Positions 1 through 64,000 of a stretch of DNA of 64,000 nt are shown piece after piece; position 1 is the first letter of the stretch; each line of letters begins with the position of its first letter. Position numbers and translations under genes: made by a program. The stretch covers positions 1,178,001 to 1,242,000 of the forward strand of contig NZ_FOIU01000001.1 in the NCBI RefSeq assembly GCF_900111495.1, read 5' to 3'. This DNA is from Chryseobacterium wanjuense. Lineage in GTDB: Bacteria > Bacteroidota > Bacteroidia > Flavobacteriales > Weeksellaceae. The notes beneath the pieces were generated by a model. The model was not told the origin of the DNA. It did no database searches and saw nothing but the letters and a program-made list of their open reading frames with translations.

Positions 1-1150
1 TAGGGAAGTTTTTTATTAATGATTCTTCTCCTGACTCTATTGATTTATACATTAACTCCTTTGCTGAGGTGTAATCTTTAAAAATATTTAATAATGTTAC
101 ACCTTTACTAAACAAAGCTTCGACTAAATTTGGGTTTATTTCCAGAGCTTTGTCGTAGCAAACAAGTTCTTCTTCATGATTTCCTAAATAATAATATGCT
201 GTACCAAGATTTTTCCAAGCTTCAGCATAATTAGGATTTAATTTTAAAGATAATTTATAATGCTTGATAGCTTCTTCAAATTCTTGTAAGTTTGAAAGAG
301 TGTTAGCATAATTATAGTGATAAGTAAATTTATTATTAGTATTTAAAATATTTCTGAAAATTTCTTTAGCATCAAGTAATTTATGTTGATTTGAAGTTGA
401 AATACCTTGTTCCGCAAGTATGCAGGCTTTTGTTAAAAATAAGTTTTCAGATTCCTCAATTTCTAAACATTGATTAATATACAGAAGTGCTTCTTCATAA
501 TTATACATACTATAAAGGCTTTGTGATAATGCGTGTAAAATAGAAGCCTTATCTTGTAAATTTTCTATCTTTAATGCTTTTTTGAAATAAAATATTGCAT
601 CAGAGAAATTTTGCGTAAGATAATTTTTCCAAGCAATAATCTCAATTTTATCTAATGATTCATATTCAAGTTTAGTGAATGATTCAAATAAACTTTTTAT
701 ACCAAAATGTTTTTGAACTTTAGATATTATATCATTCCAATTGATTTCTGTCAGTTTATTTTCTTTTGAAACTTTTAAGTAAATATTTTCCTTATTTTCT
801 AAATCCTCATGATTAAATTCAATATCTTCAAACCATTGCCAATATGCTTCAATGTCTTGTTTTACGTAGACTATTATCATTACGGGCTCAAGCCTTGCTC
901 TAAAAAAATTTAATGTAGATGTTTTAAATTGAATATTAACAGTATTTTTATTAGTGTCAATTTCTTTTGATTTTAGTTGTACTGAAAAATTTAATCCTGT
1001 AACTTCATTATTGACTACTATATTAGTAATATAGTCAATTCCATAGTCATTTTCTGGCTTATCAATAAACCAGTCTTCAGGAAGAGAGTTGTTGAAAAAT
1101 TTGTTAGATAAATTTTCGAGAATATGGTTATTATGTCTTAAAGGTTTCAA
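1..1150 (-). CDS. DUF4365-like plus TPR-repeat protein, C-terminal end beyond the window
   Basis: An open frame of about 383 codons on the minus strand runs off base 1. The likely start is TTG (1150-1148, read as MKPLRHNN), four codons after an in-frame TAA; no ATG is available near the N terminus. Residues 1 to about 150 resemble DUF4365 (segment PEDWFIDKPENDYGIDYI, then FSVQLKSKE), a domain I believe belongs to the PD-(D/E)xK nuclease-like group; the GID aspartate and QxK pair fit that. Residues about 200-383 are tetratricopeptide repeats, for example NPNYAEAWKNLGTAYYYLG, which usually bind proteins. No signal peptide, so probably cytosolic. It lies downstream of metE on the same strand but 117 bp away. 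DUF4365/TPR proteins are often found in defence-like settings, but nothing else here supports that. Confidence 0.8.
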   Translation of the reverse strand, partial: MKPLRHNNHILENLSNKFFNNSLPEDWFIDKPENDYGIDYITNIVVNNEVTGLNFSVQLKSKEIDTNKNTVNIQFKTSTLNFFRARLEPVMIIVYVKQDIEAYWQWFEDIEFNHEDLENKENIYLKVSKENKLTEINWNDIISKVQKHFGIKSLFESFTKLEYESLDKIEIIAWKNYLTQNFSDAIFYFKKALKIENLQDKASILHALSQSLYSMYNYEEALLYINQCLEIEESENLFLTKACILAEQGISTSNQHKLLDAKEIFRNILNTNNKFTYHYNYANTLSNLQEFEEAIKHYKLSLKLNPNYAEAWKNLGTAYYYLGNHEEELVCYDKALEINPNLVEALFSKGVTLLNIFKDYTSAKELMYKSIESGEESLIKNFP

Positions 1151-1267
1151 ATTATAGAATTAGATTATTCGTGATTTTATTAATTGTAATAAAGTTACTA
1201 AATTTTTTGTCAAATGGAAGGAGATAAATTTTTATAAACAAAACAGGAGCCTCTCGGCTCCCATCAT

Positions 1268-3592
1268 CTAATATTTCAATTTTTCTTTCTTCAAAAACTC
1301 CTCACTCGCTTCCCTCGAAGCCTCCACCATCGCAATCAGTGCCTTTTCCGTTTCATCCCAATGACGAGTTTTCAAGCCACAGTCAGGGTTTACCCAAAGT
1401 TGCTGTGCAGGAATTACGGCTTGCGCTTTTTTCAGCAATTCCACCATTTCCTCTTTCGACGGAACTCTCGGCGAGTGAATATCGTAAACTCCCGGTCCAA
1501 TCTCGTTCGGATATTTGAAATCTGCAAAAGCATTCAACAGTTCCATCTGGCTTCTGGAGCATTCAATCGTAATTACGTCGGCATCCATATCGGCGATGTT
1601 TTGGATGATGTCATTAAATTCAGAATAACACATGTGCGTATGAATCTGCGTCGCATCTTCCACACCGCTTGCCGAAATTCTAAAGGCTTCAACCGCCCAT
1701 TTCAGATAATTCTGCCAGTCAGATTTTCTCAACGGAAGACCTTCACGAATCGCAGGTTCATCAATCTGGATGATTCTGATTCCCACTTTTTCCAAATCAT
1801 TCACCTCATCACGAATCGCTAGTGCAATTTGTTTACAAGTCAATGAACGAGGTTGATCATCCCGCACAAAAGACCATTGAAGAATCGTTACAGGTCCCGT
1901 CAACATTCCTTTTACCCATTTTTGAGTTAAAGATTGCGCATATTTCGACCAATACACCGTCATCGGATTCGGTCTGTGAACATCTCCGAAAATCACAGGA
2001 GGTTTCACGCAGCGGCTTCCGTAACTTTGAACCCAGCCGTTTTGTGTAAATGCAAATCCAGCCAATTGTTCCCCGAAATATTCCACCATGTCGTTTCGCT
2101 CAAATTCTCCGTGAACCAAGACATCGATCCCAATTTCTTCTTGCCAGCGAATCGTTCTTTCGGTTTCCTGTTTCAATAAAGTATCGTATTGTTCGGCATT
2201 CAGTTCTCTTTTTTTGAATTTTGCCCGCCAGTTTCTCACCTCTTTAGTCTGCGGAAACGAACCAATCGTGGTCGTCGGAAATAAAGGAAGCTTCAATACT
2301 TCCTGCTGCGTTTGTTTTCTTATCGTAAATGGAGAGTTTCTTTGTGCATCTTCCTCAGTTGTTACATCAACACGGTTTTTTACGTCCTGATTGTGAATTA
2401 ATGTTGAGGTTTTACGGTTTTCAATTGCTTTTTTATTTTCTGCTAAAGCCTGTAACGCGTTATAATCCGGATTTTCTGAAGCTAATTTTTTTAAATCAAC
2501 AATCTCATATACTTTCTGTTTCGCAAAAGCCATCCATTGCTTGATTTCAGGAGATAAAATGTCTTCATTTTTCTCAGAATCCAGGTCAAAAGGAGCGTGC
2601 AGCAATGAACAGGACGGAGCAATGAAAATTCTCTCCGAACCAATTCTTTGAACTGCTTTTTCAATAAAATGTAATGATTTTTGAAAGTCGTTTTTCCAGA
2701 TATTTCTTCCGTCGACGATTCCTAAAGAAAGGCTCAATGTTTCAGGAATAGTTTTTAAAACTTCATCCAATTGTTCAGGACAACGAACCAGATCAATATG
2801 CAAAACATCGATCGGAAGGGAAGTTGCCAGTGAAAGATTGTCTTTTAATCCTTCAAAATAAGTCGTCACAATAAATTTAAGTTTCGGAAACTGCTTTCTG
2901 ATTTCAGCATAAATAAACTGATACGTTTCTTTCGCTTTTTCATTTAAATCTAAAGCTAAAAACGGCTCATCAAACTGAATATATTCCGCACCATGATTTT
3001 CAAGCTCTTTCAAGATTTGAATATAAACCGGCAGCAAATTTTGCGCTAAATCCAGTTTATCAAAACCTTCTTCTTTTTCTTTTCCTAATAATAAATACGT
3101 CAGCAAGCCAATAATTACAGGTTTTGCATTGATTCCCGCCTGTTTTGCATTGATGAATTCTTTAATAATTTTATTGGAAAATAATGTAAACTCCTGATTT
3201 TTTTGAAATTCAGGAACGATGTAATGGTAATTGGTATCAAACCATTTCGTCATTTCCATCGCAGTGATGTCCAAACCTTCTTTCTGGAAACCTCTTGCCA
3301 TCGCAAAATAAAGATCGGTCTCAGATTTTTTGAAAGCGATTTCCTGATAACGTTCCGGAATGGCTCCAACCGTCAAAGTCATGTCCAAAACCTGGTCATA
3401 ATACGAAAAATCGTTGCAGGGGATAAGATCGATTCCTACTTCCTGCTGCAGTTTCCAGTTGTTTTGAGTGATGGTTTTTCCTACTTCCAAAAGGTCGTTT
3501 ACATCGATTTTGCCCGTCCAATATTGCTCGCAGGCTTTTTTGAGTTCTCTGTTGCTACCAATACGCGGATAGCCAAGAATGTGCGTTTGCAT
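1268..3592 (-). CDS. metE: Cobalamin-independent methionine synthase
   Basis: 5-methyltetrahydropteroyltriglutamate-homocysteine methyltransferase, the last step of methionine synthesis without vitamin B12. At 774 aa it matches the family (about 750-770 aa). The N-terminal half starts HILGYPRIGSNRELKKA, typical of MetE; the C-terminal half carries the zinc ligands in the expected places: H653 and C655 (IHTHMCYSEF), E677 (ITIECSRS) and C738 (NPDCGLKTR). It has a long leader with a B12 riboswitch upstream, so it is most likely silenced when cobalamin is available and the B12-dependent MetH can take over; metH itself is not in this window. No operon partner. Confidence 0.97.
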   Translation of the reverse strand: MQTHILGYPRIGSNRELKKACEQYWTGKIDVNDLLEVGKTITQNNWKLQQEVGIDLIPCNDFSYYDQVLDMTLTVGAIPERYQEIAFKKSETDLYFAMARGFQKEGLDITAMEMTKWFDTNYHYIVPEFQKNQEFTLFSNKIIKEFINAKQAGINAKPVIIGLLTYLLLGKEKEEGFDKLDLAQNLLPVYIQILKELENHGAEYIQFDEPFLALDLNEKAKETYQFIYAEIRKQFPKLKFIVTTYFEGLKDNLSLATSLPIDVLHIDLVRCPEQLDEVLKTIPETLSLSLGIVDGRNIWKNDFQKSLHFIEKAVQRIGSERIFIAPSCSLLHAPFDLDSEKNEDILSPEIKQWMAFAKQKVYEIVDLKKLASENPDYNALQALAENKKAIENRKTSTLIHNQDVKNRVDVTTEEDAQRNSPFTIRKQTQQEVLKLPLFPTTTIGSFPQTKEVRNWRAKFKKRELNAEQYDTLLKQETERTIRWQEEIGIDVLVHGEFERNDMVEYFGEQLAGFAFTQNGWVQSYGSRCVKPPVIFGDVHRPNPMTVYWSKYAQSLTQKWVKGMLTGPVTILQWSFVRDDQPRSLTCKQIALAIRDEVNDLEKVGIRIIQIDEPAIREGLPLRKSDWQNYLKWAVEAFRISASGVEDATQIHTHMCYSEFNDIIQNIADMDADVITIECSRSQMELLNAFADFKYPNEIGPGVYDIHSPRVPSKEEMVELLKKAQAVIPAQQLWVNPDCGLKTRHWDETEKALIAMVEASREASEEFLKKEKLKY

Positions 3593-4004
3593 TTTCTTAA
3601 AACTTTTAAATTAAACAATGATTTTAAAAGCTCTTCAGATGCTTCGCAATGCAGTTGTAGAAAGAAATTTTGTGGAATAGAGTAGATACAATGAGGACGT
3701 AATTTTTCCTTTAATAAAAGGATTGGCTTAAATTTTTTATTTTTTTGACGCAAAATTTAATTAAAAACCCTTCAATATTCAAGAAGGCAAAGAAGAATCA
3801 ATTCATTGATTTTAAGAAGCGGACGTATAAGAAACATTAGCTTCATCAGCGACAAAGTCGCAATTCTTTGCTCTCTAAAAATAAGAAGCTATAACAAAAA
3901 AATCTTTGCGTTTAAAAAATTAAGATTAAAATTTTAAACCAAAATACGTTCAAAAAGTATCATCTGTATGACCAAAAAGCTTCAAACCGCGAAAGCATTG
4001 TCAA
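3593..4004 (-). other. metE leader between riboswitch and start codon
   Basis: About 410 nt with no credible gene separate the riboswitch from the metE ATG. A minus-strand frame 3499-3753 overlaps the metE start and looks like chance. A short perfect hairpin (5-bp stem, loop AAA) sits at 3849-3861 but is not followed by a T-run in the metE direction, so I could not identify a clear intrinsic terminator. Bases 3965-3981 are identical to 42361-42377 and begin a heptamer-phased stretch that runs toward the riboswitch. Confidence 0.5.
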
Positions 4005-4170
4005 TTCGGAACAGGCAGGTCTCCTGACTTGTAACAGTCTTTGTCATCCTTCCCGTTTGCACAGTGGATATTCTTGGACAAAAACTTTTGGTATGTTACT
4101 TACAGTTGCGCGACAGCTCGTGATTCTCACACGATTCCCTATTAATCTACGTTATGTAAAACCTTTTCCG
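4005..4170 (-). promoter_or_regulatory. Cobalamin (B12) riboswitch upstream of metE
   Basis: On the minus strand the region contains the B12 box AAGTCAGGAGACCTGC (4030-4015), and upstream of it the other conserved parts of the class: AATAGGGAATCGTGTGA followed by an inner arm and CGCGCAACTGTAA. Order and spacing match the classic cobalamin riboswitch. Orientation and position point to metE, a standard target: adenosylcobalamin binding would turn metE off. Boundaries are approximate, drawn from the conserved blocks. Confidence 0.93.
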
Positions 4171-4204
4171 TTTGATGAAGTATGTTAAAGAACTGTTTTC
4201 GGGG

Positions 4205-4212
4205 CAAATGTA
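4205..4212 (-). promoter_or_regulatory. -7 promoter element for the riboswitch-metE transcript
   Basis: Minus-strand TACATTTG followed by CCCC fits the Bacteroidota -7 consensus TAnnTTTG and lies about 35 nt before the first conserved riboswitch block, the right place for a transcript that includes the whole aptamer. I see no clear -33 TTG. Confidence 0.5.
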
Positions 4213-4252
4213 GGGAATATTTGTTTGAGTTTTTAAAATTTTGGATTTTAAA

Positions 4253-4675
4253 TTAAATAAATGCCGCTCCTGTTAGCCAATCAAGTTTATTTAAAATGTT
4301 ATAAATTTCACTAGGACACTTTTTGCAAATAGTAATAAATCTAAAATCTTTTTCTTTGATTAAAGTATCGAAAGTTGTAAGTTTTGTATTGCAAACAGTA
4401 CAATTTCCATCTTCGCTAATAATATTAATAGATTCTAATTTTTCAATTTCAGTATTTAAATCATTAATTAAAAGAGAAATGCTAATAAAATTTTCTTTAA
4501 AATGGATTTCTGAGAACTCCTGTAATATCAAACCTTCAATTTTCATATCCTGAAAAGTGATTTTTCTTTCTTCAAATGTTTCTAAAATATATTTCCTGCA
4601 ATAATTCCTAATTCTATCTGTGAATGTTCCTGCCTGAAAGATAAATTCAGATTCAGGATGATTTATGTCTATCAT
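4253..4675 (-). CDS. Hypothetical protein with a CxxC pair (possible zinc site)
   Basis: 140 aa, not recognised. Two CxxC motifs, C92-T-V-C95 and C117-K-K-C120, about 20 residues apart, look like a zinc ribbon or knuckle in the C-terminal third. The N-terminal part is mixed alpha/beta with many acidic residues and has no signal peptide or membrane segment. It ends a minus-strand series that begins at 9695, but 107 bp separate it from the next gene upstream, so co-transcription is uncertain. I cannot assign a role. Confidence 0.7.
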   Translation of the reverse strand: MIDINHPESEFIFQAGTFTDRIRNYCRKYILETFEERKITFQDMKIEGLILQEFSEIHFKENFISISLLINDLNTEIEKLESINIISEDGNCTVCNTKLTTFDTLIKEKDFRFITICKKCPSEIYNILNKLDWLTGAAFI

Positions 4676-4782
4676 TTATAAGAAATTTCATATTTCAACT
4701 AAATTCAAATCGGGATTTCTAAAATACGCAGATTTTACCTTCTCTAAAGTCCAGATTCTCTCAACAACTGATAATATTGATA

Positions 4783-5583
4783 CTATTTGTGAAAAGTATT
4801 TGTGAGATTAGTGTTTAATTCAATTCTGTCAAAAGGAATAATCTTGTCTTCAATCAATTTATTTTTTAGACGATCCGCATATTGATGTGCAAATTTTTCT
4901 TTTTCAACTTTAGGAATACTCATATAATAATCATCACGAGCTTCTTTTTCCTCATAATCCTCATCTTCATTTCCAGGTCGTTCCACAACTTCCAGATAAT
5001 GAACGTAATGTCCGAATTCATGAAGTAAAGTTCTATAAAGTTGAGTATTTCTTGAAGAATATAATTTTAATTCAGCAATAAAATTCCGTGTATTTTCTTC
5101 AAAAATATAACCATCTTCTTTTAATCGTATAAATTCTTTTTGATCTTCAACAGTCAGTTTTTTAGACCAAATTAATTTTTTATTTAAATCAATAGAATCT
5201 AAAATGATAGCAGGAAAATATTCTTTTTCAATTTCAAAACTATAGATCAATCTTCCCCAAACCGGTGAGATTATCTCCTCTTTTCTTTTGGGTTGACGTA
5301 GAATAATAAATTTTAAATCTCCATAATCTTCTTTTGGAATATGTTCAATTATTTTTTCTAAATCCTCAACTGAACAGGAATGAAAGGAATTCTCACGCGT
5401 TTCTTCAATAACAAATAAAAACTCATGGTCATTAATGATTCTTACTTCTTTTTGATATTTTTCAATCCTTTCGTAGAAAGATTTTAACGTTCCGTAAGGT
5501 GTTGAGATTTTCAGTCTGTTATTTTGACCAAAGCCCTGATTTTCGGTTCCCATATTTCTGTTTCTTCTGGTCGGATTATACAT
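4783..5583 (-). CDS. Hypothetical protein with an HExxH zinc-peptidase-like motif
   Basis: 266 aa. The motif LLHEFGHYVHYLE puts H188, E189 and H192 in a gluzincin/zincin active-site helix, and a downstream stretch KVEKEKFAHQYADRL (around 226-240) resembles the helix that supplies a third ligand in several HExxH families. No signal peptide, so it should act in the cytosol. N-terminal 120 residues are of unknown type. The next gene upstream, a secreted protein, ends 23 bp before it, so the two are probably co-transcribed. It could be an active metallopeptidase or a structural relative; substrate unknown. Confidence 0.75.
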   Translation of the reverse strand: MYNPTRRNRNMGTENQGFGQNNRLKISTPYGTLKSFYERIEKYQKEVRIINDHEFLFVIEETRENSFHSCSVEDLEKIIEHIPKEDYGDLKFIILRQPKRKEEIISPVWGRLIYSFEIEKEYFPAIILDSIDLNKKLIWSKKLTVEDQKEFIRLKEDGYIFEENTRNFIAELKLYSSRNTQLYRTLLHEFGHYVHYLEVVERPGNEDEDYEEKEARDDYYMSIPKVEKEKFAHQYADRLKNKLIEDKIIPFDRIELNTNLTNTFHK

Positions 5584-5606
5584 GAAATCTTCGTTTTAAA
5601 ATTTTT

Positions 5607-6185
5607 TTACTCCGTCTTCTGGTAAATATAAGTCAATTTAGAATTTTTAATAAACTCTTCAAGCGGAGTTTTGTCTGTTGCATTTTTATCGGTCAGTTCA
5701 AAATAATAGACCATGATATTTGGGAATTTAGGGTCTTTGCAGGAAATTTTAAATCTTTTTACTTTTACGTCTGAACTTAAAAATAATAACTCAGAAGCGT
5801 TGCTTAGCTTAATATTATTTACTTCGAAAGAATCTTTCCAGTTTTTCTGAAGGCGTACAAATCTTTTCTGGGTTCTGTCGCTGTCCTCATTTTCAAATTT
5901 ATCAATCTGAAAATCAGTGAGAAGTTGAGGATAAACCAAACCTTCCTGTAAGATTAATTTTGTGATTTTATCAGATTTATCATAGTAAATAATCTTAGTG
6001 TCAAACAACACCTGATTGTCTTTTACACTGATATTTCCGCTAAATTTTTTATAATTTTTCTTTTTGTAATCATTCTTAAAATGTTCTATTGCAGCTTTAT
6101 CTTTTGATGTAGGTTTTTCAGTTTTTTGCCCAAAAACATTGATAGACAGCAGTAAAGAAAGACTCAAAGAAAATAGAAGTTTCAT
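5607..6185 (-). CDS. Secreted hypothetical protein
   Basis: 192 aa with a clear Sec signal peptide: MKLLFSLSLSLLLSINVFGQ, with cleavage probably at VFG-Q or just after. The mature part is lysine-rich and mostly beta in character, without cysteines forming obvious motifs and without a lipobox, so it is probably periplasmic. I do not recognise a family. Spaced 88 bp after nudK and 23 bp before the HExxH gene on the same strand. Confidence 0.75.
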   Translation of the reverse strand: MKLLFSLSLSLLLSINVFGQKTEKPTSKDKAAIEHFKNDYKKKNYKKFSGNISVKDNQVLFDTKIIYYDKSDKITKLILQEGLVYPQLLTDFQIDKFENEDSDRTQKRFVRLQKNWKDSFEVNNIKLSNASELLFLSSDVKVKRFKISCKDPKFPNIMVYYFELTDKNATDKTPLEEFIKNSKLTYIYQKTE

Positions 6186-6273
6186 AAGGATATTGATTTA
6201 ATATAATTTTCCAGCAAAGCACTTGCCAATCGTGGTAAAATAAAGTGCTTTAACATAAATAGGTTTAAGAGTT

Positions 6274-6855
6274 TTATAAAATATTTTTAATTCGGATGTA
6301 TTGAAGCAGCATAATGGTTTTTGCATCTTTAATGTCACCTTTGTCGATCATTGAAAGCGCCTCATCGAAAGGAAGTTCCAGAACTTCAATGTTTTCGCCT
6401 TCTTCTGCGAGTCCGCCGCCATTTGCGACTTTCATTTCCGTAGAATATTCTGCGATGAAAAAGTGAAGAATTTCCGTCACAGAGCCCGGCGACATATAGG
6501 CTTCAAAAATCTTTTCAACCTTCGAAATTTTGTATCCGGTTTCTTCTTCCGTTTCCCTTTTGATGCACTCTTCGGGGTTGTCGTTGTCGAGTAATCCGGC
6601 ACAGGCTTCGATCATCATTCCGCTTGGATTTCCGTTGATGAAAGTCGGTAACCGGAATTGGCGGGTCAAAATTACTGTATTGGAAGTGGTGTTATAAAGT
6701 AAAATGACGGCTCCATTTCCTCTGTCATAAGCTTCACGGCTTTGTTTTTCGGTCGTTCCGTCTTTTTTTATGAGGTTAAAAGTTACTTTTTTTAAGGTAT
6801 ACCAATTGTCTGATAAGATTTCGGTATTTAATATATCTATTTTGGGATTTTGCAT
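6274..6855 (-). CDS. nudK: Nudix hydrolase, GDP-mannose pyrophosphatase (NudK) type
   Basis: 193 aa, the length of E. coli NudK. Residues 87-108 form the Nudix box, with the catalytic helix R100-E101-T-E-E104-E105-T-G107-Y; the loop between the first glycine and this helix is one residue shorter than the general consensus, which I recall is also so in NudK. Flanking segments ([36 protein letters not shown]) are typical of the NudK/ADP-ribose pyrophosphatase branch. Likely substrate: GDP-mannose or a similar nucleoside diphosphate sugar, split to sugar phosphate and NMP. The neighbouring SDR gene upstream lies 45 bp away. Confidence 0.88.
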
Positions 6856-6900
6856 TATAAATTTTTATTTAAATAATATGGTGGAGTAAATCATTAATCA

Positions 6901-7809
6901 TTAATTGTTTTTAAGTAAATCTTCCAACGCCATTTCCAGACGGGGAAATTCAAACTGAAAACCCGCATCCTGAATTTTCTGTGAAGAAGCTCTTGACCCT
7001 TCCAGCAACGCATCTGCCAACTCTCCAAAGATAAGCTTTAAAACAAATCGTGGAACATTAGGCATAAATAAAGGTTTCCTTAGTATTTTCGCAATATTTT
7101 TCGTTAAATCTTCATTAGTAATATGCTCTGGAGCCGTAGCATTATAAGCTCCATCCAAGTCTGAATTTTTTAAAGCAAATTCGTAAATCGAACAAATATC
7201 TTTAATATGAACCCACGGCATAAACTGTTTTCCGCTTCCCAATGGAGAACCAATTCCCATTTTTATGGTCGGAATCATTTTTTTTAATGCGCCGTCTTTT
7301 TCCGAAAGCACGACTGCAGTTCGGATTTTTACCACTCGTTCTGCCAGATTCTGTTCTTTAAAATTATCGGCGGCTCTTTCCCAAAGAACAACCACTTCAC
7401 TCAAAAAATCATTTCCCGGAGCGTCTTTTTCGGTAAAAATTGTATCAGTTGTTTTAGTTCCATAGTAATTTATTCCTGATGCTGTAATGAACGATTTTAA
7501 CTTAATTTTCTTTTTACGTAAAGTTTTTAAAATCAATTGAGCCGAATCTACACGACTTGAAATCAGTTCCTCTTTTCGCTCTGTTGTCCAGCGTTTTTCA
7601 GAGATATTGGCTCCTGCAAGATGAATGACATGGGAAACATTTTCTAAAACTGCTTCGTCAATTGTTCCTTTTCTGACATCCCATTCAAACTCGTTGCTGT
7701 GCTGTTTTTTTCGGGTCAGAAACCGTACAGTATAGTCTTTTTCAAGCCTTTTGGAGAGCTCCCGGGCAATCATTCCACCAGCGCCGGTGATCAGGACAAT
7801 TTCTTTCAT
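6901..7809 (-). CDS. TIGR01777-family NAD(P)-dependent epimerase/dehydratase (YfcH-like)
   Basis: 302 aa, extended short-chain dehydrogenase. The nucleotide-binding loop is TGAGGMIA (8-15); the sequence continues with VSHVIHLAGANISEKRWT and the ASGINYYGT segment holding the family's Y. The C-terminal part (from about residue 245, KPLFMPNVPRFVLKLIFGELAD) is the DUF1731 tail that defines this family. The reaction is not established for these proteins; they are sometimes called cell-division inhibitors SulA-like, a label I would not rely on. Downstream end lies 45 bp from nudK. Confidence 0.9.
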   Translation of the reverse strand: MKEIVLITGAGGMIARELSKRLEKDYTVRFLTRKKQHSNEFEWDVRKGTIDEAVLENVSHVIHLAGANISEKRWTTERKEELISSRVDSAQLILKTLRKKKIKLKSFITASGINYYGTKTTDTIFTEKDAPGNDFLSEVVVLWERAADNFKEQNLAERVVKIRTAVVLSEKDGALKKMIPTIKMGIGSPLGSGKQFMPWVHIKDICSIYEFALKNSDLDGAYNATAPEHITNEDLTKNIAKILRKPLFMPNVPRFVLKLIFGELADALLEGSRASSQKIQDAGFQFEFPRLEMALEDLLKNN

Positions 7810-7835
7810 GTGAATAGTTTTAAGTATTTGTGTTT

Positions 7836-8180
7836 TTATGCTTTATTTTTTACAATCAAAACAAAATCGTCATCCAACATTTTATAACCGTAATCATAAA
7901 TAAATTTGTATTCAGATCCGTTTTTATAAACTTTCAGATTTGTAAAGAAATCAAAATCAAAACCTAAACCATCCAGCTTGGATTTTGCAATTTTCGTTTT
8001 ACCGTCGATGTTTACTTCTACCAGAATTCTGTAGTTTTTGCGAAGTTTGTTGTTGATATTTCGCATCAGATTGTTAGAATCCTTATTCTGCTTATTGTTG
8101 TAGGCGTTTCGGCAGGCATCGTTGCAGAATTTTTTATCTGACCTGCCCATAATTTTTTCGCCACATTCGAGACAATTCAT
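7836..8180 (-). CDS. Small zinc-ribbon protein (DUF2116-like N terminus)
   Basis: 114 aa. The N terminus MNCLECGEKIMGRSDKKFC has C3, C6, C19 and C23, a compact treble-clef/zinc ribbon of the kind seen in DUF2116 proteins. The remaining 80 residues are basic then beta-rich and end hydrophobically without a membrane span. It is 6 bp from the HPP gene and 26 bp from the epimerase gene, so it probably belongs to the same transcript. Function unknown; nucleic acid binding is possible but not shown. Confidence 0.75.
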   Translation of the reverse strand: MNCLECGEKIMGRSDKKFCNDACRNAYNNKQNKDSNNLMRNINNKLRKNYRILVEVNIDGKTKIAKSKLDGLGFDFDFFTNLKVYKNGSEYKFIYDYGYKMLDDDFVLIVKNKA

Positions 8181-8186
8181 AATTTT

Positions 8187-8789
8187 TTACTTTTTCATTT
8201 TGTGCGGATGTGCATGTTTTTTCTTCAATAATCTTTTCAACCTGTTATGGGTAGGATAACTTCTGTTTGAGGTAATATTGTTGAAAAATAATGCAGCAAT
8301 TAAAAGGATGATACATCCGGTGAGAACTGGCGAAACAACGTACCAGTAACCCAGCTCCGGGATTTTCCCTGTTGAGCTCACTGCAATCAGAGCGGTTGCG
8401 CCGCCGGGAGGGTGTAAAGTTTTCGTGTATTGCATTAAAACAATAGAAAAAGCTACAGCTAAAGGCGCAGAAAGCCAAATAATATCAGGGACAATTTTAT
8501 AAACGGTAACTCCCACCAATGCTGAAATTACGTGTCCTCCCACCAAATTTCGGGGTTGTGCCAGCGGACTTTGGATGGCTCCGTAGATCAACACACTTGA
8601 GGCTCCAAAAGAACCGATCAGAAAGATATTTTCTGTTGCAGAAAGCGTATGAGACTGGATAAAAGCAATGATTCCGATTCCGAAAAACGCTCCCAGAAAC
8701 GACCAGAAATGTTCTTTATAATCTACCAGTGTTTCCTTGTAAATTACATATTTAGAAACCCTGAACGTTCTTTTTAATGTCTTCTTCAT
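8187..8789 (-). CDS. HPP-family integral membrane protein
   Basis: 200 aa with four hydrophobic segments (about 30-48, 54-70, 90-118, 138-165) and the family signature HPPGGATALIAV near residue 126. HPP proteins sit in the inner membrane; some plant and cyanobacterial members have been linked to nitrite transport, but the bacterial ones are largely unassigned. Lys/Arg/His-rich tail at the C terminus faces the cytosol by the positive-inside rule. Three bases separate it from the arginase-family gene upstream, strongly suggesting one transcript. Confidence 0.9.
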   Translation of the reverse strand: MKKTLKRTFRVSKYVIYKETLVDYKEHFWSFLGAFFGIGIIAFIQSHTLSATENIFLIGSFGASSVLIYGAIQSPLAQPRNLVGGHVISALVGVTVYKIVPDIIWLSAPLAVAFSIVLMQYTKTLHPPGGATALIAVSSTGKIPELGYWYVVSPVLTGCIILLIAALFFNNITSNRSYPTHNRLKRLLKKKHAHPHKMKK

Positions 8790-8792
8790 GTA

Positions 8793-9695
8793 TTAATCTT
8801 CGTTGTTTATAATTTTAATTAAATTTTCTATAAAAGGTAAAGTATATTCACCATTTGGGTCATAATCCGGATCAAGGATAGTGATTTCAATTCCGAAACA
8901 TTTTTCGTTATGAATCAAAGGTTGTAGAATTTCTTTCAGATTGTCATAATCGATTCCATCCTCCATTCGGCTGTCGACACAGGGCATTATTTTATCATTT
9001 AAAACATCGACATCAAAATGGATAAAGAAGCCGTCTAAATTTTTTTCGTTAATTAATGCTAAAAAGTCTTCTGAAGTTTTTCTAAAACCATTTTTTCTTA
9101 CTTTATATAAATCAAAATAATTGATTTTAGAATTAATAATTTCTCCGACATATTCTTCATCATCAGTTTCCGCATTGCCTACGCAGAAAACATTTTCTGC
9201 CAGGAAATAAGGTTTTTGATTGTCAATATTCGTCAGTTTTTCATGTCCCAATCCACAGACAATGGCGAGATCCATTCCGGCAGCACCGCCACTGGGCGAA
9301 AGTCTGGCTGGAATATAATCGGTGTGCCCGTCAAGATAAAAAAGTCCGAAACTTCCCAGTTTTTTCAATGCAATTGCTGTGCCTATAAGAATACTGCAAT
9401 CGCCACCGAGAATAATGTTGAAAGTATTTTTATCTGAATTTTTAAGGATAAGTTCAGATTGTTTTTTGGCATATTCAACAATTTGCTCCGGATTTTTTAC
9501 ACCTGTTTCTTGATCAAAATTCATTGCATAAGCGGGAGATTCCAGCCTGTAAATATGTTCAGGAGAAATTCTTTCGTGAAATCCTAATTTCTTGAGCCAG
9601 TCTGGAAGCTTTCTTACGCCCGGCTCTATCTCGTGCTCTTTTTTTGTGAGTCCCAGATTAAACGGAAATTCAAATAATGTAATTTTCCCTTTCAT
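8793..9695 (-). CDS. Arginase/agmatinase-family ureohydrolase with a Cys at one metal position
   Basis: 300 aa. Binuclear metal-site motifs are present: GGDCS (97-101), DGHTD (D122, H124, D126) and HFDVDV (D228, D230). These enzymes hydrolyse guanidino groups (arginine, agmatine, guanidinobutyrate) or formiminoglutamate. The usual first ligand is the His of GGDHS; here it is C100, so metal content or substrate may differ from textbook arginase. First gene of a minus-strand run with HPP three bases behind it. A promoter fits just upstream. Assigning arginase rather than another family member would be a guess. Confidence 0.88.
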   Translation of the reverse strand: MKGKITLFEFPFNLGLTKKEHEIEPGVRKLPDWLKKLGFHERISPEHIYRLESPAYAMNFDQETGVKNPEQIVEYAKKQSELILKNSDKNTFNIILGGDCSILIGTAIALKKLGSFGLFYLDGHTDYIPARLSPSGGAAGMDLAIVCGLGHEKLTNIDNQKPYFLAENVFCVGNAETDDEEYVGEIINSKINYFDLYKVRKNGFRKTSEDFLALINEKNLDGFFIHFDVDVLNDKIMPCVDSRMEDGIDYDNLKEILQPLIHNEKCFGIEITILDPDYDPNGEYTLPFIENLIKIINNED

Positions 9696-9708
9696 ATTTA
9701 TCTTTTAC

Positions 9709-9736
9709 CAAAGATACAAAATTATCCGTTTGCAAA
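9709..9736 (-). promoter_or_regulatory. Promoter for the arginase-HPP gene run
   Basis: Minus-strand TATCTTTG (9716-9709) matches TAnnTTTG, with a TTTG (9736-9733) 16 nt upstream as a -33 element. It lies 14 bp before the start codon at 9695. Confidence 0.5.
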
Positions 9737-9865
9737 CGACTACAAATGAATTTAAATAGTTTTATACCGACTTGTGTTTTCGTTTTCAACAATCTTTGCA
9801 ACAGAGATTTGAGAAAACAGTGAGCGTCTCTTATCTAATATTATTAATCTTTAAAAAATAAAATT

Positions 9866-10198
9866 ATGTCACTAAGAAACAAAGTAACATTAATCGGTTA
9901 CACAGGAAAAGAAGTAGAAATGATGAGCTTCGAAAGCGGAAACGTAAAAGCAAGCGTATCTTTGGCAACGAGCGATCACTACACCAATGCTAAAGGCGAG
10001 AAAGTAGAGGAAACACAATGGCACAATCTGGTGGCTTTTGGGAAAACGGCGGAGATTTTTCAAAAATATGTAACAAAAGGAAAAGAAATTGCTGTCGAAG
10101 GGAAATTAACATACAGATCGTACGATGACAAAGATGGCGTGAAAAGATATATCACAGAGATTCGAGTGGATGAAATTCTGCTTTTGGGAAGTAAATAA
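9866..10198 (+). CDS. ssb: Single-stranded DNA-binding protein, short form
   Basis: 110 aa, an OB fold that starts NKVTLIGYTGKEVEM and has the conserved core VSLATSDHY, EETQWHNLVAFGKTAE and GKLTYRSYDD. Binds ssDNA in replication, repair and recombination. The protein stops right after the OB domain (ILLLGSK): the acidic tail with a terminal DDIPF-type motif that recruits partner proteins in most bacterial SSBs is missing. Short SSBs are common in Bacteroidota, often as a second copy, so this may be an accessory SSB. Followed after 14 bp by an HRDC gene. Confidence 0.93.
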   Translation: MSLRNKVTLIGYTGKEVEMMSFESGNVKASVSLATSDHYTNAKGEKVEETQWHNLVAFGKTAEIFQKYVTKGKEIAVEGKLTYRSYDDKDGVKRYITEIRVDEILLLGSK

Positions 10199-10212
10199 TT
10201 CTAAAAACACAA

Positions 10213-10668
10213 ATGATGAAAGTAAAAGTTTTTAAAATAAGATTACCTGAGGAATTTCTTTATGAAGATCAAAAAACGCTGGATTCTTTCCTGGAATCGA
10301 ACGATATTATAAAAGTGGAAACCGCTTTTGTACAGGATGAAAATTACTGGTCTGTAGTCTTGTATTTTGATGAGTTGAAAATTGTGCAAAACACAGTGAA
10401 AGATCCGAAAACAGCAAAATATTCTGCAGAAATTGAGACACTAAATGCCGATGAAGAAAAGATTTTATATGCACTAAAGGAATGGAGATCAGAGAAAGCT
10501 AAAGAACAGAATTTACCGTCGTATTTTATCGCAACCAATAAAGAACTGATGTCTGTGGCAAAATATAAACCTGCAAAAAAGGAAGAATTGCGTGATATTA
10601 AAGGTTTCGGAAAACACAAAATTGAAAATTATGGCGAAGAGATTCTAGAAATTCTGGATAGTATTTGA
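10213..10668 (+). CDS. HRDC-domain protein
   Basis: 151 aa. The C-terminal 75 residues form an HRDC domain, as in RecQ and RNase D: YALKEWRSEKAKEQNLPSYF, then NKELMSVAKYKPAKKEELRDI and a helix-hairpin-like GFGKHKIENYG. There is no helicase or nuclease domain; the N-terminal part (FKIRLPEEFLYEDQKTLDSF) is a small alpha/beta region common in Bacteroidota. HRDC domains bind DNA. Close coupling to ssb (14 bp) suggests a role in DNA transactions. ATG at 10213 and 10216 are both possible starts. Confidence 0.88.
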   Translation: MMKVKVFKIRLPEEFLYEDQKTLDSFLESNDIIKVETAFVQDENYWSVVLYFDELKIVQNTVKDPKTAKYSAEIETLNADEEKILYALKEWRSEKAKEQNLPSYFIATNKELMSVAKYKPAKKEELRDIKGFGKHKIENYGEEILEILDSI

Positions 10669-10706
10669 TTTTTCATGAATAAACACAAATAATGAATAAA
10701 AATCCT

Positions 10707-10735
10707 AAGCTGGAGAAAGATTGCTTCTTCAGCTT
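10707..10735 (+). terminator. Rho-independent terminator after the ssb-HRDC pair
   Basis: An 11-bp stem (10707-10717 with 10725-10735, one G-T pair) with a 7-nt loop, followed by a short T run. It separates the ssb-HRDC unit from hisS. Confidence 0.75.
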
Positions 10736-10767
10736 TTTGATTTAACGGAAAAGTCCGTTCAATTCCT

Positions 10768-10775
10768 TATTTTTG
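10768..10775 (+). promoter_or_regulatory. -7 promoter element for hisS
   Basis: TATTTTTG followed by C, a typical Bacteroidota -7 box, 40 nt before the hisS start and just behind the preceding terminator. A second small inverted repeat (AACGGA/TCCGTT, 10744-10759) lies upstream of it. No well-spaced -33 TTG. Confidence 0.5.
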
Positions 10776-10814
10776 CAAGACTTATAATATTAATCATCAT
10801 TTATCAATTATAAA

Positions 10815-12167
10815 ATGAAGCCAAGTTTAGCAAAAGGGACGAGAGATTTTACAGCACTGGAAGTTGCAAGAAGAAGATATATCATCAATACTTTACAGAA
10901 AAATTTCGAGTTATTCGGATTCCAGCCATTGGAAACACCGAGCTTTGAAAACCTTTCGACATTGACAGGGAAGTACGGAGAAGAAGGAGATCGCTTGATT
11001 TTTAAGATTTTAAATTCAGGAGATTATACTTCAAAAGTAAATCAGGAAGACTGGGAAAATAAAAATCATCAGAAATTGACTTCCCAGATTTCAGATAAAG
11101 CCCTTCGTTATGACCTTACCGTGCCTTTTGCAAGATTTGTAGCGATGAATCATGGCCAATTGACTTTTCCTTACAAACGTTACCAAATTCAGCCGGTTTG
11201 GAGAGCAGATCGTCCTCAGAAAGGGAGATTCAGAGAGTTTTATCAATGTGATGCAGATGTTGTAGGAAGCGAAAGTCTTCTGCAGGAAGTCGAACTGATT
11301 CAATTATATCTAAAATCATTTTCAGATTTAAAAGTTTCCGTGACGATTCACATCAACAACAGAAAAATTCTTTCAGGTTTGGCAGAGTATGCGGGAATTA
11401 CAGATAAATTGATTGATTTTACAGTTGCTCTTGACAAATTAGACAAAATAGGGAAAGACGGTGTTGTAAAAGAACTTCTGGAAAGAGGAATTTCCCAGGA
11501 ATCAATCGATAAGCTGGATTTCTTATTTACTCAATCTGACGATGCTTTGGAAAATCTTCTTCAGTTAAAAGAGAAATTTACAGGAAACGAAATCGGCTTA
11601 AAAGGAGTTGAGGAACTGGAATTCGTTATTACCCAATCTTTGAATTTGGGGGTTGATATCCAGAATCTTGTTTTCGACATTACATTGGCGAGAGGACTTG
11701 ATTATTATACCGGAGCGATTTTCGAGGTAAAAGCTGATGAAGTTCAGATGGGTTCCATCGGCGGTGGCGGCAGATATGACAACCTTACGGAAGTTTTCGG
11801 GGTAAAAAATATTCCTGGAATCGGTATTTCTTTCGGTCTGGACAGAATTTATCTTGTCATTGAAGAATTAGGACTTTTCCCTGAAGAAGCGACTTCAAAA
11901 GTAGAATATTTATTTGCCAATTTTGGAGGTGATGAAATGCTGGAAGCTTTAAAATTAATTAAACAATTAAGGGAAAAAGGGATTTCCGCAGAAATTTATC
12001 CTGAAAATGCAAAGTTGGGAAAACAGTTCACCTACGCAGAGAAAAAAGGAATTAAAAACCTTGTTTTCTTGGGAGAAGAAGAAATAAAAAACAAAAAAGT
12101 AACTTACAAAGACCTTGAAGCCGGAGAACAGAAAACGGTTTCTCTGGAAGAATTTTTGAATAACTAA
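10815..12167 (+). CDS. hisS: Histidyl-tRNA synthetase
   Basis: 450 aa class II synthetase that charges tRNA-His. Motif 2 is seen as [19 protein letters not shown], the histidine-specific stretch as [14 protein letters not shown], motif 3 as [11 protein letters not shown], and the C-terminal anticodon-binding domain begins near residue 360 ([10 protein letters not shown]). Full length and without frame damage. The next gene, chrA, begins 26 bp later, so the five genes from hisS to the methyltransferase probably share transcription down to the terminator at 15397. Confidence 0.97.
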
Positions 12168-12193
12168 ATACATGCTAGGAATTCTGTAATACC

Positions 12194-13324
12194 ATGAAGA
12201 ATACAGAAGACTTGAAAGAAATTGCCAGGCTTTTTCTCAAACTGGGAATCATAGGTTTTGGAGGTCCTGCCGCACATATTTCTATGATGCAGGAGGAGGT
12301 TGTTACCAAAAGAAAATGGCTGACTCAACAACATTTTCTTGACTTAATCGGAGCTACTAACCTGATTCCCGGACCCAACAGTACCGAAATGGCCATCCAT
12401 ATCGGACGTGAAAAAGCAGGCTGGAAAGGATTATTAATTGCAGGAATTTGTTTTATTTTTCCTGCAGTTTTTATTACAGGTATTTTTGCGTGGCTGTATA
12501 AAGAATATGGTTTGTTGCCGGAGGTTCAGCCATTTATATATGGTATTAAACCTGCCATTATCGCCGTTATTCTTGGAGCTATTTTTCCTTTAGCTAAAAA
12601 ATCGGTAAAGTCTGTAAAACTGGCAATATTGGGAATAATAGTATTGGTAGGCTTATTATTACAGTACAATGAAATTTTTCTGCTTTTTGGAACAGGAATT
12701 CTGGCGGTTTTGATATTTTTTATACAAAATAAAAATTCAGAGGGTTTAAAGAATTTAATTCCTGTCATTAGTTTGCAGCATTCGGGAAACGATATTTTAT
12801 CAGCCGCAAATATCAAGCTTTTCCTGATTTTCCTTAAAGTTGGTGCAATTTTGTATGGAAGTGGATACGTATTGTTTGCATTTTTGGATGCAGAACTAGT
12901 GTCTGAAGGATTAATCTCAAGAAAACAGCTGATTGATGCTATCGCAGTCGGACAATTTACACCCGGACCTGTTTTTTCTTCGGTGACTTTTATTGGATAT
13001 CAAATCAACGGATTTACAGGCGCTGTAGTATCAACTATCGGAATTTTCTTGCCGTCATTTCTGTTTGTGGCATTGTTGAATCCTTTGGTGAAAAAAATGA
13101 GGAATTCAAAAATATTTTCAATTTTTTTGGATGCTGTCAATGTTGCTTCCGTTGCCATTATTATAGCCGTTTGCATCCACATGGGGATGGATACCATTAC
13201 AGATTGGCGCACAAGTCTTATTGCTGTTGTTTGCATTGTTCTAAGTTTTGGATACAAAAAAATAAATAGTGCATTAATTGTTTTGGCGGGCTCAGGAATG
13301 GGATATTTATTGACTTTTCTATAG
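12194..13324 (+). CDS. chrA: Chromate-transporter (CHR) family membrane protein, long form
   Basis: 376 aa, two CHR repeats in one chain: the first begins FLKLGIIGFGGPAAHISMMQEEVV (conserved GFGGP at 18-22) and has NLIPGPNSTEMA, the second begins after residue 205 (FLKVGAILYGSGYVLFAFL) and has GQFTPGPVFSS. About ten membrane segments. Characterised members export chromate, but many genomic copies have no known substrate. Set in a housekeeping operon with hisS, so metal resistance is not evident from context. Confidence 0.9.
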   Translation: MKNTEDLKEIARLFLKLGIIGFGGPAAHISMMQEEVVTKRKWLTQQHFLDLIGATNLIPGPNSTEMAIHIGREKAGWKGLLIAGICFIFPAVFITGIFAWLYKEYGLLPEVQPFIYGIKPAIIAVILGAIFPLAKKSVKSVKLAILGIIVLVGLLLQYNEIFLLFGTGILAVLIFFIQNKNSEGLKNLIPVISLQHSGNDILSAANIKLFLIFLKVGAILYGSGYVLFAFLDAELVSEGLISRKQLIDAIAVGQFTPGPVFSSVTFIGYQINGFTGAVVSTIGIFLPSFLFVALLNPLVKKMRNSKIFSIFLDAVNVASVAIIIAVCIHMGMDTITDWRTSLIAVVCIVLSFGYKKINSALIVLAGSGMGYLLTFL

Positions 13325-13351
13325 CTGAATGATTTTCTAAGTTATTAAAAA

Positions 13352-13993
13352 ATGAGTAAAAATATTTCCAAAGATATTATTGAAAAGTGGCTGAAAGGCT
13401 GGTCTTTATCAAGGAATCTTCCTTTACCGGTTACTTACAAATCAGGCTTTAAAGTTGATGTCGGTGACGAAAAACAAAAATCACGTTATATTTTTGCAGA
13501 AGCTAATACAGATTTTTTTCAATTGGCACAATCAATTCATGAGCCTTGGGTTTTCCTGAAAGTCTGCACTTCTTTTGATGATCTTAAAAATAAAATACCT
13601 GAAAGATGGCAACTTCAACCGCAAGGTTACATGATGTCCTGTTTTCATCGGATGAACATTATCGAAGTTACTTTACATAAGGGATATAAAATGGAATTTG
13701 AGAATTATAATTCTACTTTTGTTATTAAAATTCTTACTGAAAATGGAGAGCCTGCATCCATTGGACGGGTAGTTCTTGTCGATAACCTTGCCATCTATGA
13801 TAGAATTTCAACGGAAGCCGATCACAGGAGAAAAGGGCTGGCTACATTTTTAATGAAAGAACTTGAAAAAATTGCTTTATCAAAAGGTATTACACACAAC
13901 TTTCTGGTAGCAACAGAAGATGGTAAAGCATTATACCAGTCGTTGGGCTGGAATGTGTACAGCCTGTATACTTCGATCGTCATTCCGTCTTAA
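13352..13993 (+). CDS. GNAT-family N-acetyltransferase
   Basis: 213 aa. The acetyl-CoA binding loop is ADHRRKGLATFLMKELEKIA (about 156-175), followed by a strand HNFLVATEDG and the typical YQSLGW ending. The N-terminal 100 residues (KWLKGWSLSRNLPLPV...) look like a second, degenerate GNAT-like half. Substrate cannot be read from the sequence. Spacing of 27 bp to chrA suggests the same transcript. Confidence 0.85.
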   Translation: MSKNISKDIIEKWLKGWSLSRNLPLPVTYKSGFKVDVGDEKQKSRYIFAEANTDFFQLAQSIHEPWVFLKVCTSFDDLKNKIPERWQLQPQGYMMSCFHRMNIIEVTLHKGYKMEFENYNSTFVIKILTENGEPASIGRVVLVDNLAIYDRISTEADHRRKGLATFLMKELEKIALSKGITHNFLVATEDGKALYQSLGWNVYSLYTSIVIPS

Positions 13994-14057
13994 AATTTTT
14001 AAAATTGAATTAAATTATTCGTGAAGAAATAGTAATTTAGGCTCATAAACGATTACG

Positions 14058-14594
14058 ATGAGCGAAAAATCAAGACTTGACGAAATAAAAGACGAACTGG
14101 AAAAACTAGATATTAATCCCACAATTTTTGCCAGAAAGGAAATTCGTGCCCTGCCGGAAGTCCTTTCCGAAGACGAAAAAATTGTGTATCTGGTCGAGGG
14201 GAGGAATAAACTTACCAATCATCATATTATTTTGGTGGCCACCGACAGAAGGTTGATTTTTGTTGATAAAGAGTTCTTTTACGGACTAAAAGTTGAAGAT
14301 TTTTCTTACGATAAAATAAGCTCTATCCAATACGAAAAAGAGCTGATGTTGGCATCGATAGACATCCAGACGTCGGATAATATTGTTGAAATCGACGGAG
14401 TAGGGAAATATTATGCCGAATTATTTTGTGAAAAAACAAGAGATTTCATGTCTCGTCCCAAAGAATATTTTCAGGCAGCAAAAGAGCCAACCGTTTTAGA
14501 TCAGTTGGAACAATTGGGAAGATTGAAAGAAAGCGGAATTCTGACCGAAGAAGAATTTTCTGAACAGAAGAAGAAACTGCTTGAAAAACTTTAA
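14058..14594 (+). CDS. PH-like and SHOCT domain protein
   Basis: 178 aa. Residues about 35-130 form a bacterial PH-like fold (EDEKIVYLVEGRNK, TDRRLIFVDKEFFYG), and the last 32 residues are a SHOCT module (LEQLGRLKESGILTEEEF), a short oligomerisation segment common at protein ends. No signal peptide or membrane segment. Such proteins are widespread and unassigned; phage-encoded relatives exist, but nothing here is phage-like. ATG at 14058 is chosen because the sequence before it is not coding in the same way. Confidence 0.8.
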   Translation: MSEKSRLDEIKDELEKLDINPTIFARKEIRALPEVLSEDEKIVYLVEGRNKLTNHHIILVATDRRLIFVDKEFFYGLKVEDFSYDKISSIQYEKELMLASIDIQTSDNIVEIDGVGKYYAELFCEKTRDFMSRPKEYFQAAKEPTVLDQLEQLGRLKESGILTEEEFSEQKKKLLEKL

Positions 14595-14609
14595 TTAAAC
14601 TAAAAACTA

Positions 14610-15407
14610 ATGGAAAATTATTTAGAAATAAACAAGAATTCCTGGAATGCCAAAGTAGAGCCGCACCTGAAGTCGGATTTCTATTTTGTGGATGAGTTTC
14701 TAAAAGGAAGAACTTCTCTCAACTCTATTGAATTGGAGCTTTTGGGAGATGTAAAAGATAAAACTATTCTGCATTTGCAGTGTCATTTTGGTCAGGATTC
14801 GATCTCACTGTCGAGGTTAGGAGCCAAAGTCACCGGAATTGATTTGTCTGATAAAGCGATTGAAACCGCGAGAGATTTAGCTCTAAAAACAGGAACAGAT
14901 ACTCAATTTATTTGTACGGATCTCTATAATCTTCCGAATGTTTTGGATGAAAAATTTGACGTAGTTTTTACAAGTTACGGAACTATAGGCTGGCTTCCGG
15001 ATCTTAATGAATGGGCGAAAATTATCAATCATTTTCTTAAACCCGATGGAAAATTTATCATGGCAGAATTTCACCCTGTTGTCTGGATGTTTGATGATGA
15101 TTTTGAAGAAGTGAAGTACAATTATTTTAACGAAAAACCAATTGTAGAAACCTACGAAGGAACTTATGCCGATACATCTGCAGACATTGTTCAGGACTAT
15201 GTAATGTGGAATCATTCTTTGGAAGAGGTTCTTCAGAATTTAATTGAAAATGATATTTGTATAGAAAAATTTAAAGAATACAATTGGTCGCCGTATCCAT
15301 GCTTTAAACATGTGGAAGAATTTGAAAAAGGAAAATGGAGAATTCCGAAATTCGGCAACAAAATACCCCTTGTTTTTGCCCTGGAAACACAAAAAAAGTC
15401 ATCGTAG
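14610..15407 (+). CDS. Class I SAM-dependent methyltransferase
   Basis: 265 aa. Motif I is the variant ILHLQCHFGQDSISLSRLG (about 52-70), followed by VTGIDLSDKAIE (acidic residue for the SAM ribose) and DVVFTSYGTIGWLPDL. This branch (HLQCHFGQD) is common in Bacteroidota and Firmicutes; the substrate is unknown, a small molecule being likely. 15 bp after the PH/SHOCT gene. Its stop codon lies inside the stem of the terminator that follows. Confidence 0.88.
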   Translation: MENYLEINKNSWNAKVEPHLKSDFYFVDEFLKGRTSLNSIELELLGDVKDKTILHLQCHFGQDSISLSRLGAKVTGIDLSDKAIETARDLALKTGTDTQFICTDLYNLPNVLDEKFDVVFTSYGTIGWLPDLNEWAKIINHFLKPDGKFIMAEFHPVVWMFDDDFEEVKYNYFNEKPIVETYEGTYADTSADIVQDYVMWNHSLEEVLQNLIENDICIEKFKEYNWSPYPCFKHVEEFEKGKWRIPKFGNKIPLVFALETQKKSS

Positions 15408-15425
15408 TTTCATATTACGATGACT
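15397..15425. terminator. Bidirectional terminator between the hisS run and the YtxH-like gene
   Basis: A perfect 10-bp stem (15397-15406 with 15416-15425) with a 9-nt loop, flanked by A runs on the left and T runs on the right, so it can act for both convergent transcripts. The stop codon of the methyltransferase gene overlaps the left arm. Confidence 0.9.
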
Positions 15426-15452
15426 TTTTTTATATATGAATGCTAAAATAAA

Positions 15453-15695
15453 CTAGTTCTGATTAACCGTTTCCTCTGCTTTTTCCTTCATTCCGTCTAC
15501 TTTTTCCTGAACCTGGGAAGCAACATTATTGGCTTTATCTTTCAGATCATTTCCCCATTTATTCAGATTATCTTTTGCATTGTTGATCTTGTCTTTTACA
15601 GCTTGTTGTTCCTCAGGAGAAGAATTTTTATATTTCCAATATGCCAAAGCTCCTAATCCTAGTAGTGCTAATAAGCCTTTCGTTTTATTTCCCAT
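15453..15695 (-). CDS. Small YtxH-like membrane-anchored coiled-coil protein
   Basis: 80 aa. MGNKTKGLLALLGLGALAYWKYK is a single N-terminal hydrophobic segment; the rest is a charged, heptad-like helix (KDNLNKWGNDLKDKANN, VDGMKEKAEET). This layout is that of YtxH/general-stress proteins, often induced by salt or envelope stress. No neighbours to inform its job. Confidence 0.75.
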   Translation of the reverse strand: MGNKTKGLLALLGLGALAYWKYKNSSPEEQQAVKDKINNAKDNLNKWGNDLKDKANNVASQVQEKVDGMKEKAEETVNQN

Positions 15696-15794
15696 GATTT
15701 CTATTTTTTAAGTGATTAATATTAAAGTTCTATAGTAGTAATCATGTAAAATGTGTGCCAAAAAATTGAATGGAATTATAAATTAATGTTAAAA

Positions 15795-16637
15795 TTAATT
15801 GAAAACTTCAAAATTTTCTCCATCAAAACTTGCGAAAACCATAGTAGGATACGAATCCTGATGATAAATATTTCCATTTTTATCAATGGCAATGGCACCT
15901 GCGAACCCGTCGATTGTTTTTAATTCTTCAAAAGTTTTGGTGAAAGCTTTTTCAAGAGACATTCCGTCGGTGACTCTTGTGACGATTTTTGTTGCAGTGG
16001 CATTGCTTACAATATCTTCACCAACGCCTGTGCAGCTTACGGCACAAAAAGAATTGGCATAATTTCCGGCTACGGTGGCAGAATCAGAGATTCTTCCCGG
16101 AATTTCAAAACCTTTTCCTCCGGTGGAAGTAGCAACGGCCAGTTTGCTATTTTTATCAATCGCTACACAGCCAACAGTTCCTTTTCCGCCATTATTCAAT
16201 TTTGCTTCATACTCTTTTCTTCTTTGAGGGATTTCAGTTGAAAAATTTTCAAAACCATGCTCATTTGCATATTTTTTTGCTCCATTTCCGCCCAAGACCC
16301 TGTCATCTTCTTTCATCAGCTCTTTCGCAACGAAAATCGGATTTTTCACATCCTGAATATTGATGACTCCACTCAACTTCTGAGTTTCACCATCCATAAT
16401 GGCAGCGCTCATCCTGATCACTCCGTCACTTTGGATCTGCGAACCGATACCGGCATTGTACAATTCATCATTTTCCAACAAAGAAACGGCATACGCAACC
16501 GTGTCAAAAGCTGAATTATTTTGTAAATATTCAAACGCTTTTTGGGCGATATTTTTTAAAGAATTTTGTTTGGCAACTTTTACTTCGTGGCTCTGATCGC
16601 TTTCCGAGAAAAATCCGCCGTGGATGATTACTTTCAT
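15795..16637 (-). CDS. iaaA: Isoaspartyl peptidase/L-asparaginase (plant type, Ntn hydrolase)
   Basis: 280 aa. The autoproteolysis site and nucleophile are GKGTVG with T154, followed by ATSTGG (169-174) and GRISDSATVAGNYA, all hallmarks of the family; the precursor self-cleaves before T154. No signal peptide, so cytosolic. It hydrolyses beta-aspartyl dipeptides. Next to cyanophycinase and cyanophycin synthetase its evident task is the last degradation step, splitting beta-Asp-Arg (or beta-Asp-Lys) into free amino acids. The HGGFF stretch near the N terminus departs from the common HGGAG. Confidence 0.92.
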   Translation of the reverse strand: MKVIIHGGFFSESDQSHEVKVAKQNSLKNIAQKAFEYLQNNSAFDTVAYAVSLLENDELYNAGIGSQIQSDGVIRMSAAIMDGETQKLSGVINIQDVKNPIFVAKELMKEDDRVLGGNGAKKYANEHGFENFSTEIPQRRKEYEAKLNNGGKGTVGCVAIDKNSKLAVATSTGGKGFEIPGRISDSATVAGNYANSFCAVSCTGVGEDIVSNATATKIVTRVTDGMSLEKAFTKTFEELKTIDGFAGAIAIDKNGNIYHQDSYPTMVFASFDGENFEVFN

Positions 16638-16647
16638 AATGTTGTAT

Positions 16648-16676
16648 TTGTCAATGGTGACTTGTCAATGTGGTAA
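16648..16676. repeat. Heptamer-phased tract upstream of iaaA
   Basis: The octamer TTGTCAAT occurs at 16648 and again at 16662, exactly 14 bp (two heptads) apart, with GTGACTT between. Short member of the tract class described at 26001. Confidence 0.45.
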
Positions 16677-16759
16677 TTTTTAAAATTAATATAAAAATTA
16701 AGCTAGACAAAACTTAAGACTTAATTTTCGCTTTTTTTTCGTTCGTATAAGTTTATTCA

Positions 16760-16857
16760 CCACAAAGTTTGTCATCCTGCAAGGATTTAAGCACGAATCT
16801 TTACATACGACTCTCTAACACTATGCCTAGATCCTTGCAGGATGACAAACTTTGTGG
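16760..16857. repeat. 98-bp element with perfect 27-bp inverted arms
   Basis: 16760-16786 is the exact reverse complement of 16831-16857; each arm begins CCACAAAGTTTGTCATCC and ends GGAT. The 44-bp centre continues to pair partly (AGC/GCCT region). No coding capacity. It lies between iaaA (start 16637) and the cphB stop at 16909. The shape is that of a MITE-like or REP-like element; the inner GTCATCCTG string is shared with the repeats near 58658. It could also act as a strong hairpin in the cphB-iaaA transcript. Confidence 0.9.
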
Positions 16858-16876
16858 ATATTTATTCAATCGTTAA

Positions 16877-16908
16877 AACTGGAAATCCGAAACTCGTATC
16901 CACAACCC
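16877..16908. repeat. Heptamer-phased tract abutting the cphB stop codon
   Basis: Successive units AACTGGA, AATCCGA, AACTCGT, ATCCACA run in one 7-bp phase up to the cphB stop at 16909. See the entry at 26001 for the class. Confidence 0.45.
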
Positions 16909-17799
16909 CTATCTATCCTGCGGAATCGGATTAAATTGTGAATTTTCAATCGTTAATGTCTTGGTAATTAAATCATAATGATCATTCATCGACATTACAT
17001 GAACCGTTAAATTATCAATCGAAATCGGCTCGCCCAAATTGATATTGGTAAGATTGGTGTCTTTGATAAACCTTCCATCCACCAAAATAACAAGCCCGGA
17101 ACCGACAGCCGTCATCACATCATTGTGGATGAAAAGTCCGGTATCTTCTCCCAAACCGATTCCCAGCGTCCTCGGATTGTTGACAACGGCCTGAAAAAGC
17201 CTCCCGATTCTGCCTCTCTGAACGAAGTGAGTATCGATAATGACATTGTCGATTAATCCTAAACCTTGTGTGGTTTTTATTTCACCCTTCAGCAAGGCTT
17301 CAGAGCTGCTTCCCTGATAAATCATATTTTCAGAAGCGGCAGCGGCGCCCGCAGAAGTTCCGGAGTAGATAAAATCCTGCTCCTGATATTTTAATAAAAT
17401 GGTATCGTGAAATCTTGTTCCGCCAAGAATTGATGTTAATCTCAACTGATCACCACCTGTAAACATCACTACATCTGCGGCATTGGCTCTGGCAACCATA
17501 GCGTCAGAATTAGCTTCTTCACGGTTGTGAATATCCAAAATATTGACATTTTTGGCACCAAGAAATTCGAATGCTTTTTTGTATTCTGTACCTACAATTT
17601 GTGGGATTTGCGAGGCTGTTGTGATAATTTCGATCACAGAATCTTCTTTATTTTTGGATTCGTTGATGATCTTTCTTAAAATTCCTCTTTCAAAAAAGTT
17701 GAGATTTTTCTCTATATTCTGGTCAAAATCGGTTTCCGTAAAACTACCTTTGTTTACGGCTCCCCCGATTACAATTAATTTTCCAACGGGTTTCATCAT
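16909..17799 (-). CDS. cphB: Cyanophycinase (peptidase family S51)
   Basis: 296 aa serine exopeptidase that cuts cyanophycin into beta-Asp-Arg dipeptides. The nucleophile elbow is GTSAG (147-151, S149), preceded by FTGGDQLRL (113-121) and followed by GLGLIDNVIIDTHFVQRGRIGRL with the conserved His, all characteristic of S51. No signal peptide, so it is the intracellular type that mobilises stored polymer. Divergent from cphA and upstream of iaaA on the same strand: a complete make-store-degrade set. Start may be 17799 or 17796 (two ATGs). Confidence 0.95.
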   Translation of the reverse strand: MMKPVGKLIVIGGAVNKGSFTETDFDQNIEKNLNFFERGILRKIINESKNKEDSVIEIITTASQIPQIVGTEYKKAFEFLGAKNVNILDIHNREEANSDAMVARANAADVVMFTGGDQLRLTSILGGTRFHDTILLKYQEQDFIYSGTSAGAAAASENMIYQGSSSEALLKGEIKTTQGLGLIDNVIIDTHFVQRGRIGRLFQAVVNNPRTLGIGLGEDTGLFIHNDVMTAVGSGLVILVDGRFIKDTNLTNINLGEPISIDNLTVHVMSMNDHYDLITKTLTIENSQFNPIPQDR

Positions 17800-17804
17800 A
17801 TGTG

Positions 17805-17812
17805 CAAATTTA
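17805..17812 (-). promoter_or_regulatory. Possible -7 element for cphB
   Basis: Minus-strand TAAATTTG followed by CACAT lies only 5 bp before the first cphB ATG. If real, the transcript would be leaderless or nearly so. Chance match is possible. Confidence 0.3.
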
Positions 17813-17944
17813 AAAAATAATTAACATTTGGCGAAATTCATGCCACATTTTAATTGATTTTGAGCTTTTTAGATTTGTTAATTAATTTTATCTCTTTTTT
17901 GACAAATCTTTAAGTGTGGTATAGTATTGTTTAGGGTTTTACAT

Positions 17945-17952
17945 TATCTTTG
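17945..17952 (+). promoter_or_regulatory. -7 promoter element for cphA
   Basis: TATCTTTG fits TAnnTTTG, with a TTG at 17927-17929, 15 nt upstream. It leaves a leader of about 40 nt before the cphA start. Divergent arrangement with cphB across a 198-bp gap. Confidence 0.45.
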
Positions 17953-17997
17953 ATTTTAAATGGAGTTATTTTTGACTGTTAAAAATACAAATAGACT

Positions 17998-20625
17998 ATG
18001 AAAATTGAGAAGATACAGGCATTACGCGGCCCGAATATTTGGAGTATCAGACGAAAGAAGCTGATTCAGATGAGATTGGATCTTGAAGAGATGGAAAACT
18101 TTCCTACCAATAAAATTGAGGGGTTCCGGGAAAGAATAGAAAAACTCATTCCTTCCTTATATACTCACAGATGTTCAGAAGGCGTAGAAGGAGGATTTTT
18201 CCACCGTGTAGAAACAGGAACGTGGATGGGACATGTCATCGAGCATATTGCCTTGGAAATTCAGACTTTAGCAGGGATGGATGTAGGTTTTGGGAGAACA
18301 CGCGAAACAAAAACTCCGGGAATTTATAATGTAGTATTTAATTATATCGAAGAAAATGCAGGAATTTACGCCGCAGAACAAGCCGTAAAAATCGCAGAAG
18401 CACTTACGAATGGAGAAGAATATGACTTGAATGCCTGTATTCAGAAATTAAAAGAAATCAGAGAAAAGGTACGTTTAGGGCCTTCAACGGGAAGTATTGT
18501 TGAGGAAGCGGTTTCCAGAAAAATCCCATGGATAAGATTGGGAACGAACTCTTTGGTTCAGCTTGGTTATGGCGTGAATCAGCAGAGATTTCAGGCGACG
18601 ATTACAGGGAAAACGAGCTCAATTGCGGTAGATATTGCCTGTAATAAAGAATTAACCAAGAGAATGCTGCATGACGCCGCCATTCCTGTTCCGATCGGAG
18701 AATTAATTACTGAAGAAGAAGAGTTGGATAAAGTCATCAAAAAAATTGGTTACCCGATTGTTTTAAAGCCTTTGGACGGAAATCATGGGAAAGGTTCGTC
18801 AATTAATGTAAATGACTGGGAAGCAGCAAAAATAGGTTTCCATCATGCTCAGAAATATTCCAGAAAAGTTATCATTGAGAAATTTATTACGGGATATGAT
18901 TTCAGGGTTTTGGTGATTAATAATAAAATGGTGGCAGCAGCGAGAAGAGTTCCTGCCCATGTTGTCGGTGATGGCGAACTGAGCCTTCAGCAATTAATTG
19001 AAAAAGAAAATAAAGATCCGAGAAGAGGGTACGGACATGAAAATGTTTTAACTGAAATAGAAATCGATAAAGATACCACAGAACTTCTCGAAAAACTTCA
19101 CTATACTTTAGAAACGGTTCCTCAAAAAGGGGAAGTTGTTTATTTAAAATCAACGGCCAATCTTTCAACGGGAGGTACTTCCATCGACGTTACAGACATG
19201 GTTCACCCGGAAAATATCACGATGGCCGAAAGGATTTCGAAAATCATCGGTCTCGATGTTTGCGGAATTGATATCATGGCGGAAAATTTAACCCAGCCTT
19301 TAAAAGAAAGTGGAGGTGCCATCATTGAAGTGAATGCAGCTCCCGGTTTCAGAATGCACTTGGCTCCGAGTGAAGGATTGCCTAGAAACGTAGCCGCTCC
19401 GGTAGTAGATATGCTATATCCTCCAGGAAAACCTTTCACCATTCCGATCATCGCTGTTACAGGGACAAACGGAAAAACAACCACGACAAGATTAATTTCC
19501 CATATCGTTAAAAGCAACGGTTACCGAGTAGGTTTCACCACTTCAGACGGAATTTATATCCAGAATACGATGCTGACAAAAGGGGACACCACAGGACCGC
19601 TTTCTGCGGAGTTTATTCTTAAAGACCCAACGGTAGAGTTTGCCGTTCTGGAAACGGCAAGAGGTGGAATTCTTCGCTCTGGACTTGGTTTTTCACAATG
19701 TGATATCGGTGTTTTAACGAATATTGAAGAAGATCATCTGGGAATGAATGATATTCACAGTTTGAAAGATCTTACGCGCGTAAAAAGGGTAATTCTCGAC
19801 AGTGTAAAGAAAAACGGCTGGAGTGTCTTGAATGCTGACAATGAATATTCAATGAAAATTGTAAATGATCTTGACAGCAATGTTGCGATTTTCAGTATGA
19901 ATGAAAACAATCCTCACATGCTGAAGTTTGCGAAAGAGGGAAAAATTACCTGTGTATACGAAGAAGGTTTTGTCACGATTAAAAAAGGAGACTGGAAGAT
20001 AAGAATCGGGAAGGCAAAAGATTTTCCGATCACCATGGAAGGGAAGGCTAAGTTTATGATTGAAAATGTCTTAGCGGCGAGTTTGGCTTCTTATCTGTAT
20101 GGTTTTGGAATTGAAGATATTTCAAATTCTCTGCGAACATTCATTCCAAGTGCTCAGCTGACTCCGGGAAGGCTGAATGTTTTTAAGTTTAAAAATTTCA
20201 AGGTGTTAATTGATTTTGCACACAATCCATCGGGTTACGAAGCGATTGAAGATTATCTGAAAAACGTAGAAGCCAATAAGAAAATCGGGATTATTTCCGG
20301 CGTTGGTGACAGACGTGACAGCGATATCCGGGAATGCGGGAAAATTGCAGGAAGGATGTTCGATCACATCATCATCAGGAATGAGAAACATCTTCGTGGA
20401 AGAAAAGAAGAAGAAATTAACGGATTAATCATCGAAGGACTGCAATCTGCCGGAAAAGACGTAAGCTATGAGATTATTCCTAAAGAAATCGAAGCCCTGA
20501 AGCATGCGATGGGAATGGCGGAAGAAGGAACTTTCATCACGGCTTTAAGTGACGTAATTTCCAATGCTATTGATCTTGTTCAGGAATATCAGGCGAGGGA
20601 ATTGCTTGAGGATGATAAAGTGTAA
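17998..20625 (+). CDS. cphA: Cyanophycin synthetase
   Basis: 875 aa, the usual length. Three modules: an N-terminal domain (1-160) with the family's ALRGPNIWS opening; an ATP-grasp domain (about 215-470; IVLKPLDGNHGKGSSINV, IIEVNAAPGFRMHLAP); and a Mur-ligase-like domain with P-loop T488-G-T-N-G-K493-T-T-T, then EEDHLGM and the C-terminal VLIDFAHNPSGYEA. The ATP-grasp site adds Asp to the chain end and the Mur-like site adds Arg to its side chain, building multi-L-arginyl-poly-L-aspartate granules as a nitrogen store without a ribosome. Complete, with no missing motif. Confidence 0.97.
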   Translation: MKIEKIQALRGPNIWSIRRKKLIQMRLDLEEMENFPTNKIEGFRERIEKLIPSLYTHRCSEGVEGGFFHRVETGTWMGHVIEHIALEIQTLAGMDVGFGRTRETKTPGIYNVVFNYIEENAGIYAAEQAVKIAEALTNGEEYDLNACIQKLKEIREKVRLGPSTGSIVEEAVSRKIPWIRLGTNSLVQLGYGVNQQRFQATITGKTSSIAVDIACNKELTKRMLHDAAIPVPIGELITEEEELDKVIKKIGYPIVLKPLDGNHGKGSSINVNDWEAAKIGFHHAQKYSRKVIIEKFITGYDFRVLVINNKMVAAARRVPAHVVGDGELSLQQLIEKENKDPRRGYGHENVLTEIEIDKDTTELLEKLHYTLETVPQKGEVVYLKSTANLSTGGTSIDVTDMVHPENITMAERISKIIGLDVCGIDIMAENLTQPLKESGGAIIEVNAAPGFRMHLAPSEGLPRNVAAPVVDMLYPPGKPFTIPIIAVTGTNGKTTTTRLISHIVKSNGYRVGFTTSDGIYIQNTMLTKGDTTGPLSAEFILKDPTVEFAVLETARGGILRSGLGFSQCDIGVLTNIEEDHLGMNDIHSLKDLTRVKRVILDSVKKNGWSVLNADNEYSMKIVNDLDSNVAIFSMNENNPHMLKFAKEGKITCVYEEGFVTIKKGDWKIRIGKAKDFPITMEGKAKFMIENVLAASLASYLYGFGIEDISNSLRTFIPSAQLTPGRLNVFKFKNFKVLIDFAHNPSGYEAIEDYLKNVEANKKIGIISGVGDRRDSDIRECGKIAGRMFDHIIIRNEKHLRGRKEEEINGLIIEGLQSAGKDVSYEIIPKEIEALKHAMGMAEEGTFITALSDVISNAIDLVQEYQARELLEDDKV

Positions 20626-20640
20626 AGATATAATGTTTAA

Positions 20641-20675
20641 AGTTTTCGGCGGCATCGAAGATGCCGCCGAAAACT
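20641..20675. repeat. Perfect 16-bp hairpin after cphA
   Basis: 20641-20656 pairs perfectly with 20660-20675 around a 3-nt loop; the stem is GC-rich in its inner half. It is not directly followed by a T run, and the true terminator comes 12 bp later. Probably protects or closes the cphA mRNA 3' end. Confidence 0.8.
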
Positions 20676-20686
20676 CATTCAAAATA

Positions 20687-20714
20687 AAAACCTTCGGAAT
20701 TTTTCGAAGGTTTT
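20687..20714 (+). terminator. Terminator of cphA
   Basis: 10-bp stem (20687-20696 with 20705-20714), 8-nt loop, A run before and a T-rich stretch (GTTTTATAT) after. Works in tandem with the hairpin at 20641. Confidence 0.85.
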
Positions 20715-20738
20715 GTTTTATATTCCAATCCAGTTTGA

Positions 20739-20838
20739 GATGCTTCGACGGAGCTCAGCATGACAACGCTACAAATTAACCGCTAACTAATAAAACAGTT
20801 AGTATTAGAGATGTCATGCTGAGCGGAGTCGAAGCATC
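20739..20838. repeat. 100-bp inverted-repeat element, copy 1
   Basis: Arms 20739-20764 and 20813-20838 match at 22 of 26 positions (GATGCTTCGAC...CTCAGCATGAC). The inner segment from about 20780 to 20816 (AAACAGTTAGTATTAGAGATGTCAT core) recurs, in the opposite orientation, in the element at 22149, and in variant form near 58715 and 58851. Non-coding, lies between convergent cphA and the ATP-grasp gene. Confidence 0.85.
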
Positions 20839-20861
20839 CATTTATTATGTTTTTTTTAAAA

Positions 20862-22046
20862 TCACTCCTCCACAAAAAACGCATTAGAACTTCCAATCCA
20901 GATCGCATCTTTCTTGTTAAAATCTACATTTACCATTGCGGCTTTCGTCATTCTTCCAAGATTTTCGAGTAGGATAGGGCGTTCATCATTTTCGCGCCAA
21001 ATATATAACAAACGGATCTCTGCTTTTGAAAATTCTCCATTAATATCTTCAAAAATCGGTTCGTAATTGACTTTCCTTTGTAAAATATAATTTTCCTTGT
21101 CCTCAATTGCATCAGTAATTTCTTTGGTAGGATTTAGATTAACTCCGCTTCCTGCAAAAGAAAACAAAGGTTTCAAAACAAAATTTTCGAGGTTTTCACT
21201 GTCCGGAAATTCGTGTAGAAAATAGCTTTTCGGAACAAACTGATGTTGCAAAAGAGGCAATAAAAATTTAGAAATTTTAAAAAACCAATTCGGATGCGTA
21301 ATCCATTTTACGTCAATATCTTCACGGAAATCGAGCTCAGTTTTAAGATCCGGAATCCGGTCGAGCTCATCGAAAATGACACGGTTATAAATCCTTTTAA
21401 TCTCCGTTAATTTTCCATTATTTTCATAGAACAATTTTTTGCCTTCTTTTTTAATTTTTGTCAGACAAACCGTTTTTATACCCAATAACTTTTCAGTTAG
21501 AATAAAATCAATGACTGTTTTTTGTTTTTCGGGATAAATTTCCAACAAAATAACGTTTTCGAGATTTTCATTACCGATAATCAGTTCTTTCATGTAATTT
21601 TTAAACTCTTCATGAGGCATTTTATTCTTAATCTCCGTTAAGAAAGGGTAGATTTCACAGAATGTATCTTCAAAAACCTTTTGAAAAGCATACAGCGAGG
21701 GAAAGGCCTGCAATTCGATAAGTTGAGGTTCTATTTCGCCGTTTTCATTTTTACATACTCCGAAATCTATCGTGAAAAAATGAGGTTTGCCGGTATCATT
21801 CGGAACCCGGCAATTGTCCGGGATGGCTTTTTGTAAGGTTTCTGCAGGCAAAGCTTTGATCTGATCGATAATACTTTCGCTTGCATCAAGCAGTTTATGT
21901 TCGAATTCTTTGGATAAAAAAAGAGGACTTTCAGAAATTCTGAATGCTGGTTCAAGACCGCTTTTTTCTTTTAAAATTTCTTTGAAACGTTCATATTTTT
22001 CCTGTGAAAATTCCTGATTAAACTGCTTTCTGTATTTTGAAATCAT
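20862..22046 (-). CDS. ATP-grasp-like protein of the amidoligase cluster
   Basis: 394 aa from the ATG at 22046 (MISKYRKQFNQEF). The frame is open a further 45 codons upstream to 22181, but that part is repeat-element sequence read by chance, so I reject it. The C-terminal 110 residues look like an ATP-grasp catalytic half: FVLKPLFSFAGSGVNL (289-304, the nucleotide-binding loop), YILQRKVNYEP, then KAEIRLLYIW and LLENLGRMTKAAMVNVDF with acidic and Asn residues suited to metal binding. The N-terminal 200 residues are unrecognised. Probably ligates a carboxylate to an amine using ATP. It is separated from the rest of the cluster by the repeat at 22149. Confidence 0.75.
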   Translation of the reverse strand: MISKYRKQFNQEFSQEKYERFKEILKEKSGLEPAFRISESPLFLSKEFEHKLLDASESIIDQIKALPAETLQKAIPDNCRVPNDTGKPHFFTIDFGVCKNENGEIEPQLIELQAFPSLYAFQKVFEDTFCEIYPFLTEIKNKMPHEEFKNYMKELIIGNENLENVILLEIYPEKQKTVIDFILTEKLLGIKTVCLTKIKKEGKKLFYENNGKLTEIKRIYNRVIFDELDRIPDLKTELDFREDIDVKWITHPNWFFKISKFLLPLLQHQFVPKSYFLHEFPDSENLENFVLKPLFSFAGSGVNLNPTKEITDAIEDKENYILQRKVNYEPIFEDINGEFSKAEIRLLYIWRENDERPILLENLGRMTKAAMVNVDFNKKDAIWIGSSNAFFVEE

Positions 22047-22148
22047 ATTCTTTTTCTTTTTTGTGATTTTAAAAAATCGGACAATTGTTGCCCGATTTTC
22101 TGTATTACTATTTTTCTTTTTAAATATTTTGAGATGGTTTCTGGTCAA

Positions 22149-22256
22149 GATGCTTCGATGGAGCTCAGCATGACATCTCAAATACTAACTGTTTTATTAG
22201 CGGTCAATTTATAACGTTCTCACGCTGAGTCTAGAGTTGTATTCTGGAAGAGCATC
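22149..22256. repeat. Inverted-repeat element, copy 2 (one arm decayed)
   Basis: Left arm 22149-22174 is identical to the left arm of copy 1 at 25 of 26 positions; the inner block (ACTAACTGTTTTATTAGCGGT) is the reverse complement of the inner block of copy 1 apart from a 4-bp difference. The right arm (about 22221-22256) has diverged. Copies 1 and 2 therefore flank the ATP-grasp gene 20862-22046 in opposite orientation. Confidence 0.8.
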
Positions 22257-22265
22257 TATGTTATT

Positions 22266-23099
22266 TTAAACCATCGCCTCTACCTGCTTCAAAACGTTTT
22301 TTTTTGCAAACCTTAAAAATCTTGGCAGAATCTGAGCCTGAGTCAAAATAATTTTGTCTTCATCATCCATTCTATCAACGGTTTCAAGATATTTTTCCAT
22401 ACCATAATTTTCAATCATGGCTGTTTTATATTTTTCGTCTTTCAAGCTCTCAACCATCCCCGCAGGATTGGCTTCAGGATGGAATTGTGTTCCGAAAATC
22501 TCTTCCGAAAAACGGATGGCCATCACCGCTCTTTCCAAATTAATATGTGGACGGAACTTTTCAATCGCTACGATTTTCATTCCCAATTCTTCAAAACGAT
22601 CATGGTTAGGCTCAATAAACTGATAAGCCCTGGAATCTACGGCATAGAAGGGATCCGGAAGATTTTTAAACAAGAATTCCTGTTCGCCTTCTTCTGTTTT
22701 GTGGATCGGCATCACTCCGAAAGAATAAGATTTTCTTTTGCAGATATTTCCCAATTCCCAATGAATACTCGCCAATTGGAAAGAATGGCAGATGAGAAAC
22801 AAATATTTTTTATCTTCATTATACTTGTTGTGCTCAAAAACCTGATCCAAAAAACCTGCAAATTTATCTTCCCACTCATGACCTTCCCTGTGCGGATTTC
22901 CCGGCCCTCCCGAAGAAATAAAAATATCAAAATCTTCGATATTGGGCATTTCATTTTTATATCTTACATCAAAAGTTTTGATGCTTACATTTTCTTCAGA
23001 GCTTTGTTGGAAGGCTTCGGAAATTTCTTTAATATTTTTAAAACCTTGATTTACCTGATTGTTGTTCATATCCAACAAAGCGATTCGAATATCTTTCAT
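22266..23099 (-). CDS. Class I glutamine amidotransferase-like protein
   Basis: 277 aa. Triad: C104 in LFLICHSFQLA, H207 and E209 in GTQFHPEANP; the oxyanion strand is ISSGGPGNPHREG (61-73). These domains release ammonia from glutamine for a partner synthase, or act as gamma-glutamyl peptidases (PuuD-like). It has no fused synthase, so in this context it may feed ammonia to, or trim products of, the neighbouring ATP-grasp and YbdK-type ligases. 34 bp behind the YbdK-like gene, with a possible own promoter in that gap. Confidence 0.85.
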   Translation of the reverse strand: MKDIRIALLDMNNNQVNQGFKNIKEISEAFQQSSEENVSIKTFDVRYKNEMPNIEDFDIFISSGGPGNPHREGHEWEDKFAGFLDQVFEHNKYNEDKKYLFLICHSFQLASIHWELGNICKRKSYSFGVMPIHKTEEGEQEFLFKNLPDPFYAVDSRAYQFIEPNHDRFEELGMKIVAIEKFRPHINLERAVMAIRFSEEIFGTQFHPEANPAGMVESLKDEKYKTAMIENYGMEKYLETVDRMDDEDKIILTQAQILPRFLRFAKKNVLKQVEAMV

Positions 23100-23117
23100 A
23101 CTACATTATATTTTTTG

Positions 23118-23125
23118 CAAAGTTA
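23118..23125 (-). promoter_or_regulatory. Possible internal -7 element before the amidotransferase gene
   Basis: Minus-strand TAACTTTG lies 18 bp upstream of the start at 23099, within the short gap to the YbdK-like gene. No -33 partner seen. Confidence 0.3.
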
Positions 23126-23133
23126 CCAAAATA

Positions 23134-24252
23134 TTACGAAGTGAGTTCACCGTGCGTTATTCCATATTCGGTCTCTGAGATCATATAATCAACTACTTTC
23201 GTAAGATCGCCGGTTTCTTTGAAGATCTGAAGCTGTCTGTCTGCGCCGGTTCCGTTTTCTAGAATTTTCCAGGCATATTCGACTTCCGTTCTGCATCCTA
23301 AGTCATCTACAACATCATCGATAAACTCAAGAAGTTCTTTTAACAGATGAGGATAAGGAACAGATTCTTCTTTACCAAAATCAATCAGATGGGCTTCAAT
23401 TCCGCTTTTGGAAGCTCTCCATTTATTTTCATTTAATAATAATCTTCTGTAGCTTCTGAAACTTAAATTTTGTTGATGAAGTTTATAGATTTTCGCCACC
23501 AAAGCCTGCATAATTGCAGCCAGACAAACCGTTTCATCAATTCTCAGAGGCATATCACAGATTCTGAATTCAATCGTAGGGTAGAATGGGTGAACTCTCA
23601 AATCCCACCAGATTTTCTTGGCGTTGTCGATGGTTCCTGTTTTCACCAAAAGATCAACATAGCTGTCAAATTCCGCCAAAGAATTGAAATAACTCGGAAT
23701 CCCTGTTCTTGGGAATTTCACGAAAATCTCCTGTCTGTAAGATTTAAAACCGGTATATCTTCCGATCCAGAAAGGTGAGTTTGTAGATAGCGCATATACG
23801 TGAGGAAGGAAATATCTCATCACATTCTGGATTCTAACGCCTTCTTCACGATTCGGAATTCCGATGTGAACGTGCAGCCCGAAAATTAGATTTTCGCGTG
23901 CTACATCTCCCATATCATCAACGATTTTGATGTATCTTTCTCCCTGTGTGATCGTATTTGCAGACCAGTGCGAGAACGGGTGAGTACCTCCTCCCGAAAC
24001 ACGAAGGTTCTGGTCATGAGCTGTTTTGATAAGGTGTCTCCTAAGATTGGTAAGCTCAGCTCTGGCTTCCTGGATATTCTGGCAGATGCCCGTTTCCATT
24101 TCGATCATGGATTCGTGCATTTCGTGTTTTAAATTTTCGCTTAAAACCGCTTTTCCGCCTTCAATGATTTTCGAAACATGAGAGATCAGATCTCTGCTCT
24201 CAACATCAATAATTTGATATTCTTCTTCGATTCCAATAGTAAATTGATGCAT
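23134..24252 (-). CDS. YbdK-family carboxylate-amine ligase (GCS2-type)
   Basis: 372 aa, the length of E. coli YbdK. The glutamine-synthetase-like fold begins FTIGIEEEYQIID (EEE at 9-11 bind metal) and has SGGGTHPFSHW, GLHVHIGIPNRE, RVHPFYPTIEFRICDMPLR and the C-terminal ENKWRASKSG. YbdK has weak glutamate-cysteine ligase activity; the physiological substrate is mostly unknown. Short spacing to genes on both sides (34 and 27 bp) puts it in one operon with an ATP-grasp enzyme and a glutamine amidotransferase. Confidence 0.92.
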   Translation of the reverse strand: MHQFTIGIEEEYQIIDVESRDLISHVSKIIEGGKAVLSENLKHEMHESMIEMETGICQNIQEARAELTNLRRHLIKTAHDQNLRVSGGGTHPFSHWSANTITQGERYIKIVDDMGDVARENLIFGLHVHIGIPNREEGVRIQNVMRYFLPHVYALSTNSPFWIGRYTGFKSYRQEIFVKFPRTGIPSYFNSLAEFDSYVDLLVKTGTIDNAKKIWWDLRVHPFYPTIEFRICDMPLRIDETVCLAAIMQALVAKIYKLHQQNLSFRSYRRLLLNENKWRASKSGIEAHLIDFGKEESVPYPHLLKELLEFIDDVVDDLGCRTEVEYAWKILENGTGADRQLQIFKETGDLTKVVDYMISETEYGITHGELTS

Positions 24253-24279
24253 TTTTTTTCGTGCTTTTATTTTTATGTT

Positions 24280-25233
24280 TTATTTTACAGAATCCTTTAC
24301 GAAAGTTCCCCAGGAAATATTTGGTTTTCCGGGAACATATTCTTTAGCTTTTTCTATGGCTAATTTTGCGGCGTGCTCTACAATCCACGCGAAATTTTCT
24401 TCACCCACAGAGTTTCTGTCGGCATCCGGAGCGGGATTACAAAAGTCAATAGCATAAGGAATTCCGTCTCTTACGGCAAATTCGACAGTATTGAAATCAT
24501 AGCCCAACGCTTCATTCATGGTAATGGTATAATCGTGAATGGTTTTTAATAATTTTTCCAATTCCTCACCTTGTGTCTGGTGCGTCGTTGCATATCTCAG
24601 ATGATGTGCATTTCTCGGCTCATAAGGCATGATATGAACATATTTTTTACCTAAACAATAGACTCTGTAATAATCGTCGAAAATAATTTCTTCCTGAACC
24701 ATCATTACCAGCTGCTCTGTTTCTCCCAGTTTATTCCACAAATCTTCAGGATTTTCTACTCTGTACACGTTTCTCCAGCCTCCTCCGTCGTGAGGTTTCA
24801 TGTAGGCCGGAAATCCGACATAGTTAAAAATATAATCCCAGTCATGCGGAAATCTGAGGTTTCTGAAAGATGTTTCCGAAGTATTGGTCGGTCTTTCGTG
24901 TGATGGAAGCAAAACGGTTTTAGGAAGAGGAATTCCCAGTTTTGACATCAAAGCATTATTGAAAAACTTCTCATCTGCACTCCACCAAAATGGATTGTTG
25001 ATTACATACGTCCCATTTAAAGCAGCATTTTTAAGATAAGCTCTGTAGAAAGGAACATCCTGCGAAATTCTGTCGATAATCACTGCATAACCGTAATCTG
25101 TTCCTTGTTCCAGTTTGTCGATCGTTACCGGTTCAGCGATGATTTCTCCACCGCCCAGCTCGTTTACTTTATCGATAAATGCCCAAGGGAACGTATCTTC
25201 CATACCGAATAGAATTCCTACTTTTTTTGCCAT
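24280..25233 (-). CDS. ATP-grasp protein, RimK-like
   Basis: 317 aa. Starts KKVGILFGMEDTFPWAFIDKV; the ATP-grasp core has FPAYMKPHDGGGWRNVYRV (conserved Lys and Gly-rich loop, about 156-174), MMVQEEIIFDDYYRVYCLGKK, and the metal-binding end VEFAVRDGIPYAIDFCNPAPD in which E, D and N sit as in RimK/D-Ala-D-Ala ligases. Cytosolic. Predicted to form an amide bond between an acyl phosphate and an amine. 27 bp ahead of the YbdK-like gene and 48 bp behind an esterase. Confidence 0.85.
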   Translation of the reverse strand: MAKKVGILFGMEDTFPWAFIDKVNELGGGEIIAEPVTIDKLEQGTDYGYAVIIDRISQDVPFYRAYLKNAALNGTYVINNPFWWSADEKFFNNALMSKLGIPLPKTVLLPSHERPTNTSETSFRNLRFPHDWDYIFNYVGFPAYMKPHDGGGWRNVYRVENPEDLWNKLGETEQLVMMVQEEIIFDDYYRVYCLGKKYVHIMPYEPRNAHHLRYATTHQTQGEELEKLLKTIHDYTITMNEALGYDFNTVEFAVRDGIPYAIDFCNPAPDADRNSVGEENFAWIVEHAAKLAIEKAKEYVPGKPNISWGTFVKDSVK

Positions 25234-25281
25234 AATTGTATTTTTAAATGTTTTTATATTATTATTTTGTTTTAATTAAAT

Positions 25282-25995
25282 TTAAGAAAAGAATGCTCCG
25301 ATAAACGTCGGGAAAACCATCCTCCAAAGCGGCCAGTCGTGGTTGATCCACTTTCTTTCGTCGTACCAGAAATCAATTCCTTTTGAGCTTAAAATATCCG
25401 CCATTTCCAGGTTTTTGTCTCTGCAGATGTCCTGATCTGAGGTGCTTAAAACAATGTGCATATGTTTGTACTTCCAGGCTTCATCATTTTTTACGAATTC
25501 TCTCGGACAATTAAAATACACCAGTTCATCAGAATATCCGTCCATAAAATTTCTTATGCTGAAAGCTCCCGAAAGACAAAATAAATGCGAAACCACATCC
25601 GGAAACCTGAAAGCGAAATTCGCTGCATGATATCCTCCGAAACTCGCTCCAGCAACTGCCACACGATGCGTATCATGTAGTTTCTGGATATATGGAATAA
25701 ATTCTTTAATCAAAAACTGAACATACAATTCATAATTTTTAATTCTTTGCTGCGGAGAAATTTTTTCATCATAAAAACTCCAGCTGTCAATCGTTTGTAT
25801 ATTATATAATTTGACTTTTCCCTGTTCTATAAACCAATTGATGCTTCCATTCAGGTGAAAGTCATGGTTTTGGGTATATTGCCCTTGTGAAGTGGGAAAC
25901 ATAACGATTGGGTAACCGTAATGTCCCGTAACCTCTACTTTAAGGCTTGTTCCTAAAATATGTGAGTAATAATCTGTGTGTTCTATCTGAGGCAT
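25282..25995 (-). CDS. Alpha/beta-hydrolase esterase (esterase D/YbbA-like)
   Basis: 237 aa. Nucleophile elbow GASFGG with S118 in RVAVAGASFGGYHAANFAFRF; a late Asp (STSDQDICRD) and His (WINHDWPLW) complete a triad. No signal peptide. Related proteins include esterases and acyltransferases that act on small esters or thioesters. Its place between two ATP-grasp genes suggests that it removes or transfers an acyl or peptidyl group from their product, which is inference. Confidence 0.85.
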   Translation of the reverse strand: MPQIEHTDYYSHILGTSLKVEVTGHYGYPIVMFPTSQGQYTQNHDFHLNGSINWFIEQGKVKLYNIQTIDSWSFYDEKISPQQRIKNYELYVQFLIKEFIPYIQKLHDTHRVAVAGASFGGYHAANFAFRFPDVVSHLFCLSGAFSIRNFMDGYSDELVYFNCPREFVKNDEAWKYKHMHIVLSTSDQDICRDKNLEMADILSSKGIDFWYDERKWINHDWPLWRMVFPTFIGAFFS

Positions 25996-26000
25996 TTTTT

Positions 26001-26090
26001 AATTATAATTGATGAATAATAAATAATAATCGATTTAGATTATAAGTTATTTCGCTAACTTCTAACTTCTAACTTCTAACTTCTAACTTT
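26001..26090. repeat. Heptamer-phased tract filling an intergenic gap
   Basis: Thirteen units of 7 bp in one unbroken phase fill almost the whole 95-bp gap. The last five are TAACTTC repeats (26056-26083, last copy TAACTTT), the earlier ones are related but degenerate (AATAATA twice at 26015 and 26022, ATTGATG, TAAGTTA). The tract ends exactly at the stop codon (26091). It is the clearest of about ten tracts in this window. Confidence 0.85.
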
Positions 26091-27302
26091 TCAGCTTGTC
26101 GGTTTACTTTTTGGAGGAAGAATATTCAGCATATCCGAATGTATTTTTGCTGCAGCATAATCCAGCCGATCCTGCACAACCGAAGAGTCATTCGATTTGT
26201 AAACAATACCAACGTGGTAATCGATCGGAAGGAATTTCACGACTTCTTCACATTCAAATTGATTATAATCCGGTTCTTTATCTTTAATTAAAGCGACAAT
26301 CAGTCCCGAATAATATCCGGTAGGTTTGGCAACTTCATATTTCTTCTGTTTAAGTAGGGCATCTTCAATCTTTGCCCATTCTCTCCAGATGTTGATATTG
26401 CTGGAAGCTTCCACCAGATCAGGAATGTGCGCACCGCCCACCCGGGAAGAGGTTTCCAGGAAATACCATTTTCCGTCTTCTTTTCCGCGTATGAATTCTG
26501 TATGGGTCGCTCCGTTGATTAAGCCAAAACTTGACAACACTTTAGCATTCGCCTCTTCAAGCGCTTTGAATTCATCGGAATATCGCCCCAGTGTTTTAGA
26601 TCTGAAAACACCTCCCTCATGCGAAACCTGCATCGGAGGAGCAAGATATTTTGAAGCGGATGTGAAAACTATTTCTTTGTTAAATGTCAAGCTGTCAACG
26701 TGATACACATCTCCCGGCTTGAAGCTTTCCAGTAAAAACAAATGTCGTTCTTCTCCCAGAGCGTTCAAAGCGTCCCAAAGTTCATCTTTAGACTTCAGTT
26801 TTTTAATTCCCGAAGCCGAAGCTTCCGAACGCGGTTTTAAAACCCATGGAGCGGGAATGTGCTCAACGAAACGATTAACCTCATCATTATTAAAAACAGC
26901 GGTAAACTCAGGAACGCTAATTCCAGAATCTTTTGCTTTTTGCCGCATAGCCAACTTATCCCTGAAATATCTGTGCGTCGTTTGTCCCATTCCCGGAATA
27001 CGGAATGTTTCCCGGATAAGAGCTGCTTTTTCCACATCATAATCGTCCAGAGCTACGACTGCGTCTACTTTTCTGGTTTGCATTAGATGAGAAAATCCCT
27101 GGATAAGATGTTCCAGATTCCAGACAGACGGCTGTAATTCGGGCATATAAAATACCTCGTCGATGGCGTGCCAAGGCCAGTTTTTTTCTTTAAGATTTTC
27201 GGATGTGACTAAGATTATTTTATTACCGAGCTTCTTCATTTCGTCCATGAAATCATAGCCCTTGTAATAGCACGAAATACATACTATAATTTTCTCCTCC
27301 AT
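26091..27302 (-). CDS. ATP-grasp ligase, carbamoyl-phosphate synthase/biotin carboxylase type
   Basis: 403 aa. N-terminal pre-ATP-grasp Rossmann part (EKIIVCISCYYKGYDFMDEM, VDAVVALDDYDVEKAALIRE), then ATP-grasp: PWVLKPRSEASASGIKKL (Lys and Gly/Ser loop), FLLESFKPGDVYHVDSL and the metal-binding strand WYFLETSSRVGGAHIPDLVEA, where the usual E-x-N reads E-x-S. Fold relatives include PurK/PurT, BtrJ and L-amino acid ligases. As first gene of the compact part of the cluster it may perform the committing ligation. No signal peptide. Confidence 0.87.
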   Translation of the reverse strand: MEEKIIVCISCYYKGYDFMDEMKKLGNKIILVTSENLKEKNWPWHAIDEVFYMPELQPSVWNLEHLIQGFSHLMQTRKVDAVVALDDYDVEKAALIRETFRIPGMGQTTHRYFRDKLAMRQKAKDSGISVPEFTAVFNNDEVNRFVEHIPAPWVLKPRSEASASGIKKLKSKDELWDALNALGEERHLFLLESFKPGDVYHVDSLTFNKEIVFTSASKYLAPPMQVSHEGGVFRSKTLGRYSDEFKALEEANAKVLSSFGLINGATHTEFIRGKEDGKWYFLETSSRVGGAHIPDLVEASSNINIWREWAKIEDALLKQKKYEVAKPTGYYSGLIVALIKDKEPDYNQFECEEVVKFLPIDYHVGIVYKSNDSSVVQDRLDYAAAKIHSDMLNILPPKSKPTS

Positions 27303-27331
27303 ACAATGTTTTTTTAATATTGGTGAATTAT

Positions 27332-27339
27332 CAAAAATA
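27332..27339 (-). promoter_or_regulatory. -7 promoter element for the amidoligase operon
   Basis: Minus-strand TATTTTTG, 30 bp upstream of the start at 27302, in a 142-bp gap that separates these genes from pepA. No clear -33. Confidence 0.4.
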
Positions 27340-27444
27340 AAAGCATTTTAATATTAATTAAAATAATATTAAAACTCGAAATAATATGCGTTTTTGAGAA
27401 TTCTTATATCAATTATACAGAGAATTTTTGTAATAAACTAATTT

Positions 27445-28860
27445 TTAGTGATAATTTTCGATTAAATCTGCCAATAATTGCACTCCAAAGCCGGTTGCAG
27501 CCTTTTCTTTGGCATATCCCACGCTTCCGAAAGCAACTCCTGCAATATCCAAATGTGCCCATTTTGGATGGCTTTCAATAAATTGTTCCAAAAATTTTGC
27601 CGCAACAATGCAATCTCCGATCGGTTTCATGGAAATATTCTTCAGATCTGCCACATCAGACTGAATATCATCTTTCCAGACATCCCAAAGCGGTAAATTC
27701 CAGAGTCTTTGATTGGTTTTGTCTCCGGTTTTTATTAAAAGATTTTTTAATTCTTCATTATTGGAAAACAAAGCGCCGCAGGTATCGCCGAACATTCTTA
27801 CGGAACTTCCGGTTAATGTTGCAAGGTCGATCAGGAAATCAGTTTTAAAGTTTTTTGCCATGTAGGAAAGTCCGTCTGCCAGGATCATTCTGCCCTCTGC
27901 ATCGGTGTTCAGAACTTCGATAGTTTTTCCGTTGTAGGCTGTAATGACGTCGCTCGGAAGGAAGGCATTTTCAGAAATGGCATTGTCGGTGATGGGTAAA
28001 ATGGCCACAATATTTACAGGAAGCTGCATTTCTGCGGCATAGATTAAAGTTCCCAAAACCGCCGTCGCTCCGCCCATATCCGACTTCATATAGTGCATAT
28101 TCGTGTGATCTTTTAAAGAAATTCCGCCTGTGTCAAACAATACACATTTTCCCACAAGACCGAAAGTGGCAGCGTTTTTCACTGTTGTTTTATATTCCAA
28201 AATCGTGAAAGCGGCATCGTAAGCGCTTCCCTGATTCACAGAAAGATAAGCTCCCAAGCCTAATTCTTCACATTTTTTTCTGTTAAAAGAAGTGTATTTT
28301 AAGCTGTGTTTTTTTGCTAAATTTTTAAGATATGTACTGAAAATATCTGGCTTTTTAAGATTGGCAGGTTTGTTCAGCCAGTCCTGACAGGCAATTTGTC
28401 CGTTAGTTAATGCTAAAGCTTTCTGATTGATATAATCTAATTTTTTCTGACTTAAATTTTCAAAATGAAGCTCAAATTTGGCGTTCCAAAATGAATGCGT
28501 TTTTTCGAAAGGGTAGTTGTAAGTCCCGATCAAAAGCCCTTTTACAAATTCTTCAAATTGTTTTTCGTTCATAAAATCAGCCAAAACCAAAGTCGGAACC
28601 GCCTGCAGATTTTTTTTCTGAGTCTGCGAAAATTTATTAGCAACCTGCTGAATTTCAAAATTTTGTAACATTGATTTTCCTAAACCAATAAAATAAGCAA
28701 TGCCTTCTTCCTGGGCATTCACAAAAACCTCATTTTTTTTTCCAGTGAAAAAGGTGGAAATATTTTTATTGAAATTTTTACTGGTTTTCGTCCATTCTTC
28801 TTCAGTGAACACATGGAAAACCTGAGTGTAATTTTTATTTTTTTTGTTGACTAGCTTCAT
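27445..28860 (-). CDS. pepA: Leucyl aminopeptidase, family M17
   Basis: 471 aa. Two-metal site and catalytic residues: LFDTGGISLK (D243, K250), KSDMGGATAV (D261) and NTDAEGRMILADG (318-330; D320, E322, R324). The family hydrolyses N-terminal residues from peptides in the cytosol. The N-terminal 160 residues are shorter and more divergent than in E. coli PepA, as usual in Bacteroidota. It follows the CBM48-esterase gene by 4 bp, so these two are one transcript; with the ATP-grasp cluster downstream it could process or recycle its amide-linked product, or simply serve protein turnover. Confidence 0.93.
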   Translation of the reverse strand: MKLVNKKNKNYTQVFHVFTEEEWTKTSKNFNKNISTFFTGKKNEVFVNAQEEGIAYFIGLGKSMLQNFEIQQVANKFSQTQKKNLQAVPTLVLADFMNEKQFEEFVKGLLIGTYNYPFEKTHSFWNAKFELHFENLSQKKLDYINQKALALTNGQIACQDWLNKPANLKKPDIFSTYLKNLAKKHSLKYTSFNRKKCEELGLGAYLSVNQGSAYDAAFTILEYKTTVKNAATFGLVGKCVLFDTGGISLKDHTNMHYMKSDMGGATAVLGTLIYAAEMQLPVNIVAILPITDNAISENAFLPSDVITAYNGKTIEVLNTDAEGRMILADGLSYMAKNFKTDFLIDLATLTGSSVRMFGDTCGALFSNNEELKNLLIKTGDKTNQRLWNLPLWDVWKDDIQSDVADLKNISMKPIGDCIVAAKFLEQFIESHPKWAHLDIAGVAFGSVGYAKEKAATGFGVQLLADLIENYH

Positions 28861-28864
28861 AAGT

Positions 28865-29989
28865 TTAATTTTTAATACTGTTTTGTTGGGGTTTTACTTC
28901 CACCGGATTTTCACGGTTGTTGTAGAACAGCCATTCAATCGCTCTCGGGAATTCCTGTGACCAGTAGAATTCGCTGTGTGTTCCTTCCGGATTAATGCTT
29001 GTTTTAAATTCAAAATCAAATAGATTTTTCTTTTCCCAGCGTTTTAAATATTCTTCAAAAATGCGGATTCTTTTTACCATTTTAGAACCTTCCTGAGCGC
29101 CGCCGTACAGATAAATTTTTGTTTTGTAAGGTACTCTGAAATTCATTATCGGAAAATTATTGTTGGGCTCCACCCAAAGTGAGGGGGAGAAAATCAACAA
29201 TTTAGAATAGACTTCAGGATAAAGAAAACCACTATAAATACTGATGAGAGCGCCTAGAGAACTTCCTCCGATTCCTGTATTTTCCCGGTCTCTTTTTGTA
29301 CGGTAATTTTCGTCTACATAAGGTTTTAACGTATCTGTAATGAAACGGATGTATTTTTTTCCTTCGGATCCGTTGGCCACATTATCATTATCGAAAATAT
29401 ATTCTTTAATTCTCTCTTCGCTGCCATGTTCTATGGCAATGACGATCACATCTCCACGTCCGTATTCGACGAGAATAGAGAGTTTTTTGTCGATTTCCCA
29501 ATTTCCGTATCCGCTTCCTTCATTGAACAGGTTTTGTGCGTCCTGAAGATACAAAACAGGGTACGTTTTCTCAGAAACATAATAGTCGTAAGGCAACAGA
29601 GCCCAGACTTTTCGGTAGCGGTCGAGCTGAGGAATATAAAATTCCTCTGAAATGATCTCTGCAATTGGGAAAAATTCCTTTTTGAAGGGTCCCCAGTTTA
29701 ATCTCCATTTTTCGACAGTATCAGCAGTTTTTCCGGCAGCTTTTGAAGCTTTCCTGTTGGGCGTGATATTTCCGTATATATCAAGCTCTACGTTTTCCCA
29801 TCCGCCTTTTGTGAATTTATATTCGATAACATCAGGCAGGATTTCATCATTAATTTCAATATAATAGTTGTTCGGATCCAGCCGTTTAAGTTGAAAGTTG
29901 TAATCTTTCGGGTTCCAGTTATTGAAATTTCCGGTAATGTACACCGTTCTGTCGTCGATTTCTTCACTATAAAGTTCAAACCTCATCAT
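28865..29989 (-). CDS. Esterase with an N-terminal carbohydrate-binding (CBM48-like) domain
   Basis: 374 aa. Residues 1-95 form an immunoglobulin-like starch/glycogen-binding fold (TVYITGNFNNWNPKDYNFQL, IEYKFTKGGWENVELD). From about 110 an enterochelin-esterase/EsD-type hydrolase follows, with nucleophile S244 in GIGGSSLGALIS, preceded by VIVIAIEHG, and a late His in EGTHSEFYW. No signal peptide. It is divergent from the glycogen operon across 216 bp, and branching enzyme there carries the same kind of N-terminal domain, so binding to glycogen is plausible; the ester substrate is unknown. Start may be 29989 or 29986. Confidence 0.87.
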   Translation of the reverse strand: MMRFELYSEEIDDRTVYITGNFNNWNPKDYNFQLKRLDPNNYYIEINDEILPDVIEYKFTKGGWENVELDIYGNITPNRKASKAAGKTADTVEKWRLNWGPFKKEFFPIAEIISEEFYIPQLDRYRKVWALLPYDYYVSEKTYPVLYLQDAQNLFNEGSGYGNWEIDKKLSILVEYGRGDVIVIAIEHGSEERIKEYIFDNDNVANGSEGKKYIRFITDTLKPYVDENYRTKRDRENTGIGGSSLGALISIYSGFLYPEVYSKLLIFSPSLWVEPNNNFPIMNFRVPYKTKIYLYGGAQEGSKMVKRIRIFEEYLKRWEKKNLFDFEFKTSINPEGTHSEFYWSQEFPRAIEWLFYNNRENPVEVKPQQNSIKN

Positions 29990-30082
29990 GTGTGTTTAAT
30001 AAATTTTAAAGGCTAAATTTATAAAAAATCTTTTTATAGAGATAATTTTAAAAAATTCATTAGTGAGTGAAAGAAAAAATGA

Positions 30083-30090
30083 TATATTTG
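30083..30090 (+). promoter_or_regulatory. Possible -7 element for the glycogen operon
   Basis: TATATTTG, about 115 bp before glgB in the divergent gap. No obvious -33. The gap (29990-30205) shows nothing else I can name. Confidence 0.3.
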
Positions 30091-30205
30091 GTACAAACCA
30101 ATGATGGAGAATGATTAACATAATAATTATTTCAACGATAATTAACGGTTTTTGTTGATATTTTTCGTAGTTTCAAACAAAATATAAAATTAAATCAAAA
30201 CCGTG

Positions 30206-32152
30206 ATGAATTCGGTTAAAACATATACGCTTTTTACAGACCATGATATTTACCTTTTTAAAGAGGGTAAACATTATAAGCTGTTTGACAAATTCGGTGC
30301 ACATTCTGTAGAAAAAGACGGCGTAAAAGGTGTTTATTTTTCGGTTTGGGCGCCAAATGCAAAAAAAGTTTCCGTTATAGGAAATTTCAATAACTGGAAT
30401 CATACAGATCATATTTTGTTTCCCCGCTGGGACGAATCGGGTATTTGGGAAGGTTTTATTGCAGGTCTTACCTGGGGAACACTCTATAAATATGCGGTTG
30501 AAACAGCGAGAGGCGAAATTCTTGAAAAAAGTGATCCTTATGCTTTAAGCTGGGAACAAAATCTTCAGGCAGCATCGATGGTTTCTACAACCTGGTATGA
30601 ATGGGACGATAAAGAATGGCTCGAAAATCGCTGGAAAAAAAATACCCTGAATGCTCCGATTTCCGTATATGAAATGCATCTGGCATCTTGGGTACGGGAA
30701 GGCGATGATCCCAAAAGATTTTTAAATTATCGTGATATTGCTAAAAAGCTTGTTCCATATATTAAAGAAATGAGCTTCACCCATGTGGAATTCATGCCGG
30801 TGATGGAATATCCTTATGATCCAAGCTGGGGATATCAGATTACGGGATTTTACGCGGCGACCTCGCGTTTCGGTTCACCGCAGGATTTGATGTTTTTAAT
30901 TAATGAACTTCATAAAAACGGAATCGGCGTTATTTTAGACTGGGTTCCATCTCATTTTCCCGGTGATGCCAATGGCTTACACAGGTTTGACGGTTCTTAT
31001 CTGTACGAGCATGAAGATCCGAGAAAAGGTTTTCATCCCGACTGGAAATCCTATATTTTCAACTACGGACGAAATGAAGTGAAGTCTTTTTTAATTTCAA
31101 ATGCAATGTTCTGGCTGGGAAGGTATCATGCAGACGGATTACGCGTAGATGCGGTCACGTCGATGCTTCATCTCGATTATTCCAGGAACGAAGGTGAGTG
31201 GGAACCCAATATTTACGGAGGAAATGTAAATCTTGAAGCCCAAACTTTTTTGCAGGAATTTAATACGGCTGTTTACAAAGAATTTGGAGACAATATCATA
31301 ACGATTGCAGAAGAAAGTTCAGATTTTCCGATGCTGACAAAGCCTGTGCACGACGGGGGCGTGGGATTTGGAATGAAATGGATGATGGGCTGGATGCACG
31401 ATACATTGGATTATTTTAAAGAAGATCCCATTAACAGGAAATTTTTTCATCATAAGTTGACATTCGCATCCATGTATATGTATAATGAAAACTATATGAT
31501 GCCTTTGTCCCACGATGAAGTAGTACACGGAAAAGCAAGTCTTATCTATAAAATGACAGGCGATGAATGGCAGAAATTTGCCAATCTTCGTGCCTTGTAT
31601 GTGTATATGTTTACGCATCCGGGAGCAAAGCTGTTGTTTATGGGCGATGAATTTGGGCAGACCAGCGAATGGAATTTTACCCAAAGTTTAGACTGGCATT
31701 TATTAGAATATCCTGTACATAAAGGTCTGCAGACGTTGGTGAAAGATTTAAATCATCTCTATAGAAATGAAACCGCTTTATATGAAAATCAGTTTAATCC
31801 TGATGGTTTTGAATGGATAGAAGCCGATGATATCGAAAATTCGGTATATATTTATTTAAGGAAAGGAAAAAAGAAGGATGATGTTTTTATGGTTATTTTA
31901 AATTTAACTCCAAGAGTGATTGATTATAAAATCGGAGTGAATGCAGGAACACATTGGGAAGTTGTTCTTAATTCGGATGACAAAAGATATGCAGGAAGCG
32001 GAGTGAATGCTGATATTTTCAGTGAACAATTTGAAGAGTATAAAAATCATCCCAAATCTATAAGTATAAATTTACCGCCATTGGCAGGAATTATTTTAAA
32101 AAGAAAAGACAGAAACTACAAGCAAAATAGAATTAAACAACACAAAAGATAA
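30206..32152 (+). CDS. glgB: 1,4-alpha-glucan branching enzyme
   Basis: 648 aa, GH13. I take the ATG at 30206 over the GTG one codon earlier. N-terminal CBM48 (GVYFSVWAPNAKKVSVIGNFNNW), then the barrel with DWVPSHF, GLRVDAVTSML (D315, nucleophile), ITIAEESS (E369/E370, acid) and PLSHDEVVHGK. It moves alpha-1,4 glucan pieces to 6-OH positions to make glycogen branches. First gene of the glgB-glgA-lipoprotein-glgC run; 7 bp to glgA. Confidence 0.96.
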   Translation: MNSVKTYTLFTDHDIYLFKEGKHYKLFDKFGAHSVEKDGVKGVYFSVWAPNAKKVSVIGNFNNWNHTDHILFPRWDESGIWEGFIAGLTWGTLYKYAVETARGEILEKSDPYALSWEQNLQAASMVSTTWYEWDDKEWLENRWKKNTLNAPISVYEMHLASWVREGDDPKRFLNYRDIAKKLVPYIKEMSFTHVEFMPVMEYPYDPSWGYQITGFYAATSRFGSPQDLMFLINELHKNGIGVILDWVPSHFPGDANGLHRFDGSYLYEHEDPRKGFHPDWKSYIFNYGRNEVKSFLISNAMFWLGRYHADGLRVDAVTSMLHLDYSRNEGEWEPNIYGGNVNLEAQTFLQEFNTAVYKEFGDNIITIAEESSDFPMLTKPVHDGGVGFGMKWMMGWMHDTLDYFKEDPINRKFFHHKLTFASMYMYNENYMMPLSHDEVVHGKASLIYKMTGDEWQKFANLRALYVYMFTHPGAKLLFMGDEFGQTSEWNFTQSLDWHLLEYPVHKGLQTLVKDLNHLYRNETALYENQFNPDGFEWIEADDIENSVYIYLRKGKKKDDVFMVILNLTPRVIDYKIGVNAGTHWEVVLNSDDKRYAGSGVNADIFSEQFEEYKNHPKSISINLPPLAGIILKRKDRNYKQNRIKQHKR

Positions 32153-32159
32153 AGTTAAA

Positions 32160-33566
32160 ATGATAGTTTATCATCTCAGTACGGAGTGTTATCCGGTGGC
32201 AAAAGTAGGAGGTTTGGCAGATGTTGTAGGAGCTTTACCGAAATATCAGAATAAAATAAAAGGTGTTGATGCTAAGGTTGTAATGCCCTGGTACAACAAA
32301 TCTTTTATTTACGATCATGAGTTTGACATAGTTTTTGATGGTTTTATTCATCAGGGGCCAAATATGCTTCAGGTTCAGGTCATGAAGGAGAATACCAATG
32401 CGTTGGGATTTGAATTGTATATGGTAAAAATCCCAGGACTTTTGGATCGTGATAATCCTTATGGCTATCAGGATGAGAGTTTCCAGTTTTTGGCTTTTCA
32501 GCATGGGGTTTTGCATTGGCTGAGCGCGATGAAAATTCGTCCGGATATTTTGCATTGCCATGATTATCATACGGGATTGGTCCCTTTTATGATAGAATAT
32601 TGCCCGGAATTTTCGTTCCTGAAAGGTGTAAAAACGATCGGAACAATTCACAACGGCGAATATCAGGGAATGATGAGCTGGGAAATGGCCAATTATATGC
32701 CTGCTTTTGATGCTTATAAATGGGGAATGATGGACTGGAACGGACTGATAAATCCGTTGGCAAGCATGATAAAGTGCGCTACTGCTTTTACAACCGTTTC
32801 GCAAGGCTATCTTGAAGAGCTCTATATCAGCTTCAGAGGATTGGAAAGCCTAGTTCGTGATGAGTTTGGAAAAGCCTATGGAATTATCAACGGAATCGAT
32901 GCTGAAGTCTGGAATCCGGAAACCGATCCGATGCTTGATTTTAATTTTAATAGTAAAAATGCGGTTGCCCAAAAGAAAAAAAATAAGGAAAAGCTCTGCA
33001 AAGAATATGGTTTAAAACCTGAGCTTCCATTGTTTGCTTTTATCGGGAGATTTGCAACGGAAAAAGGCGCCGATCTGCTTCCGGATATTGTCTGGAGAAG
33101 CATTAAACAAAGCTATGGAGCTTTAAATATCATGATTTTAGGTTCAGGGAATTCTTATATTGAAAATAAACTGAAAGAATACGATTATACCTATTCTAAT
33201 TTCGCTTTGGATTTGGGATATAAAGAACATCTTTCACATAAAATATATGCTTCGGCAGATTTTTTACTGATGCCTTCCCGGGTTGAGCCCTGCGGATTGA
33301 ATCAGATGTATTCGATGAGATACGGAACGATACCTATTGTAAGATATACAGGAGGTTTAAGAGATACTGTAGAAGACATTTCAACAGGCGGAGCGGGGAT
33401 TAATTTTACTTATCCCGGAGCAGATGATGTCATCCATGCGATGAACAGGGCAATGAGTATTTACAACGAAAAAGATGTCATGGAAAACCTGATTCATGCC
33501 AATATGAGTTTTGATTTTGCATGGGAGAAATCGGCGGAGAAGTATATTGCTTTATATAATAATTAA
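32160..33566 (+). CDS. glgA: Glycogen synthase, GT5
   Basis: 468 aa. ADP-glucose-binding KVGGLADVVGALPK (14-27) is the classic GT5 N-terminal motif; also TIHNGEYQG, and the C-terminal PSRVEPCGLNQMYSMRYG with the catalytic Glu, then TGGLRDTVED. Adds glucose from ADP-glucose to glycogen ends, in the cytosol. It sits between branching enzyme and (after a lipoprotein gene) the ADP-glucose-forming enzyme. Confidence 0.96.
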   Translation: MIVYHLSTECYPVAKVGGLADVVGALPKYQNKIKGVDAKVVMPWYNKSFIYDHEFDIVFDGFIHQGPNMLQVQVMKENTNALGFELYMVKIPGLLDRDNPYGYQDESFQFLAFQHGVLHWLSAMKIRPDILHCHDYHTGLVPFMIEYCPEFSFLKGVKTIGTIHNGEYQGMMSWEMANYMPAFDAYKWGMMDWNGLINPLASMIKCATAFTTVSQGYLEELYISFRGLESLVRDEFGKAYGIINGIDAEVWNPETDPMLDFNFNSKNAVAQKKKNKEKLCKEYGLKPELPLFAFIGRFATEKGADLLPDIVWRSIKQSYGALNIMILGSGNSYIENKLKEYDYTYSNFALDLGYKEHLSHKIYASADFLLMPSRVEPCGLNQMYSMRYGTIPIVRYTGGLRDTVEDISTGGAGINFTYPGADDVIHAMNRAMSIYNEKDVMENLIHANMSFDFAWEKSAEKYIALYNN

Positions 33567-33567
33567 G

Positions 33568-34113
33568 ATGTTGAAAAAATTTTCTTTTCTGTTTTTATTA
33601 ATAATGATTTTTTCTTGTAAAAAAGAAGAAGGAAATTATGTGGGAGGCTATTACTGGATTTATAGTTATGGACTAAAAGACATGCGAGCCGCAGAAGCAA
33701 CTGAAGGTATTTCTGAAAAGTGGAAAATAAAATACGCTGATGTAGGAGGTTGTGTGGTTGGCTATGACATACAGAAAAAAGCAGATGCTTCAAATAAGAA
33801 GACTTACGCAGCTATTGCAAAGAGATATGGAAAAGATTGGAAAAAAAAATATAATAAAGATCTCGAAGATTTCATGATGAAAAAAGTCGATGTCATGGAT
33901 GTTTTAATCACCAATAAACTATTCAGAGATGAGCTTAAAAAATATTATATAGAAATTGATGATGTAGACAAAGATGTAAAGGAAATAAATGAGAATCTCT
34001 ATAAAGTTGTAGTTTATAATCAAAAGATGAAAGCTGAAAACAAAGAATGTTTTGCAGTAAACGTAAATACTGAAGATAGAACAGTAAAATTAATAGATAA
34101 AAACGCAAGATAA
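33568..34113 (+). CDS. Small lipoprotein of unknown function between glgA and glgC
   Basis: 181 aa from the ATG at 33568, one base after the glgA stop; a longer frame from 33511 overlaps glgA and lacks sense as a signal sequence, so I reject it. MLKKFSFLFLLIMIFSC is a lipoprotein signal with lipobox IFSC and C17 as the lipidated residue, followed by KKEEG. The mature part is lysine-rich (about 75-150) with no motif I recognise. Its membrane location is unexpected inside a cytosolic glycogen operon; it may simply be co-transcribed. Ends 3 bp before glgC. Confidence 0.8.
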   Translation: MLKKFSFLFLLIMIFSCKKEEGNYVGGYYWIYSYGLKDMRAAEATEGISEKWKIKYADVGGCVVGYDIQKKADASNKKTYAAIAKRYGKDWKKKYNKDLEDFMMKKVDVMDVLITNKLFRDELKKYYIEIDDVDKDVKEINENLYKVVVYNQKMKAENKECFAVNVNTEDRTVKLIDKNAR

Positions 34114-34116
34114 TTT

Positions 34117-35385
34117 ATGAAACGTAATGTAATTTCCATTGTTTTAGGAGGAGGTAGAGGAACGAGATTGTTTCCTTTAACGTATTCAAGGTCAAAACCG
34201 GCTGTGCCGATCGCGGGGAAATACAGATTGGTTGATATTCCTATTTCAAATTGTTTAAACTCAGGATTGAACAAAATTCTTGTTTTAACCCAGTTTAATT
34301 CAGCTTCTTTAAATTCACACATCAAAAACTCTTATCACTTTGATATTTTCAGCAAAGGTTTTGTGGATATTTTGGCTGCAGAACAGAATGTTGAAAACGA
34401 CAATTGGTATCAGGGAACGGCAGATGCAGTTCGCCAGTCGATGAAGCATTTGGAAAAGTATGATTATGATTATATTTTAATTCTTTCCGGAGATCAGCTT
34501 TATCAGATGGATTTCAGGGAAATGCTGGACTTCCATATTGAAAAAGGAGGAGATGTAACGATCGCAACGATCCCGGTGAATGCTAAAGATGCAACAGGTT
34601 TCGGAATTTTAAGCTCCGACGATGAAGGCAATATCACCTCTTTCGTTGAAAAACCAAGCTACGAAATGCTGGAAGGTCTGAAATCTGAAGTTTCCGAAAA
34701 TAACAAACATAAAGGAAAAGAATATCTTGCCTCGATGGGGATTTATATTTTCACGAAAAGTATTCTTAAAAAAATGTTTGATGAAGGAGCCGGAGACGAT
34801 TTCGGAAAAGACATTATTCCAAGCTCCATCGGGAAATATACGACATTAAGCTACCAGTTTGAAGGCTATTGGACAGACATCGGTACCATCGAATCTTTCT
34901 ACGAAGCCAATATTGATCTGTGTCAGGACTTTCCACAGTTTAATCTTTTCTCTTCATCACCGATTTATACGAGAGCGAGAATGCTTCCGCCTTCAAAAAT
35001 CAACGGTTCTTATGTAAGTAAGGCGGTTTTCGGGGATGGATGTATCATTATGGCCGATAAAATCGAAAATTCGGTGATCGGAAACAGAACCCGGATCGAC
35101 AAGGGAAGTACGATCGTAAATTCTTACGTAATGGGAGCAGATTTCTATCAAAATACTGCAGAAATTGTAATTAATGATCAAAAAGGCCTGCCAAACATGG
35201 GAATCGGAAAATATTGCTATATCGAAAAAGCCATTTTAGATAAAAACTGCTATATCGGAGACAATGTCAGAATTATCGGCGGAAAACATTTGGCAGACGG
35301 AGATTACGGAACACACTCGGTTCAGGACGGAATTGTTGTCGTGAAAAAAGGGGCGGTTCTTACTCCGGGGACTCATATTGGGTGA
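34117..35385 (+). CDS. glgC: Glucose-1-phosphate adenylyltransferase
   Basis: 422 aa. N-terminal nucleotidyltransferase signature GGGRGTRLFPLTYSRSKPA (10-28), then PIAGKYRLVDIPISNCLNSG, SGDQLYQMD, FGILSSDDEGNI with FVEKP, and YWTDIGTIESFYEAN; the C-terminal third is a left-handed beta helix (GDGCIIMADKIENSVIGN). Makes ADP-glucose from Glc-1-P and ATP, the regulated step of bacterial glycogen synthesis. Last gene of the operon, closed by the terminator at 35433. Confidence 0.96.
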   Translation: MKRNVISIVLGGGRGTRLFPLTYSRSKPAVPIAGKYRLVDIPISNCLNSGLNKILVLTQFNSASLNSHIKNSYHFDIFSKGFVDILAAEQNVENDNWYQGTADAVRQSMKHLEKYDYDYILILSGDQLYQMDFREMLDFHIEKGGDVTIATIPVNAKDATGFGILSSDDEGNITSFVEKPSYEMLEGLKSEVSENNKHKGKEYLASMGIYIFTKSILKKMFDEGAGDDFGKDIIPSSIGKYTTLSYQFEGYWTDIGTIESFYEANIDLCQDFPQFNLFSSSPIYTRARMLPPSKINGSYVSKAVFGDGCIIMADKIENSVIGNRTRIDKGSTIVNSYVMGADFYQNTAEIVINDQKGLPNMGIGKYCYIEKAILDKNCYIGDNVRIIGGKHLADGDYGTHSVQDGIVVVKKGAVLTPGTHIG

Positions 35386-35432
35386 GAGGCTCTTATCTGT
35401 CTTTAGAAAAAAAATTAATCCTTAGTAAAATA

Positions 35433-35454
35433 AAGCCTCTGTAAAAAGGGGCTT
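35433..35454 (+). terminator. Terminator of the glycogen operon
   Basis: 8-bp stem (35433-35440 with 35447-35454, one G-T pair), 6-nt loop, preceded by A-rich and followed by TTTA; flanking GTAAAA/TTTTAC may extend the stem. Confidence 0.65.
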
Positions 35455-35469
35455 TTACAATGATGAAAC

Positions 35470-36450
35470 ATGAGTAAATTATTTTATAAAATATTTTTAA
35501 TCTCAATTATTTTTATAAGCACATTTTATAAATCTCAAATAGTCACTGTTCGAGGGGTTGTAAAAGATTCTTTAAATATCAATAACTTTATATCAATTAG
35601 TGTCAATGATACAATAAACAAGTTTAGAGACAAAGTATTTAAGGATGAAACATTTAAAAATAAGAACTGGAATAAGTATGATGAATTAGTAAAAAAATTT
35701 AGCACTTTCCCTGATTATCCTGATGGAAATTATAATATAACAGCAAAGCTAACCGATACATTGTATTTCCATAAGAGAGATTATATCACACAGAAATATA
35801 AAGTTGCGGATATAATCAATAAAAATATAAAAGTTATTTTAAAACCAAGACCTTGCATTCCTTACAAAAAATGTGACCAAAAAGTTCCTTCAAGACTTTA
35901 TGCTTTTGTTGGTAAGAAAATAGACGTTTCTTATGTGGATCAATCCAAGTATTGCGGAATATCGTTAGATAGTGAATATAAGGCAGAATATGAAATAGAA
36001 CAAGAGCTGAATGAACATTATCCTAACTCAAAAATTATTTTTACCGCATATGATCATAATAGTATGTATGAATACGATTTTAGTAATTACGATAATGTAT
36101 TACTTTTTATTGAAGAATATTGTGATGAATTGGTTAAAGATCATTTTTTTCCGGTCTATAAAACTACAGACGGGAGGTGGGCAAGCCCGATAAAACTTAG
36201 AGATGAGCATTATTATAATTCTGATAAATTTAAGCCTATAAATATCAATTTTGAAAAATCAGTTAGTTTTGATTTATTAACAACTAACAGTAACCCATCT
36301 GAAGAACAAATTGCTCAGTTAAAACAATTCAAATTTCCAGAAAAGTATTACAAAATAGAAAATGGAAAAGCAATTCCAATCGCAGGAAGATATGTTGAAG
36401 ATTTGGTGGAACTTTGGAAAGAGATTTCGGAGAAAAATAAAACAAAATAA
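35470..36450 (+). CDS. Secreted hypothetical protein
   Basis: 326 aa with an N-terminal signal peptide (MSKLFYKIFLISIIFISTFYKS, cleavage likely before QIVTV). The next stretch (VTVRGVVKDSLNINNFISISVNDT) recalls the start of a carboxypeptidase-regulatory-like beta sandwich, but without the usual glycine pattern. Tyrosine- and lysine-rich throughout, cysteines at about 133, 139 and 161 may form a disulfide. The AT content is visibly higher than in neighbours. Function unknown. Confidence 0.7.
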   Translation: MSKLFYKIFLISIIFISTFYKSQIVTVRGVVKDSLNINNFISISVNDTINKFRDKVFKDETFKNKNWNKYDELVKKFSTFPDYPDGNYNITAKLTDTLYFHKRDYITQKYKVADIINKNIKVILKPRPCIPYKKCDQKVPSRLYAFVGKKIDVSYVDQSKYCGISLDSEYKAEYEIEQELNEHYPNSKIIFTAYDHNSMYEYDFSNYDNVLLFIEEYCDELVKDHFFPVYKTTDGRWASPIKLRDEHYYNSDKFKPININFEKSVSFDLLTTNSNPSEEQIAQLKQFKFPEKYYKIENGKAIPIAGRYVEDLVELWKEISEKNKTK

Positions 36451-36497
36451 ATTCTCATCAAAACAATCAACATATTGGTCACTCTTGTTATTTTCTA

Positions 36498-36505
36498 TAC
36501 ATTTG
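36498..36505 (+). promoter_or_regulatory. -7 promoter element directly before the SRPBCC gene
   Basis: TACATTTG ends 4 bp before the ATG at 36510. With the normal distance to the start site the transcript would begin at or next to the A of ATG. Confidence 0.4.
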
Positions 36506-36509
36506 TGCG

Positions 36510-37550
36510 ATGCGTTTTTTTAAAATCATAGCGGTAATTATTGTATTGTTGGTGGGAGCCTATGCTGCTTCCATGTACTATTTTGTGGATGAAAGTAAAA
36601 ACTTTAAGATCGAAAAGGAGATCGATTATCCTGTCGAGAAAGTTTTTAACCAGTTCAATAATCTGCAGAATTTCACACGTTGGAACAATTTCTTTACCAG
36701 TTCCCAATCGGTTGATATTGATTATTATACGCCTTACGAAGGGCAGGGAAGTTCCATCAGTTATGCAGATCAGAAAAACGATACGGATGGGGAAATGTTC
36801 ATTCGTTACGAAAATCCGAACAAAACATTAAGGTATCAGCTTTTTGAGGAAAGAAACGAAAATCCTACGGTTGTAGATGTACAGTTTAAGCCTGTTTCTG
36901 CTACCAGAACAAAAATCACCTGGGTTGTTCATACTCCAAAATTGTCTGTTTTAAGAAGAGTTGAAAATTTTTGGACAGAAGACCGTTTTGCCGAAAATAT
37001 TGATAAGAGTATGGCAAATCTTAAAAATGTTTTAAGCAATAAGGTGGAAAAGGATAATCAGATGGCGGCGATTAAATACGACAGCCTGATGGTGGAAAAT
37101 GAAGAATCAAAACTTTTATTGGGAATTAATGTCAGTACGTCAAATAAAAAAGATGCACTTTACAAAAATATTGTGATGAATTATAATAAAGTCTACAATT
37201 ATGTAACGATGGATCTTGGCAAAAGGGAAGACGAAATCGGCTTCACGACACTCATCACCGATGCCGACAATTACAAGGATAAAGAAGTGTCATACTATCT
37301 GGGAATTCCTTTGTCTAAAAAGTTTGGTGTTACAGATAACAACTTTAGTTTCAGAACGATAAATGCTTCTCAGGTCTATGTGATGTATTACAAAGGAACA
37401 TACGAAGGCAGAATAAAAGCAGTTCAGCAGCTGATCCAAAAAGCAAAAAAAGATGAAATGCGTTTTGGGGATATCGGCCAGACTTTCCTCGAACGTCCTA
37501 TGGAAGGTCAGCCCGTCAATATGAAGCTCTCCTTGTCGGTGTATAAGTAG
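36510..37550 (+). CDS. Membrane-anchored SRPBCC/GyrI-like protein
   Basis: 346 aa. One N-terminal membrane helix (FFKIIAVIIVLLVGAYAASMYYF), then an SRPBCC (polyketide cyclase-like) ligand-binding fold from about 28 to 165 (KIEKEIDYPVEKVFNQFNNL, TRWNNFF, KTLRYQLFEERNENP, TKITWVVH), then a C-terminal part (about 190-346; GEDEIGFTT-like KREDEIGFTTLI, VMYYKGTYEGR) like the effector-binding GyrI domain. Common, uncharacterised in Flavobacteriia. Probably binds a small hydrophobic ligand at the periplasmic face of the inner membrane. Confidence 0.8.
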   Translation: MRFFKIIAVIIVLLVGAYAASMYYFVDESKNFKIEKEIDYPVEKVFNQFNNLQNFTRWNNFFTSSQSVDIDYYTPYEGQGSSISYADQKNDTDGEMFIRYENPNKTLRYQLFEERNENPTVVDVQFKPVSATRTKITWVVHTPKLSVLRRVENFWTEDRFAENIDKSMANLKNVLSNKVEKDNQMAAIKYDSLMVENEESKLLLGINVSTSNKKDALYKNIVMNYNKVYNYVTMDLGKREDEIGFTTLITDADNYKDKEVSYYLGIPLSKKFGVTDNNFSFRTINASQVYVMYYKGTYEGRIKAVQQLIQKAKKDEMRFGDIGQTFLERPMEGQPVNMKLSLSVYK

Positions 37551-37620
37551 ATTCCTGAAAATTATTTCTTTCATAGTTATTTTTAATGATTTAAGGCTGT
37601 TCCACCTCGGTTTTTTTTAT

Positions 37621-37628
37621 TAAATTTG
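37621..37628 (+). promoter_or_regulatory. -7 promoter element for sucA
   Basis: TAAATTTG, 46 bp before the sucA ATG, preceded by a T run. No clear -33. Confidence 0.4.
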
Positions 37629-37674
37629 AAGATTAATTCTACAAACAAAATTTAATAATAGATAAACTGTAATA

Positions 37675-40491
37675 ATGGACAGATTTTCATTCCTAAACGC
37701 AGCTCATTCTCAATTAATTGAGGATTTATACCAACAGTACTTAAAATACCCGGATTCTTTAGAACCATCATGGAAAGCCTTCTTTCAAGGCTTCGATTTT
37801 GCTTTGGAGAACTATGGTGACGACGAAAACATCCAATATATCCAGGCACCAGCCAACGTTGTTCCCGCTGTACAGCAAGCTACTCAGGCAGCAGCAAACG
37901 GAGAGGTTCCGGAGCACATCAAGAAAGAATTTAAAGTAGTAAACCTTATCGAGGCTTACAGAACGAGAGGTCACTTGTTTACTAAAACAAACCCTGTCAG
38001 AGAAAGAAGACACTATACTCCTACGCTGGATATCGAAAATTTCGGTCTTAGCAAGGAAGATTTAAATACAAAATTCAACTGCGCCGTTGAAACAGGAATG
38101 AAAGAGCCTGCAACATTACAGGAGCTTATCACTCACCTGGAGAACATTTACTGTGATTCTATCGGGGTTGAATATACGTACATCAACAATGTTGAAGAGA
38201 AAGATTTCATCAAAAAATGGCTTCAGGTAAATGAAAACCATCCTAATCTTTCAGCGAACGAAAAAACTGAAATTTTATTAAAGTTAAATCAGGCTGTAGC
38301 ATTTGAAAATTATCTTCACACAAAATTTGTCGGACAAAAAAGATTCTCACTGGAAGGTGGTGAAACATTGATTCCTGCATTGGATCAGCTGATCTCAAGA
38401 TCTTCTCAGTTGGGCGTAGATGAGGTTGTTCTAGGGATGGCTCACAGAGGGAGACTGAATGTACTTACAAACATTTTCGGAAAGTCTTACAAGCAGATTT
38501 TCTCAGAATTTGAAGGAAAAGAATTTGAAGAAGACGTATTCTCTGGTGACGTGAAATATCACTTGGGTTCATCCAAAAAAATAAAAACAGCTTCAGGAGA
38601 AGAAGTTTCTATTAACCTTACTCCGAATCCATCTCACCTTGAGACGGTTGCTGCCCTTGTAGAAGGTATCTGCCGCGCAAAAGTAGATGATAAATATAAA
38701 GGAGATTATTCTAAAATTTTACCGATCGTCATTCATGGTGATGGGGCTATCGCTGGTCAGGGTATTGCTTACGAAGTTGCTCAGATGATGACTTTGGAAG
38801 GGTACAGAACGGGTGGTACGGTGCATATCGTTGTGAATAACCAGGTTTCGTTTACTACCAATTATATGGATGCAAGATCTTCTACCTATTGTACAGATAT
38901 TGCAAAAGTAACGGAATCTCCTGTAATGCACGTAAATGCTGATGATGCAGAAGCAGTGGTTCATGCGATCCATTTTGCTGCAGATTTCAGAGCTAAATTC
39001 GGTAAAGACGTTTATATCGACTTATTAGGATACAGAAAATATGGTCACAACGAAGGTGATGAACCAAGATTTACACAGCCTAATTTATATAAAACAATTT
39101 CTAAACATCCGAATCCGAGAGAGATTTATAAAGATAAATTAATCAACGACAGCGTTATTTCAAACGATGTTCTTAAGACAATGGAAACAGACTTCAAAGC
39201 ACTTTTGGATAAAGACTTTGATGCTTCCAAAGAAATCGAGAAAAACGTGATGGATCTGTTTATGGCAGAAGACTGGACAAACTATCCGATCGGAAAAAGA
39301 GGAGCAGTTCAATTGCCTGTTGACACAAAATATGACTTGGCTAAGTTGAAAGAATTGGCAATTAAAATGTCAACACTTCCGGCTGATAAGAAGTTCATTA
39401 ATAAAATTACAAGACTTTTCGAAAACCGTATCAAGGCGATCGAAGGAAACTCATTAGATTGGGCACTAGGAGAGTGGTTGGCGTATGCTACATTGCTTAC
39501 TGAAGGTCACAACATAAGAATTTCCGGAGAAGATGTGGAAAGAGGAACATTCTCTCACAGACATGCCGTAGTGAAAACGGAAGATACGGAAGAAGAATAT
39601 ATCCCGTTAAGACATGTTTCTGAAAATAGATTTGATGTTTACAATTCTCACCTTTCAGAATATGGTGTTTTAGGTTTCGATTACGGATATGCGATGGCTT
39701 CTCCGAATACATTGACAGTCTGGGAAGCTCAGTTTGGTGACTTCGTAAATGGTGCTCAGATTATTGTTGACCAATATTTGGCTGCTGCAGAAGAAAAATG
39801 GAAAATTCAGGATGGTTTGGTAATGTTGTTGCCTCACGGTTCGGAAGGACAGGGTGCAGAACACTCTTCAGCAAGACTGGAAAGATTCTTAACACTTTGT
39901 GCCAATGAAAACATGGTGGTAGCAAACATCACTTCACCGGCCAACTATTTCCACTTGTTGAGAAGACAGTTGAAATGGGCTTTCAGAAAGCCGCTAGTGG
40001 TGATGAGTCCAAAATCTTTATTGAGACATCCAAAAGTGGTTTCTCCTCTTGAAGATTTCGCAAACGGTTCGTTCCAGCCAATCTTAGATGATCCGGCTGC
40101 AGATCCTAAAAAAGTAGAAAAATTAGTTCTTTGTTCAGGTAAATTATACTTCGAATTATTAGCTAAAAAAGAAGAATTAAATGCTGAGAATATTGCATTG
40201 GTAAGATTTGAGCAGCTATACCCTCTTCAGACAGATGCTATTGAAGCGATTTTCAATAAATATGAAAACAGAAAAGAACTTGTTTGGGCTCAGGAAGAAC
40301 CTGAAAATATGGGCGCTTGGTCTTATATCCTGAGAAACTTCAGAGATACAGGAATCCAGGTAATTGCTCCGGTTCCAAGTGGTGCTCCAGCTCCTGGTAG
40401 CCACAAAATGTTTGAGAAAAACCAAAATGCAGTGATCAACAGAGTATTCGACAGAAACGATGCTCCTATAAAAAGACCTGTAACAGCTTAA
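37675..40491 (+). CDS. sucA: 2-oxoglutarate dehydrogenase E1 component
   Basis: 938 aa thiamine-diphosphate enzyme that decarboxylates 2-oxoglutarate in the TCA cycle and passes the succinyl group to the E2 lipoyl arm. The N terminus (FLNAAHSQLIEDLYQQYLK, PSWKAFFQGF) is the E2-binding segment; ThDP-site motifs are GMAHRGRLNVL, IHGDGAIAGQGIAYE followed about 30 residues later by VNNQVSFTTN, and GHNEGDEP. C-terminal transketolase-like half includes LPHGSEGQGAEHSSARLERFL. Forms an operon with sucB 122 bp downstream. Confidence 0.97.
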   Translation: MDRFSFLNAAHSQLIEDLYQQYLKYPDSLEPSWKAFFQGFDFALENYGDDENIQYIQAPANVVPAVQQATQAAANGEVPEHIKKEFKVVNLIEAYRTRGHLFTKTNPVRERRHYTPTLDIENFGLSKEDLNTKFNCAVETGMKEPATLQELITHLENIYCDSIGVEYTYINNVEEKDFIKKWLQVNENHPNLSANEKTEILLKLNQAVAFENYLHTKFVGQKRFSLEGGETLIPALDQLISRSSQLGVDEVVLGMAHRGRLNVLTNIFGKSYKQIFSEFEGKEFEEDVFSGDVKYHLGSSKKIKTASGEEVSINLTPNPSHLETVAALVEGICRAKVDDKYKGDYSKILPIVIHGDGAIAGQGIAYEVAQMMTLEGYRTGGTVHIVVNNQVSFTTNYMDARSSTYCTDIAKVTESPVMHVNADDAEAVVHAIHFAADFRAKFGKDVYIDLLGYRKYGHNEGDEPRFTQPNLYKTISKHPNPREIYKDKLINDSVISNDVLKTMETDFKALLDKDFDASKEIEKNVMDLFMAEDWTNYPIGKRGAVQLPVDTKYDLAKLKELAIKMSTLPADKKFINKITRLFENRIKAIEGNSLDWALGEWLAYATLLTEGHNIRISGEDVERGTFSHRHAVVKTEDTEEEYIPLRHVSENRFDVYNSHLSEYGVLGFDYGYAMASPNTLTVWEAQFGDFVNGAQIIVDQYLAAAEEKWKIQDGLVMLLPHGSEGQGAEHSSARLERFLTLCANENMVVANITSPANYFHLLRRQLKWAFRKPLVVMSPKSLLRHPKVVSPLEDFANGSFQPILDDPAADPKKVEKLVLCSGKLYFELLAKKEELNAENIALVRFEQLYPLQTDAIEAIFNKYENRKELVWAQEEPENMGAWSYILRNFRDTGIQVIAPVPSGAPAPGSHKMFEKNQNAVINRVFDRNDAPIKRPVTA

Positions 40492-40493
40492 TT

Positions 40494-40570
40494 AAAATAG
40501 AAGTTAGAAATTAGAGATTAGAAGTTAGAATTTTAAAAGTCTTTTTGTCTTTTATCTATTTTCTTAAAAT
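40494..40570. repeat. Heptamer-phased tract between sucA and sucB
   Basis: From just after the sucA stop, units AAAATAG, AAGTTAG, AAATTAG, AGATTAG, AAGTTAG, AATTTTA follow in one 7-bp phase (40494-40535). The next 35 bp are pyrimidine-rich with a weaker 7-bp rhythm that reads similarly on the other strand (CTTTTAT, CTATTTT), as if a palindrome of two opposed tracts. Confidence 0.7.
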
Positions 40571-40613
40571 CTAAAAAAGAAATAATAATCAATAAAAAAA
40601 TAAAAAATACGAT

Positions 40614-41879
40614 ATGTCAGTTTTAGAAATGAAAGTTCCTTCACCGGGCGAATCAATTACGGAAGTTGAAATCGCAACTTGGCTTGTAAAAGATGGTGAT
40701 TATGTAGAAAAAGATCAACCTATCGCTGAAGTAGATTCAGACAAAGCTACTCTTGAATTGCCAGCTGAACAAAGTGGAATTATTACTTTAAAAGCAGAAG
40801 AAGGTGACGTGGTACAAGTAGGTCAGGTAGTTTGTTTAATTGATATGGATGCTCCAAAACCTGCAGGTGGAAGTGCTCCTGCTGCTGAAGCTCCTAAAAA
40901 GGAAGAGGCTCCGAAAGCGGCTGAACCAGCTAAACAAGAAGCTCCAAAACCAGCGGCTCAACCTGTTGCAGCTGCGGCGACTCAAACGTATGCAACCGGA
41001 GCTCCATCTCCTGCTGCAAAGAAAATTCTTGACGAAAAAGGTATCGATGCCGGACAGGTTTCCGGAAGTGGAAGAGACGGAAGAATCACTAAAACTGACG
41101 CTGAATTGGCTGCTGTTCCTGCAATGGGAGGAAGCGCGCTTTCAGCTACTGGTTCCAGATCTACTACTACGACTAAACTTTCTGTTCTTAGAAGAAAAGT
41201 AGCGCAAAGATTAGTTTCTGTAAAGAATGAAACAGCGATGTTAACGACTTTCAATGAAGTTGACATGTCTGAAATCTTCAGAATCAGAAAACAATATAAA
41301 GATGAATTTGCTCAAAAACACGGAATCGGACTTGGTTTCATGTCTTTCTTCACAAAAGCGGTTACAAGAGCATTACAGATGTATCCGGATGTGAATGCAT
41401 CGATCGACGGAGATTTCAAAATTAATTACGATTTCTGCGATATTTCGGTAGCGGTTTCTGGGCCTAAAGGATTAATGGTTCCGGTATTGAGAAATGCTGA
41501 GAATATGACTTTCAGAGGAGTTGAAGCAAACATCAAAAATCTTGCAGAAAGAGTAAGAGACGGAAAAATCACTGTTGACGAAATGACAGGTGGTACATTC
41601 ACAATTACAAATGGTGGTGTATTCGGGTCTATGTTGTCTACACCGATTATCAACCCTCCTCAATCTGCGATCTTAGGAATGCACAATATCATCCAAAGAC
41701 CGGTAGCGGTTGACGGGCAGGTGGTAATCCGTCCAATGATGTATGTAGCAATGTCTTACGACCACAGAATTATCGACGGAAGAGAGTCTGTAGGATTCCT
41801 TGTTGCGGTAAAAGAAGGTATCGACAACCCTGTTGAAATCTTAATGGGAGGTGACGAAAGAAAAGCCCTTGAATTATAA
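40614..41879 (+). CDS. sucB: Dihydrolipoyl succinyltransferase, 2-oxoglutarate dehydrogenase E2
   Basis: 421 aa. Lipoyl domain 1-80 with lipoyl-lysine K44 ([10 protein letters not shown]); a flexible linker rich in Ala, Pro, Lys and Glu (about 83-122); peripheral subunit-binding domain [19 protein letters not shown] with [10 protein letters not shown]; and the catalytic acyltransferase domain ending with [16 protein letters not shown], which has the active-site His. Transfers succinyl from lipoate to CoA. Terminator follows at 41919. Confidence 0.96.
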
Positions 41880-41918
41880 AAAATTATAGCTTTTAAGCAA
41901 TTTATAATATAAAATTCT

Positions 41919-41944
41919 AATCTCGTCTTGAAAAAGGCGAGATT
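41919..41944 (+). terminator. Terminator of sucA-sucB
   Basis: 11-bp stem (41919-41929 with 41934-41944, one G-T pair), GAAA tetraloop, followed by TTTTGT. Confidence 0.9.
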
Positions 41945-41970
41945 TTTGTATATATTTAGAAAATACTAAG

Positions 41971-42360
41971 ATGATGTTCTCAAAAATGACTTCAAATATC
42001 AAAGTTTCAGTAATACCTGAATATGATAGCAAAAATAGTTATCCATCTGAAAACAGATATGTTTTTAAGTATAACATTACCATTGAAAATGACGGAAGTT
42101 TTCCTATAAAAATTCTTAAAAGAAAGTGGTTGATTTTCGATGTTGGGTTTGGATACACAGAGATTATTGGTGACGGAGTGATCGGTTTGACACCGGAAAT
42201 TCCGAGTGGTGAAAATTTTGCTTATTTTTCCAATGTAATGCTTCGCTCCGGAGTAGGGAATATGAGTGGAAAATACCTCGTAAAAAACATGGAAACACAG
42301 GAAAATTTCGAAATAGATATTCCTAAGTTTAATCTATTGTCTGAAGTTTTAAGTAATTAA
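41971..42360 (+). CDS. apaG: ApaG-domain protein
   Basis: 129 aa, the normal ApaG length (Co2+/Mg2+ efflux-associated protein, DUF525). Fibronectin-like beta fold: VSVIPEYDSKNSYPSENRYVF, YNITIENDGSFPIKILKRKW, then the signature GDGVIGLTPEIPSGENFAY and MSGKYLVKN. The biochemical role is unclear; in eukaryotes the domain occurs in FBXO3 and PolDIP2. ATGs at 41971, 41974 and 41986 are possible; the last would begin TSNIKVSV and match the usual family start best. Confidence 0.92.
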   Translation: MMFSKMTSNIKVSVIPEYDSKNSYPSENRYVFKYNITIENDGSFPIKILKRKWLIFDVGFGYTEIIGDGVIGLTPEIPSGENFAYFSNVMLRSGVGNMSGKYLVKNMETQENFEIDIPKFNLLSEVLSN

Positions 42361-42402
42361 TGTATGACCAAAAAGCTCGAATCTCGCAGCTCGTATCATA
42401 AA
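42361..42402. repeat. Six-heptamer tract exactly filling the gap between two convergent stop codons
   Basis: The 42 bp between the apaG stop and the exonuclease stop divide into six heptamers with a shared pattern, for instance GCTCGAA, TCTCGCA, GCTCGTA. The first 17 bases are identical to 3965-3981 in the metE leader. Confidence 0.75.
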
Positions 42403-42957
42403 CTAAAGCTTTTTAATCTTCGGCTTCATATAATCAGCAACTTCTTCATTGCTGGTGAGAAATAATTTTTCAAAAGCCAGCAAAGAAATTTTAGCACAAA
42501 CTTCTGCATCGTCGCCCGCTCTGTGATGGTTAAACTTAATTTGGTGATATTCAGCCAAATGTTTCAATCCGTATTTGGGTAGGTAATTCCATGTTTTTTT
42601 GGCTAATTGGATGCTGCATAAATAATTCAGTTTCGGCGTAAACATTCCGTAGTGATTCAGGCAGCCTCGTAAAACGCCTGCGTCAAAACCTGCATTATGA
42701 GCAATCATTAATGTTCCGTACATCATTTCCTCCACCTCATACCAGATTTCATCGAAAGTAGGGGCATCCTTCACATGATCCGGTAAAATGCCGTGAACAT
42801 CTACATTAAAAGGATTAAAATAAGGAAAGCTGGGAGGTTTTATCAACCATGTTTTGGTCTCAACAATTTTAGAATCCTGTACAATACAAATGCCCAACTC
42901 ACACGCCGAATTCCTCTCGTGTGTAGCTGTTTCGAAATCTAATGCACAAAAATCCAT
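42403..42957 (-). CDS. 3'-5' exonuclease, DnaQ/epsilon-like (DEDDh)
   Basis: 184 aa. All five catalytic residues are present: D7 and E9 (ALDFETA), D92 (AHNAGFDAGVL), H145 and D150 (NHHRAGDDAEVCAK). Stand-alone epsilon-like exonuclease domain without a BRCT or GIY-YIG fusion, so either a proofreading subunit paralogue or a repair/RNA-trimming nuclease. Cytosolic. First gene of no obvious operon: the next gene downstream is apaG in convergent orientation. Confidence 0.92.
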   Translation of the reverse strand: MDFCALDFETATHERNSACELGICIVQDSKIVETKTWLIKPPSFPYFNPFNVDVHGILPDHVKDAPTFDEIWYEVEEMMYGTLMIAHNAGFDAGVLRGCLNHYGMFTPKLNYLCSIQLAKKTWNYLPKYGLKHLAEYHQIKFNHHRAGDDAEVCAKISLLAFEKLFLTSNEEVADYMKPKIKKL

Positions 42958-43074
42958 TTAAAATTGTTTAAATTATTGTTCAATGTTTAAAGTTTTGGGT
43001 TCAATGCTTTGAGTTTAATGTTCTTTACTCACCATTCCGATCTCAACACGGAACTCAAAACCCGAAACTCGGAT
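42958..43074. repeat. Long heptamer-phased tract between the exonuclease and GT2 genes
   Basis: About 16 units in one phase fill the 117-bp gap. TTCAATG occurs at 42979 and 43000, 21 bp (three units) apart, with related units TTTAATG, CTTTGAG. The second half switches to C/A-rich units (CAAAACC, CGAAACT, CTCAACA), the reverse-complement style of the first half, so the tract is a degenerate palindrome. It ends at the GT2 stop codon (43075). Confidence 0.75.
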
Positions 43075-44049
43075 CTACCTCTTTAAAAAATGTTTAAATA
43101 TCAACCATTTCGACTGATAGAACACTTCTTTTTGATAATTCTGACGACGTCTCCATGTTTCTGCAGCCTGACCATAGAATGCAAAGTGCGCTCTTACAAC
43201 AGCCCAAAGATGCGGAAACCCTTGTTTTAAACCAAAATAAATCCCTGCGATACCATCTAAGCATAATCTGAAAAATATCAACACAATAAGCTTTGGGAAA
43301 GGTAAATTTTTCAATAGCATGGAAAGATTGTTCCTGATATTTAAATATGTTTTTTGGGCGCTTTGCTTATTTAAAGTTCCTCCGCCTACGTGATACACTT
43401 TAGATTTTCCGGTATAAAAAATTTTCTTTCCTGAGTTTATCAATCTCCAGCAAAGATCGATTTCTTCCTGATGGGCAAAAAAACGTTCATCAAATCCTTT
43501 CTGTTCCCAAAAATCTTTAGACCTGATAAAAAAACAACACCCCGATGCCCAGAAGATTTCTGTCTCGTCGTTGTATTGACCTTTATCTTCTTCAAGATCG
43601 TCAAAAATACGACCTCTGCAATAAGGATAACCGAGATTGTCGATAAGACCTCCTGCAGCTCCTGCAAATTCGAAATATTTTTTATTGTTAAAAGATAAAA
43701 TTTTAGGCTGAATCGCGGATATAGCTGAATCTTTTTCAAATAAACTCAGAATAGATTCAATCCAGTTTTCAGTAACTTCAACATCTGAATTTAAAAGACA
43801 GTAAAATTCATGATCAATCTGTTTTAAACCTTCATTGTAGCCTCCTGCAAACCCGTAATTTTTATCGTTCTCAATGATTTTCACCGATGGAAAATTATTC
43901 TGCAAAAAAGCAACGGAATCGTCTGTTGACAGGTTATCGATGACATAAATATCTGCATCCTGAGAAAACCGAATTACTCCCGGAAGAAATTTTTCAAGCC
44001 AGCTTTTTCCGTTCCAGTTTAATATGACAACTGCTAATTTTTTCGACAT
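43075..44049 (-). CDS. Family 2 glycosyltransferase
   Basis: 324 aa GT-A enzyme. KLAVVILNWNGKSWLEKFLP at the N terminus, YVIDNLSTDDS (nucleotide-sugar binding), YGFAGGYNEGL, then LLNSDVEVTENW with the DxD-like metal site, and ASGCCFFIRSKDF with QEEIDLCWRL further on. The C terminus has hydrophobic segments (about 250-285) that may attach it to the membrane. The sequence type is that of rhamnosyl/galactosyl transferases in O-antigen or surface-glycan synthesis. Followed 6 bp upstream by the LpxL-like gene on the same strand: both probably act on the outer-membrane lipid or its sugar. Confidence 0.9.
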   Translation of the reverse strand: MSKKLAVVILNWNGKSWLEKFLPGVIRFSQDADIYVIDNLSTDDSVAFLQNNFPSVKIIENDKNYGFAGGYNEGLKQIDHEFYCLLNSDVEVTENWIESILSLFEKDSAISAIQPKILSFNNKKYFEFAGAAGGLIDNLGYPYCRGRIFDDLEEDKGQYNDETEIFWASGCCFFIRSKDFWEQKGFDERFFAHQEEIDLCWRLINSGKKIFYTGKSKVYHVGGGTLNKQSAQKTYLNIRNNLSMLLKNLPFPKLIVLIFFRLCLDGIAGIYFGLKQGFPHLWAVVRAHFAFYGQAAETWRRRQNYQKEVFYQSKWLIFKHFLKR

Positions 44050-44055
44050 GAAAAT

Positions 44056-44940
44056 CTATATTTTTTGAGAATCAAAATTTTTAATAGAATCCTGATATTT
44101 CCACTTTCTGTGCGACCAAAGATAGTTGTCCGGTCTTTTGTGTAAAGTATTTTCCAATAGTTTATGGAATTTTTTCACCACTTCATGTTCCACGAATTTC
44201 TCACCATCCGGATAGATCCTGTGATAGTTTACCTGATAATATCCGCGTTTTACTTTCTTCATTTCACAATAAATGAAAGCCAGATCCATTCTTGTAGCTA
44301 ATCTGTCATACCCCGTAAATACAGGTGTTCTTTGATTTAAAAACTCTAATCCGTAAGTAATATGTGCAAAATGCGGGGTCTGGTCTGCCACAAACATGTA
44401 AGCTGAACTTCCGTCATTTTTTGATCTTACAATATTCAAAATAACTTCTTTAGCTTCTAGAGCTTCATTTCCGAATTTGTTTCGTACTTTCTTCATCTGA
44501 TTTTCCCAAAAATCACTGTTTACCTTTCTGTAAACGGGGTGACAATGGTCTTGCGGAATAATCCTCGCCAATGCATTGATCCATTCCCAATTAAAAACGT
44601 GTCCGGCCAGTAAAATGATATTTTTCCCTTCTGCTTTGGCTTCATGAAAAACTTCCTGATTAATATGCTGCATCCTCACCCTGGATTCTGTCTCGGAAAT
44701 ACTGAAGGATTTGATGGTTTCCACTAAATAATCGGAGAAATTGAGGTAGAATTTTTTTCTGATTTTTGCTATTTCTGCATCAGATTTTTCAGGAAACGAG
44801 TTTTTTAAATTCTGTGTGATTACATTCTTTCTATATCCTACGATGTAGTAGTTTAAAAAGAAGATAATATCTGAAAAAATGTATAAAATTTTCAGCGGTA
44901 ATTTTGAAATTAAAAATAATATTTTGATCAGGAAATTCAT
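44056..44940 (-). CDS. LpxL/HtrB-type lipid A acyltransferase
   Basis: 294 aa. Acyltransferase motif HX4E as H114-VFNW-E119 in LLAGHVFNWEW, an N-terminal membrane segment (FLIKILFLISKLPLKILYIFSDIIFF), and the later conserved blocks VADQTPHF and VFTGYDRLA. Transfers a secondary acyl chain to lipid A at the inner membrane. Bacteroidota usually have one such protein. Co-directional with the GT2 gene 6 bp downstream. Confidence 0.9.
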   Translation of the reverse strand: MNFLIKILFLISKLPLKILYIFSDIIFFLNYYIVGYRKNVITQNLKNSFPEKSDAEIAKIRKKFYLNFSDYLVETIKSFSISETESRVRMQHINQEVFHEAKAEGKNIILLAGHVFNWEWINALARIIPQDHCHPVYRKVNSDFWENQMKKVRNKFGNEALEAKEVILNIVRSKNDGSSAYMFVADQTPHFAHITYGLEFLNQRTPVFTGYDRLATRMDLAFIYCEMKKVKRGYYQVNYHRIYPDGEKFVEHEVVKKFHKLLENTLHKRPDNYLWSHRKWKYQDSIKNFDSQKI

Positions 44941-44948
44941 AAAACACG

Positions 44949-44956
44949 CAAATTTA
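44949..44956 (-). promoter_or_regulatory. -7 promoter element for the acyltransferase-GT2 pair
   Basis: Minus-strand TAAATTTG followed by CG, 8 bp before the start codon at 44940; implies a very short leader. Confidence 0.4.
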
Positions 44957-44977
44957 CGGATAATAAAATTATGGTTC

Positions 44978-44985
44978 TATTTTTG
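44978..44985 (+). promoter_or_regulatory. -7 promoter element for the thioredoxin-fold gene
   Basis: TATTTTTG followed by CTTGC, 34 bp before the ATG at 45020, divergent to the element at 44949. Confidence 0.45.
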
Positions 44986-45019
44986 CTTGCAATAAGTATT
45001 ATTTTTTTATTTTTATGTT

Positions 45020-45589
45020 ATGAAAAAATTACTATTAACAGCATTTCTTGGACTAGGTTTTTTCGCTTTTTCTCAGGAATTGAAAGATAAACCCGATGTA
45101 AGAGAGAAAGATAAAGCTTTGTTGGTGAAAACTGACCATGCAGAGCTGGATGCAAAGAAGAAAGCAGCCGAGGAAAAGGCAAAACTGCCTAAACCTTACA
45201 ATCCGAAGGCTGATGCAGGAAAAGATATTCAGAACCTGATTGCAAAGGCTAAAAAGGAAAAGAAGAATATTATGATCCAGGCGGGAGGAAACTGGTGTAT
45301 CTGGTGTTTAAGATTCAATCAGTTTGTACAGACGACTCCTGAACTGAAAGCCATTGTTGATAAGAACTACGTATATTATCATTTGAATTACTCACCGGAT
45401 AATAAAAATGAAAAGATTTTCGCGGAATACGGAAACCCGGGAGATAAATTTGGCTATCCTGTTTTCATTATTTTAGATAAAAACGGGAAAATGATTCATG
45501 TACAGCAAAGTGATGTGTTGGAAGAAGGAAAAGGGTATAGCTTACAAAAAGTAAAAGACTTTTTTAATCAGTGGACTCCGAAATCATAA
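45020..45589 (+). CDS. Periplasmic thioredoxin-fold protein
   Basis: 189 aa. Signal peptide MKKLLLTAFLGLGFFAFSQE, a charged linker (about 25-65), then a thioredoxin_7-type fold with active-site C93-I-W-C96 in GGNWCIWCLRFNQF and the cis-Pro strand FGYPVFIILDKNGK. The CIWC dipeptide and the tail suggest a thiol reductase or isomerase in the periplasm that helps cytochrome or envelope-protein maturation; direct partner unknown. Terminator follows at 45620. Confidence 0.88.
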   Translation: MKKLLLTAFLGLGFFAFSQELKDKPDVREKDKALLVKTDHAELDAKKKAAEEKAKLPKPYNPKADAGKDIQNLIAKAKKEKKNIMIQAGGNWCIWCLRFNQFVQTTPELKAIVDKNYVYYHLNYSPDNKNEKIFAEYGNPGDKFGYPVFIILDKNGKMIHVQQSDVLEEGKGYSLQKVKDFFNQWTPKS

Positions 45590-45619
45590 CCGGTATAACT
45601 GATAATAATACATAAAAGA

Positions 45620-45645
45620 AAAACCACTTCATTTGAAGTGGTTTT
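45620..45645. terminator. Bidirectional terminator between the thioredoxin-fold gene and rplI
   Basis: 11-bp stem (45620-45630 with 45635-45645), loop ATTT, A run on the left and T run on the right; serves both convergent transcripts. Confidence 0.92.
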
Positions 45646-45672
45646 TTATGATGAGAAAATCTCGTTTTTAGA

Positions 45673-46173
45673 TTAAGCTTCTTCAGATTTTGCTTCTTCT
45701 TTTTTAGCAGGAGCAGCTTCAACAGGAGCGTCAGATACGATATCGAAATCGAAATTGTATTCTACGTTTCTGTGTAATCTGATGTTTGCAGTTATTCTAC
45801 CAGTTCTCTTGATCGTGTTTCCTGGGATTTTGATATATTTCTTCTCTACAGAAACTCCAGCTTTTTCTAGAGCAGCAGAAAGATCTGCATTGTTGATAGA
45901 TCCGAATAATTTGTCACCAGAACCTACTTTTGCAGGGATTGTGATAGAAGTTTTCTTCAATTGCTCAACTACAGCGTTTGCAGCAGCGATTAATTTAGCT
46001 TCTTCTTCTTTTCTAGCTTCAAGAGTAGCTTCTAAAGCCGCTTTATTTTTAGGTGTAGCTAAAAGTGCAATTCCTTGAGGAATTAAGAAGTTTCTAGCAT
46101 AACCAGGCTTTACATTTACAGTATCAAACTCAAGTCCTAAGTTTTCTACGTCTTTTTTTAGGATAATTTCCAT
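45673..46173 (-). CDS. rplI: Ribosomal protein L9
   Basis: 166 aa. N-terminal domain MEIILKKDVENLGLEFDTVNVKPG with YARNFLIPQGIAL binds 23S rRNA; a long helix and the C-terminal domain follow (SGDKLFGSINNADLSAAL). The last 18 residues, rich in Ala, Glu and Lys (from about 149), extend past the usual 148-150 aa, as seen in several Flavobacteriia. Third gene of the rpsF-rpsR-rplI operon. Confidence 0.97.
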   Translation of the reverse strand: MEIILKKDVENLGLEFDTVNVKPGYARNFLIPQGIALLATPKNKAALEATLEARKEEEAKLIAAANAVVEQLKKTSITIPAKVGSGDKLFGSINNADLSAALEKAGVSVEKKYIKIPGNTIKRTGRITANIRLHRNVEYNFDFDIVSDAPVEAAPAKKEEAKSEEA

Positions 46174-46192
46174 TGTTGTTGTCCGTTTTAGA

Positions 46193-46227
46193 GATCCGAG
46201 TTCCTGGATTTGAGTTCCGGGCTTCTC
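46193..46227. repeat. Heptamer-phased tract between rpsR and rplI
   Basis: Units GATCCGA, GTTCCTG, GATTTGA, GTTCCGG, GCTTCTC in one 7-bp phase inside the 129-bp gap of a ribosomal protein operon. Confidence 0.6.
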
Positions 46228-46302
46228 TTCACTTCGTTAGAATTTATTAATTAATTCAGCAACAAAAGAAGAGATTGCTCTCTTCCTTTATTTATTTTTG
46301 TC

Positions 46303-46605
46303 TTATTTCAATAAGTCAGCTACGTACGGCATCAAAGCAAGGTGTCTTGCTCTTTTGATTGCTGCAGAAACTTTTCTTTGGTACTTCAAAGAAGTTCCAG
46401 TGTATCTTCTAGGTAAGATTTTACCTTGTTCGTTCACGAATTGTAATAAGAAATCAGCATCTTTGTAATCAACGTGCTTAATTCCGAATTTTTTGAATCT
46501 ACAATATTTCTTTTCAGATTTTGTATTGATATCAAGTGGAGTAAGGAACTTTACTTCAGATTCTCCTCCAGCTGAGGCTTGTTTAGCCATTTCGTCTATT
46601 GCCAT
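46303..46605 (-). CDS. rpsR: Ribosomal protein S18
   Basis: 100 aa. The core [56 protein letters not shown] is diagnostic. The N-terminal extension of about 20 residues ([18 protein letters not shown]) is longer than in E. coli. Partner of S6 on the 30S platform; 31 bp from rpsF. Confidence 0.97.
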
Positions 46606-46636
46606 GTCTTTGTCTTTTAAAAAATAGGGTTAATAA

Positions 46637-46978
46637 TTAAGCTTTAGCTGATTTTACTTTTGTTCTTCTTGTTACAGCATACTCGATAGCGTGCTTGTCA
46701 AGTTTTGTTGTAAGATAACGGATTACTCTTTCGTCACGTTTGAATGCTAATTCTAAATCAGCAACGATAGTTCCTTCACCTTTAAACTCGATTAAAGTAT
46801 AGAATCCGTTCTTTTTCAATTGGATCGGATAAGCTAATTTTTTTAATCCCCAGTTTTCTTTAGCAACGATTTCGCAGTTCTTTTCTTTTAAAAGATCTTC
46901 AAATTTTTTCACTGCTTCCTCCACCTGTGCGTCAGATAGAACGGGAGTTAAAATGAAAACAGTTTCGTAATTGTTCAT
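46637..46978 (-). CDS. rpsF: Ribosomal protein S6
   Basis: 113 aa. [20 protein letters not shown], then [30 protein letters not shown] and [21 protein letters not shown] match bacterial S6, which sits with S18 on the small subunit. First gene of the operon, with a good promoter at 47013-47043. Confidence 0.97.
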
Positions 46979-47012
46979 AATGTTAAATGAATTTGTTAAT
47001 TATTTCGAGGTG

Positions 47013-47043
47013 CAAAAGTAGGAAATATATTTGTAATATACAA
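47013..47043 (-). promoter_or_regulatory. Promoter of rpsF-rpsR-rplI
   Basis: Minus-strand TACTTTTG (47020-47013) with C after it, and a TTG (47043-47041) 20 nt upstream as the -33 element: both parts and the spacing suit the Bacteroidota primary sigma factor. Leader about 30 nt. Confidence 0.65.
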
Positions 47044-47143
47044 TATGAAAGTACATTTTCTTCGATTTTGAATAGCAAATAAAGTCAATGATAAATGTAA
47101 ATAAAATCAAAAAAAACAAAATCAACAACCCACTCATCTCGTC

Positions 47144-47187
47144 ACTCAAAAACCCGCAACCCGAATCCCGCAACTCAAAACTCGCAA
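47144..47187. repeat. Heptamer-phased tract abutting the ClC gene stop
   Basis: Six units of one phase, ACTCAAA, AACCCGC, AACCCGA, ATCCCGC, AACTCAA, AACTCGC, then the stop codon at 47188. Confidence 0.8.
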
Positions 47188-48540
47188 TTACTTCTCCGAC
47201 CGTATTTCCTCCAGCAGATTCACCTTTATCACATCATATAAAGAATGTCTGCTCACCAAAATAGAAGCGATGGAAGAAACCATTCCGGCTAACATCAGGT
47301 GGAAGATCAATGAATGTCTGTCCGTCATTTCAAGGACGACAATGGCTGATGTAAAGGGCGCTCTGGTGATTCCTGTAAGAAAAGCCACCATCCCGGCAAG
47401 AACCACAACGTTGGTCTCATTGGGACTTAAATGAATTGCTCCTGAAATTACAGAACCAATGCTGGCTCCGGCTGTGAGGGCAGGGGCAAAAATTCCTCCG
47501 GCGCCACCGGAAGTAAATGAAAGGGCAGGCCCCAACATTCTTAAGATCGGAACATACCAGTCTTCATGTTTATCGTTTGTAAAAAGAATACGCTCCATGA
47601 TTTCCTTTCCTGAACCTAAAATTTCCCGGTTGATAAAGAATGCAATGGAAGCTATAATTAAAGCGGAAATAACCAAAAAAAGGACGTTGGCTTTATCTGT
47701 TTTTAATTTTCTTTTTTTCCAGTCGGTGATTTTAAGCATGGTTACAGAAAGCTGACTAGCCAGAATTCCTGCGGTACCTGCGACTAAAATAATCGGAAAC
47801 ATTACCATTAATGAAACATCATTGGTTTTGGGATATCCCAGATATAAATAAGAACCCGCCAACGTCTGAGCCGTTAAACCGGCAATAATAACCGCGGTGA
47901 ATAAAGCTGTTTTAAAGTAATTAATATGCGTTTTTGAAAGCTCTTCAACAGCAAATACAATTCCGCCGAGAGGAGTGTTGAAAGCGGCTGCAAGTCCGGC
48001 CGCAGCTCCTGTCATGATCATATTTTTCTTGGAAATTTTTGGCCACCATTCGGGAAGATATTCATTTACCTTCCTGAAAACCGAGCCCGCAATCTGAATA
48101 GTAGGTCCTTCACGACCAATAGCGCCACCTCCGATTACCAAAACGACTGAGGAAATGATTTTAAAAACAATAATTTTTAAACTTAATAAACTCCTGATTT
48201 TCCTGTGTTCTTTAGGGTTGGCAAGCTCTACAGCTGCCATTACCTGCGGGATTCCGCTTCCTTTTGCATTGGGTGCAAATTCTTTCACGAGCCACCATGA
48301 AACAACAAAACCAATCGGTGCGATAATGAAAATCATCCATGCATGCCAGTTGATGATGAAGTGCAAAAGGTTTTCACCCCAGGCGAAAAGTTTGGCATAC
48401 ATTACCGCAAAGAAGCCTGTAATCACCGAACCTATCCAAAAGGGGATGGCCTGAAGCAGATTGTACTTCAATTGTTCGTTTCGGATGTTGTCAAAGGATT
48501 TTTTTAGAGATCGTCGAATGAGATTGAAAAATTTCAGCAT
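47188..48540 (-). CDS. ClC-family chloride channel or Cl-/H+ antiporter
   Basis: 450 aa, about 11 membrane segments. Selectivity-filter motifs are intact: G94-SGIP-Q (first), GREGPT with the gating glutamate E144 (second) and GGAGGIFAPAL (third), plus the later ITRAPFTSAIVVLEMT. Intact gating Glu fits both channels and antiporters. No C-terminal CBS domains. Likely aids acid tolerance or anion balance in the inner membrane. Confidence 0.93.
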   Translation of the reverse strand: MLKFFNLIRRSLKKSFDNIRNEQLKYNLLQAIPFWIGSVITGFFAVMYAKLFAWGENLLHFIINWHAWMIFIIAPIGFVVSWWLVKEFAPNAKGSGIPQVMAAVELANPKEHRKIRSLLSLKIIVFKIISSVVLVIGGGAIGREGPTIQIAGSVFRKVNEYLPEWWPKISKKNMIMTGAAAGLAAAFNTPLGGIVFAVEELSKTHINYFKTALFTAVIIAGLTAQTLAGSYLYLGYPKTNDVSLMVMFPIILVAGTAGILASQLSVTMLKITDWKKRKLKTDKANVLFLVISALIIASIAFFINREILGSGKEIMERILFTNDKHEDWYVPILRMLGPALSFTSGGAGGIFAPALTAGASIGSVISGAIHLSPNETNVVVLAGMVAFLTGITRAPFTSAIVVLEMTDRHSLIFHLMLAGMVSSIASILVSRHSLYDVIKVNLLEEIRSEK

Positions 48541-48582
48541 TTGGTAATTTTGATATGTAAAAATACAGGAATTTTGTGAATT

Positions 48583-49203
48583 TTACATTTCTTTTAAAAA
48601 TTTTGAGATTTGTAAAGCGCGACTATTTGTAAGTTCTTTCTGTAATCCAAAGCTTAAAATGTTGTTTTTAACTTCAAGTTTAAAATCTTCATCAGGGAAT
48701 TTTTTGATTAATTCTTTTCTTCTTTTTGAGTTTAAAAATTGCAGCGTTTTATTTTTGTTTTTTCCCAGAATACAAAACTTTTTATCGAATTCTGAATCAT
48801 CTTTTGTATGAATATCAAAAATATTAAAAAAACCTACAATATGATCTGCAAAAGTTTTCTTGTAAATGGAGATGTTCTCGTAATTCTCATCCAGCTCTTT
48901 TAATCCCCAGATTTCCAGGACTTCTATTTCGGTATTTCCATATTTTTTATGATATGTAATAAGTCTGGTTACAATATACAGGTAAAAGACAGAACCTCCT
49001 TCACTTTCAATTAAATAACAAATTTCAGGGACGAATTTCTTATTTTCTACAATTGGCTTAAATTGAAATAAGGGTGAATCTTTTATATCAATTACAGAAA
49101 CTTTATAAAATTCACAAAGTTTATCATAAAGCTTAAAAATTTGTTTTTTTTGTTCTTCTGAAAATCTAAATAATTTAACATTAAGTTCTTCTCCAAAATC
49201 CAT
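48583..49203 (-). CDS. Hypothetical protein
   Basis: 206 aa, no family recognised. Lysine- and phenylalanine-rich, no signal peptide or membrane span. The middle (GGSVFYLYIVTRLITYHKKYG) is hydrophobic and the C terminus (KTLQFLNSKRRKELIKKFPDE) helical and basic. AT content appears higher than in flanking housekeeping genes. 43 bp upstream of the ClC gene on the same strand. Confidence 0.65.
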   Translation of the reverse strand: MDFGEELNVKLFRFSEEQKKQIFKLYDKLCEFYKVSVIDIKDSPLFQFKPIVENKKFVPEICYLIESEGGSVFYLYIVTRLITYHKKYGNTEIEVLEIWGLKELDENYENISIYKKTFADHIVGFFNIFDIHTKDDSEFDKKFCILGKNKNKTLQFLNSKRRKELIKKFPDEDFKLEVKNNILSFGLQKELTNSRALQISKFLKEM

Positions 49204-49337
49204 GTATGCAAAATTGTTTTTTTAAAGATAAAAATTATTTATTTAAGTCAAACGTAATAGGTTTCCAAAACCTGTTAGGTTTATCGTCCACAAGATTCCT
49301 GATGACAGATTTTGACTTTGTTTTAGAATAACAAAAA

Positions 49338-49361
49338 AACCTCCGAAAAAAATCGGAGGTT
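49338..49361. terminator. Terminator downstream of the E2 gene
   Basis: 9-bp stem (49338-49346 with 49353-49361), loop AAAAAA, A run on one side and T-rich sequence on the other. Positioned 49 bp after the minus-strand E2 stop. Confidence 0.85.
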
Positions 49362-49382
49362 TTATATTTTAAACCGGTAAAA

Positions 49383-49409
49383 AATTACTCATTACCAATT
49401 ATTCATTAT
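49383..49409. repeat. Short heptamer-phased tract abutting the E2 stop
   Basis: AATTACT, CATTACC, AATTATT, CATTATT in one phase, ending on the stop codon at 49410. Confidence 0.55.
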
Positions 49410-50726
49410 TTATATTTCCGTATTCAGATCCCAGTTTTCAAGGTAATCGTGAACGTGTTTCAGCATCATTCCACCTAAAGATCCGTCTACCACTCTGTGA
49501 TCGTAAGAGTGTGACATAAACATTAAGTTTCTGATCGCGATTACATCACCGTCAGCCGTTTCAAGAACTGCAGGTTTTTTCACAATCGCTCCGATTGCTA
49601 AAATAGCAACCTGCGGTTGAGGAATGATCGGTGTTCCCATCAGGTTTCCGAAGCTTCCTACATTTGAAATTGTATATGTGGCACCTTGAGTATCTTCAGG
49701 TCTTAATTTTTTATTTCTTGCTCTGTAAGCCAAATCATTGATAGCTTTTGCAAGACCTGAAAGTGATAACTGGTCTGCATTTTTAATGACAGGAACGATA
49801 AGGTTTCCGTCCGGTAAAGCAGTTGCCATACCGATATTGATATTTTTCTTTTTGATGATATTGTCACCATTGATAGAAACATTGATCATTGGGAAATCCT
49901 GGATAGCTTTCACGACAGCTTTCACGAAAATCGGCATGAAAGTCAGTTTTTCGCCTTCTCTTTTTTCGAAAACAGCTTTGTTTTTATTTCTCCATTTTAC
50001 AACGTTGGTAACGTCTGTTTCGATGAAAGAAGTAACGTGAGGAGCAATTTGCTTCGCTTTTACCATGTTTTCAGCGATGATTTTTCTCATTCTGTCCATA
50101 GGAATGATCTCGTCACCTGCTGCAACAGAGATTGTAGAAGCTGGCGCAGAAGTTGCCACCGGCTGTGGAGCAGAAACCACCTGTTGTACCGGAGCAGCTT
50201 GCGGAGCTGGCTGGTTTCCTCTGTTGTTTACGTATGCTAAAATATCTTCTTTGGTAATTCTTCCTTCTAAACCGCTTCCTTTAATGGTTTTCAGTTCAGT
50301 TTCAGAAATATTTTCCTGTTGTGCGATTGATTTTACAAGTGGAGATAAATAAAGATCTCCGGAGAATTCTTGTGTTGAAGCAGCTACTTTTAGAGGCTCT
50401 TCAATAGTTTTTAATGTGTCTGTATCAGGAGCTGCAGCCGGAGTTTCCGTTTTTACTTCTTCTGAAGCCGTGTTTCCGCCTTCTCCTTCAATTTCTAAAA
50501 TAGCAATGGCTTCACCCACTTTTGCAACTTCGTCTTTCTGTTTCAAAATCTTTACGATTTTCCCCGAAACCGGTGTCGGAACGTCTGAATCTACCTTATC
50601 TGTTGCAATTTCTACTACGGAATCATCCTCTTTTACATTATCACCTTCGTTGAACAACCAAGTGATAATTGTCGCTTCCATAACACCTTCTCCCATGGAA
50701 GGAAGCAATAATTTGTACTCTGCCAT
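49410..50726 (-). CDS. 2-oxo acid dehydrogenase E2 (dihydrolipoyl acyltransferase)
   Basis: 438 aa. Lipoyl domain with K44 in EIATDKVDSDVP, linker 80-115, subunit-binding domain LSPLVKSIAQQENISETELK with GSGLEGRITKEDI, second linker rich in Ala/Pro/Val, then the catalytic domain with IGAIVKKPAVLE and HSYDHRVVDGSLGG holding the active His. Signature of the lipoyl motif (TDKVDSDVPTP) is that of branched-chain or pyruvate-type E2 in Bacteroidota rather than of SucB. E1 and E3 genes are not adjacent, so the complex it serves cannot be decided here. Confidence 0.9.
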   Translation of the reverse strand: MAEYKLLLPSMGEGVMEATIITWLFNEGDNVKEDDSVVEIATDKVDSDVPTPVSGKIVKILKQKDEVAKVGEAIAILEIEGEGGNTASEEVKTETPAAAPDTDTLKTIEEPLKVAASTQEFSGDLYLSPLVKSIAQQENISETELKTIKGSGLEGRITKEDILAYVNNRGNQPAPQAAPVQQVVSAPQPVATSAPASTISVAAGDEIIPMDRMRKIIAENMVKAKQIAPHVTSFIETDVTNVVKWRNKNKAVFEKREGEKLTFMPIFVKAVVKAIQDFPMINVSINGDNIIKKKNINIGMATALPDGNLIVPVIKNADQLSLSGLAKAINDLAYRARNKKLRPEDTQGATYTISNVGSFGNLMGTPIIPQPQVAILAIGAIVKKPAVLETADGDVIAIRNLMFMSHSYDHRVVDGSLGGMMLKHVHDYLENWDLNTEI

Positions 50727-50746
50727 TTTTAATTTTTAGATTTTGA

Positions 50747-50754
50747 CAAATATA
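50747..50754 (-). promoter_or_regulatory. -7 promoter element for the E2 gene
   Basis: Minus-strand TATATTTG, 20 bp before the start at 50726. It lies in the 63-bp gap to the SAM hydrolase gene. Confidence 0.4.
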
Positions 50755-50789
50755 TAAAAAAAATCGATTTTTTTATGAAATATTAAATT

Positions 50790-51617
50790 CTAGGAAAATT
50801 CGATGTAAATATTTTCGCCTACGTTCAGTCCGAACAAAGATTTTGCACCGTTTTTCTTACTTCCCTTATAGATGGTTAACTCCAAAAGCTGACTGTCATT
50901 GAAAATTGCTGCAGACTGCCCATGAAATTCCGTTTCCCTTGCCCAGTCGGAAACCACTTCCGTATGGCTCGAAAATACTCTCGAAAGGCTTAGATTTCTG
51001 AATTTTATAGTGAAATTTTCGTTTCCACGGCCTGTACTTTCAAAGAAATCTTTGCTGATATTTGAAATTATATTTCCGAAATTATCAATATACATCACTT
51101 CACCGATAATCATTTTTTCGGACTCGTTGTACACCGGTTTCGGGAAGAGCAGTTCTTTGGTATGTTTGATCTTTCTGCCGATCACTTCAGGAAGTCCACC
51201 ATTCGCCAAATGTACGGCTGCAGGAACAAAAACATCCGTTGAAGTGAAGTTTACGATATCATCAAATCTGTTATTTAAAGTGATTTCATACATGGCTTCA
51301 GGTTTAATATCAAAAAAAATTAAACTCAAAAGACCGTTATCAGCAGCCAAAAAATAATGTCCGTTGGCTTTATATAAGATATTTTTCCTCGATTTATGAT
51401 GAAAACTGTCTACGGAAAGGATATGAATGGTGCCTTTCGGAAAATATTTATAAGCATTCCTTACAATATAAGAAGTCTGTATAAGATTGAATGCCTGGAT
51501 CTCGTGGGTAATATCTACAACATTCACTTCAGGATTAAGAGACAGGATTTTGCCTTTCACAGCAGAAACTCTGTAATCTAAATTTCCGAAATCCGAAGTA
51601 AGGGTAATAATTGACAT
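50790..51617 (-). CDS. S-adenosyl-L-methionine hydrolase (DUF62/SAM hydroxide adenosyltransferase)
   Basis: 275 aa from the ATG at 51617 (SIITLTSDFGNLDYRVSAVKG); the longer frame to 51647 starts with a TTG that lies inside the promoter and is rejected. TLTSDFG, VVDITHEI, ADNGLLS and IDNFGNIISNI are the motifs of the family that includes fluorinases and chlorinases. Most members split SAM to adenosine and methionine using water. No halide-specific context is present. Confidence 0.92.
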   Translation of the reverse strand: MSIITLTSDFGNLDYRVSAVKGKILSLNPEVNVVDITHEIQAFNLIQTSYIVRNAYKYFPKGTIHILSVDSFHHKSRKNILYKANGHYFLAADNGLLSLIFFDIKPEAMYEITLNNRFDDIVNFTSTDVFVPAAVHLANGGLPEVIGRKIKHTKELLFPKPVYNESEKMIIGEVMYIDNFGNIISNISKDFFESTGRGNENFTIKFRNLSLSRVFSSHTEVVSDWARETEFHGQSAAIFNDSQLLELTIYKGSKKNGAKSLFGLNVGENIYIEFS

Positions 51618-51644
51618 TGAATAGTTATAGAAATGATCGTTCTG

Positions 51645-51652
51645 CAAATTTA
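51645..51652 (-). promoter_or_regulatory. -7 promoter element for the SAM hydrolase gene
   Basis: Minus-strand TAAATTTG followed by C, 27 bp before the start at 51617. Its overlap with an upstream in-frame TTG decides the start. Confidence 0.5.
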
Positions 51653-51678
51653 TTTAAAAATAAAGGAAAGCCCGAAGA

Positions 51679-51706
51679 TTGTGGAAAAGAATTTGAGATA
51701 AATTTG
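51679..51706 (+). promoter_or_regulatory. Promoter of phoH
   Basis: TTG at 51679-51681, 17 nt spacer, TAAATTTG at 51699-51706; leader about 40 nt. Confidence 0.5.
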
Positions 51707-51751
51707 AAAAAAAGGTTTAAATTTAAAATCTAAAATAAATAAAAATACTGC

Positions 51752-52711
51752 ATGTTTGAATTAACATATGATTTGGAAGATGTAGATGTAAAAATCTTCT
51801 ATGGCGTTAATAACCAATATTTCAATTTAATAAAATCAAGCTTTCCGACTCTGAAAATCACAGGAAGAGACCACTTTATTTTTGCGATGGGAAATCAGGA
51901 AGCGTTAGATATACTTAAACAAAAACTTGATGACATTGTAAAATTCATTTCAAAAAACAATTCTATAGAGCTTAAAGATGTTGAAAATATCCTTAATCTT
52001 AAAGATGAAAACGAAAAACAGCTTGTTTTTGACCAGGATATTATTGTAAAAGGCGTAAACGGTAAAATAATTAAAGCTAAAACCACCAATCTTAAAAAAT
52101 TAGTAAAAGAAACTGAGAAAAAAGATATGGTTTTTGCGATCGGACCTGCGGGAACGGGTAAAACATATACGAGTGTAGCTCTGGCGGCGAAAGCTTTGCG
52201 GGATAAAGAAGTAAAAAGAATTGTCCTCACAAGACCTGCGGTAGAAGCAGGGGAGAGTCTGGGGTTTTTGCCGGGTGACCTTAAAGAAAAGCTGGATCCG
52301 TACTTACAGCCTTTGTATGACGCACTTCGTGATATGATTCCTCACGAAAAACTGGAAGGTTTTATCGAGAAAAAAGTGATCGAGGTGGCTCCGTTGGCTT
52401 TCATGAGAGGGCGAACGCTGGATGATGCCTTTGTAATTCTGGATGAAGCCCAAAATACAACGCACTCTCAGATGAAAATGTTTTTAACCAGAATGGGAAT
52501 GAATGCGAAATTCATTATCACTGGTGACCCGAGTCAGGTAGATTTGCCACCAAAACAACAATCCGGGTTGAAAGAGGCTATGAGAATTTTGCATGGGGTA
52601 AAAGAAATCGGATTTGTACATTTAACAGAGGAAGATGTTGTGAGACACCCAGTTGTAAGGAAAATTATATTGGCGTACAACGATGAAGAGAAAAGATTAA
52701 GAAACGAATAA
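51752..52711 (+). CDS. phoH: PhoH-like ATPase
   Basis: 319 aa. Walker A G131-PAGTGKT-138 (with FAIGPAGTGKTYTSVALA around it), Walker B FVILDEAQNTTHSQMKMFL, and the PhoH-specific MRGRTLDDA and TGDPSQVDLP. The N-terminal 100 residues resemble the KH-like part of bacterial PhoH proteins. Probably an RNA-linked ATPase; its in vivo role is not settled and the name comes from phosphate starvation in E. coli. Ends with a terminator at 52732. Confidence 0.93.
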   Translation: MFELTYDLEDVDVKIFYGVNNQYFNLIKSSFPTLKITGRDHFIFAMGNQEALDILKQKLDDIVKFISKNNSIELKDVENILNLKDENEKQLVFDQDIIVKGVNGKIIKAKTTNLKKLVKETEKKDMVFAIGPAGTGKTYTSVALAAKALRDKEVKRIVLTRPAVEAGESLGFLPGDLKEKLDPYLQPLYDALRDMIPHEKLEGFIEKKVIEVAPLAFMRGRTLDDAFVILDEAQNTTHSQMKMFLTRMGMNAKFIITGDPSQVDLPPKQQSGLKEAMRILHGVKEIGFVHLTEEDVVRHPVVRKIILAYNDEEKRLRNE

Positions 52712-52731
52712 GTTTTAATTAATAAAATAAA

Positions 52732-52759
52732 AGCAGGGTAGTTGAAAAATTATCCTGTT
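52732..52759 (+). terminator. Terminator of phoH
   Basis: 9-bp stem with two G-T pairs (52732-52740 with 52751-52759), 10-nt loop, followed by a run of seven T. Confidence 0.8.
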
Positions 52760-52816
52760 TTTTTTGTTTTAAAAAATAAAATATACCATAAAATTATAAG
52801 AGTTAAAATAAATTCC

Positions 52817-52824
52817 TATTTTTG
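52817..52824 (+). promoter_or_regulatory. -7 promoter element for the first barrel gene
   Basis: TATTTTTG followed by C, about 31 bp before the ATG at 52855. Confidence 0.45.
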
Positions 52825-52854
52825 CCACCGAATTAATTAAAAAAACTATTAATC

Positions 52855-53517
52855 ATGAAGAAAATTTTACTTCTTGCAGCGGTCGCTGTAATGGGAATGA
52901 GCATAAATGCTCAGGAATTTAGATTTGGACCTAAAGTAGGTTTCGCGATGTCAACAATTAAGGTTGATGATAAGCAAGATGATCTTTACGAAAGAAAAAT
53001 GGATCCTAAATATACGTTCTATGTAGGAGGTATGGCAGAATACAAAATCAGTGATAAGTTTGGTATTCAGGGGGAAGTTTTATATTCGCCGCTTGGAGGA
53101 AAAGAAAGAATCGAGGAAAGTGAAGGAGATGTTTACGTAGGTGAGCAGACGAAAGTAACTTTCGGTACTTTATCCATTCCTGTTTCTGCAAAATACTTTA
53201 TTACTGAAGGATTTTCTGTGTCTGCTGGGATGAACTTCGGAATCATTCTTACTGCAAAACAAAAAACTGTAATCGGAACCAACCTTCCTATTGATATAGA
53301 AATCGATGGTGGTGAAGGAGAGCATGACATCAAAGACGATGTAAAATCTTTAAACCTTGCTCCATTCGTAGGCGTGGAATATATGTTTGAGAACGGATTC
53401 TTCATCGATGGAAGATACAATCTAGGGGTATCAAACCTTTCTAATGACGGAAGCGGTGGAAAAATTACCAACAGCTTTGCTCAAATAGGCGTAGGATTCA
53501 AATTCGGAGGTAACTAA
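52855..53517 (+). CDS. Outer-membrane beta-barrel protein, PorT/OMP_b-brl_2 type (barrel 1 of 6)
   Basis: 220 aa. Signal peptide MKKILLLAAVAVMGMSINAQ, cleaved after NAQ or before EFRFG. Mature part alternates hydrophobic residues as in an eight-stranded barrel: FGPKVGFAMSTIKV, YKISDKFGIQGEVLYSPLGGKE, and the end FAQIGVGFKFGG with the terminal aromatic-rich strand. Porin-like, outer membrane. Closest in the window to the sixth copy at 56479 (same NKFGIQGEVLYS and IGVGFKF pattern). Own promoter and own terminator. Confidence 0.87.
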   Translation: MKKILLLAAVAVMGMSINAQEFRFGPKVGFAMSTIKVDDKQDDLYERKMDPKYTFYVGGMAEYKISDKFGIQGEVLYSPLGGKERIEESEGDVYVGEQTKVTFGTLSIPVSAKYFITEGFSVSAGMNFGIILTAKQKTVIGTNLPIDIEIDGGEGEHDIKDDVKSLNLAPFVGVEYMFENGFFIDGRYNLGVSNLSNDGSGGKITNSFAQIGVGFKFGGN

Positions 53518-53543
53518 GATTTTACCGGAATTAAAAATAACAG

Positions 53544-53565
53544 GCGGGACAAAATTTTGTTCCGC
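53544..53565 (+). terminator. Terminator of barrel 1
   Basis: Near-perfect palindrome: 53544-53554 pairs with 53555-53565 (one G-T pair), folding with a 4-nt loop, then TTTTT. Confidence 0.8.
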
Positions 53566-53625
53566 TTTTTGTTTTGGGTGAAGAATGTCATAAGTTAATT
53601 TTACATTAACAAAGAAAATAATTAG

Positions 53626-53633
53626 TAATTTTG
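53626..53633 (+). promoter_or_regulatory. -7 promoter element for barrel 2
   Basis: TAATTTTG, 26 bp before the ATG at 53659. Confidence 0.4.
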
Positions 53634-53658
53634 TTTCAGAAAATTTAAAATTATTAAA

Positions 53659-54168
53659 ATGAAAAAACTATTATTACTAGGTGCTTTTGCACTTTTAGGA
53701 GGTATGGCACAGGCTCAGGAAGGCTTCAGATTGGGTGGTCATGTTGGTGCACCGCTAGGAGATGCTTCTGATGCAGCAAGTGTTACAATAGGTATCGATG
53801 CTGCTTATATGTGGCATATTACTAAAGGATTGGACATTGGTGCTACTACTGGATATTCTCATTTTTTTGGAAAAGACAATGTAGATGATTTTGGATTTGT
53901 TCCTATCGCTGCTTCCGGAAAATATACATTTTCTAAGGTTCCTCTTTTTGTAGGATTGGATCTTGGAGCTGCTATTTCTACAAGAGATTACATCAACAGT
54001 GGTTTGTATGTTGCGCCGAGAGTAGGCTATCAGATGAAAAATATAGAATTGTATCTGGGCTTCCAGACGATCAGCAGCAAATATAAGGATCATGGCCCGT
54101 ATTGGTATGATAACGGAAGACATAACTTCGGTGCCGTGAACTTCGGGGTCAATTTTTTCCTGAAATAA
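53659..54168 (+). CDS. Outer-membrane beta-barrel protein (barrel 2 of 6)
   Basis: 169 aa, the shortest of the set. Signal peptide MKKLLLLGAFALLGGMAQAQ. Mature part: RLGGHVGAPLGDASDAAS, YMWHITKGLDIGATTGYSHFFG, IAASGKYTFSKVPLFVGLDLGAA, ending NFGAVNFGVNFFLK with a terminal aromatic strand. Belongs to a different barrel subfamily from its neighbours. Function not evident. Confidence 0.85.
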   Translation: MKKLLLLGAFALLGGMAQAQEGFRLGGHVGAPLGDASDAASVTIGIDAAYMWHITKGLDIGATTGYSHFFGKDNVDDFGFVPIAASGKYTFSKVPLFVGLDLGAAISTRDYINSGLYVAPRVGYQMKNIELYLGFQTISSKYKDHGPYWYDNGRHNFGAVNFGVNFFLK

Positions 54169-54194
54169 AAAATTAGAAAAATCAAATAATTTTC

Positions 54195-54216
54195 ACTCCA
54201 ATTGCAGAATTGGAGT
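54195..54216 (+). terminator. Terminator of barrel 2
   Basis: Perfect 9-bp stem (54195-54203 with 54208-54216), loop GCAG, then seven T. Confidence 0.93.
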
Positions 54217-54343
54217 TTTTTTATTCAAAATTTTGTGAAAAAAGCAAAATGCTTTATTTAGTACGCTTTATTTTCGAAAATTGCTAATATTTATCAATGA
54301 TATTAATCACATTAACAAATTTTAATTTTAGCAGATACCACTG

Positions 54344-54351
54344 TAAATTTG
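54344..54351 (+). promoter_or_regulatory. -7 promoter element for barrel 3
   Basis: TAAATTTG followed by CC, 30 bp before the ATG at 54382. An in-frame TTG at 54349 lies inside it and so cannot be the start. Confidence 0.5.
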
Positions 54352-54381
54352 CCCTCAGAAAGTATTAAAATTTTTGAAAAA

Positions 54382-55038
54382 ATGAAAAAAGTATTATTAG
54401 CTGGTGCTATTGCACTTTTCGGTTTATCTAATGCTCAAATCGCTAAAGGAACAGCTTATTTATCAGGATCTGTAGGGTATTCTCAAGAAGAAACTAACAG
54501 CGGTAACAATAAAACAGAAAACTTCAACGTAATCCCAACATTCGGATATTTCGTAGGAACTAACTTAGCAGTAGGTTTAGGAGTAGGTTACCAGACTCAG
54601 AAAGAAACAAACATTGCAACTACACAATTGCCAGGTGCTACTATCGTAAGTACTAACGAGGTGAAGGAACCAGCTTTCGTTGTTGCTCCTTTCGTAAGAA
54701 AATATTGGAATTTGTCTGATAAATTATACATCTTCGGACAATTGGCAGTGCCAATGCAGTTTGGAAAAACTGAAATCGATAACACTTCTGTAACTACAGC
54801 AGGTTCTTCAACTACTACAACTACAACTTCTTCTGAGGCTAAATATACTCAGGTTGGTGTTACTGTAAAACCAGGTTTAGATTATTTCCTAAACAAAAAC
54901 TGGTCTATCGAAGCTACTATCGGTGAGTTTGGTTACAACAACTACAAACCAAAAGATGGTGAAGCTACAAACAACTATAACTTCGGATTGAACTTATCTT
55001 CAGTTACTTTCGGTGTTAAGTATGTTTTCGCTAAATAA
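54382..55038 (+). CDS. Outer-membrane beta-barrel protein (barrel 3 of 6)
   Basis: 218 aa from the ATG at 54382. Signal peptide MKKVLLAGAIALFGLSNAQ. Strand pattern YLSGSVGYSQEET, FNVIPTFGYFVGTNLAVGLGVGY, PFVRKYWNLSDKLYIFGQLAVPM, VKPGLDYFLNKNWSIEATIG, ending SSVTFGVKYVFAK. A serine/threonine-rich stretch of about 15 residues (near 136-150) sits in a predicted outer loop. Very similar to barrel 4, which points to a recent tandem duplication. Confidence 0.88.
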   Translation: MKKVLLAGAIALFGLSNAQIAKGTAYLSGSVGYSQEETNSGNNKTENFNVIPTFGYFVGTNLAVGLGVGYQTQKETNIATTQLPGATIVSTNEVKEPAFVVAPFVRKYWNLSDKLYIFGQLAVPMQFGKTEIDNTSVTTAGSSTTTTTTSSEAKYTQVGVTVKPGLDYFLNKNWSIEATIGEFGYNNYKPKDGEATNNYNFGLNLSSVTFGVKYVFAK

Positions 55039-55062
55039 TTTAAGCTAAAAGCATTAAAAATA

Positions 55063-55086
55063 AAGTCCTAAGTTTTCTTAGGGCTT
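55063..55086 (+). terminator. Terminator of barrel 3
   Basis: 10-bp stem (55063-55072 with 55077-55086, one G-T pair), loop TTTT, then TTTT. The next barrel gene starts 25 bp later, so it may be reached by read-through. Confidence 0.85.
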
Positions 55087-55110
55087 TTTTCGCATAATAA
55101 AAACTATAGC

Positions 55111-55779
55111 ATGAAAAAACTATTACTAGCCGGTGCAATTACACTTTTCGGACTTTCTAATGCTCAGATTAAAAAAGGAACGGTTTACATTTCCGGACAG
55201 GTGAATTATACTCAGGAAGAAGATAAAAACAGAGACTTTACCGAGAAAAATTTTAAAATAATTCCGACGGCGGGTATATTTATAGCTCCAAATTTAGCTG
55301 TAGGAACAGGTTTAGGGTATACAAACAAAAAGACAGAATACCACGATATTTATTCTGACGGCTTTTTCACTAGTTCATTCGAGTCTACAGGAAAAACAGA
55401 TGCCATTGTGGTTGCTCCTTTCATAAGAAAATACTGGACTTTATCGGATAAATTATATTTCTTCGGACAGTTGGAAATCCCAATGGAATTCGGGAAAATA
55501 AATCAGGATGCTTCGGTGACATACATCGACGGCATGTCCGGATTTATAGCTCAACAGACATTTTCCGTTGAAAGAAAATATACTTCAATCGGGGTGAATG
55601 TAAAACCGGGACTGGATTATTTCTTAAATAAAAACTGGTCTATCGAAGCAACAATAGGAGAATTCGGATACCAAAATTTCAAGTATAAAAACGAGACAGA
55701 TACAGACCTTAAAAACTATAATTTCGGTCTCAACTTATCATCAATCTCTTTCGGAGTAAAGTATGTTTTTGCTAAATAA
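55111..55779 (+). CDS. Outer-membrane beta-barrel protein (barrel 4 of 6)
   Basis: 222 aa. Signal peptide MKKLLLAGAITLFGLSNAQ. Shares with barrel 3 the strands FKIIPTAGIFIAPNLAVGTGLGY, PFIRKYWTLSDKLYFFGQLEIPMEFGKI, VKPGLDYFLNKNWSIEATIG and the ending FGVKYVFAK, but has different outer loops. I see no promoter of its own between the barrel 3 terminator and its start. Confidence 0.88.
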   Translation: MKKLLLAGAITLFGLSNAQIKKGTVYISGQVNYTQEEDKNRDFTEKNFKIIPTAGIFIAPNLAVGTGLGYTNKKTEYHDIYSDGFFTSSFESTGKTDAIVVAPFIRKYWTLSDKLYFFGQLEIPMEFGKINQDASVTYIDGMSGFIAQQTFSVERKYTSIGVNVKPGLDYFLNKNWSIEATIGEFGYQNFKYKNETDTDLKNYNFGLNLSSISFGVKYVFAK

Positions 55780-55818
55780 TCAATTTAAATATAAACTAAT
55801 TTTTAAAAATTAAATAAA

Positions 55819-56448
55819 ATGAAAAAACTATTACTAGCTGGTGCAGTAGCACTTTTCGGACTTTCAAACGCACAGATGACTAAAGGTGACTGGGTAATCA
55901 GCGGAAACACTGGTGCTGGTTTCAACAATGTAACGACTACAATTAAAGCTAATGGTCAGTCTGTAGACGGTCCTAAAGTAAGCACATTTTCTGTAACGCC
56001 GTCTGTTGGATATTTTGTAATTGACAAATTAGCTGTAGGAATCGACTTAGGTTTTTTAACAGCTACTACAAAGTATGAAGGTTTAAAATCTACTACAACT
56101 AGCTTTTCTGTAATGCCGACTGCAACTTATTATTTCACTAATTCAAGCAAATTGGTTCCTTTCTTAGGTGCAGGAATAGGGTACGCTTCTGCTAAAAACA
56201 AAGGTGAAGCAGATTTTATGGGAATTTCTGATGAAACAACTACTGACGGTCTTGCTTGGAAAGTAAAAGGTGGAGTAACTTATATGGCGACTCAATCTTT
56301 AGGGATCAACTTGGGAGTTTCTTATGATCAGTTCTCAAACAAAGAAACGATTATGAACACTGACGTTAAAACAAACGTAAAAACTTTCGGTGTAAATGTT
56401 GGTTTCTCTTATTTCATCAAAGGTAAAGCTCAGAAATCTGATAAATAA
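55819..56448 (+). CDS. Outer-membrane beta-barrel protein (barrel 5 of 6)
   Basis: 209 aa. Signal peptide MKKLLLAGAVALFGLSNAQ is almost identical to those of barrels 3 and 4, the mature part less so: GDWVISGNTGAGFNN, FSVTPSVGYFVIDKLAVGIDLGF, SKLVPFLGAGIGYASAKN, ATQSLGINLGVSYDQFSN, VNVGFSYFIKGKAQK. The last strand is followed by a short polar tail, unlike the aromatic ends of barrels 1-4. 39 bp after barrel 4. Confidence 0.87.
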   Translation: MKKLLLAGAVALFGLSNAQMTKGDWVISGNTGAGFNNVTTTIKANGQSVDGPKVSTFSVTPSVGYFVIDKLAVGIDLGFLTATTKYEGLKSTTTSFSVMPTATYYFTNSSKLVPFLGAGIGYASAKNKGEADFMGISDETTTDGLAWKVKGGVTYMATQSLGINLGVSYDQFSNKETIMNTDVKTNVKTFGVNVGFSYFIKGKAQKSDK

Positions 56449-56478
56449 TTAGACGATCAAACAAATTAAACTAACATC

Positions 56479-57132
56479 ATGAAAAAAATTTTATTCGCAT
56501 CGGCTTTAGCATTATTTACAGTAGCTAATGCACAGACAACTTTTGGATTGAAAGGCGGATTTGCATTATCTAAATTAACATCCAATGAAGATCTTGACGC
56601 CTTCGAAGGAGTAAACGGAGGGCTGAAATCAAAGGCAGGCTTTTATGTAGGCGCTTTGGTTGAGCATAAATTTAATAATAAATTTGCTGTACAGGGAGAA
56701 GTTCAATACGCCAATCTTGGAGGTAAAGCTGAAGTTTCAATGTCAGGTATCACAGTTACGGAGAATTTCAATTTAAACAGAATTGTAATTCCTGTATCTG
56801 CAAGATATTATGCAACACCTGATCTTGCAGTATATGCAGGGCCTTTTGTAAGCATTAAAACAGGTACTAAAGTGAACATTGATGTATCTGGAGGTATGGC
56901 AGATCCGCAATTGCTGAATGAAGCGGAAAACTTCCTGGAAGAATCATTTGATAATGGTTTGAAGTCTGCTGAGTTCGGATTATTTTTAGGTGCGGATTAT
57001 AACGTATACAAGGGACTTTTTGTAGATGCACGTTATAGCTTCGGATTATCTAACATGATTAAAGATCCTGTTGCCGACGAAAAAATGAAGATGAATTTCT
57101 TCCAGATAGGAATAGGATACAAATTCAAATAA
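56479..57132 (+). CDS. Outer-membrane beta-barrel protein, OMP_b-brl_2 type (barrel 6 of 6)
   Basis: 217 aa. Signal peptide MKKILFASALALFTVANAQ. Mature: TFGLKGGFALSKLTSN, FYVGALVEHKFNNKFAVQGEVQYANLGG, IVIPVSARYYATPDLAVYAGPFVSI, AEFGLFLGADYNVYKGLFVDARYSFGLSNM, ending FQIGIGYKFK. Same subfamily as barrel 1. 30 bp after barrel 5, last of the run, closed by the terminator at 57136. Confidence 0.88.
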   Translation: MKKILFASALALFTVANAQTTFGLKGGFALSKLTSNEDLDAFEGVNGGLKSKAGFYVGALVEHKFNNKFAVQGEVQYANLGGKAEVSMSGITVTENFNLNRIVIPVSARYYATPDLAVYAGPFVSIKTGTKVNIDVSGGMADPQLLNEAENFLEESFDNGLKSAEFGLFLGADYNVYKGLFVDARYSFGLSNMIKDPVADEKMKMNFFQIGIGYKFK

Positions 57133-57135
57133 TAA

Positions 57136-57163
57136 AAAACTCTCAGAATTTTCTGAGAGTTTT
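57136..57163. terminator. Bidirectional terminator between the barrel run and ffh
   Basis: Up to 13-bp stem (57136-57148 with 57151-57163) with A run before and T run after; serves convergent barrel 6 and ffh. Confidence 0.93.
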
Positions 57164-57178
57164 ATTTTTTATCTGTTT

Positions 57179-58540
57179 TTATTTTCCAAACATACCACCC
57201 ATTCCAGGCATATTCGGCATTTTGCTCATCATCTGCATCATTTGTTTTCCCTGAGGTCCCTGCATCATCTTCATCATTTTACCCATTTGGTCAAACTGCT
57301 TCATCAATTGGTTTACATCTTCAATTTTTCTTCCGGCACCTTTTGCAATTCTGTTTTTTCTCTGAGTATTAATAATAGAAGGTCTTCTTCTTTCTTCAGG
57401 AGTCATAGAATAGATGATCGCTTCGATATGTTTAAAGGCATCATCGCTGATTTCCACATCCTTGATCGCCTTTCCAACTCCCGGAATCATCCCCATCAAA
57501 TCCTTCATATTACCCATTTTCTTGATCTGATTAATTTGTTTTAAGAAATCATCAAAACCAAACTCATTTTTAGCGATTTTCTTGTGAAGTTTTTTCGCTT
57601 CCTCTTCATCAAACTGCTCCTGAGCTCTTTCTACTAACGAAACAACGTCTCCCATTCCCAGGATTCTGTCTGCCATCCTTTCCGGGTAGAAAAGATCCAA
57701 AGCTTCCATTTTCTCACCTGTAGAGATGAATTTGATAGGCTTTTCTACAACCGAACGAATCGTCAACGCAGCTCCACCACGTGTATCACCGTCTAATTTT
57801 GTTAAAACAACTCCGTCAAAATTCAAAGTATCATTGAAGGCTTTTGCCGTGTTCACAGCATCCTGACCCGTCATGGAATCCACAACGAATAATGTTTCGT
57901 TTGGTTTAATAGTAGAATGAACTGTTTTGATTTCGTTCATCATCTGCTCATCAATTGCCAAACGACCTGCGGTATCGACAATTACGATATCATGACCATT
58001 AGATTTAGCAAAATTGATCGCGTTTTCAGCAATAGTAGAAGGGTTTGTAGAACCTTCCTCCGTGAAAACAGGAACCCCAATCTGACCTCCCAAAACTTTC
58101 AGCTGGTCGATCGCAGCCGGACGGTAAACGTCACAAGCTACCAAAAGAGGTTTTTTATTTCTTTTTGTTTTTAAATAATTAGCCAATTTTCCGGAGAAAG
58201 TCGTCTTACCGGAACCCTGAAGACCTGCAATAAGGATTACAGACGGCTTCCCTGAAAGGTTGATTCCTTCCTGAGAACCTCCCATTAGATCTACCAATTC
58301 ATCATGAACAATCTTTGTCATCAGCTGTCCCGGAGTAAGCGAAGTAAGAACGTTTTGTCCCAGCGCTTTATCCTGAACTCTTTTCGTAAGATCTTTGGCA
58401 ACTTTATAATTAACATCGGCGTCTACCAATGCTCTACGAATCTCTTTTACGGTTTCCGCAACATTGATTTCCGTAATTTTTCCTCTTCCGGAAATATTAT
58501 GAAGCGCTTTGTCTAATTTATCCTGTAAACTATTAAACAT
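57179..58540 (-). CDS. ffh: Signal recognition particle protein Ffh (SRP54)
   Basis: 453 aa. N domain 1-95; G domain with P-loop G106-LQGSGKTT (106-114), VDTAGRLAID, and TKLDGDTRGGAAL; Met-rich M domain with GMGDVVSLVERAQEQ and the C-terminal MMKMMQGPQGKQMMQMM stretch that binds signal sequences. Works with 4.5S RNA and FtsY to bring membrane proteins to SecYEG. Neither ffs nor ftsY is in the window. Confidence 0.97.
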   Translation of the reverse strand: MFNSLQDKLDKALHNISGRGKITEINVAETVKEIRRALVDADVNYKVAKDLTKRVQDKALGQNVLTSLTPGQLMTKIVHDELVDLMGGSQEGINLSGKPSVILIAGLQGSGKTTFSGKLANYLKTKRNKKPLLVACDVYRPAAIDQLKVLGGQIGVPVFTEEGSTNPSTIAENAINFAKSNGHDIVIVDTAGRLAIDEQMMNEIKTVHSTIKPNETLFVVDSMTGQDAVNTAKAFNDTLNFDGVVLTKLDGDTRGGAALTIRSVVEKPIKFISTGEKMEALDLFYPERMADRILGMGDVVSLVERAQEQFDEEEAKKLHKKIAKNEFGFDDFLKQINQIKKMGNMKDLMGMIPGVGKAIKDVEISDDAFKHIEAIIYSMTPEERRRPSIINTQRKNRIAKGAGRKIEDVNQLMKQFDQMGKMMKMMQGPQGKQMMQMMSKMPNMPGMGGMFGK

Positions 58541-58563
58541 ATGTATTCTAAATTATAGGTCTG

Positions 58564-58571
58564 CAAAAATA
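58564..58571 (-). promoter_or_regulatory. -7 promoter element for ffh
   Basis: Minus-strand TATTTTTG followed by C, 23 bp before the ffh start. Confidence 0.5.
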
Positions 58572-58657
58572 AGGAATTTTTAGCATATCTAAAGACTTCG
58601 ACACGTAATATTATATATACAATATTTTCAAACACAAAGTTTAAGGTTAAATATAAA

Positions 58658-58764
58658 TCCTTCGACTGTTTTGCGCTCGGAATGACATCATAAAAATTTA
58701 CATATATAATAATAAACAATTAGTATTAGCAACCTGTCATCCTGAGCGCGAAGCAGTCGAAGGA
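58658..58764. repeat. 107-bp inverted-repeat element, copy 3
   Basis: Arms 58658-58686 and 58736-58764 match at 25 of 29 positions; three of the four differences would be G-U pairs in RNA. Contains TTAGTATTAGC before the right arm, shared with the other copies. It occupies part of the 472-bp gap between ffh and the AtpI-like gene. Confidence 0.85.
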
Positions 58765-58802
58765 CTCTTCACTCCATATAAAAAATAGTTTATCTTAAAA
58801 AA

Positions 58803-58898
58803 TCCTTCAACTTCGTTCAGGAAGACACTGGCAAATTATTGTGTATAAGTAAACTGTTAATATTAGCAACCTGTCATCCTCAGCGGAGTCGAAGAATC
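58803..58898. repeat. Inverted-repeat element, copy 4 (degraded left arm)
   Basis: Right side GTCATCCTCAGCGGAGTCG (from 58873) and the inner AAACTGTTAATATTAGC (58851-58867) match copies 1 and 3; the left arm TCCTTCAACTTCGTTC is only partly complementary. Directly follows copy 3. The remaining bases of the gap (58541-58657, 58899-58979) hold promoters and nothing else I can name. Confidence 0.75.
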
Positions 58899-58979
58899 TA
58901 CAGAATATTTCATGGTATTAAAATATAAACAGGTTGTATGATAAAAATCAAATCATACCATAATCCGATAGAAAAAGTC

Positions 58980-58987
58980 TATTTTTG
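58980..58987 (+). promoter_or_regulatory. -7 promoter element for the AtpI-like gene
   Basis: TATTTTTG followed by C, 25 bp before the start at 59013. Confidence 0.45.
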
Positions 58988-59012
58988 CGATAAATTAAAA
59001 CTGACCTAATAA

Positions 59013-59408
59013 ATGTTAGGTAAAAACAAATTTGAAATGAAAGCTAATCCCAATATTCTGGTAACGGTATTATTCTTTTTGACTTTCCTGATTCATTTCT
59101 CTTTGTGGAAATTTGTTTTTCATCTGGATGAGATTGTAATCGTGAAATTTTATTTATTCCTGAGTGTGATGTTTATGCTGATGATTACCCTGATTGTTTT
59201 AATCAACAAAGTGGTACCGGAATTTTTAGGACTGTCTGTGATCGGGTTGATCTTATTAAAATTCGCTTTAATGTATCTGATTCGGAAAAAATTAAACTTT
59301 GAAGTGATTCCGGGGTATAAATTTCATTTTATCATACCCTATTTTGTCCTGACGACGCTCCTTACGTACTATGCGATTAAGCTAATTAATCATGACAAAA
59401 AACAGTAA
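59013..59408 (+). CDS. AtpI-like membrane protein upstream of the ATP synthase genes
   Basis: 131 aa with four membrane segments (about 13-30, 36-60, 68-88, 104-122). The position directly before atpB and the size are those of AtpI/AtpZ-type proteins that assist c-ring assembly or Mg2+ supply, though the sequence is only loosely similar. An internal ATG at 59037 (MKANPNIL) could be the start. Separated from atpB by a promoter, so it may be expressed separately. Confidence 0.75.
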   Translation: MLGKNKFEMKANPNILVTVLFFLTFLIHFSLWKFVFHLDEIVIVKFYLFLSVMFMLMITLIVLINKVVPEFLGLSVIGLILLKFALMYLIRKKLNFEVIPGYKFHFIIPYFVLTTLLTYYAIKLINHDKKQ

Positions 59409-59417
59409 AATTATTTA

Positions 59418-59446
59418 TTGAAACTAGAAAAATTATTATATTTTTG
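59418..59446 (+). promoter_or_regulatory. Promoter of the ATP synthase operon
   Basis: TTG at 59418-59420, 18-nt spacer, TATTTTTG at 59439-59446 followed by C. A TTG codon at 59444 that would lengthen atpB lies within it, so translation must start later, at 59468. Confidence 0.65.
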
Positions 59447-59467
59447 CACAACGAAAAAAACCTATCA

Positions 59468-60565
59468 ATGTTTAAGAAATTCGCAGTTTTATTCTACAGT
59501 ATTTTTGTATTAAACTTAGTGTCTGCACAGCACGGTGAGGCTACTGCTGAGGCGGCTCCAGCTACAGAGCTTTCGGAAAAAGACAAAGTAAGTAAAGAAA
59601 ACAAAGAGTTCATCGCCCATCACTTGTTGGACGCTCACGACTTTACATTGATGGTAGACAAAGAAGGTCACCATATCGGTTTTCCTCTTCCTGTTATTTT
59701 TTATGACAATGGGATCCACGCTTTCATGAGCAACAAAGAAGGATTCATGCACGGAGAGCCAACTGAGGTAGACGGAAATTTCTACAAACTACACCACGAA
59801 AAAATTTATAAAACAGACGCAAACGGGACTCTGGAAATTGATGAAGAAGGTCACCCGAAAGCTGAAAAAGTTTTAGACTTATCCATTACGAAGAGTGTAC
59901 TTATCATTATCATGGTTTCGATCTTCATGTTGGTATTGTTCACAGGAATGGCAAGATCTTACAAAAAGTCTCAGGTTCCTACAGGAGCAGCAAGATTTTT
60001 AGAACCATTGGTAATTTTCGTAAGAGACGAAATTGCTATCCCGAATATCGGACATAAATATAAGAGATTCATCGGATATTTACTGACTGTATTTTTCTTC
60101 ATCTTATTTTTGAACGTATTAGGATTAATGCCTTTCGGAATCAATGTTACCGGTAATATTACCATGACATTCTTATTGGCGATCCTTACTTATTTAATTA
60201 CTACATTTTCTGCAAATAAAGATTATTGGAAACACATCTTCTGGATGCCGGGAGTACCTGTACCCATGAAAATCATCATGTTGCCAATCGAATTGTTAGG
60301 AACAATCACAAAGCCTTTCGCATTGATGATCCGACTTTTTGCAAACATGACTGCAGGACACATCGTGGTAATGAGTTTGATCGGATTGATCTATGTATTC
60401 AAGAACTTTGTAGCAGGTGTTGCATTCCCGTTCCTTACATTGGTAATCTATCTTTTGGAAGTATTGGTAGCATTCTTACAGGCTTATATCTTTACGATGT
60501 TATCAGCTTTGTTCATCGGAATGGCGGTGCAGGAGCACGAGCACGAACACCACGCTGCTCACTAA
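59468..60565 (+). CDS. atpB: ATP synthase F0 subunit a
   Basis: 365 aa from the ATG at 59468, much longer than the 270 aa of E. coli. The extra N terminus starts with a signal-like MFKKFAVLFYSIFVLNLVSAQ and a charged region to about 130, as is usual in Bacteroidota. The proton-channel half has the essential Arg in FALMIRLFANMTAGH and the C-terminal LEVLVAFLQAYIFTMLSALFIG. The very end is histidine-rich (QEHEHEHHAAH). Inner membrane, forms the half-channels next to the c-ring. Confidence 0.95.
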   Translation: MFKKFAVLFYSIFVLNLVSAQHGEATAEAAPATELSEKDKVSKENKEFIAHHLLDAHDFTLMVDKEGHHIGFPLPVIFYDNGIHAFMSNKEGFMHGEPTEVDGNFYKLHHEKIYKTDANGTLEIDEEGHPKAEKVLDLSITKSVLIIIMVSIFMLVLFTGMARSYKKSQVPTGAARFLEPLVIFVRDEIAIPNIGHKYKRFIGYLLTVFFFILFLNVLGLMPFGINVTGNITMTFLLAILTYLITTFSANKDYWKHIFWMPGVPVPMKIIMLPIELLGTITKPFALMIRLFANMTAGHIVVMSLIGLIYVFKNFVAGVAFPFLTLVIYLLEVLVAFLQAYIFTMLSALFIGMAVQEHEHEHHAAH

Positions 60566-60614
60566 TTGAAAATTAAAATAATAAAAAGAAACAAATTTTT
60601 TAAAATTATATATT

Positions 60615-60809
60615 ATGGAAATCCCTAAAATTGTAGGTGCTGGTATCGTAGTACTAGGTGTAGGTATCGGTCTTGGTAAAATCGGAGCTGCTGCTCTTGA
60701 AGCTATCGCTAGACAACCTGAACAATCTGGAAAAATCCAAACAGCTATGCTTATCGCAGCTGCACTTGTAGAAGGTGTTGCGTTTGCTGCTCTATTCGCA
60801 GTAAACTAA
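60615..60809 (+). CDS. atpE: ATP synthase F0 subunit c
   Basis: 64 aa, short for the family (70-80). Two helices: MEIPKIVGAGIVVLGVGIG then ARQPEQ loop (32-37) and TAMLIAAALVEGVAFAALF with the ion-carrying E53. The glycine-rich first helix packs the ring. E53 is followed by Gly, not Ser/Thr, which argues for protons rather than Na+, though I would not press this. Followed by a strong hairpin before atpF. Confidence 0.96.
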   Translation: MEIPKIVGAGIVVLGVGIGLGKIGAAALEAIARQPEQSGKIQTAMLIAAALVEGVAFAALFAVN

Positions 60810-60819
60810 TTAAAACTAA

Positions 60820-60856
60820 AGCCACTATCCGTAACGGTTGGTTACAGATAGTGGTT
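60820..60856 (+). promoter_or_regulatory. Hairpin between atpE and atpF (attenuator or mRNA-stability element)
   Basis: 8-bp outer stem (60822-60829 with 60847-60854) extended by flanking pairs, one mismatch, then a 5-bp inner stem GTAAC/GTTAC (60831-60835 with 60841-60845) around GGTTG. It is followed by TTATTT, a weak termination signal. Subunit c is needed in about tenfold excess, so partial termination or 3'-end protection of atpB-atpE mRNA makes sense. Confidence 0.7.
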
Positions 60857-60896
60857 ATTTAAGAAAAAAAGTAATAATTATTTATACATTAATATA

Positions 60897-61394
60897 ATGG
60901 AATTAATTCATCAGTTTTCATCAGGATTATTTATTATCCAATCTGTTATTTTTCTAGCATTGTTATTTTTGTTAGGTAAATTCGCTTGGAAACCTATTTT
61001 AAAGTCTATCAATGACAGAGAAACTTCTATCGTTGATGCTCTTAATCAAGCTACACTAGCAAGAAAAGAAATGGAAACTTTAAAAGAGGATAACGAAAGA
61101 ATCATTCGTGAAGCTAAAATCGAAAGAGATGCTATCCTTAAAGAAGCCAGAGAGATTAAAGATAGAATCGTAGGTGAGGCTAAAGATGCTGCTAAAGCTG
61201 AAGGAGACAAATTGATCGAAGCTGCTAAACAAACTATCAACGCTGAGAAAAACGCTGCAATGGCAGATATCAAAACTCAGATCGGTACTTTATCAGTGAA
61301 CATCGCAGAGTCTATCTTGAAACAAAAATTAGACAACAGCGAAGCTCAAAACGAATTAGTTCAAAATTATTTAAACAAATCTAACCTTAACTAA
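60897..61394 (+). CDS. atpF: ATP synthase F0 subunit b
   Basis: 165 aa. One N-terminal membrane helix (FSSGLFIIQSVIFLALLFLLGKF) then WKPILKSINDRE and a long charged helix (about 45-140) that dimerises as the peripheral stalk. Ends 2 bp before atpH. Confidence 0.96.
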   Translation: MELIHQFSSGLFIIQSVIFLALLFLLGKFAWKPILKSINDRETSIVDALNQATLARKEMETLKEDNERIIREAKIERDAILKEAREIKDRIVGEAKDAAKAEGDKLIEAAKQTINAEKNAAMADIKTQIGTLSVNIAESILKQKLDNSEAQNELVQNYLNKSNLN

Positions 61395-61396
61395 TA

Positions 61397-61936
61397 ATGC
61401 TTACATCTAAAGTAGCTAAAAGATACGCACAAGGTTTACTTGATTTTACAAACGAATCAGGGCAAACGGCTACTGTATTTTCAGAAATGAAAGATGTAGT
61501 GAAGATTATGAATGAATCTCAGGATTTAAACAAATTCTTCCACACACCATACATCGATTCTAAAAAGAAAATAGAAGTAGCAAAGGAGATTTTCAAAAGT
61601 TTATCGGTTTCTTCTCAAAATATGATCACTTTGGTAATCAGACAGGGAAGAGAAAATCAACTGAAAAATATCGCTCAGGAATTCATCAATAAAGTTGAGG
61701 ATATCAATGGCGTACAGAGAATTACTCTTACGACAGCGACTGAGATTTCAAAAGAGAATATCAATCAGATCTTAAGATCTACCAACTTGGTAAAAGCTGA
61801 TTCGAATTTTGATTTGAAACTAAATGTAAACCCGAAAATCCTTGGAGGTTATATATTAAGAGTAGGAGACCAGTTAGTAGATGCTTCTGTGAAGTCTAAG
61901 CTTAATCAAATTAAAAAAGATTTTCAATTAAATTAA
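61397..61936 (+). CDS. atpH: ATP synthase F1 subunit delta
   Basis: 179 aa. N-terminal helical bundle (SKVAKRYAQGLLDFTNESGQ; FFHTPYIDSKKKIEVAKEIF) and the C-terminal LNVNPKILGGYILRVGDQLVDASVKSKL that binds the b stalk. Joins F1 to the peripheral stalk. Two bases from atpF, 18 from atpA. Confidence 0.96.
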   Translation: MLTSKVAKRYAQGLLDFTNESGQTATVFSEMKDVVKIMNESQDLNKFFHTPYIDSKKKIEVAKEIFKSLSVSSQNMITLVIRQGRENQLKNIAQEFINKVEDINGVQRITLTTATEISKENINQILRSTNLVKADSNFDLKLNVNPKILGGYILRVGDQLVDASVKSKLNQIKKDFQLN

Positions 61937-61954
61937 GAAAAAAACAACCATACA

Positions 61955-63532
61955 ATGGCAGAAATAAATCCGGCAGAAGTATCTGCGATCTTAAAACAGC
62001 AATTGGCCAACTTCGATACTCAATCAAACGTTGAGGAAGTAGGTACAGTTTTAACCATCGGTGATGGTATTGCTCGTGTATACGGGTTAGAAAACGTACA
62101 ATACGGAGAGTTGGTGAAATTTTCTAGTGATGTAGAAGGTATTGTACTAAACCTTGAAGAAGACAACGTAGGTGTTGCTCTACTTGGTGAAAGTAAATTA
62201 GTAAAAGAAGGTGATACAGTAAGAAGAACAAACAGAATCTCTTCTATCAAAGTAGGAGAAGGCATGTTGGGAAGAGTAGTAGATACTCTTGGTAACCCTA
62301 TCGATGGTAAAGGTCCTATTACTGGGGATTTATACGAAATGCCATTGGAAAGAAAGGCTCCTGGAGTTATCTTCAGACAGCCGGTAACTGAGCCTTTACA
62401 GACAGGTATCGTTGCAATCGACTCTATGATCCCTGTAGGAAGAGGGCAGAGAGAGCTTATCATCGGTGACAGACAGACAGGTAAAACTACTGTTGCGATC
62501 GATACGATCATCAACCAAAAAGAATTCTATGATGCAGGGAAGCCTGTATATTGTATATATGTTGCTATCGGACAAAAAGCGTCTACTGTAGCACAAATCG
62601 TGAAAACGCTTTCTGATAAAGGAGCTTTAGCTTATACGGTAATCGTTGCGGCTAACGCATCAGATCCGGTTCCAATGCAGGTATATTCTGCAATGGCAGG
62701 TGCTTCTATCGGTGAGTTCTTCAGAGACACTGGTAGACCAGCTTTGATCGTTTATGATGATTTATCAAAACAAGCGGTAGCTTACCGTGAGCTTTCTCTA
62801 CTATTGAGAAGACCACCGGGACGTGAGGCTTATCCTGGAGACGTTTTCTATCTTCACTCAAGATTGTTGGAAAGAGCAGCAAAAGTAATCGCTGATGACA
62901 AAATTGCAAGCCAAATGAATGATTTACCTGAGTCTTTAAGACCAATCGTGAAAGGTGGTGGTTCATTAACGGCACTTCCAATCATCGAAACTCAGGCGGG
63001 TGACGTTTCTGCGTATATCCCAACGAACGTAATCTCTATTACAGACGGACAGATCTTCTTGGAGTCTGATCTATTCAACTCAGGGGTACGTCCTGCGATC
63101 AACGTGGGTATCTCTGTATCGAGAGTAGGAGGTAACGCTCAGATCAAATCAATGAAAAAAGTTTCTGGTACGCTTAAATTAGACCAGGCTCAATATAAAG
63201 AATTAGAAGCGTTTGCTAAATTCGGTTCAGACCTTGATGCTTCTACTTTAGCAGTTATCTCTAAAGGGGAAAGAAACGTTGAGATCCTTAAGCAGCCGGT
63301 AAACTCTCCACTTCCTGTAGATAGCCAAGTTGCTATGATCTACGCTGGAACTGAGAACTTACTAAGAAACGTTCCTATCAGAAAAGTAAAAGAATTCCAA
63401 ATCGAATATATCGAGTTCCTAAGATCTAAGCATCCTGATACAATGGCTGCTATCAAAGCTGGGAAAATCGATGATTCAATCACAGGTGTTCTTAAGCAGG
63501 CTGCTAATGATTTAGCTTCTAAATATAACTAA
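61955..63532 (+). CDS. atpA: ATP synthase F1 subunit alpha
   Basis: 525 aa. Walker A G171-DRQTGKT-178, nucleotide-binding and interface blocks (SREAYPGD-like [52 protein letters not shown]), the conserved arginine in GIS-V-SRVGG. Non-catalytic nucleotide subunit alternating with beta. The beta and epsilon genes (atpD, atpC) are not downstream here; in Bacteroidota they commonly form a separate unit. Confidence 0.97.
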
Positions 63533-63538
63533 AAATTA

Positions 63539-63615
63539 GTTGATGGTTTTTGGTTGATAGTTGACAGAATTTTCTAAAACTAGCAACCAACAACCGACAA
63601 CCAACAACTAACCAA
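63539..63615. repeat. Palindromic heptamer-phased tract between atpA and atpG
   Basis: Eleven units in one phase. The first four are GTTGATG, GTTTTTG, GTTGATA, GTTGACA; the last five centre on CAACAAC, CGACAAC, CAACAAC. Left arm 63539-63563 and right arm 63584-63608 are reverse complements at 20 of 25 positions. The tract fills the gap from 6 bp after the atpA stop to 2 bp before the atpG ATG, so it could form a hairpin in the atp mRNA that overlaps the atpG initiation region. Confidence 0.85.
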
Positions 63616-63617
63616 AT

Positions 63618-64000
63618 ATGGCAAACTTAAAAGAAATACGAGGCAGAATTACTTCAATTTCATCTACGATGCAAATTACACGTGCTATGAAAATGGTTTC
63701 GGCAGCGAAACTTAAAAAAGCACAGGATGCAATCGTAATGTTAAGACCTTATTCTGAGAAATTACAGGAGCTTATCCAGAATGTAAATTCCAGCTCGGAT
63801 CCTGATCAAATTTCTGTTTACGCTCAAAAAAGAGAGGTAAAGAGAGTGCTTTTTATCGCTATTACTTCAAACAGAGGTCTTGCGGGAGCTTTCAATTCAT
63901 CTATCGTTAAAGAGCTTAATGCACAGTTTCAGAATAAATCTCAATACGAGGTTGAAGTTCTTTCTATTGGTAAAAAAGCTTTCGATGCTGTAAGAAAAAC
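63618..64000 (+). CDS. atpG: ATP synthase F1 subunit gamma, 3' part beyond the window
   Basis: Starts ATG at 63618 (ANLKEIRGRITSISSTMQIT), then RAMKMVSAAKLKKAQDAI and FIAITSNRGLAGAFN, the invariant N-terminal coiled coil of gamma. About 127 codons are visible of the usual 285-295. Central rotor shaft of F1. Confidence 0.96.
   Translation, partial: MANLKEIRGRITSISSTMQITRAMKMVSAAKLKKAQDAIVMLRPYSEKLQELIQNVNSSSDPDQISVYAQKREVKRVLFIAITSNRGLAGAFNSSIVKELNAQFQNKSQYEVEVLSIGKKAFDAVRK

Follow-up and report, generated by a model that had tools for sequence, protein, structure and literature searches.

Intergenic 7-bp arrays with a common RGTT motif and gene-edge polarity in Chryseobacterium wanjuense

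The STRR of cyanobacteria are heptanucleotide repeats and are grouped with the heptanucleotide long simple sequence repeats (LSSR). Heptanucleotides formed the most abundant class of long simple sequence repeats in most genomes studied by Mrazek (2007), who proposed slippage linked to the approximately 7 nt held by the polymerase; as cited in later reports (PMC4679880, PMC4692102), that account contains no polarity, pairing or motif grammar. Intergenic heptamers, their convergent pairs and a rule for their placement at gene edges have already been published for the G-rich Xanthomonas and Nostoc repeats GGGNATC / GGGGA(C/T)T (Rehm et al. 2015, PMC4692102). These repeats, studied as a G-quadruplex former, nearly always lie closer to the ORF 5' of them than to the other neighbour, in either orientation of that ORF, and are thus on the coding strand after stops and on the non-coding strand before starts. 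In two Xanthomonas genomes, 70 and 75 convergent pairs form inverted repeats, few being described in Nostoc, and array length and sequence vary between related genomes. Direct repeats of TAACTGA are described from Beggiatoaceae, Cyanobacteria and five Bacteroidetes, including Gramella forsetii and A. sublithincola (MacGregor 2015, PMC4679880). In BOGUAY, 147 of 170 sets are directed toward start codons (132 of them lacking a ribosome-binding site, 15 having one) and 12 toward stops; a translational role was proposed, related heptamers are described as rare as repeats, and one inverted repeat is reported. Finally, the P6b hairpin stem of the trnL intron of Nostoc and Calothrix is built of 7-nt repeats, whose classes TDNGATT and NNTGAGT replace each other repeatedly over the phylogeny, with gains and losses of whole 7-nt units (Kaasalainen et al. 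2015, PMC4476775).

The window analysed here is a stretch of 64,000 nucleotides from Chryseobacterium wanjuense, for which an initial annotation had described 7-phased intergenic tracts and proposed an excess of lag-7 autocorrelation in intergenic DNA. The tracts are real in this genome and the excess is present. Self-match at lag 7 within the window was 0.329 in gaps (0.319 at lag 6 and 0.310 at lag 8) and 0.264 in coding sequences; over 464 kb, the gap value at lag 7 was 0.3264 compared with 0.3234 and 0.3189 (s.e. 0.002), with local peaks also at lags 14, 21 and 28. In a larger sample comprising 1.26 Mb of the 4.67 Mb genome (905 gaps), the gap segments with lag-7 scores of at least 12, 14, 16 and 20 numbered 35, 25, 19 and 10, compared with 4, 1, 0 and 0 in one dinucleotide shuffle; coding sequences had 9, 5, 3 and 2. 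A second class in the same gaps has an 8-bp step (15 segments, 4 in the shuffle). Lags 5, 6, 9 and 10 had no excess over the shuffle in these gaps, and some longer lags exceeded it at scores of at least 12 (e.g. lag 11, 7 vs 1; lag 18, 12 vs 1; lag 22, 10 vs 2). Among 1408 gaps from eight Chryseobacterium sources, the best lag was most often 7 (61 gaps), then 8 (18), 21 (10) and 11 (9). Lag 7 also came first in a cyanobacterial plasmid (20 of 238 gaps), where lag 8 was best in only 2. With head-to-tail 7-bp units above chance and mainly in gaps, the arrays resemble heptanucleotide simple sequence repeats (LSSR/STRR).

The signal in the window alone is modest, with 5, 4 and 3 gaps at scores of at least 10, 12 and 14, where 60 shuffles gave means of 1.15, 0.43 and 0.12 and maxima of 5, 4 and 1. 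Up to 170 nt around each of the eleven sites of the initial annotation were compared with 1000 shuffles, and seven sites stood individually at uncorrected p-values: 26001, 40494 and 63539 (p=0.001), 42361 (p=0.003), 47144 (p=0.007), 49383 (p=0.011) and 42958 (p=0.015). Sites 16648 (p=0.10) and 16877 (p=0.24), both in one gap, and 46193 (p=0.36), in the rpsR-rplI slot, were not significant alone. The remaining site, 3965, listed only as possible, has no lag-7 signal (p=0.955) and adjoins a cobalamin riboswitch at 3997-4181, the sole Rfam family found in the window at gathering score; no array matched a family. The gene names sucA, sucB, rpsF, rpsR, rplI and atpA were confirmed. Units within arrays range from identical (CTAACTT x5) to, in many cases, strongly drifted (Table 1).

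Table 1. Tracts with 7-bp units in the window; positions are counted from its first nucleotide.
Positions	Feature	Remark
16645..16671	Doubtful drifted tract TTGTCAATGGTGACTTGTCAATG	p=0.10; different fillers in this gap in relatives
25996..26029	Weak tract in 7-bp phase; shares the gap of 26055-26089 but lies at its opposite edge, in opposite orientation	lag-7 score 11
26055..26089	(CTAACTT)x5, 1 base from stop codon of gene 26091-27302 (-)	p=0.001
40498..40533	sucA-sucB gap, left arm (TAGAAGT TAGAAAT ...), RGTT inward	tract in 4/30 Chryseobacterium
40565..40609	sucA-sucB gap, A-rich 7-phased tract on sucB side, opposite orientation to left arm	
42372..42397	Short drifted tract AAGCTCG AATCTCG CAGCTCG TATC, convergent gap	p=0.003
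42973..43023	GTT-type arm (TTCAATG/TTTAAAG type)	p=0.015 for whole gap
43046..43074	AAC-type arm GGAACTCAAAACCCGAAACTCGGAT, gap shared with 42973..43023	matches other C-type gaps
46189..46230	rpsR-rplI slot, drifted type C (GAGTTCC ...)	p=0.36 alone
47151..47183	AACCCGC AACCCGA ATCCCGC AACTCAA, 4 nt from stop codon of gene 47188-48540 (-)	p=0.007
49381..49409	ATTACTC ATTACCA ATTATTC tract	p=0.011
63539..63567	atpA-atpG hairpin, 5' arm GTTGATG GTTTTTG GTTGATA GTTGACA, type A	fold z -6.0
63578..63612	atpA-atpG hairpin, 3' arm AACTAGC AACCAAC AACCGAC AACCAAC AACTAAC	

EM over 52 arrays returned a common motif, NNNRGTT (AACYNNN on the complement), with an A+T-rich consensus. Its log-likelihood of 102.5 exceeded all of 23 column-permuted sets given the same restarts as the real run (mean 85.4, sd 2.2, maximum 90.1), bearing out the earlier remark that AAY or GTT occupies a fixed place in the unit. 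This motif, common to many A+T-rich heptamers, is new here; facing neighbours, gene-edge polarity and the 8-bp class are new relative to the initial annotation. Adjacent arrays point toward one another in 24 of 29 pairs (approximately 15 distinct loci by manual count), and RGTT reads inward from either gene edge in 80 of 92 near-edge arrays, a set that includes some orthologous loci; for arrays with no detected partner the figure is 40 of 49. The notion that each gap has its own heptamer holds in that phase, not one sequence, unites the class; it fails in that the units are not independent. Nine window stretches, eight of them arrays, were compared with 1.26 Mb of gaps, and a limited heptamer vocabulary was found to recur at many loci, with identities of approximately 70-90% over short stretches.

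Compared with the repeats of Rehm et al. (PMC4692102), the arrays have in common their intergenic position and 7-bp build, the edge rule (80/92 here), convergent pairs (24/29 here) and variation among relatives. One G-rich heptamer type is described there, whereas many A+T-rich heptamers sharing only NNNRGTT are found here, and this consensus lacks the G tracts of GGGNATC-type repeats; additional features here are the 8-bp class, the switching of types at one locus and unit steps between ~99% identical genomes. The TAACTGA repeats (PMC4679880) are likewise intergenic heptamer arrays, TAACTGA fits AACYNNN, and their start-codon bias resembles that of AAC arrays here, but the described system has one fixed heptamer and Chryseobacterium has many; no exact tandem TAACTGA was found among the arrays listed from 1.26 Mb of the 4.67 Mb genome. 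The initial annotation knew of no description in Flavobacteriia, but the TAACTGA arrays of five Bacteroidetes (PMC4679880) are a precedent in that group. The trnL P6b stem (PMC4476775) resembles the arrays in its 7-nt-built hairpin, type replacement and whole-unit change, but as described is a single intron stem, neither intergenic nor genome-wide.

Comparison of near-identical genomes showed that the arrays change by whole units. In one pair (G117 and G118; mean flank identity 99.1%, 134 gaps, 8 with lag-7 arrays), the indels of at least 5 in array gaps were 7, 7, 7 and 28, plus one of 8 in a neighbouring octamer array, so that heptamer and octamer arrays side by side in one gap had each changed by whole units. 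In another (G106 and G107; 27 gaps, 80 kb), the only gap with an array differs by an indel of 7. Among indels of at least 5 in non-array gaps of these two ~99% identical pairs, with one N-run gap set aside, 1 of 10 was a multiple of 7. Five of the six array-gap indels, the sixth being the step of 8 in the octamer array, are the length differences in multiples of 7 anticipated by the initial annotation, and the unit steps support the slippage origin that it had suggested; whole-unit copy-number change between close relatives also characterizes LSSR/STRR. A divergent pair (G058 and G095) had no clean 7n excess among indels.

Across species, the unit of whole arrays differs, as at the place of the window's CTAACTT x5 array, where another genome (G040) has CTAATTC x5, and the filler type at one locus switches from species to species. 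The rpsR-rplI slot (30 loci) has fillers between conserved flanks: a ~20-bp hairpin in 12 of 30 (classed by eye) and elsewhere longer, mostly 7-phased hairpins. Most of the 27 atpA-atpG loci compared by eye contain a hairpin, of two main sequence types. Type A is identical at 78 of 84 positions between the window and Cloacibacterium, despite 60% identity at atpA third codon positions, and this hairpin thus behaves as if constrained; one-sided changes lean toward G.U (alignments of 6 and 15 sequences).

The atpA-atpG hairpin favours the view that the arrays are RNA hairpins or spacers under selection, with intercistronic stems tuning translation coupling or mRNA stability and slippage as raw material, and array gaps are more often co-directional (32 of 38) than gaps overall (493 of 732). 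As a general explanation, and hence for the mRNA stability role raised earlier, we consider this quite improbable. G.U:A.C mismatches were 53:57 in 58 hairpins with both arms in 7-phased tracts and 54:55 in 44 array gaps, so that the sense-strand excess of G.U in terminator-like controls (63:36, n=94) is absent from array arms; 6 of the 38 array gaps are divergent or convergent; and no unit-order matching was found between arms (15 arm pairs, combined z -0.13). The arms do share a vocabulary, as would be expected from independent slippage in each. Chance phasing, or the local composition of AT-rich gaps over-read by eye, scarcely merits belief: four of the eleven sites fail alone, the window signal is modest and baseline polarity from local sequence is already 55-59%, but shuffles and neighbouring lags yielded almost nothing, and random 7-mers made tandem gave a polarity of 55%, compared with the 80 of 92 observed (Fisher 2e-10).

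Mobile palindromic elements (MITE-/REP-like) were also considered, each heptamer type being a non-autonomous family with inverted ends made of 7-bp sub-repeats, and species differences being insertions and losses. The sucA-sucB tract, present in 4 and absent from 26 of 30 Chryseobacterium between conserved flanks, fits this reading, as do the recurrence of types at many loci and the large arms around unique cores, such as the GGAAG-type insert of G022. In addition, the atpA tree requires 5 changes for each of the atpA-atpG labels A and B, a number that shuffled labels do not clearly exceed (for A, 97 of 500 shuffles were as low). We nonetheless regard such elements as an unlikely source. The many near-identical dispersed copies of REP/RAYT/MITE families were not found when eight window arrays were compared with 1.26 Mb of gaps, where they matched elsewhere only over short stretches, at ~65-90% identity. 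No target duplication was seen at sucA-sucB when filled and empty sites were compared by eye, although ~85% identity could hide one, and heptamer and octamer arrays in one gap both changed by whole units. Y1/RAYT transposases were absent from G117, G118 and G107; as the window's own genome has three Y1 matches, this refutes only the need for a Y1 transposase.

We consider it somewhat probable that the arrays are tandem repeats acting at the DNA level, with units of 7 bp or, less often, 8 bp, and that replication slippage drives their turnover between genes. Unit-step copy change, units that differ between species, gene-edge polarity and facing neighbours are the observed part of this explanation. 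A small existing inverted repeat would stall the polymerase, and the stalled strand would re-anneal with its register shifted by ~7-8 nt; unit by unit, each arm would then lengthen and homogenise, leaving long imperfect hairpins in part of the gaps. On this view most arrays are filler that the cell tolerates rather than RNA elements. By one measure array gaps are no richer in palindromes than other gaps, the best inverted repeat exceeding every one of 10 shuffles in 12 of 38 gaps with arrays vs 183 of 634 without, so the hairpin seed is weakly supported; scores of at least 16 occurred in 9 of 38 vs 62 of 634. The RGTT motif and inward polarity are taken as properties of the slippage process and cannot be derived from it. 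Slippage alone leaves unexplained the NNNRGTT motif, the inward polarity of partnerless arrays (40/49) and identical words in distant lineages; the apparent constraint on the atpA-atpG hairpin and the G058/G095 indels also speak against it, and the sucA-sucB distribution would also agree with an entire element having been inserted or deleted.

More speculatively, and with considerable doubt, Bacteroidota, Cyanobacteriota and Xanthomonas (PMC4692102) may share one unrecognised process that lays RGTT-like 7-bp, sometimes 8-bp, units inward from gene edges, so that some gaps become quasi-palindromes. The polymerase or a hairpin-acting enzyme would set the 7/8-bp step as a molecular ruler, and the heptamer repeats now known under separate names would all result from this process. 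The findings bring STRR, TAACTGA arrays, the G-rich Xanthomonas heptamers and the trnL intron stem under one testable grammar: a 7/8-bp step, RGTT as core, a polarity directed inward from gene edges, and convergent pairs. Why the step is 7 and why it is polarised become testable questions. For Chryseobacterium itself, the arrays provide a fast-changing, unit-stepped marker within the core operons of a common genus.

The initial annotation had proposed a class of intergenic tracts held in strict 7-bp phase, the heptamer varying from gap to gap, and the lag-7 test that it suggested bore this out. Across 905 gaps (176 kb) within 1.26 Mb of contig 1 of the Chryseobacterium wanjuense genome, segments matching themselves at a 7-bp offset numbered 35, 25, 19 and 10 at scores of 12, 14, 16 and 20, compared with 4, 1, 0 and 0 in one shuffle, and lags 14 and 21 followed lag 7. 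The same gaps and thresholds gave 15, 10, 6 and 2 segments at lag 8 versus 4, 0, 0 and 0 when shuffled; there, lags 5, 6, 9 and 10 showed background level only, and in the 1.26 Mb lags 11, 13, 16, 18 and 22 mildly exceeded the shuffle. When each of 1408 gaps from eight Chryseobacterium sources was counted once, at a score of at least 14, the best lag was 7 in 61 gaps, 8 in 18, 21 in 10 and 11 in 9. Array gaps were a minority (38/732 gaps of 30–400 nt at a score of at least 13), and TRF recovered a subset of the arrays. The mean lag-7 autocorrelation excess was weak over 18 named Chryseobacterium loci (0.0034, s.e. 0.0019), clear in five relatives (0.0114, s.e. 0.0020) and absent from Flavobacteriaceae loci (0.0015, s.e. 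0.0014). AtpA of this genome is 99% identical to that of C. soldanellicola, C. elymi and C. angstadtii. Genes were called by a greedy longest-ORF method, with approximate start positions.

Seven of the eleven tracts listed in the initial annotation were significant singly; the doubtful one at 3965 had no signal and adjoins a cobalamin riboswitch. A single dispersed repeat family was rejected as the source of the arrays after those of the window had been compared with gaps of the 1.26 Mb.

Length changes in multiples of 7 between strains had also been predicted, and these were found. Between the near-identical genomes G117 and G118 (flanks 99.1%, 134 gaps), eight array gaps showed indels of 2, 7, 7, 7, 8 and 28, that of 8 sitting in an octamer array with a lag-8 score of 149, and one of nine indels of at least 5 in the other gaps equalled 7. 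For a second pair, G106 and G107 (27 gaps), the sole array gap had an indel of 7 and one other gap an indel of 6, a gap with an N run in one assembly having been set aside (indels 44 and 7; lag scores from N letters). Pooled, indels of at least 5 were multiples of 7 in 5/6 array-gap cases, the sixth being the octamer step, versus 1/10 elsewhere. Substitutions between G117 and G118 came to 8/318 inside arrays versus 199/16572 outside. A third pair, G058 and G095, is too divergent to show 7n steps. The 44 nt of the N run fall precisely within the loop of a hairpin resembling a terminator (GCATCG...CGATGC), and in automatic scans they mimic a lag-7 array. Elsewhere, G117 and G118 (99.1% mean flank identity) differ by an 18-nt segment that appears inverted, with extra sequence.

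At orthologous gaps the flanks were kept and the filler type differed. Among 27 atpA-atpG loci, fillers assigned by eye were of type B in 15, type A in 6 (including the window) and of other types in 6; on the atpA tree these labels require five changes, a number equally low in 97/500 shuffles for type A. A sucA-sucB tract was present in 4/30 loci (gap 101–122 nt) and lacking from 26/30 (35–49 nt). The rpsR-rplI gap, also classified by eye, held a ~20-bp hairpin alone in 12/30 loci, a longer hairpin filler in another 12, where a 7-bp phase could mostly be seen, and a type-C tract with no visible partner in six, including the window. One gap carries CTAACTT x5 in the window and CTAATTC x5 in a relative, a case of concerted change. 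The type A hairpin of atpA-atpG is far better conserved across genera than atpA third codon positions, and in close relatives an unrelated type replaces it.

Other repeats were seen as well. Copies (~75–82%) of a REP-like palindrome, TTGTCATCCTGCAAGGATC..., occur in several further gaps within the 1.26 Mb, among the matches listed, and a different palindrome, GATGCTTCGACGGAGCTCAGCATGACA, was found at two places. In one convergent gap, (CCCTAAA)5 directly adjoins the 8-bp array GTAACAAT; CCCTAAA is the plant telomere repeat word.

Positions of individual features (own contig 1, that of C. wanjuense; L numbers, loci or stretches)
Feature	Position	Strand	Basis
atpA-atpG type A hairpin	window 63533-63617; L088:11579-11663		sequence comparison
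Gap with N run	L269-L270 (G106) vs L267-L268 (G107), gap 3071-3167		assembly comparison
Gap with inverted 18-nt segment	167452-167562, G117 vs G118 (L227-L236 joined)		
Cobalamin riboswitch	window 3997-4181	-	RF00174, 94.3 bits
REP-like palindrome	window 16769-16860		
Second palindrome	gap 20626-20861; own contig 1 near 1155860		
(CCCTAAA)5 with 8-bp array	own contig 1 6642-6732 (L007:6642-6732)		

An EM search of 52 arrays, with phase and strand free, gave the consensus NNNRGTT (AACYNNN on the other strand), with a log-likelihood of 102.5 versus a mean of 85.4 (sd 2.2, maximum 90.1) for 23 control sets whose columns were permuted within arrays and which were given equal restarts. The strand of this motif depended on the gene edge: in the window's genome and G117, once own arrays more than 60 nt from an edge were omitted (15 at threshold 11), the sense strand read GTT 22:4 beside stop codons and AAC 31:5 beside starts (Fisher 2e-8). 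In co-directional gaps from three sources, the median distance of GTT arrays (31) was 6 nt to the stop upstream and 71 nt to the start that follows, and that of AAC arrays (38) was 66.5 nt and 10 nt, respectively. One rule covers these data, namely that units read RGTTNNN inward from either gene edge. Over eight sources it was kept in 40/43 near-edge arrays that had a partner of opposite orientation no more than 150 bp away and in 40/49 without a detected one, an overall figure (80/92) that is inflated by orthologous loci. Random 7-mers from array-free edges, made tandem, reached a polarity of 55%, and local composition was rejected as the cause. Stop codons inside the arrays were also rejected, as the GTT and AAC readings shut all three frames near-equally (35/88 and 29/88), and so was selection for A-rich leaders, since four palindromic octamer gaps have GTTANATT, not AAC, before starts.

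Adjacent arrays up to 80 bp apart mostly faced one another. With '>' denoting RGTT on the plus strand, and after low-complexity segments and 36/256 arrays of unclear orientation had been dropped, we counted 24 '><', 2 '>>', 2 '<<' and 1 '<>', although the 24/29 is inflated by orthologues and corresponds to ~15 distinct loci by our own count. A gap becomes a quasi-palindrome when both its edges bear arrays. This is not the rule for all array gaps, based on the detection of an opposite partner within 150 bp for 22/55 near-edge arrays of the window's genome and on a comparison of inverted repeats in 38 array gaps and 634 array-free gaps. By one measure, an ungapped one, the excess was no greater in the array gaps than in the others: the inverted repeat beat all 10 shuffles in 12/38 versus 183/634, though strong inverted repeats (score of at least 16) occurred in 9/38 versus 62/634. 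An octamer class, AATNTAAC...GTTANATT, occupies four palindromic gaps, where its base polarity is the reverse, and octamer edge counts overall were mixed (12/10/8/5).

Among published arrays are GGGNATC in Xanthomonas and GGGGA(C/T)T in Nostoc, which, according to PMC4692102, lie nearer the ORF on their 5' side whatever its orientation and form convergent pairs, 70 in one Xanthomonas and 75 in another. They share the edge rule and the pairing with Chryseobacterium but have one heptamer type. PMC4679880 describes TAACTGA arrays that point mostly toward starts and that five Bacteroidetes also have, and PMC4476775 an intron stem built of two classes of 7-nt repeats, with repeated replacement of one by the other. 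A literature search, with most subscription papers outside its reach, found no account of such arrays in Chryseobacterium; the one paper on this genus among its matches, PMC13063519, counts tandem repeats.

Outside the genus, AACTTCT x3 was exact in 5/148 Bacteroidota genomes (backward pattern, 0/148) and AACCAAC x3 in 1/148, where the backward control is the identical word and uninformative. On a Kovacikia (Cyanobacteriota) plasmid, 400 kb of fresh sequence had lag-7 scores of at least 13 in 29/259 gaps and lag 8 in 6 (0 for both in one shuffle), with adjacent arrays 12 '><', 7 '>>', 2 '<<' and 0 '<>'. Polarity there was 23/31 near edges (16/20 partnered, 7/11 unpartnered) and 28/48 over all arrays; the first 90 kb, 40 kb of it picked through a BLAST match, gave 11/11 near edges. 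A Trichormus plasmid (350 kb) had lag-7 signal in seven gaps, with polarity mixed (3 for, 3 against). On these data, polarity beyond Chryseobacterium is only partly supported.

That the arrays are selected RNA hairpins is improbable. Such selection would make sense-strand G.U exceed A.C among arm mismatches under symmetric scoring. The ratio was 54:55 in the one best inverted repeat of each of 44 array gaps, which is not always formed by the array arms, and 53:57 in 58 hairpins whose two arms each fell within a 7-phased tract. Array mismatches were flat while 94 terminator-like control hairpins responded (63:36, p=0.009), and RNA-strand selection was rejected as a general cause. The arms were likewise rejected as positional copies of each other, with no unit-by-unit match beyond shared vocabulary. 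Based on both results, the array class in general looks like structure at the level of DNA. A possible exception is the hairpin of atpA-atpG: type A is identical to Cloacibacterium at 78/84 positions (atpA third positions, 60%), and one-sided changes in the consensus folds were mostly G.U (6 and 15 sequences, not independent). With DNA energies, atpA-atpG folded into a strong hairpin (z -6.0), none of seven other gaps so folded falling below z -2.4. We also regard it as unlikely, if a little less so, that the arrays are mobile palindromes; a dependence on RAYT/REP was rejected after a search of G117, G118 and G107 found no Y1 transposase. Either reading, mobile palindrome or selected RNA hairpin, may hold at single loci.

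In Chryseobacterium the arrays change by unit steps, are homogenised, are polar and face their neighbours; 7 and 8 are the favoured short steps, and an RNA-strand signal is absent. We propose that small inverted repeats within gaps would seed slippage with a 7–8 nt step in both arms. Slippage does not account for the RGTT core, for polarity in arrays that lack a partner or for the words common to several lineages. The arrays are a real, genome-wide class and a variant of known heptameric repeats, and we consider them, on balance, most likely to be DNA filler that is driven by slippage and has a polar grammar which slippage does not explain.
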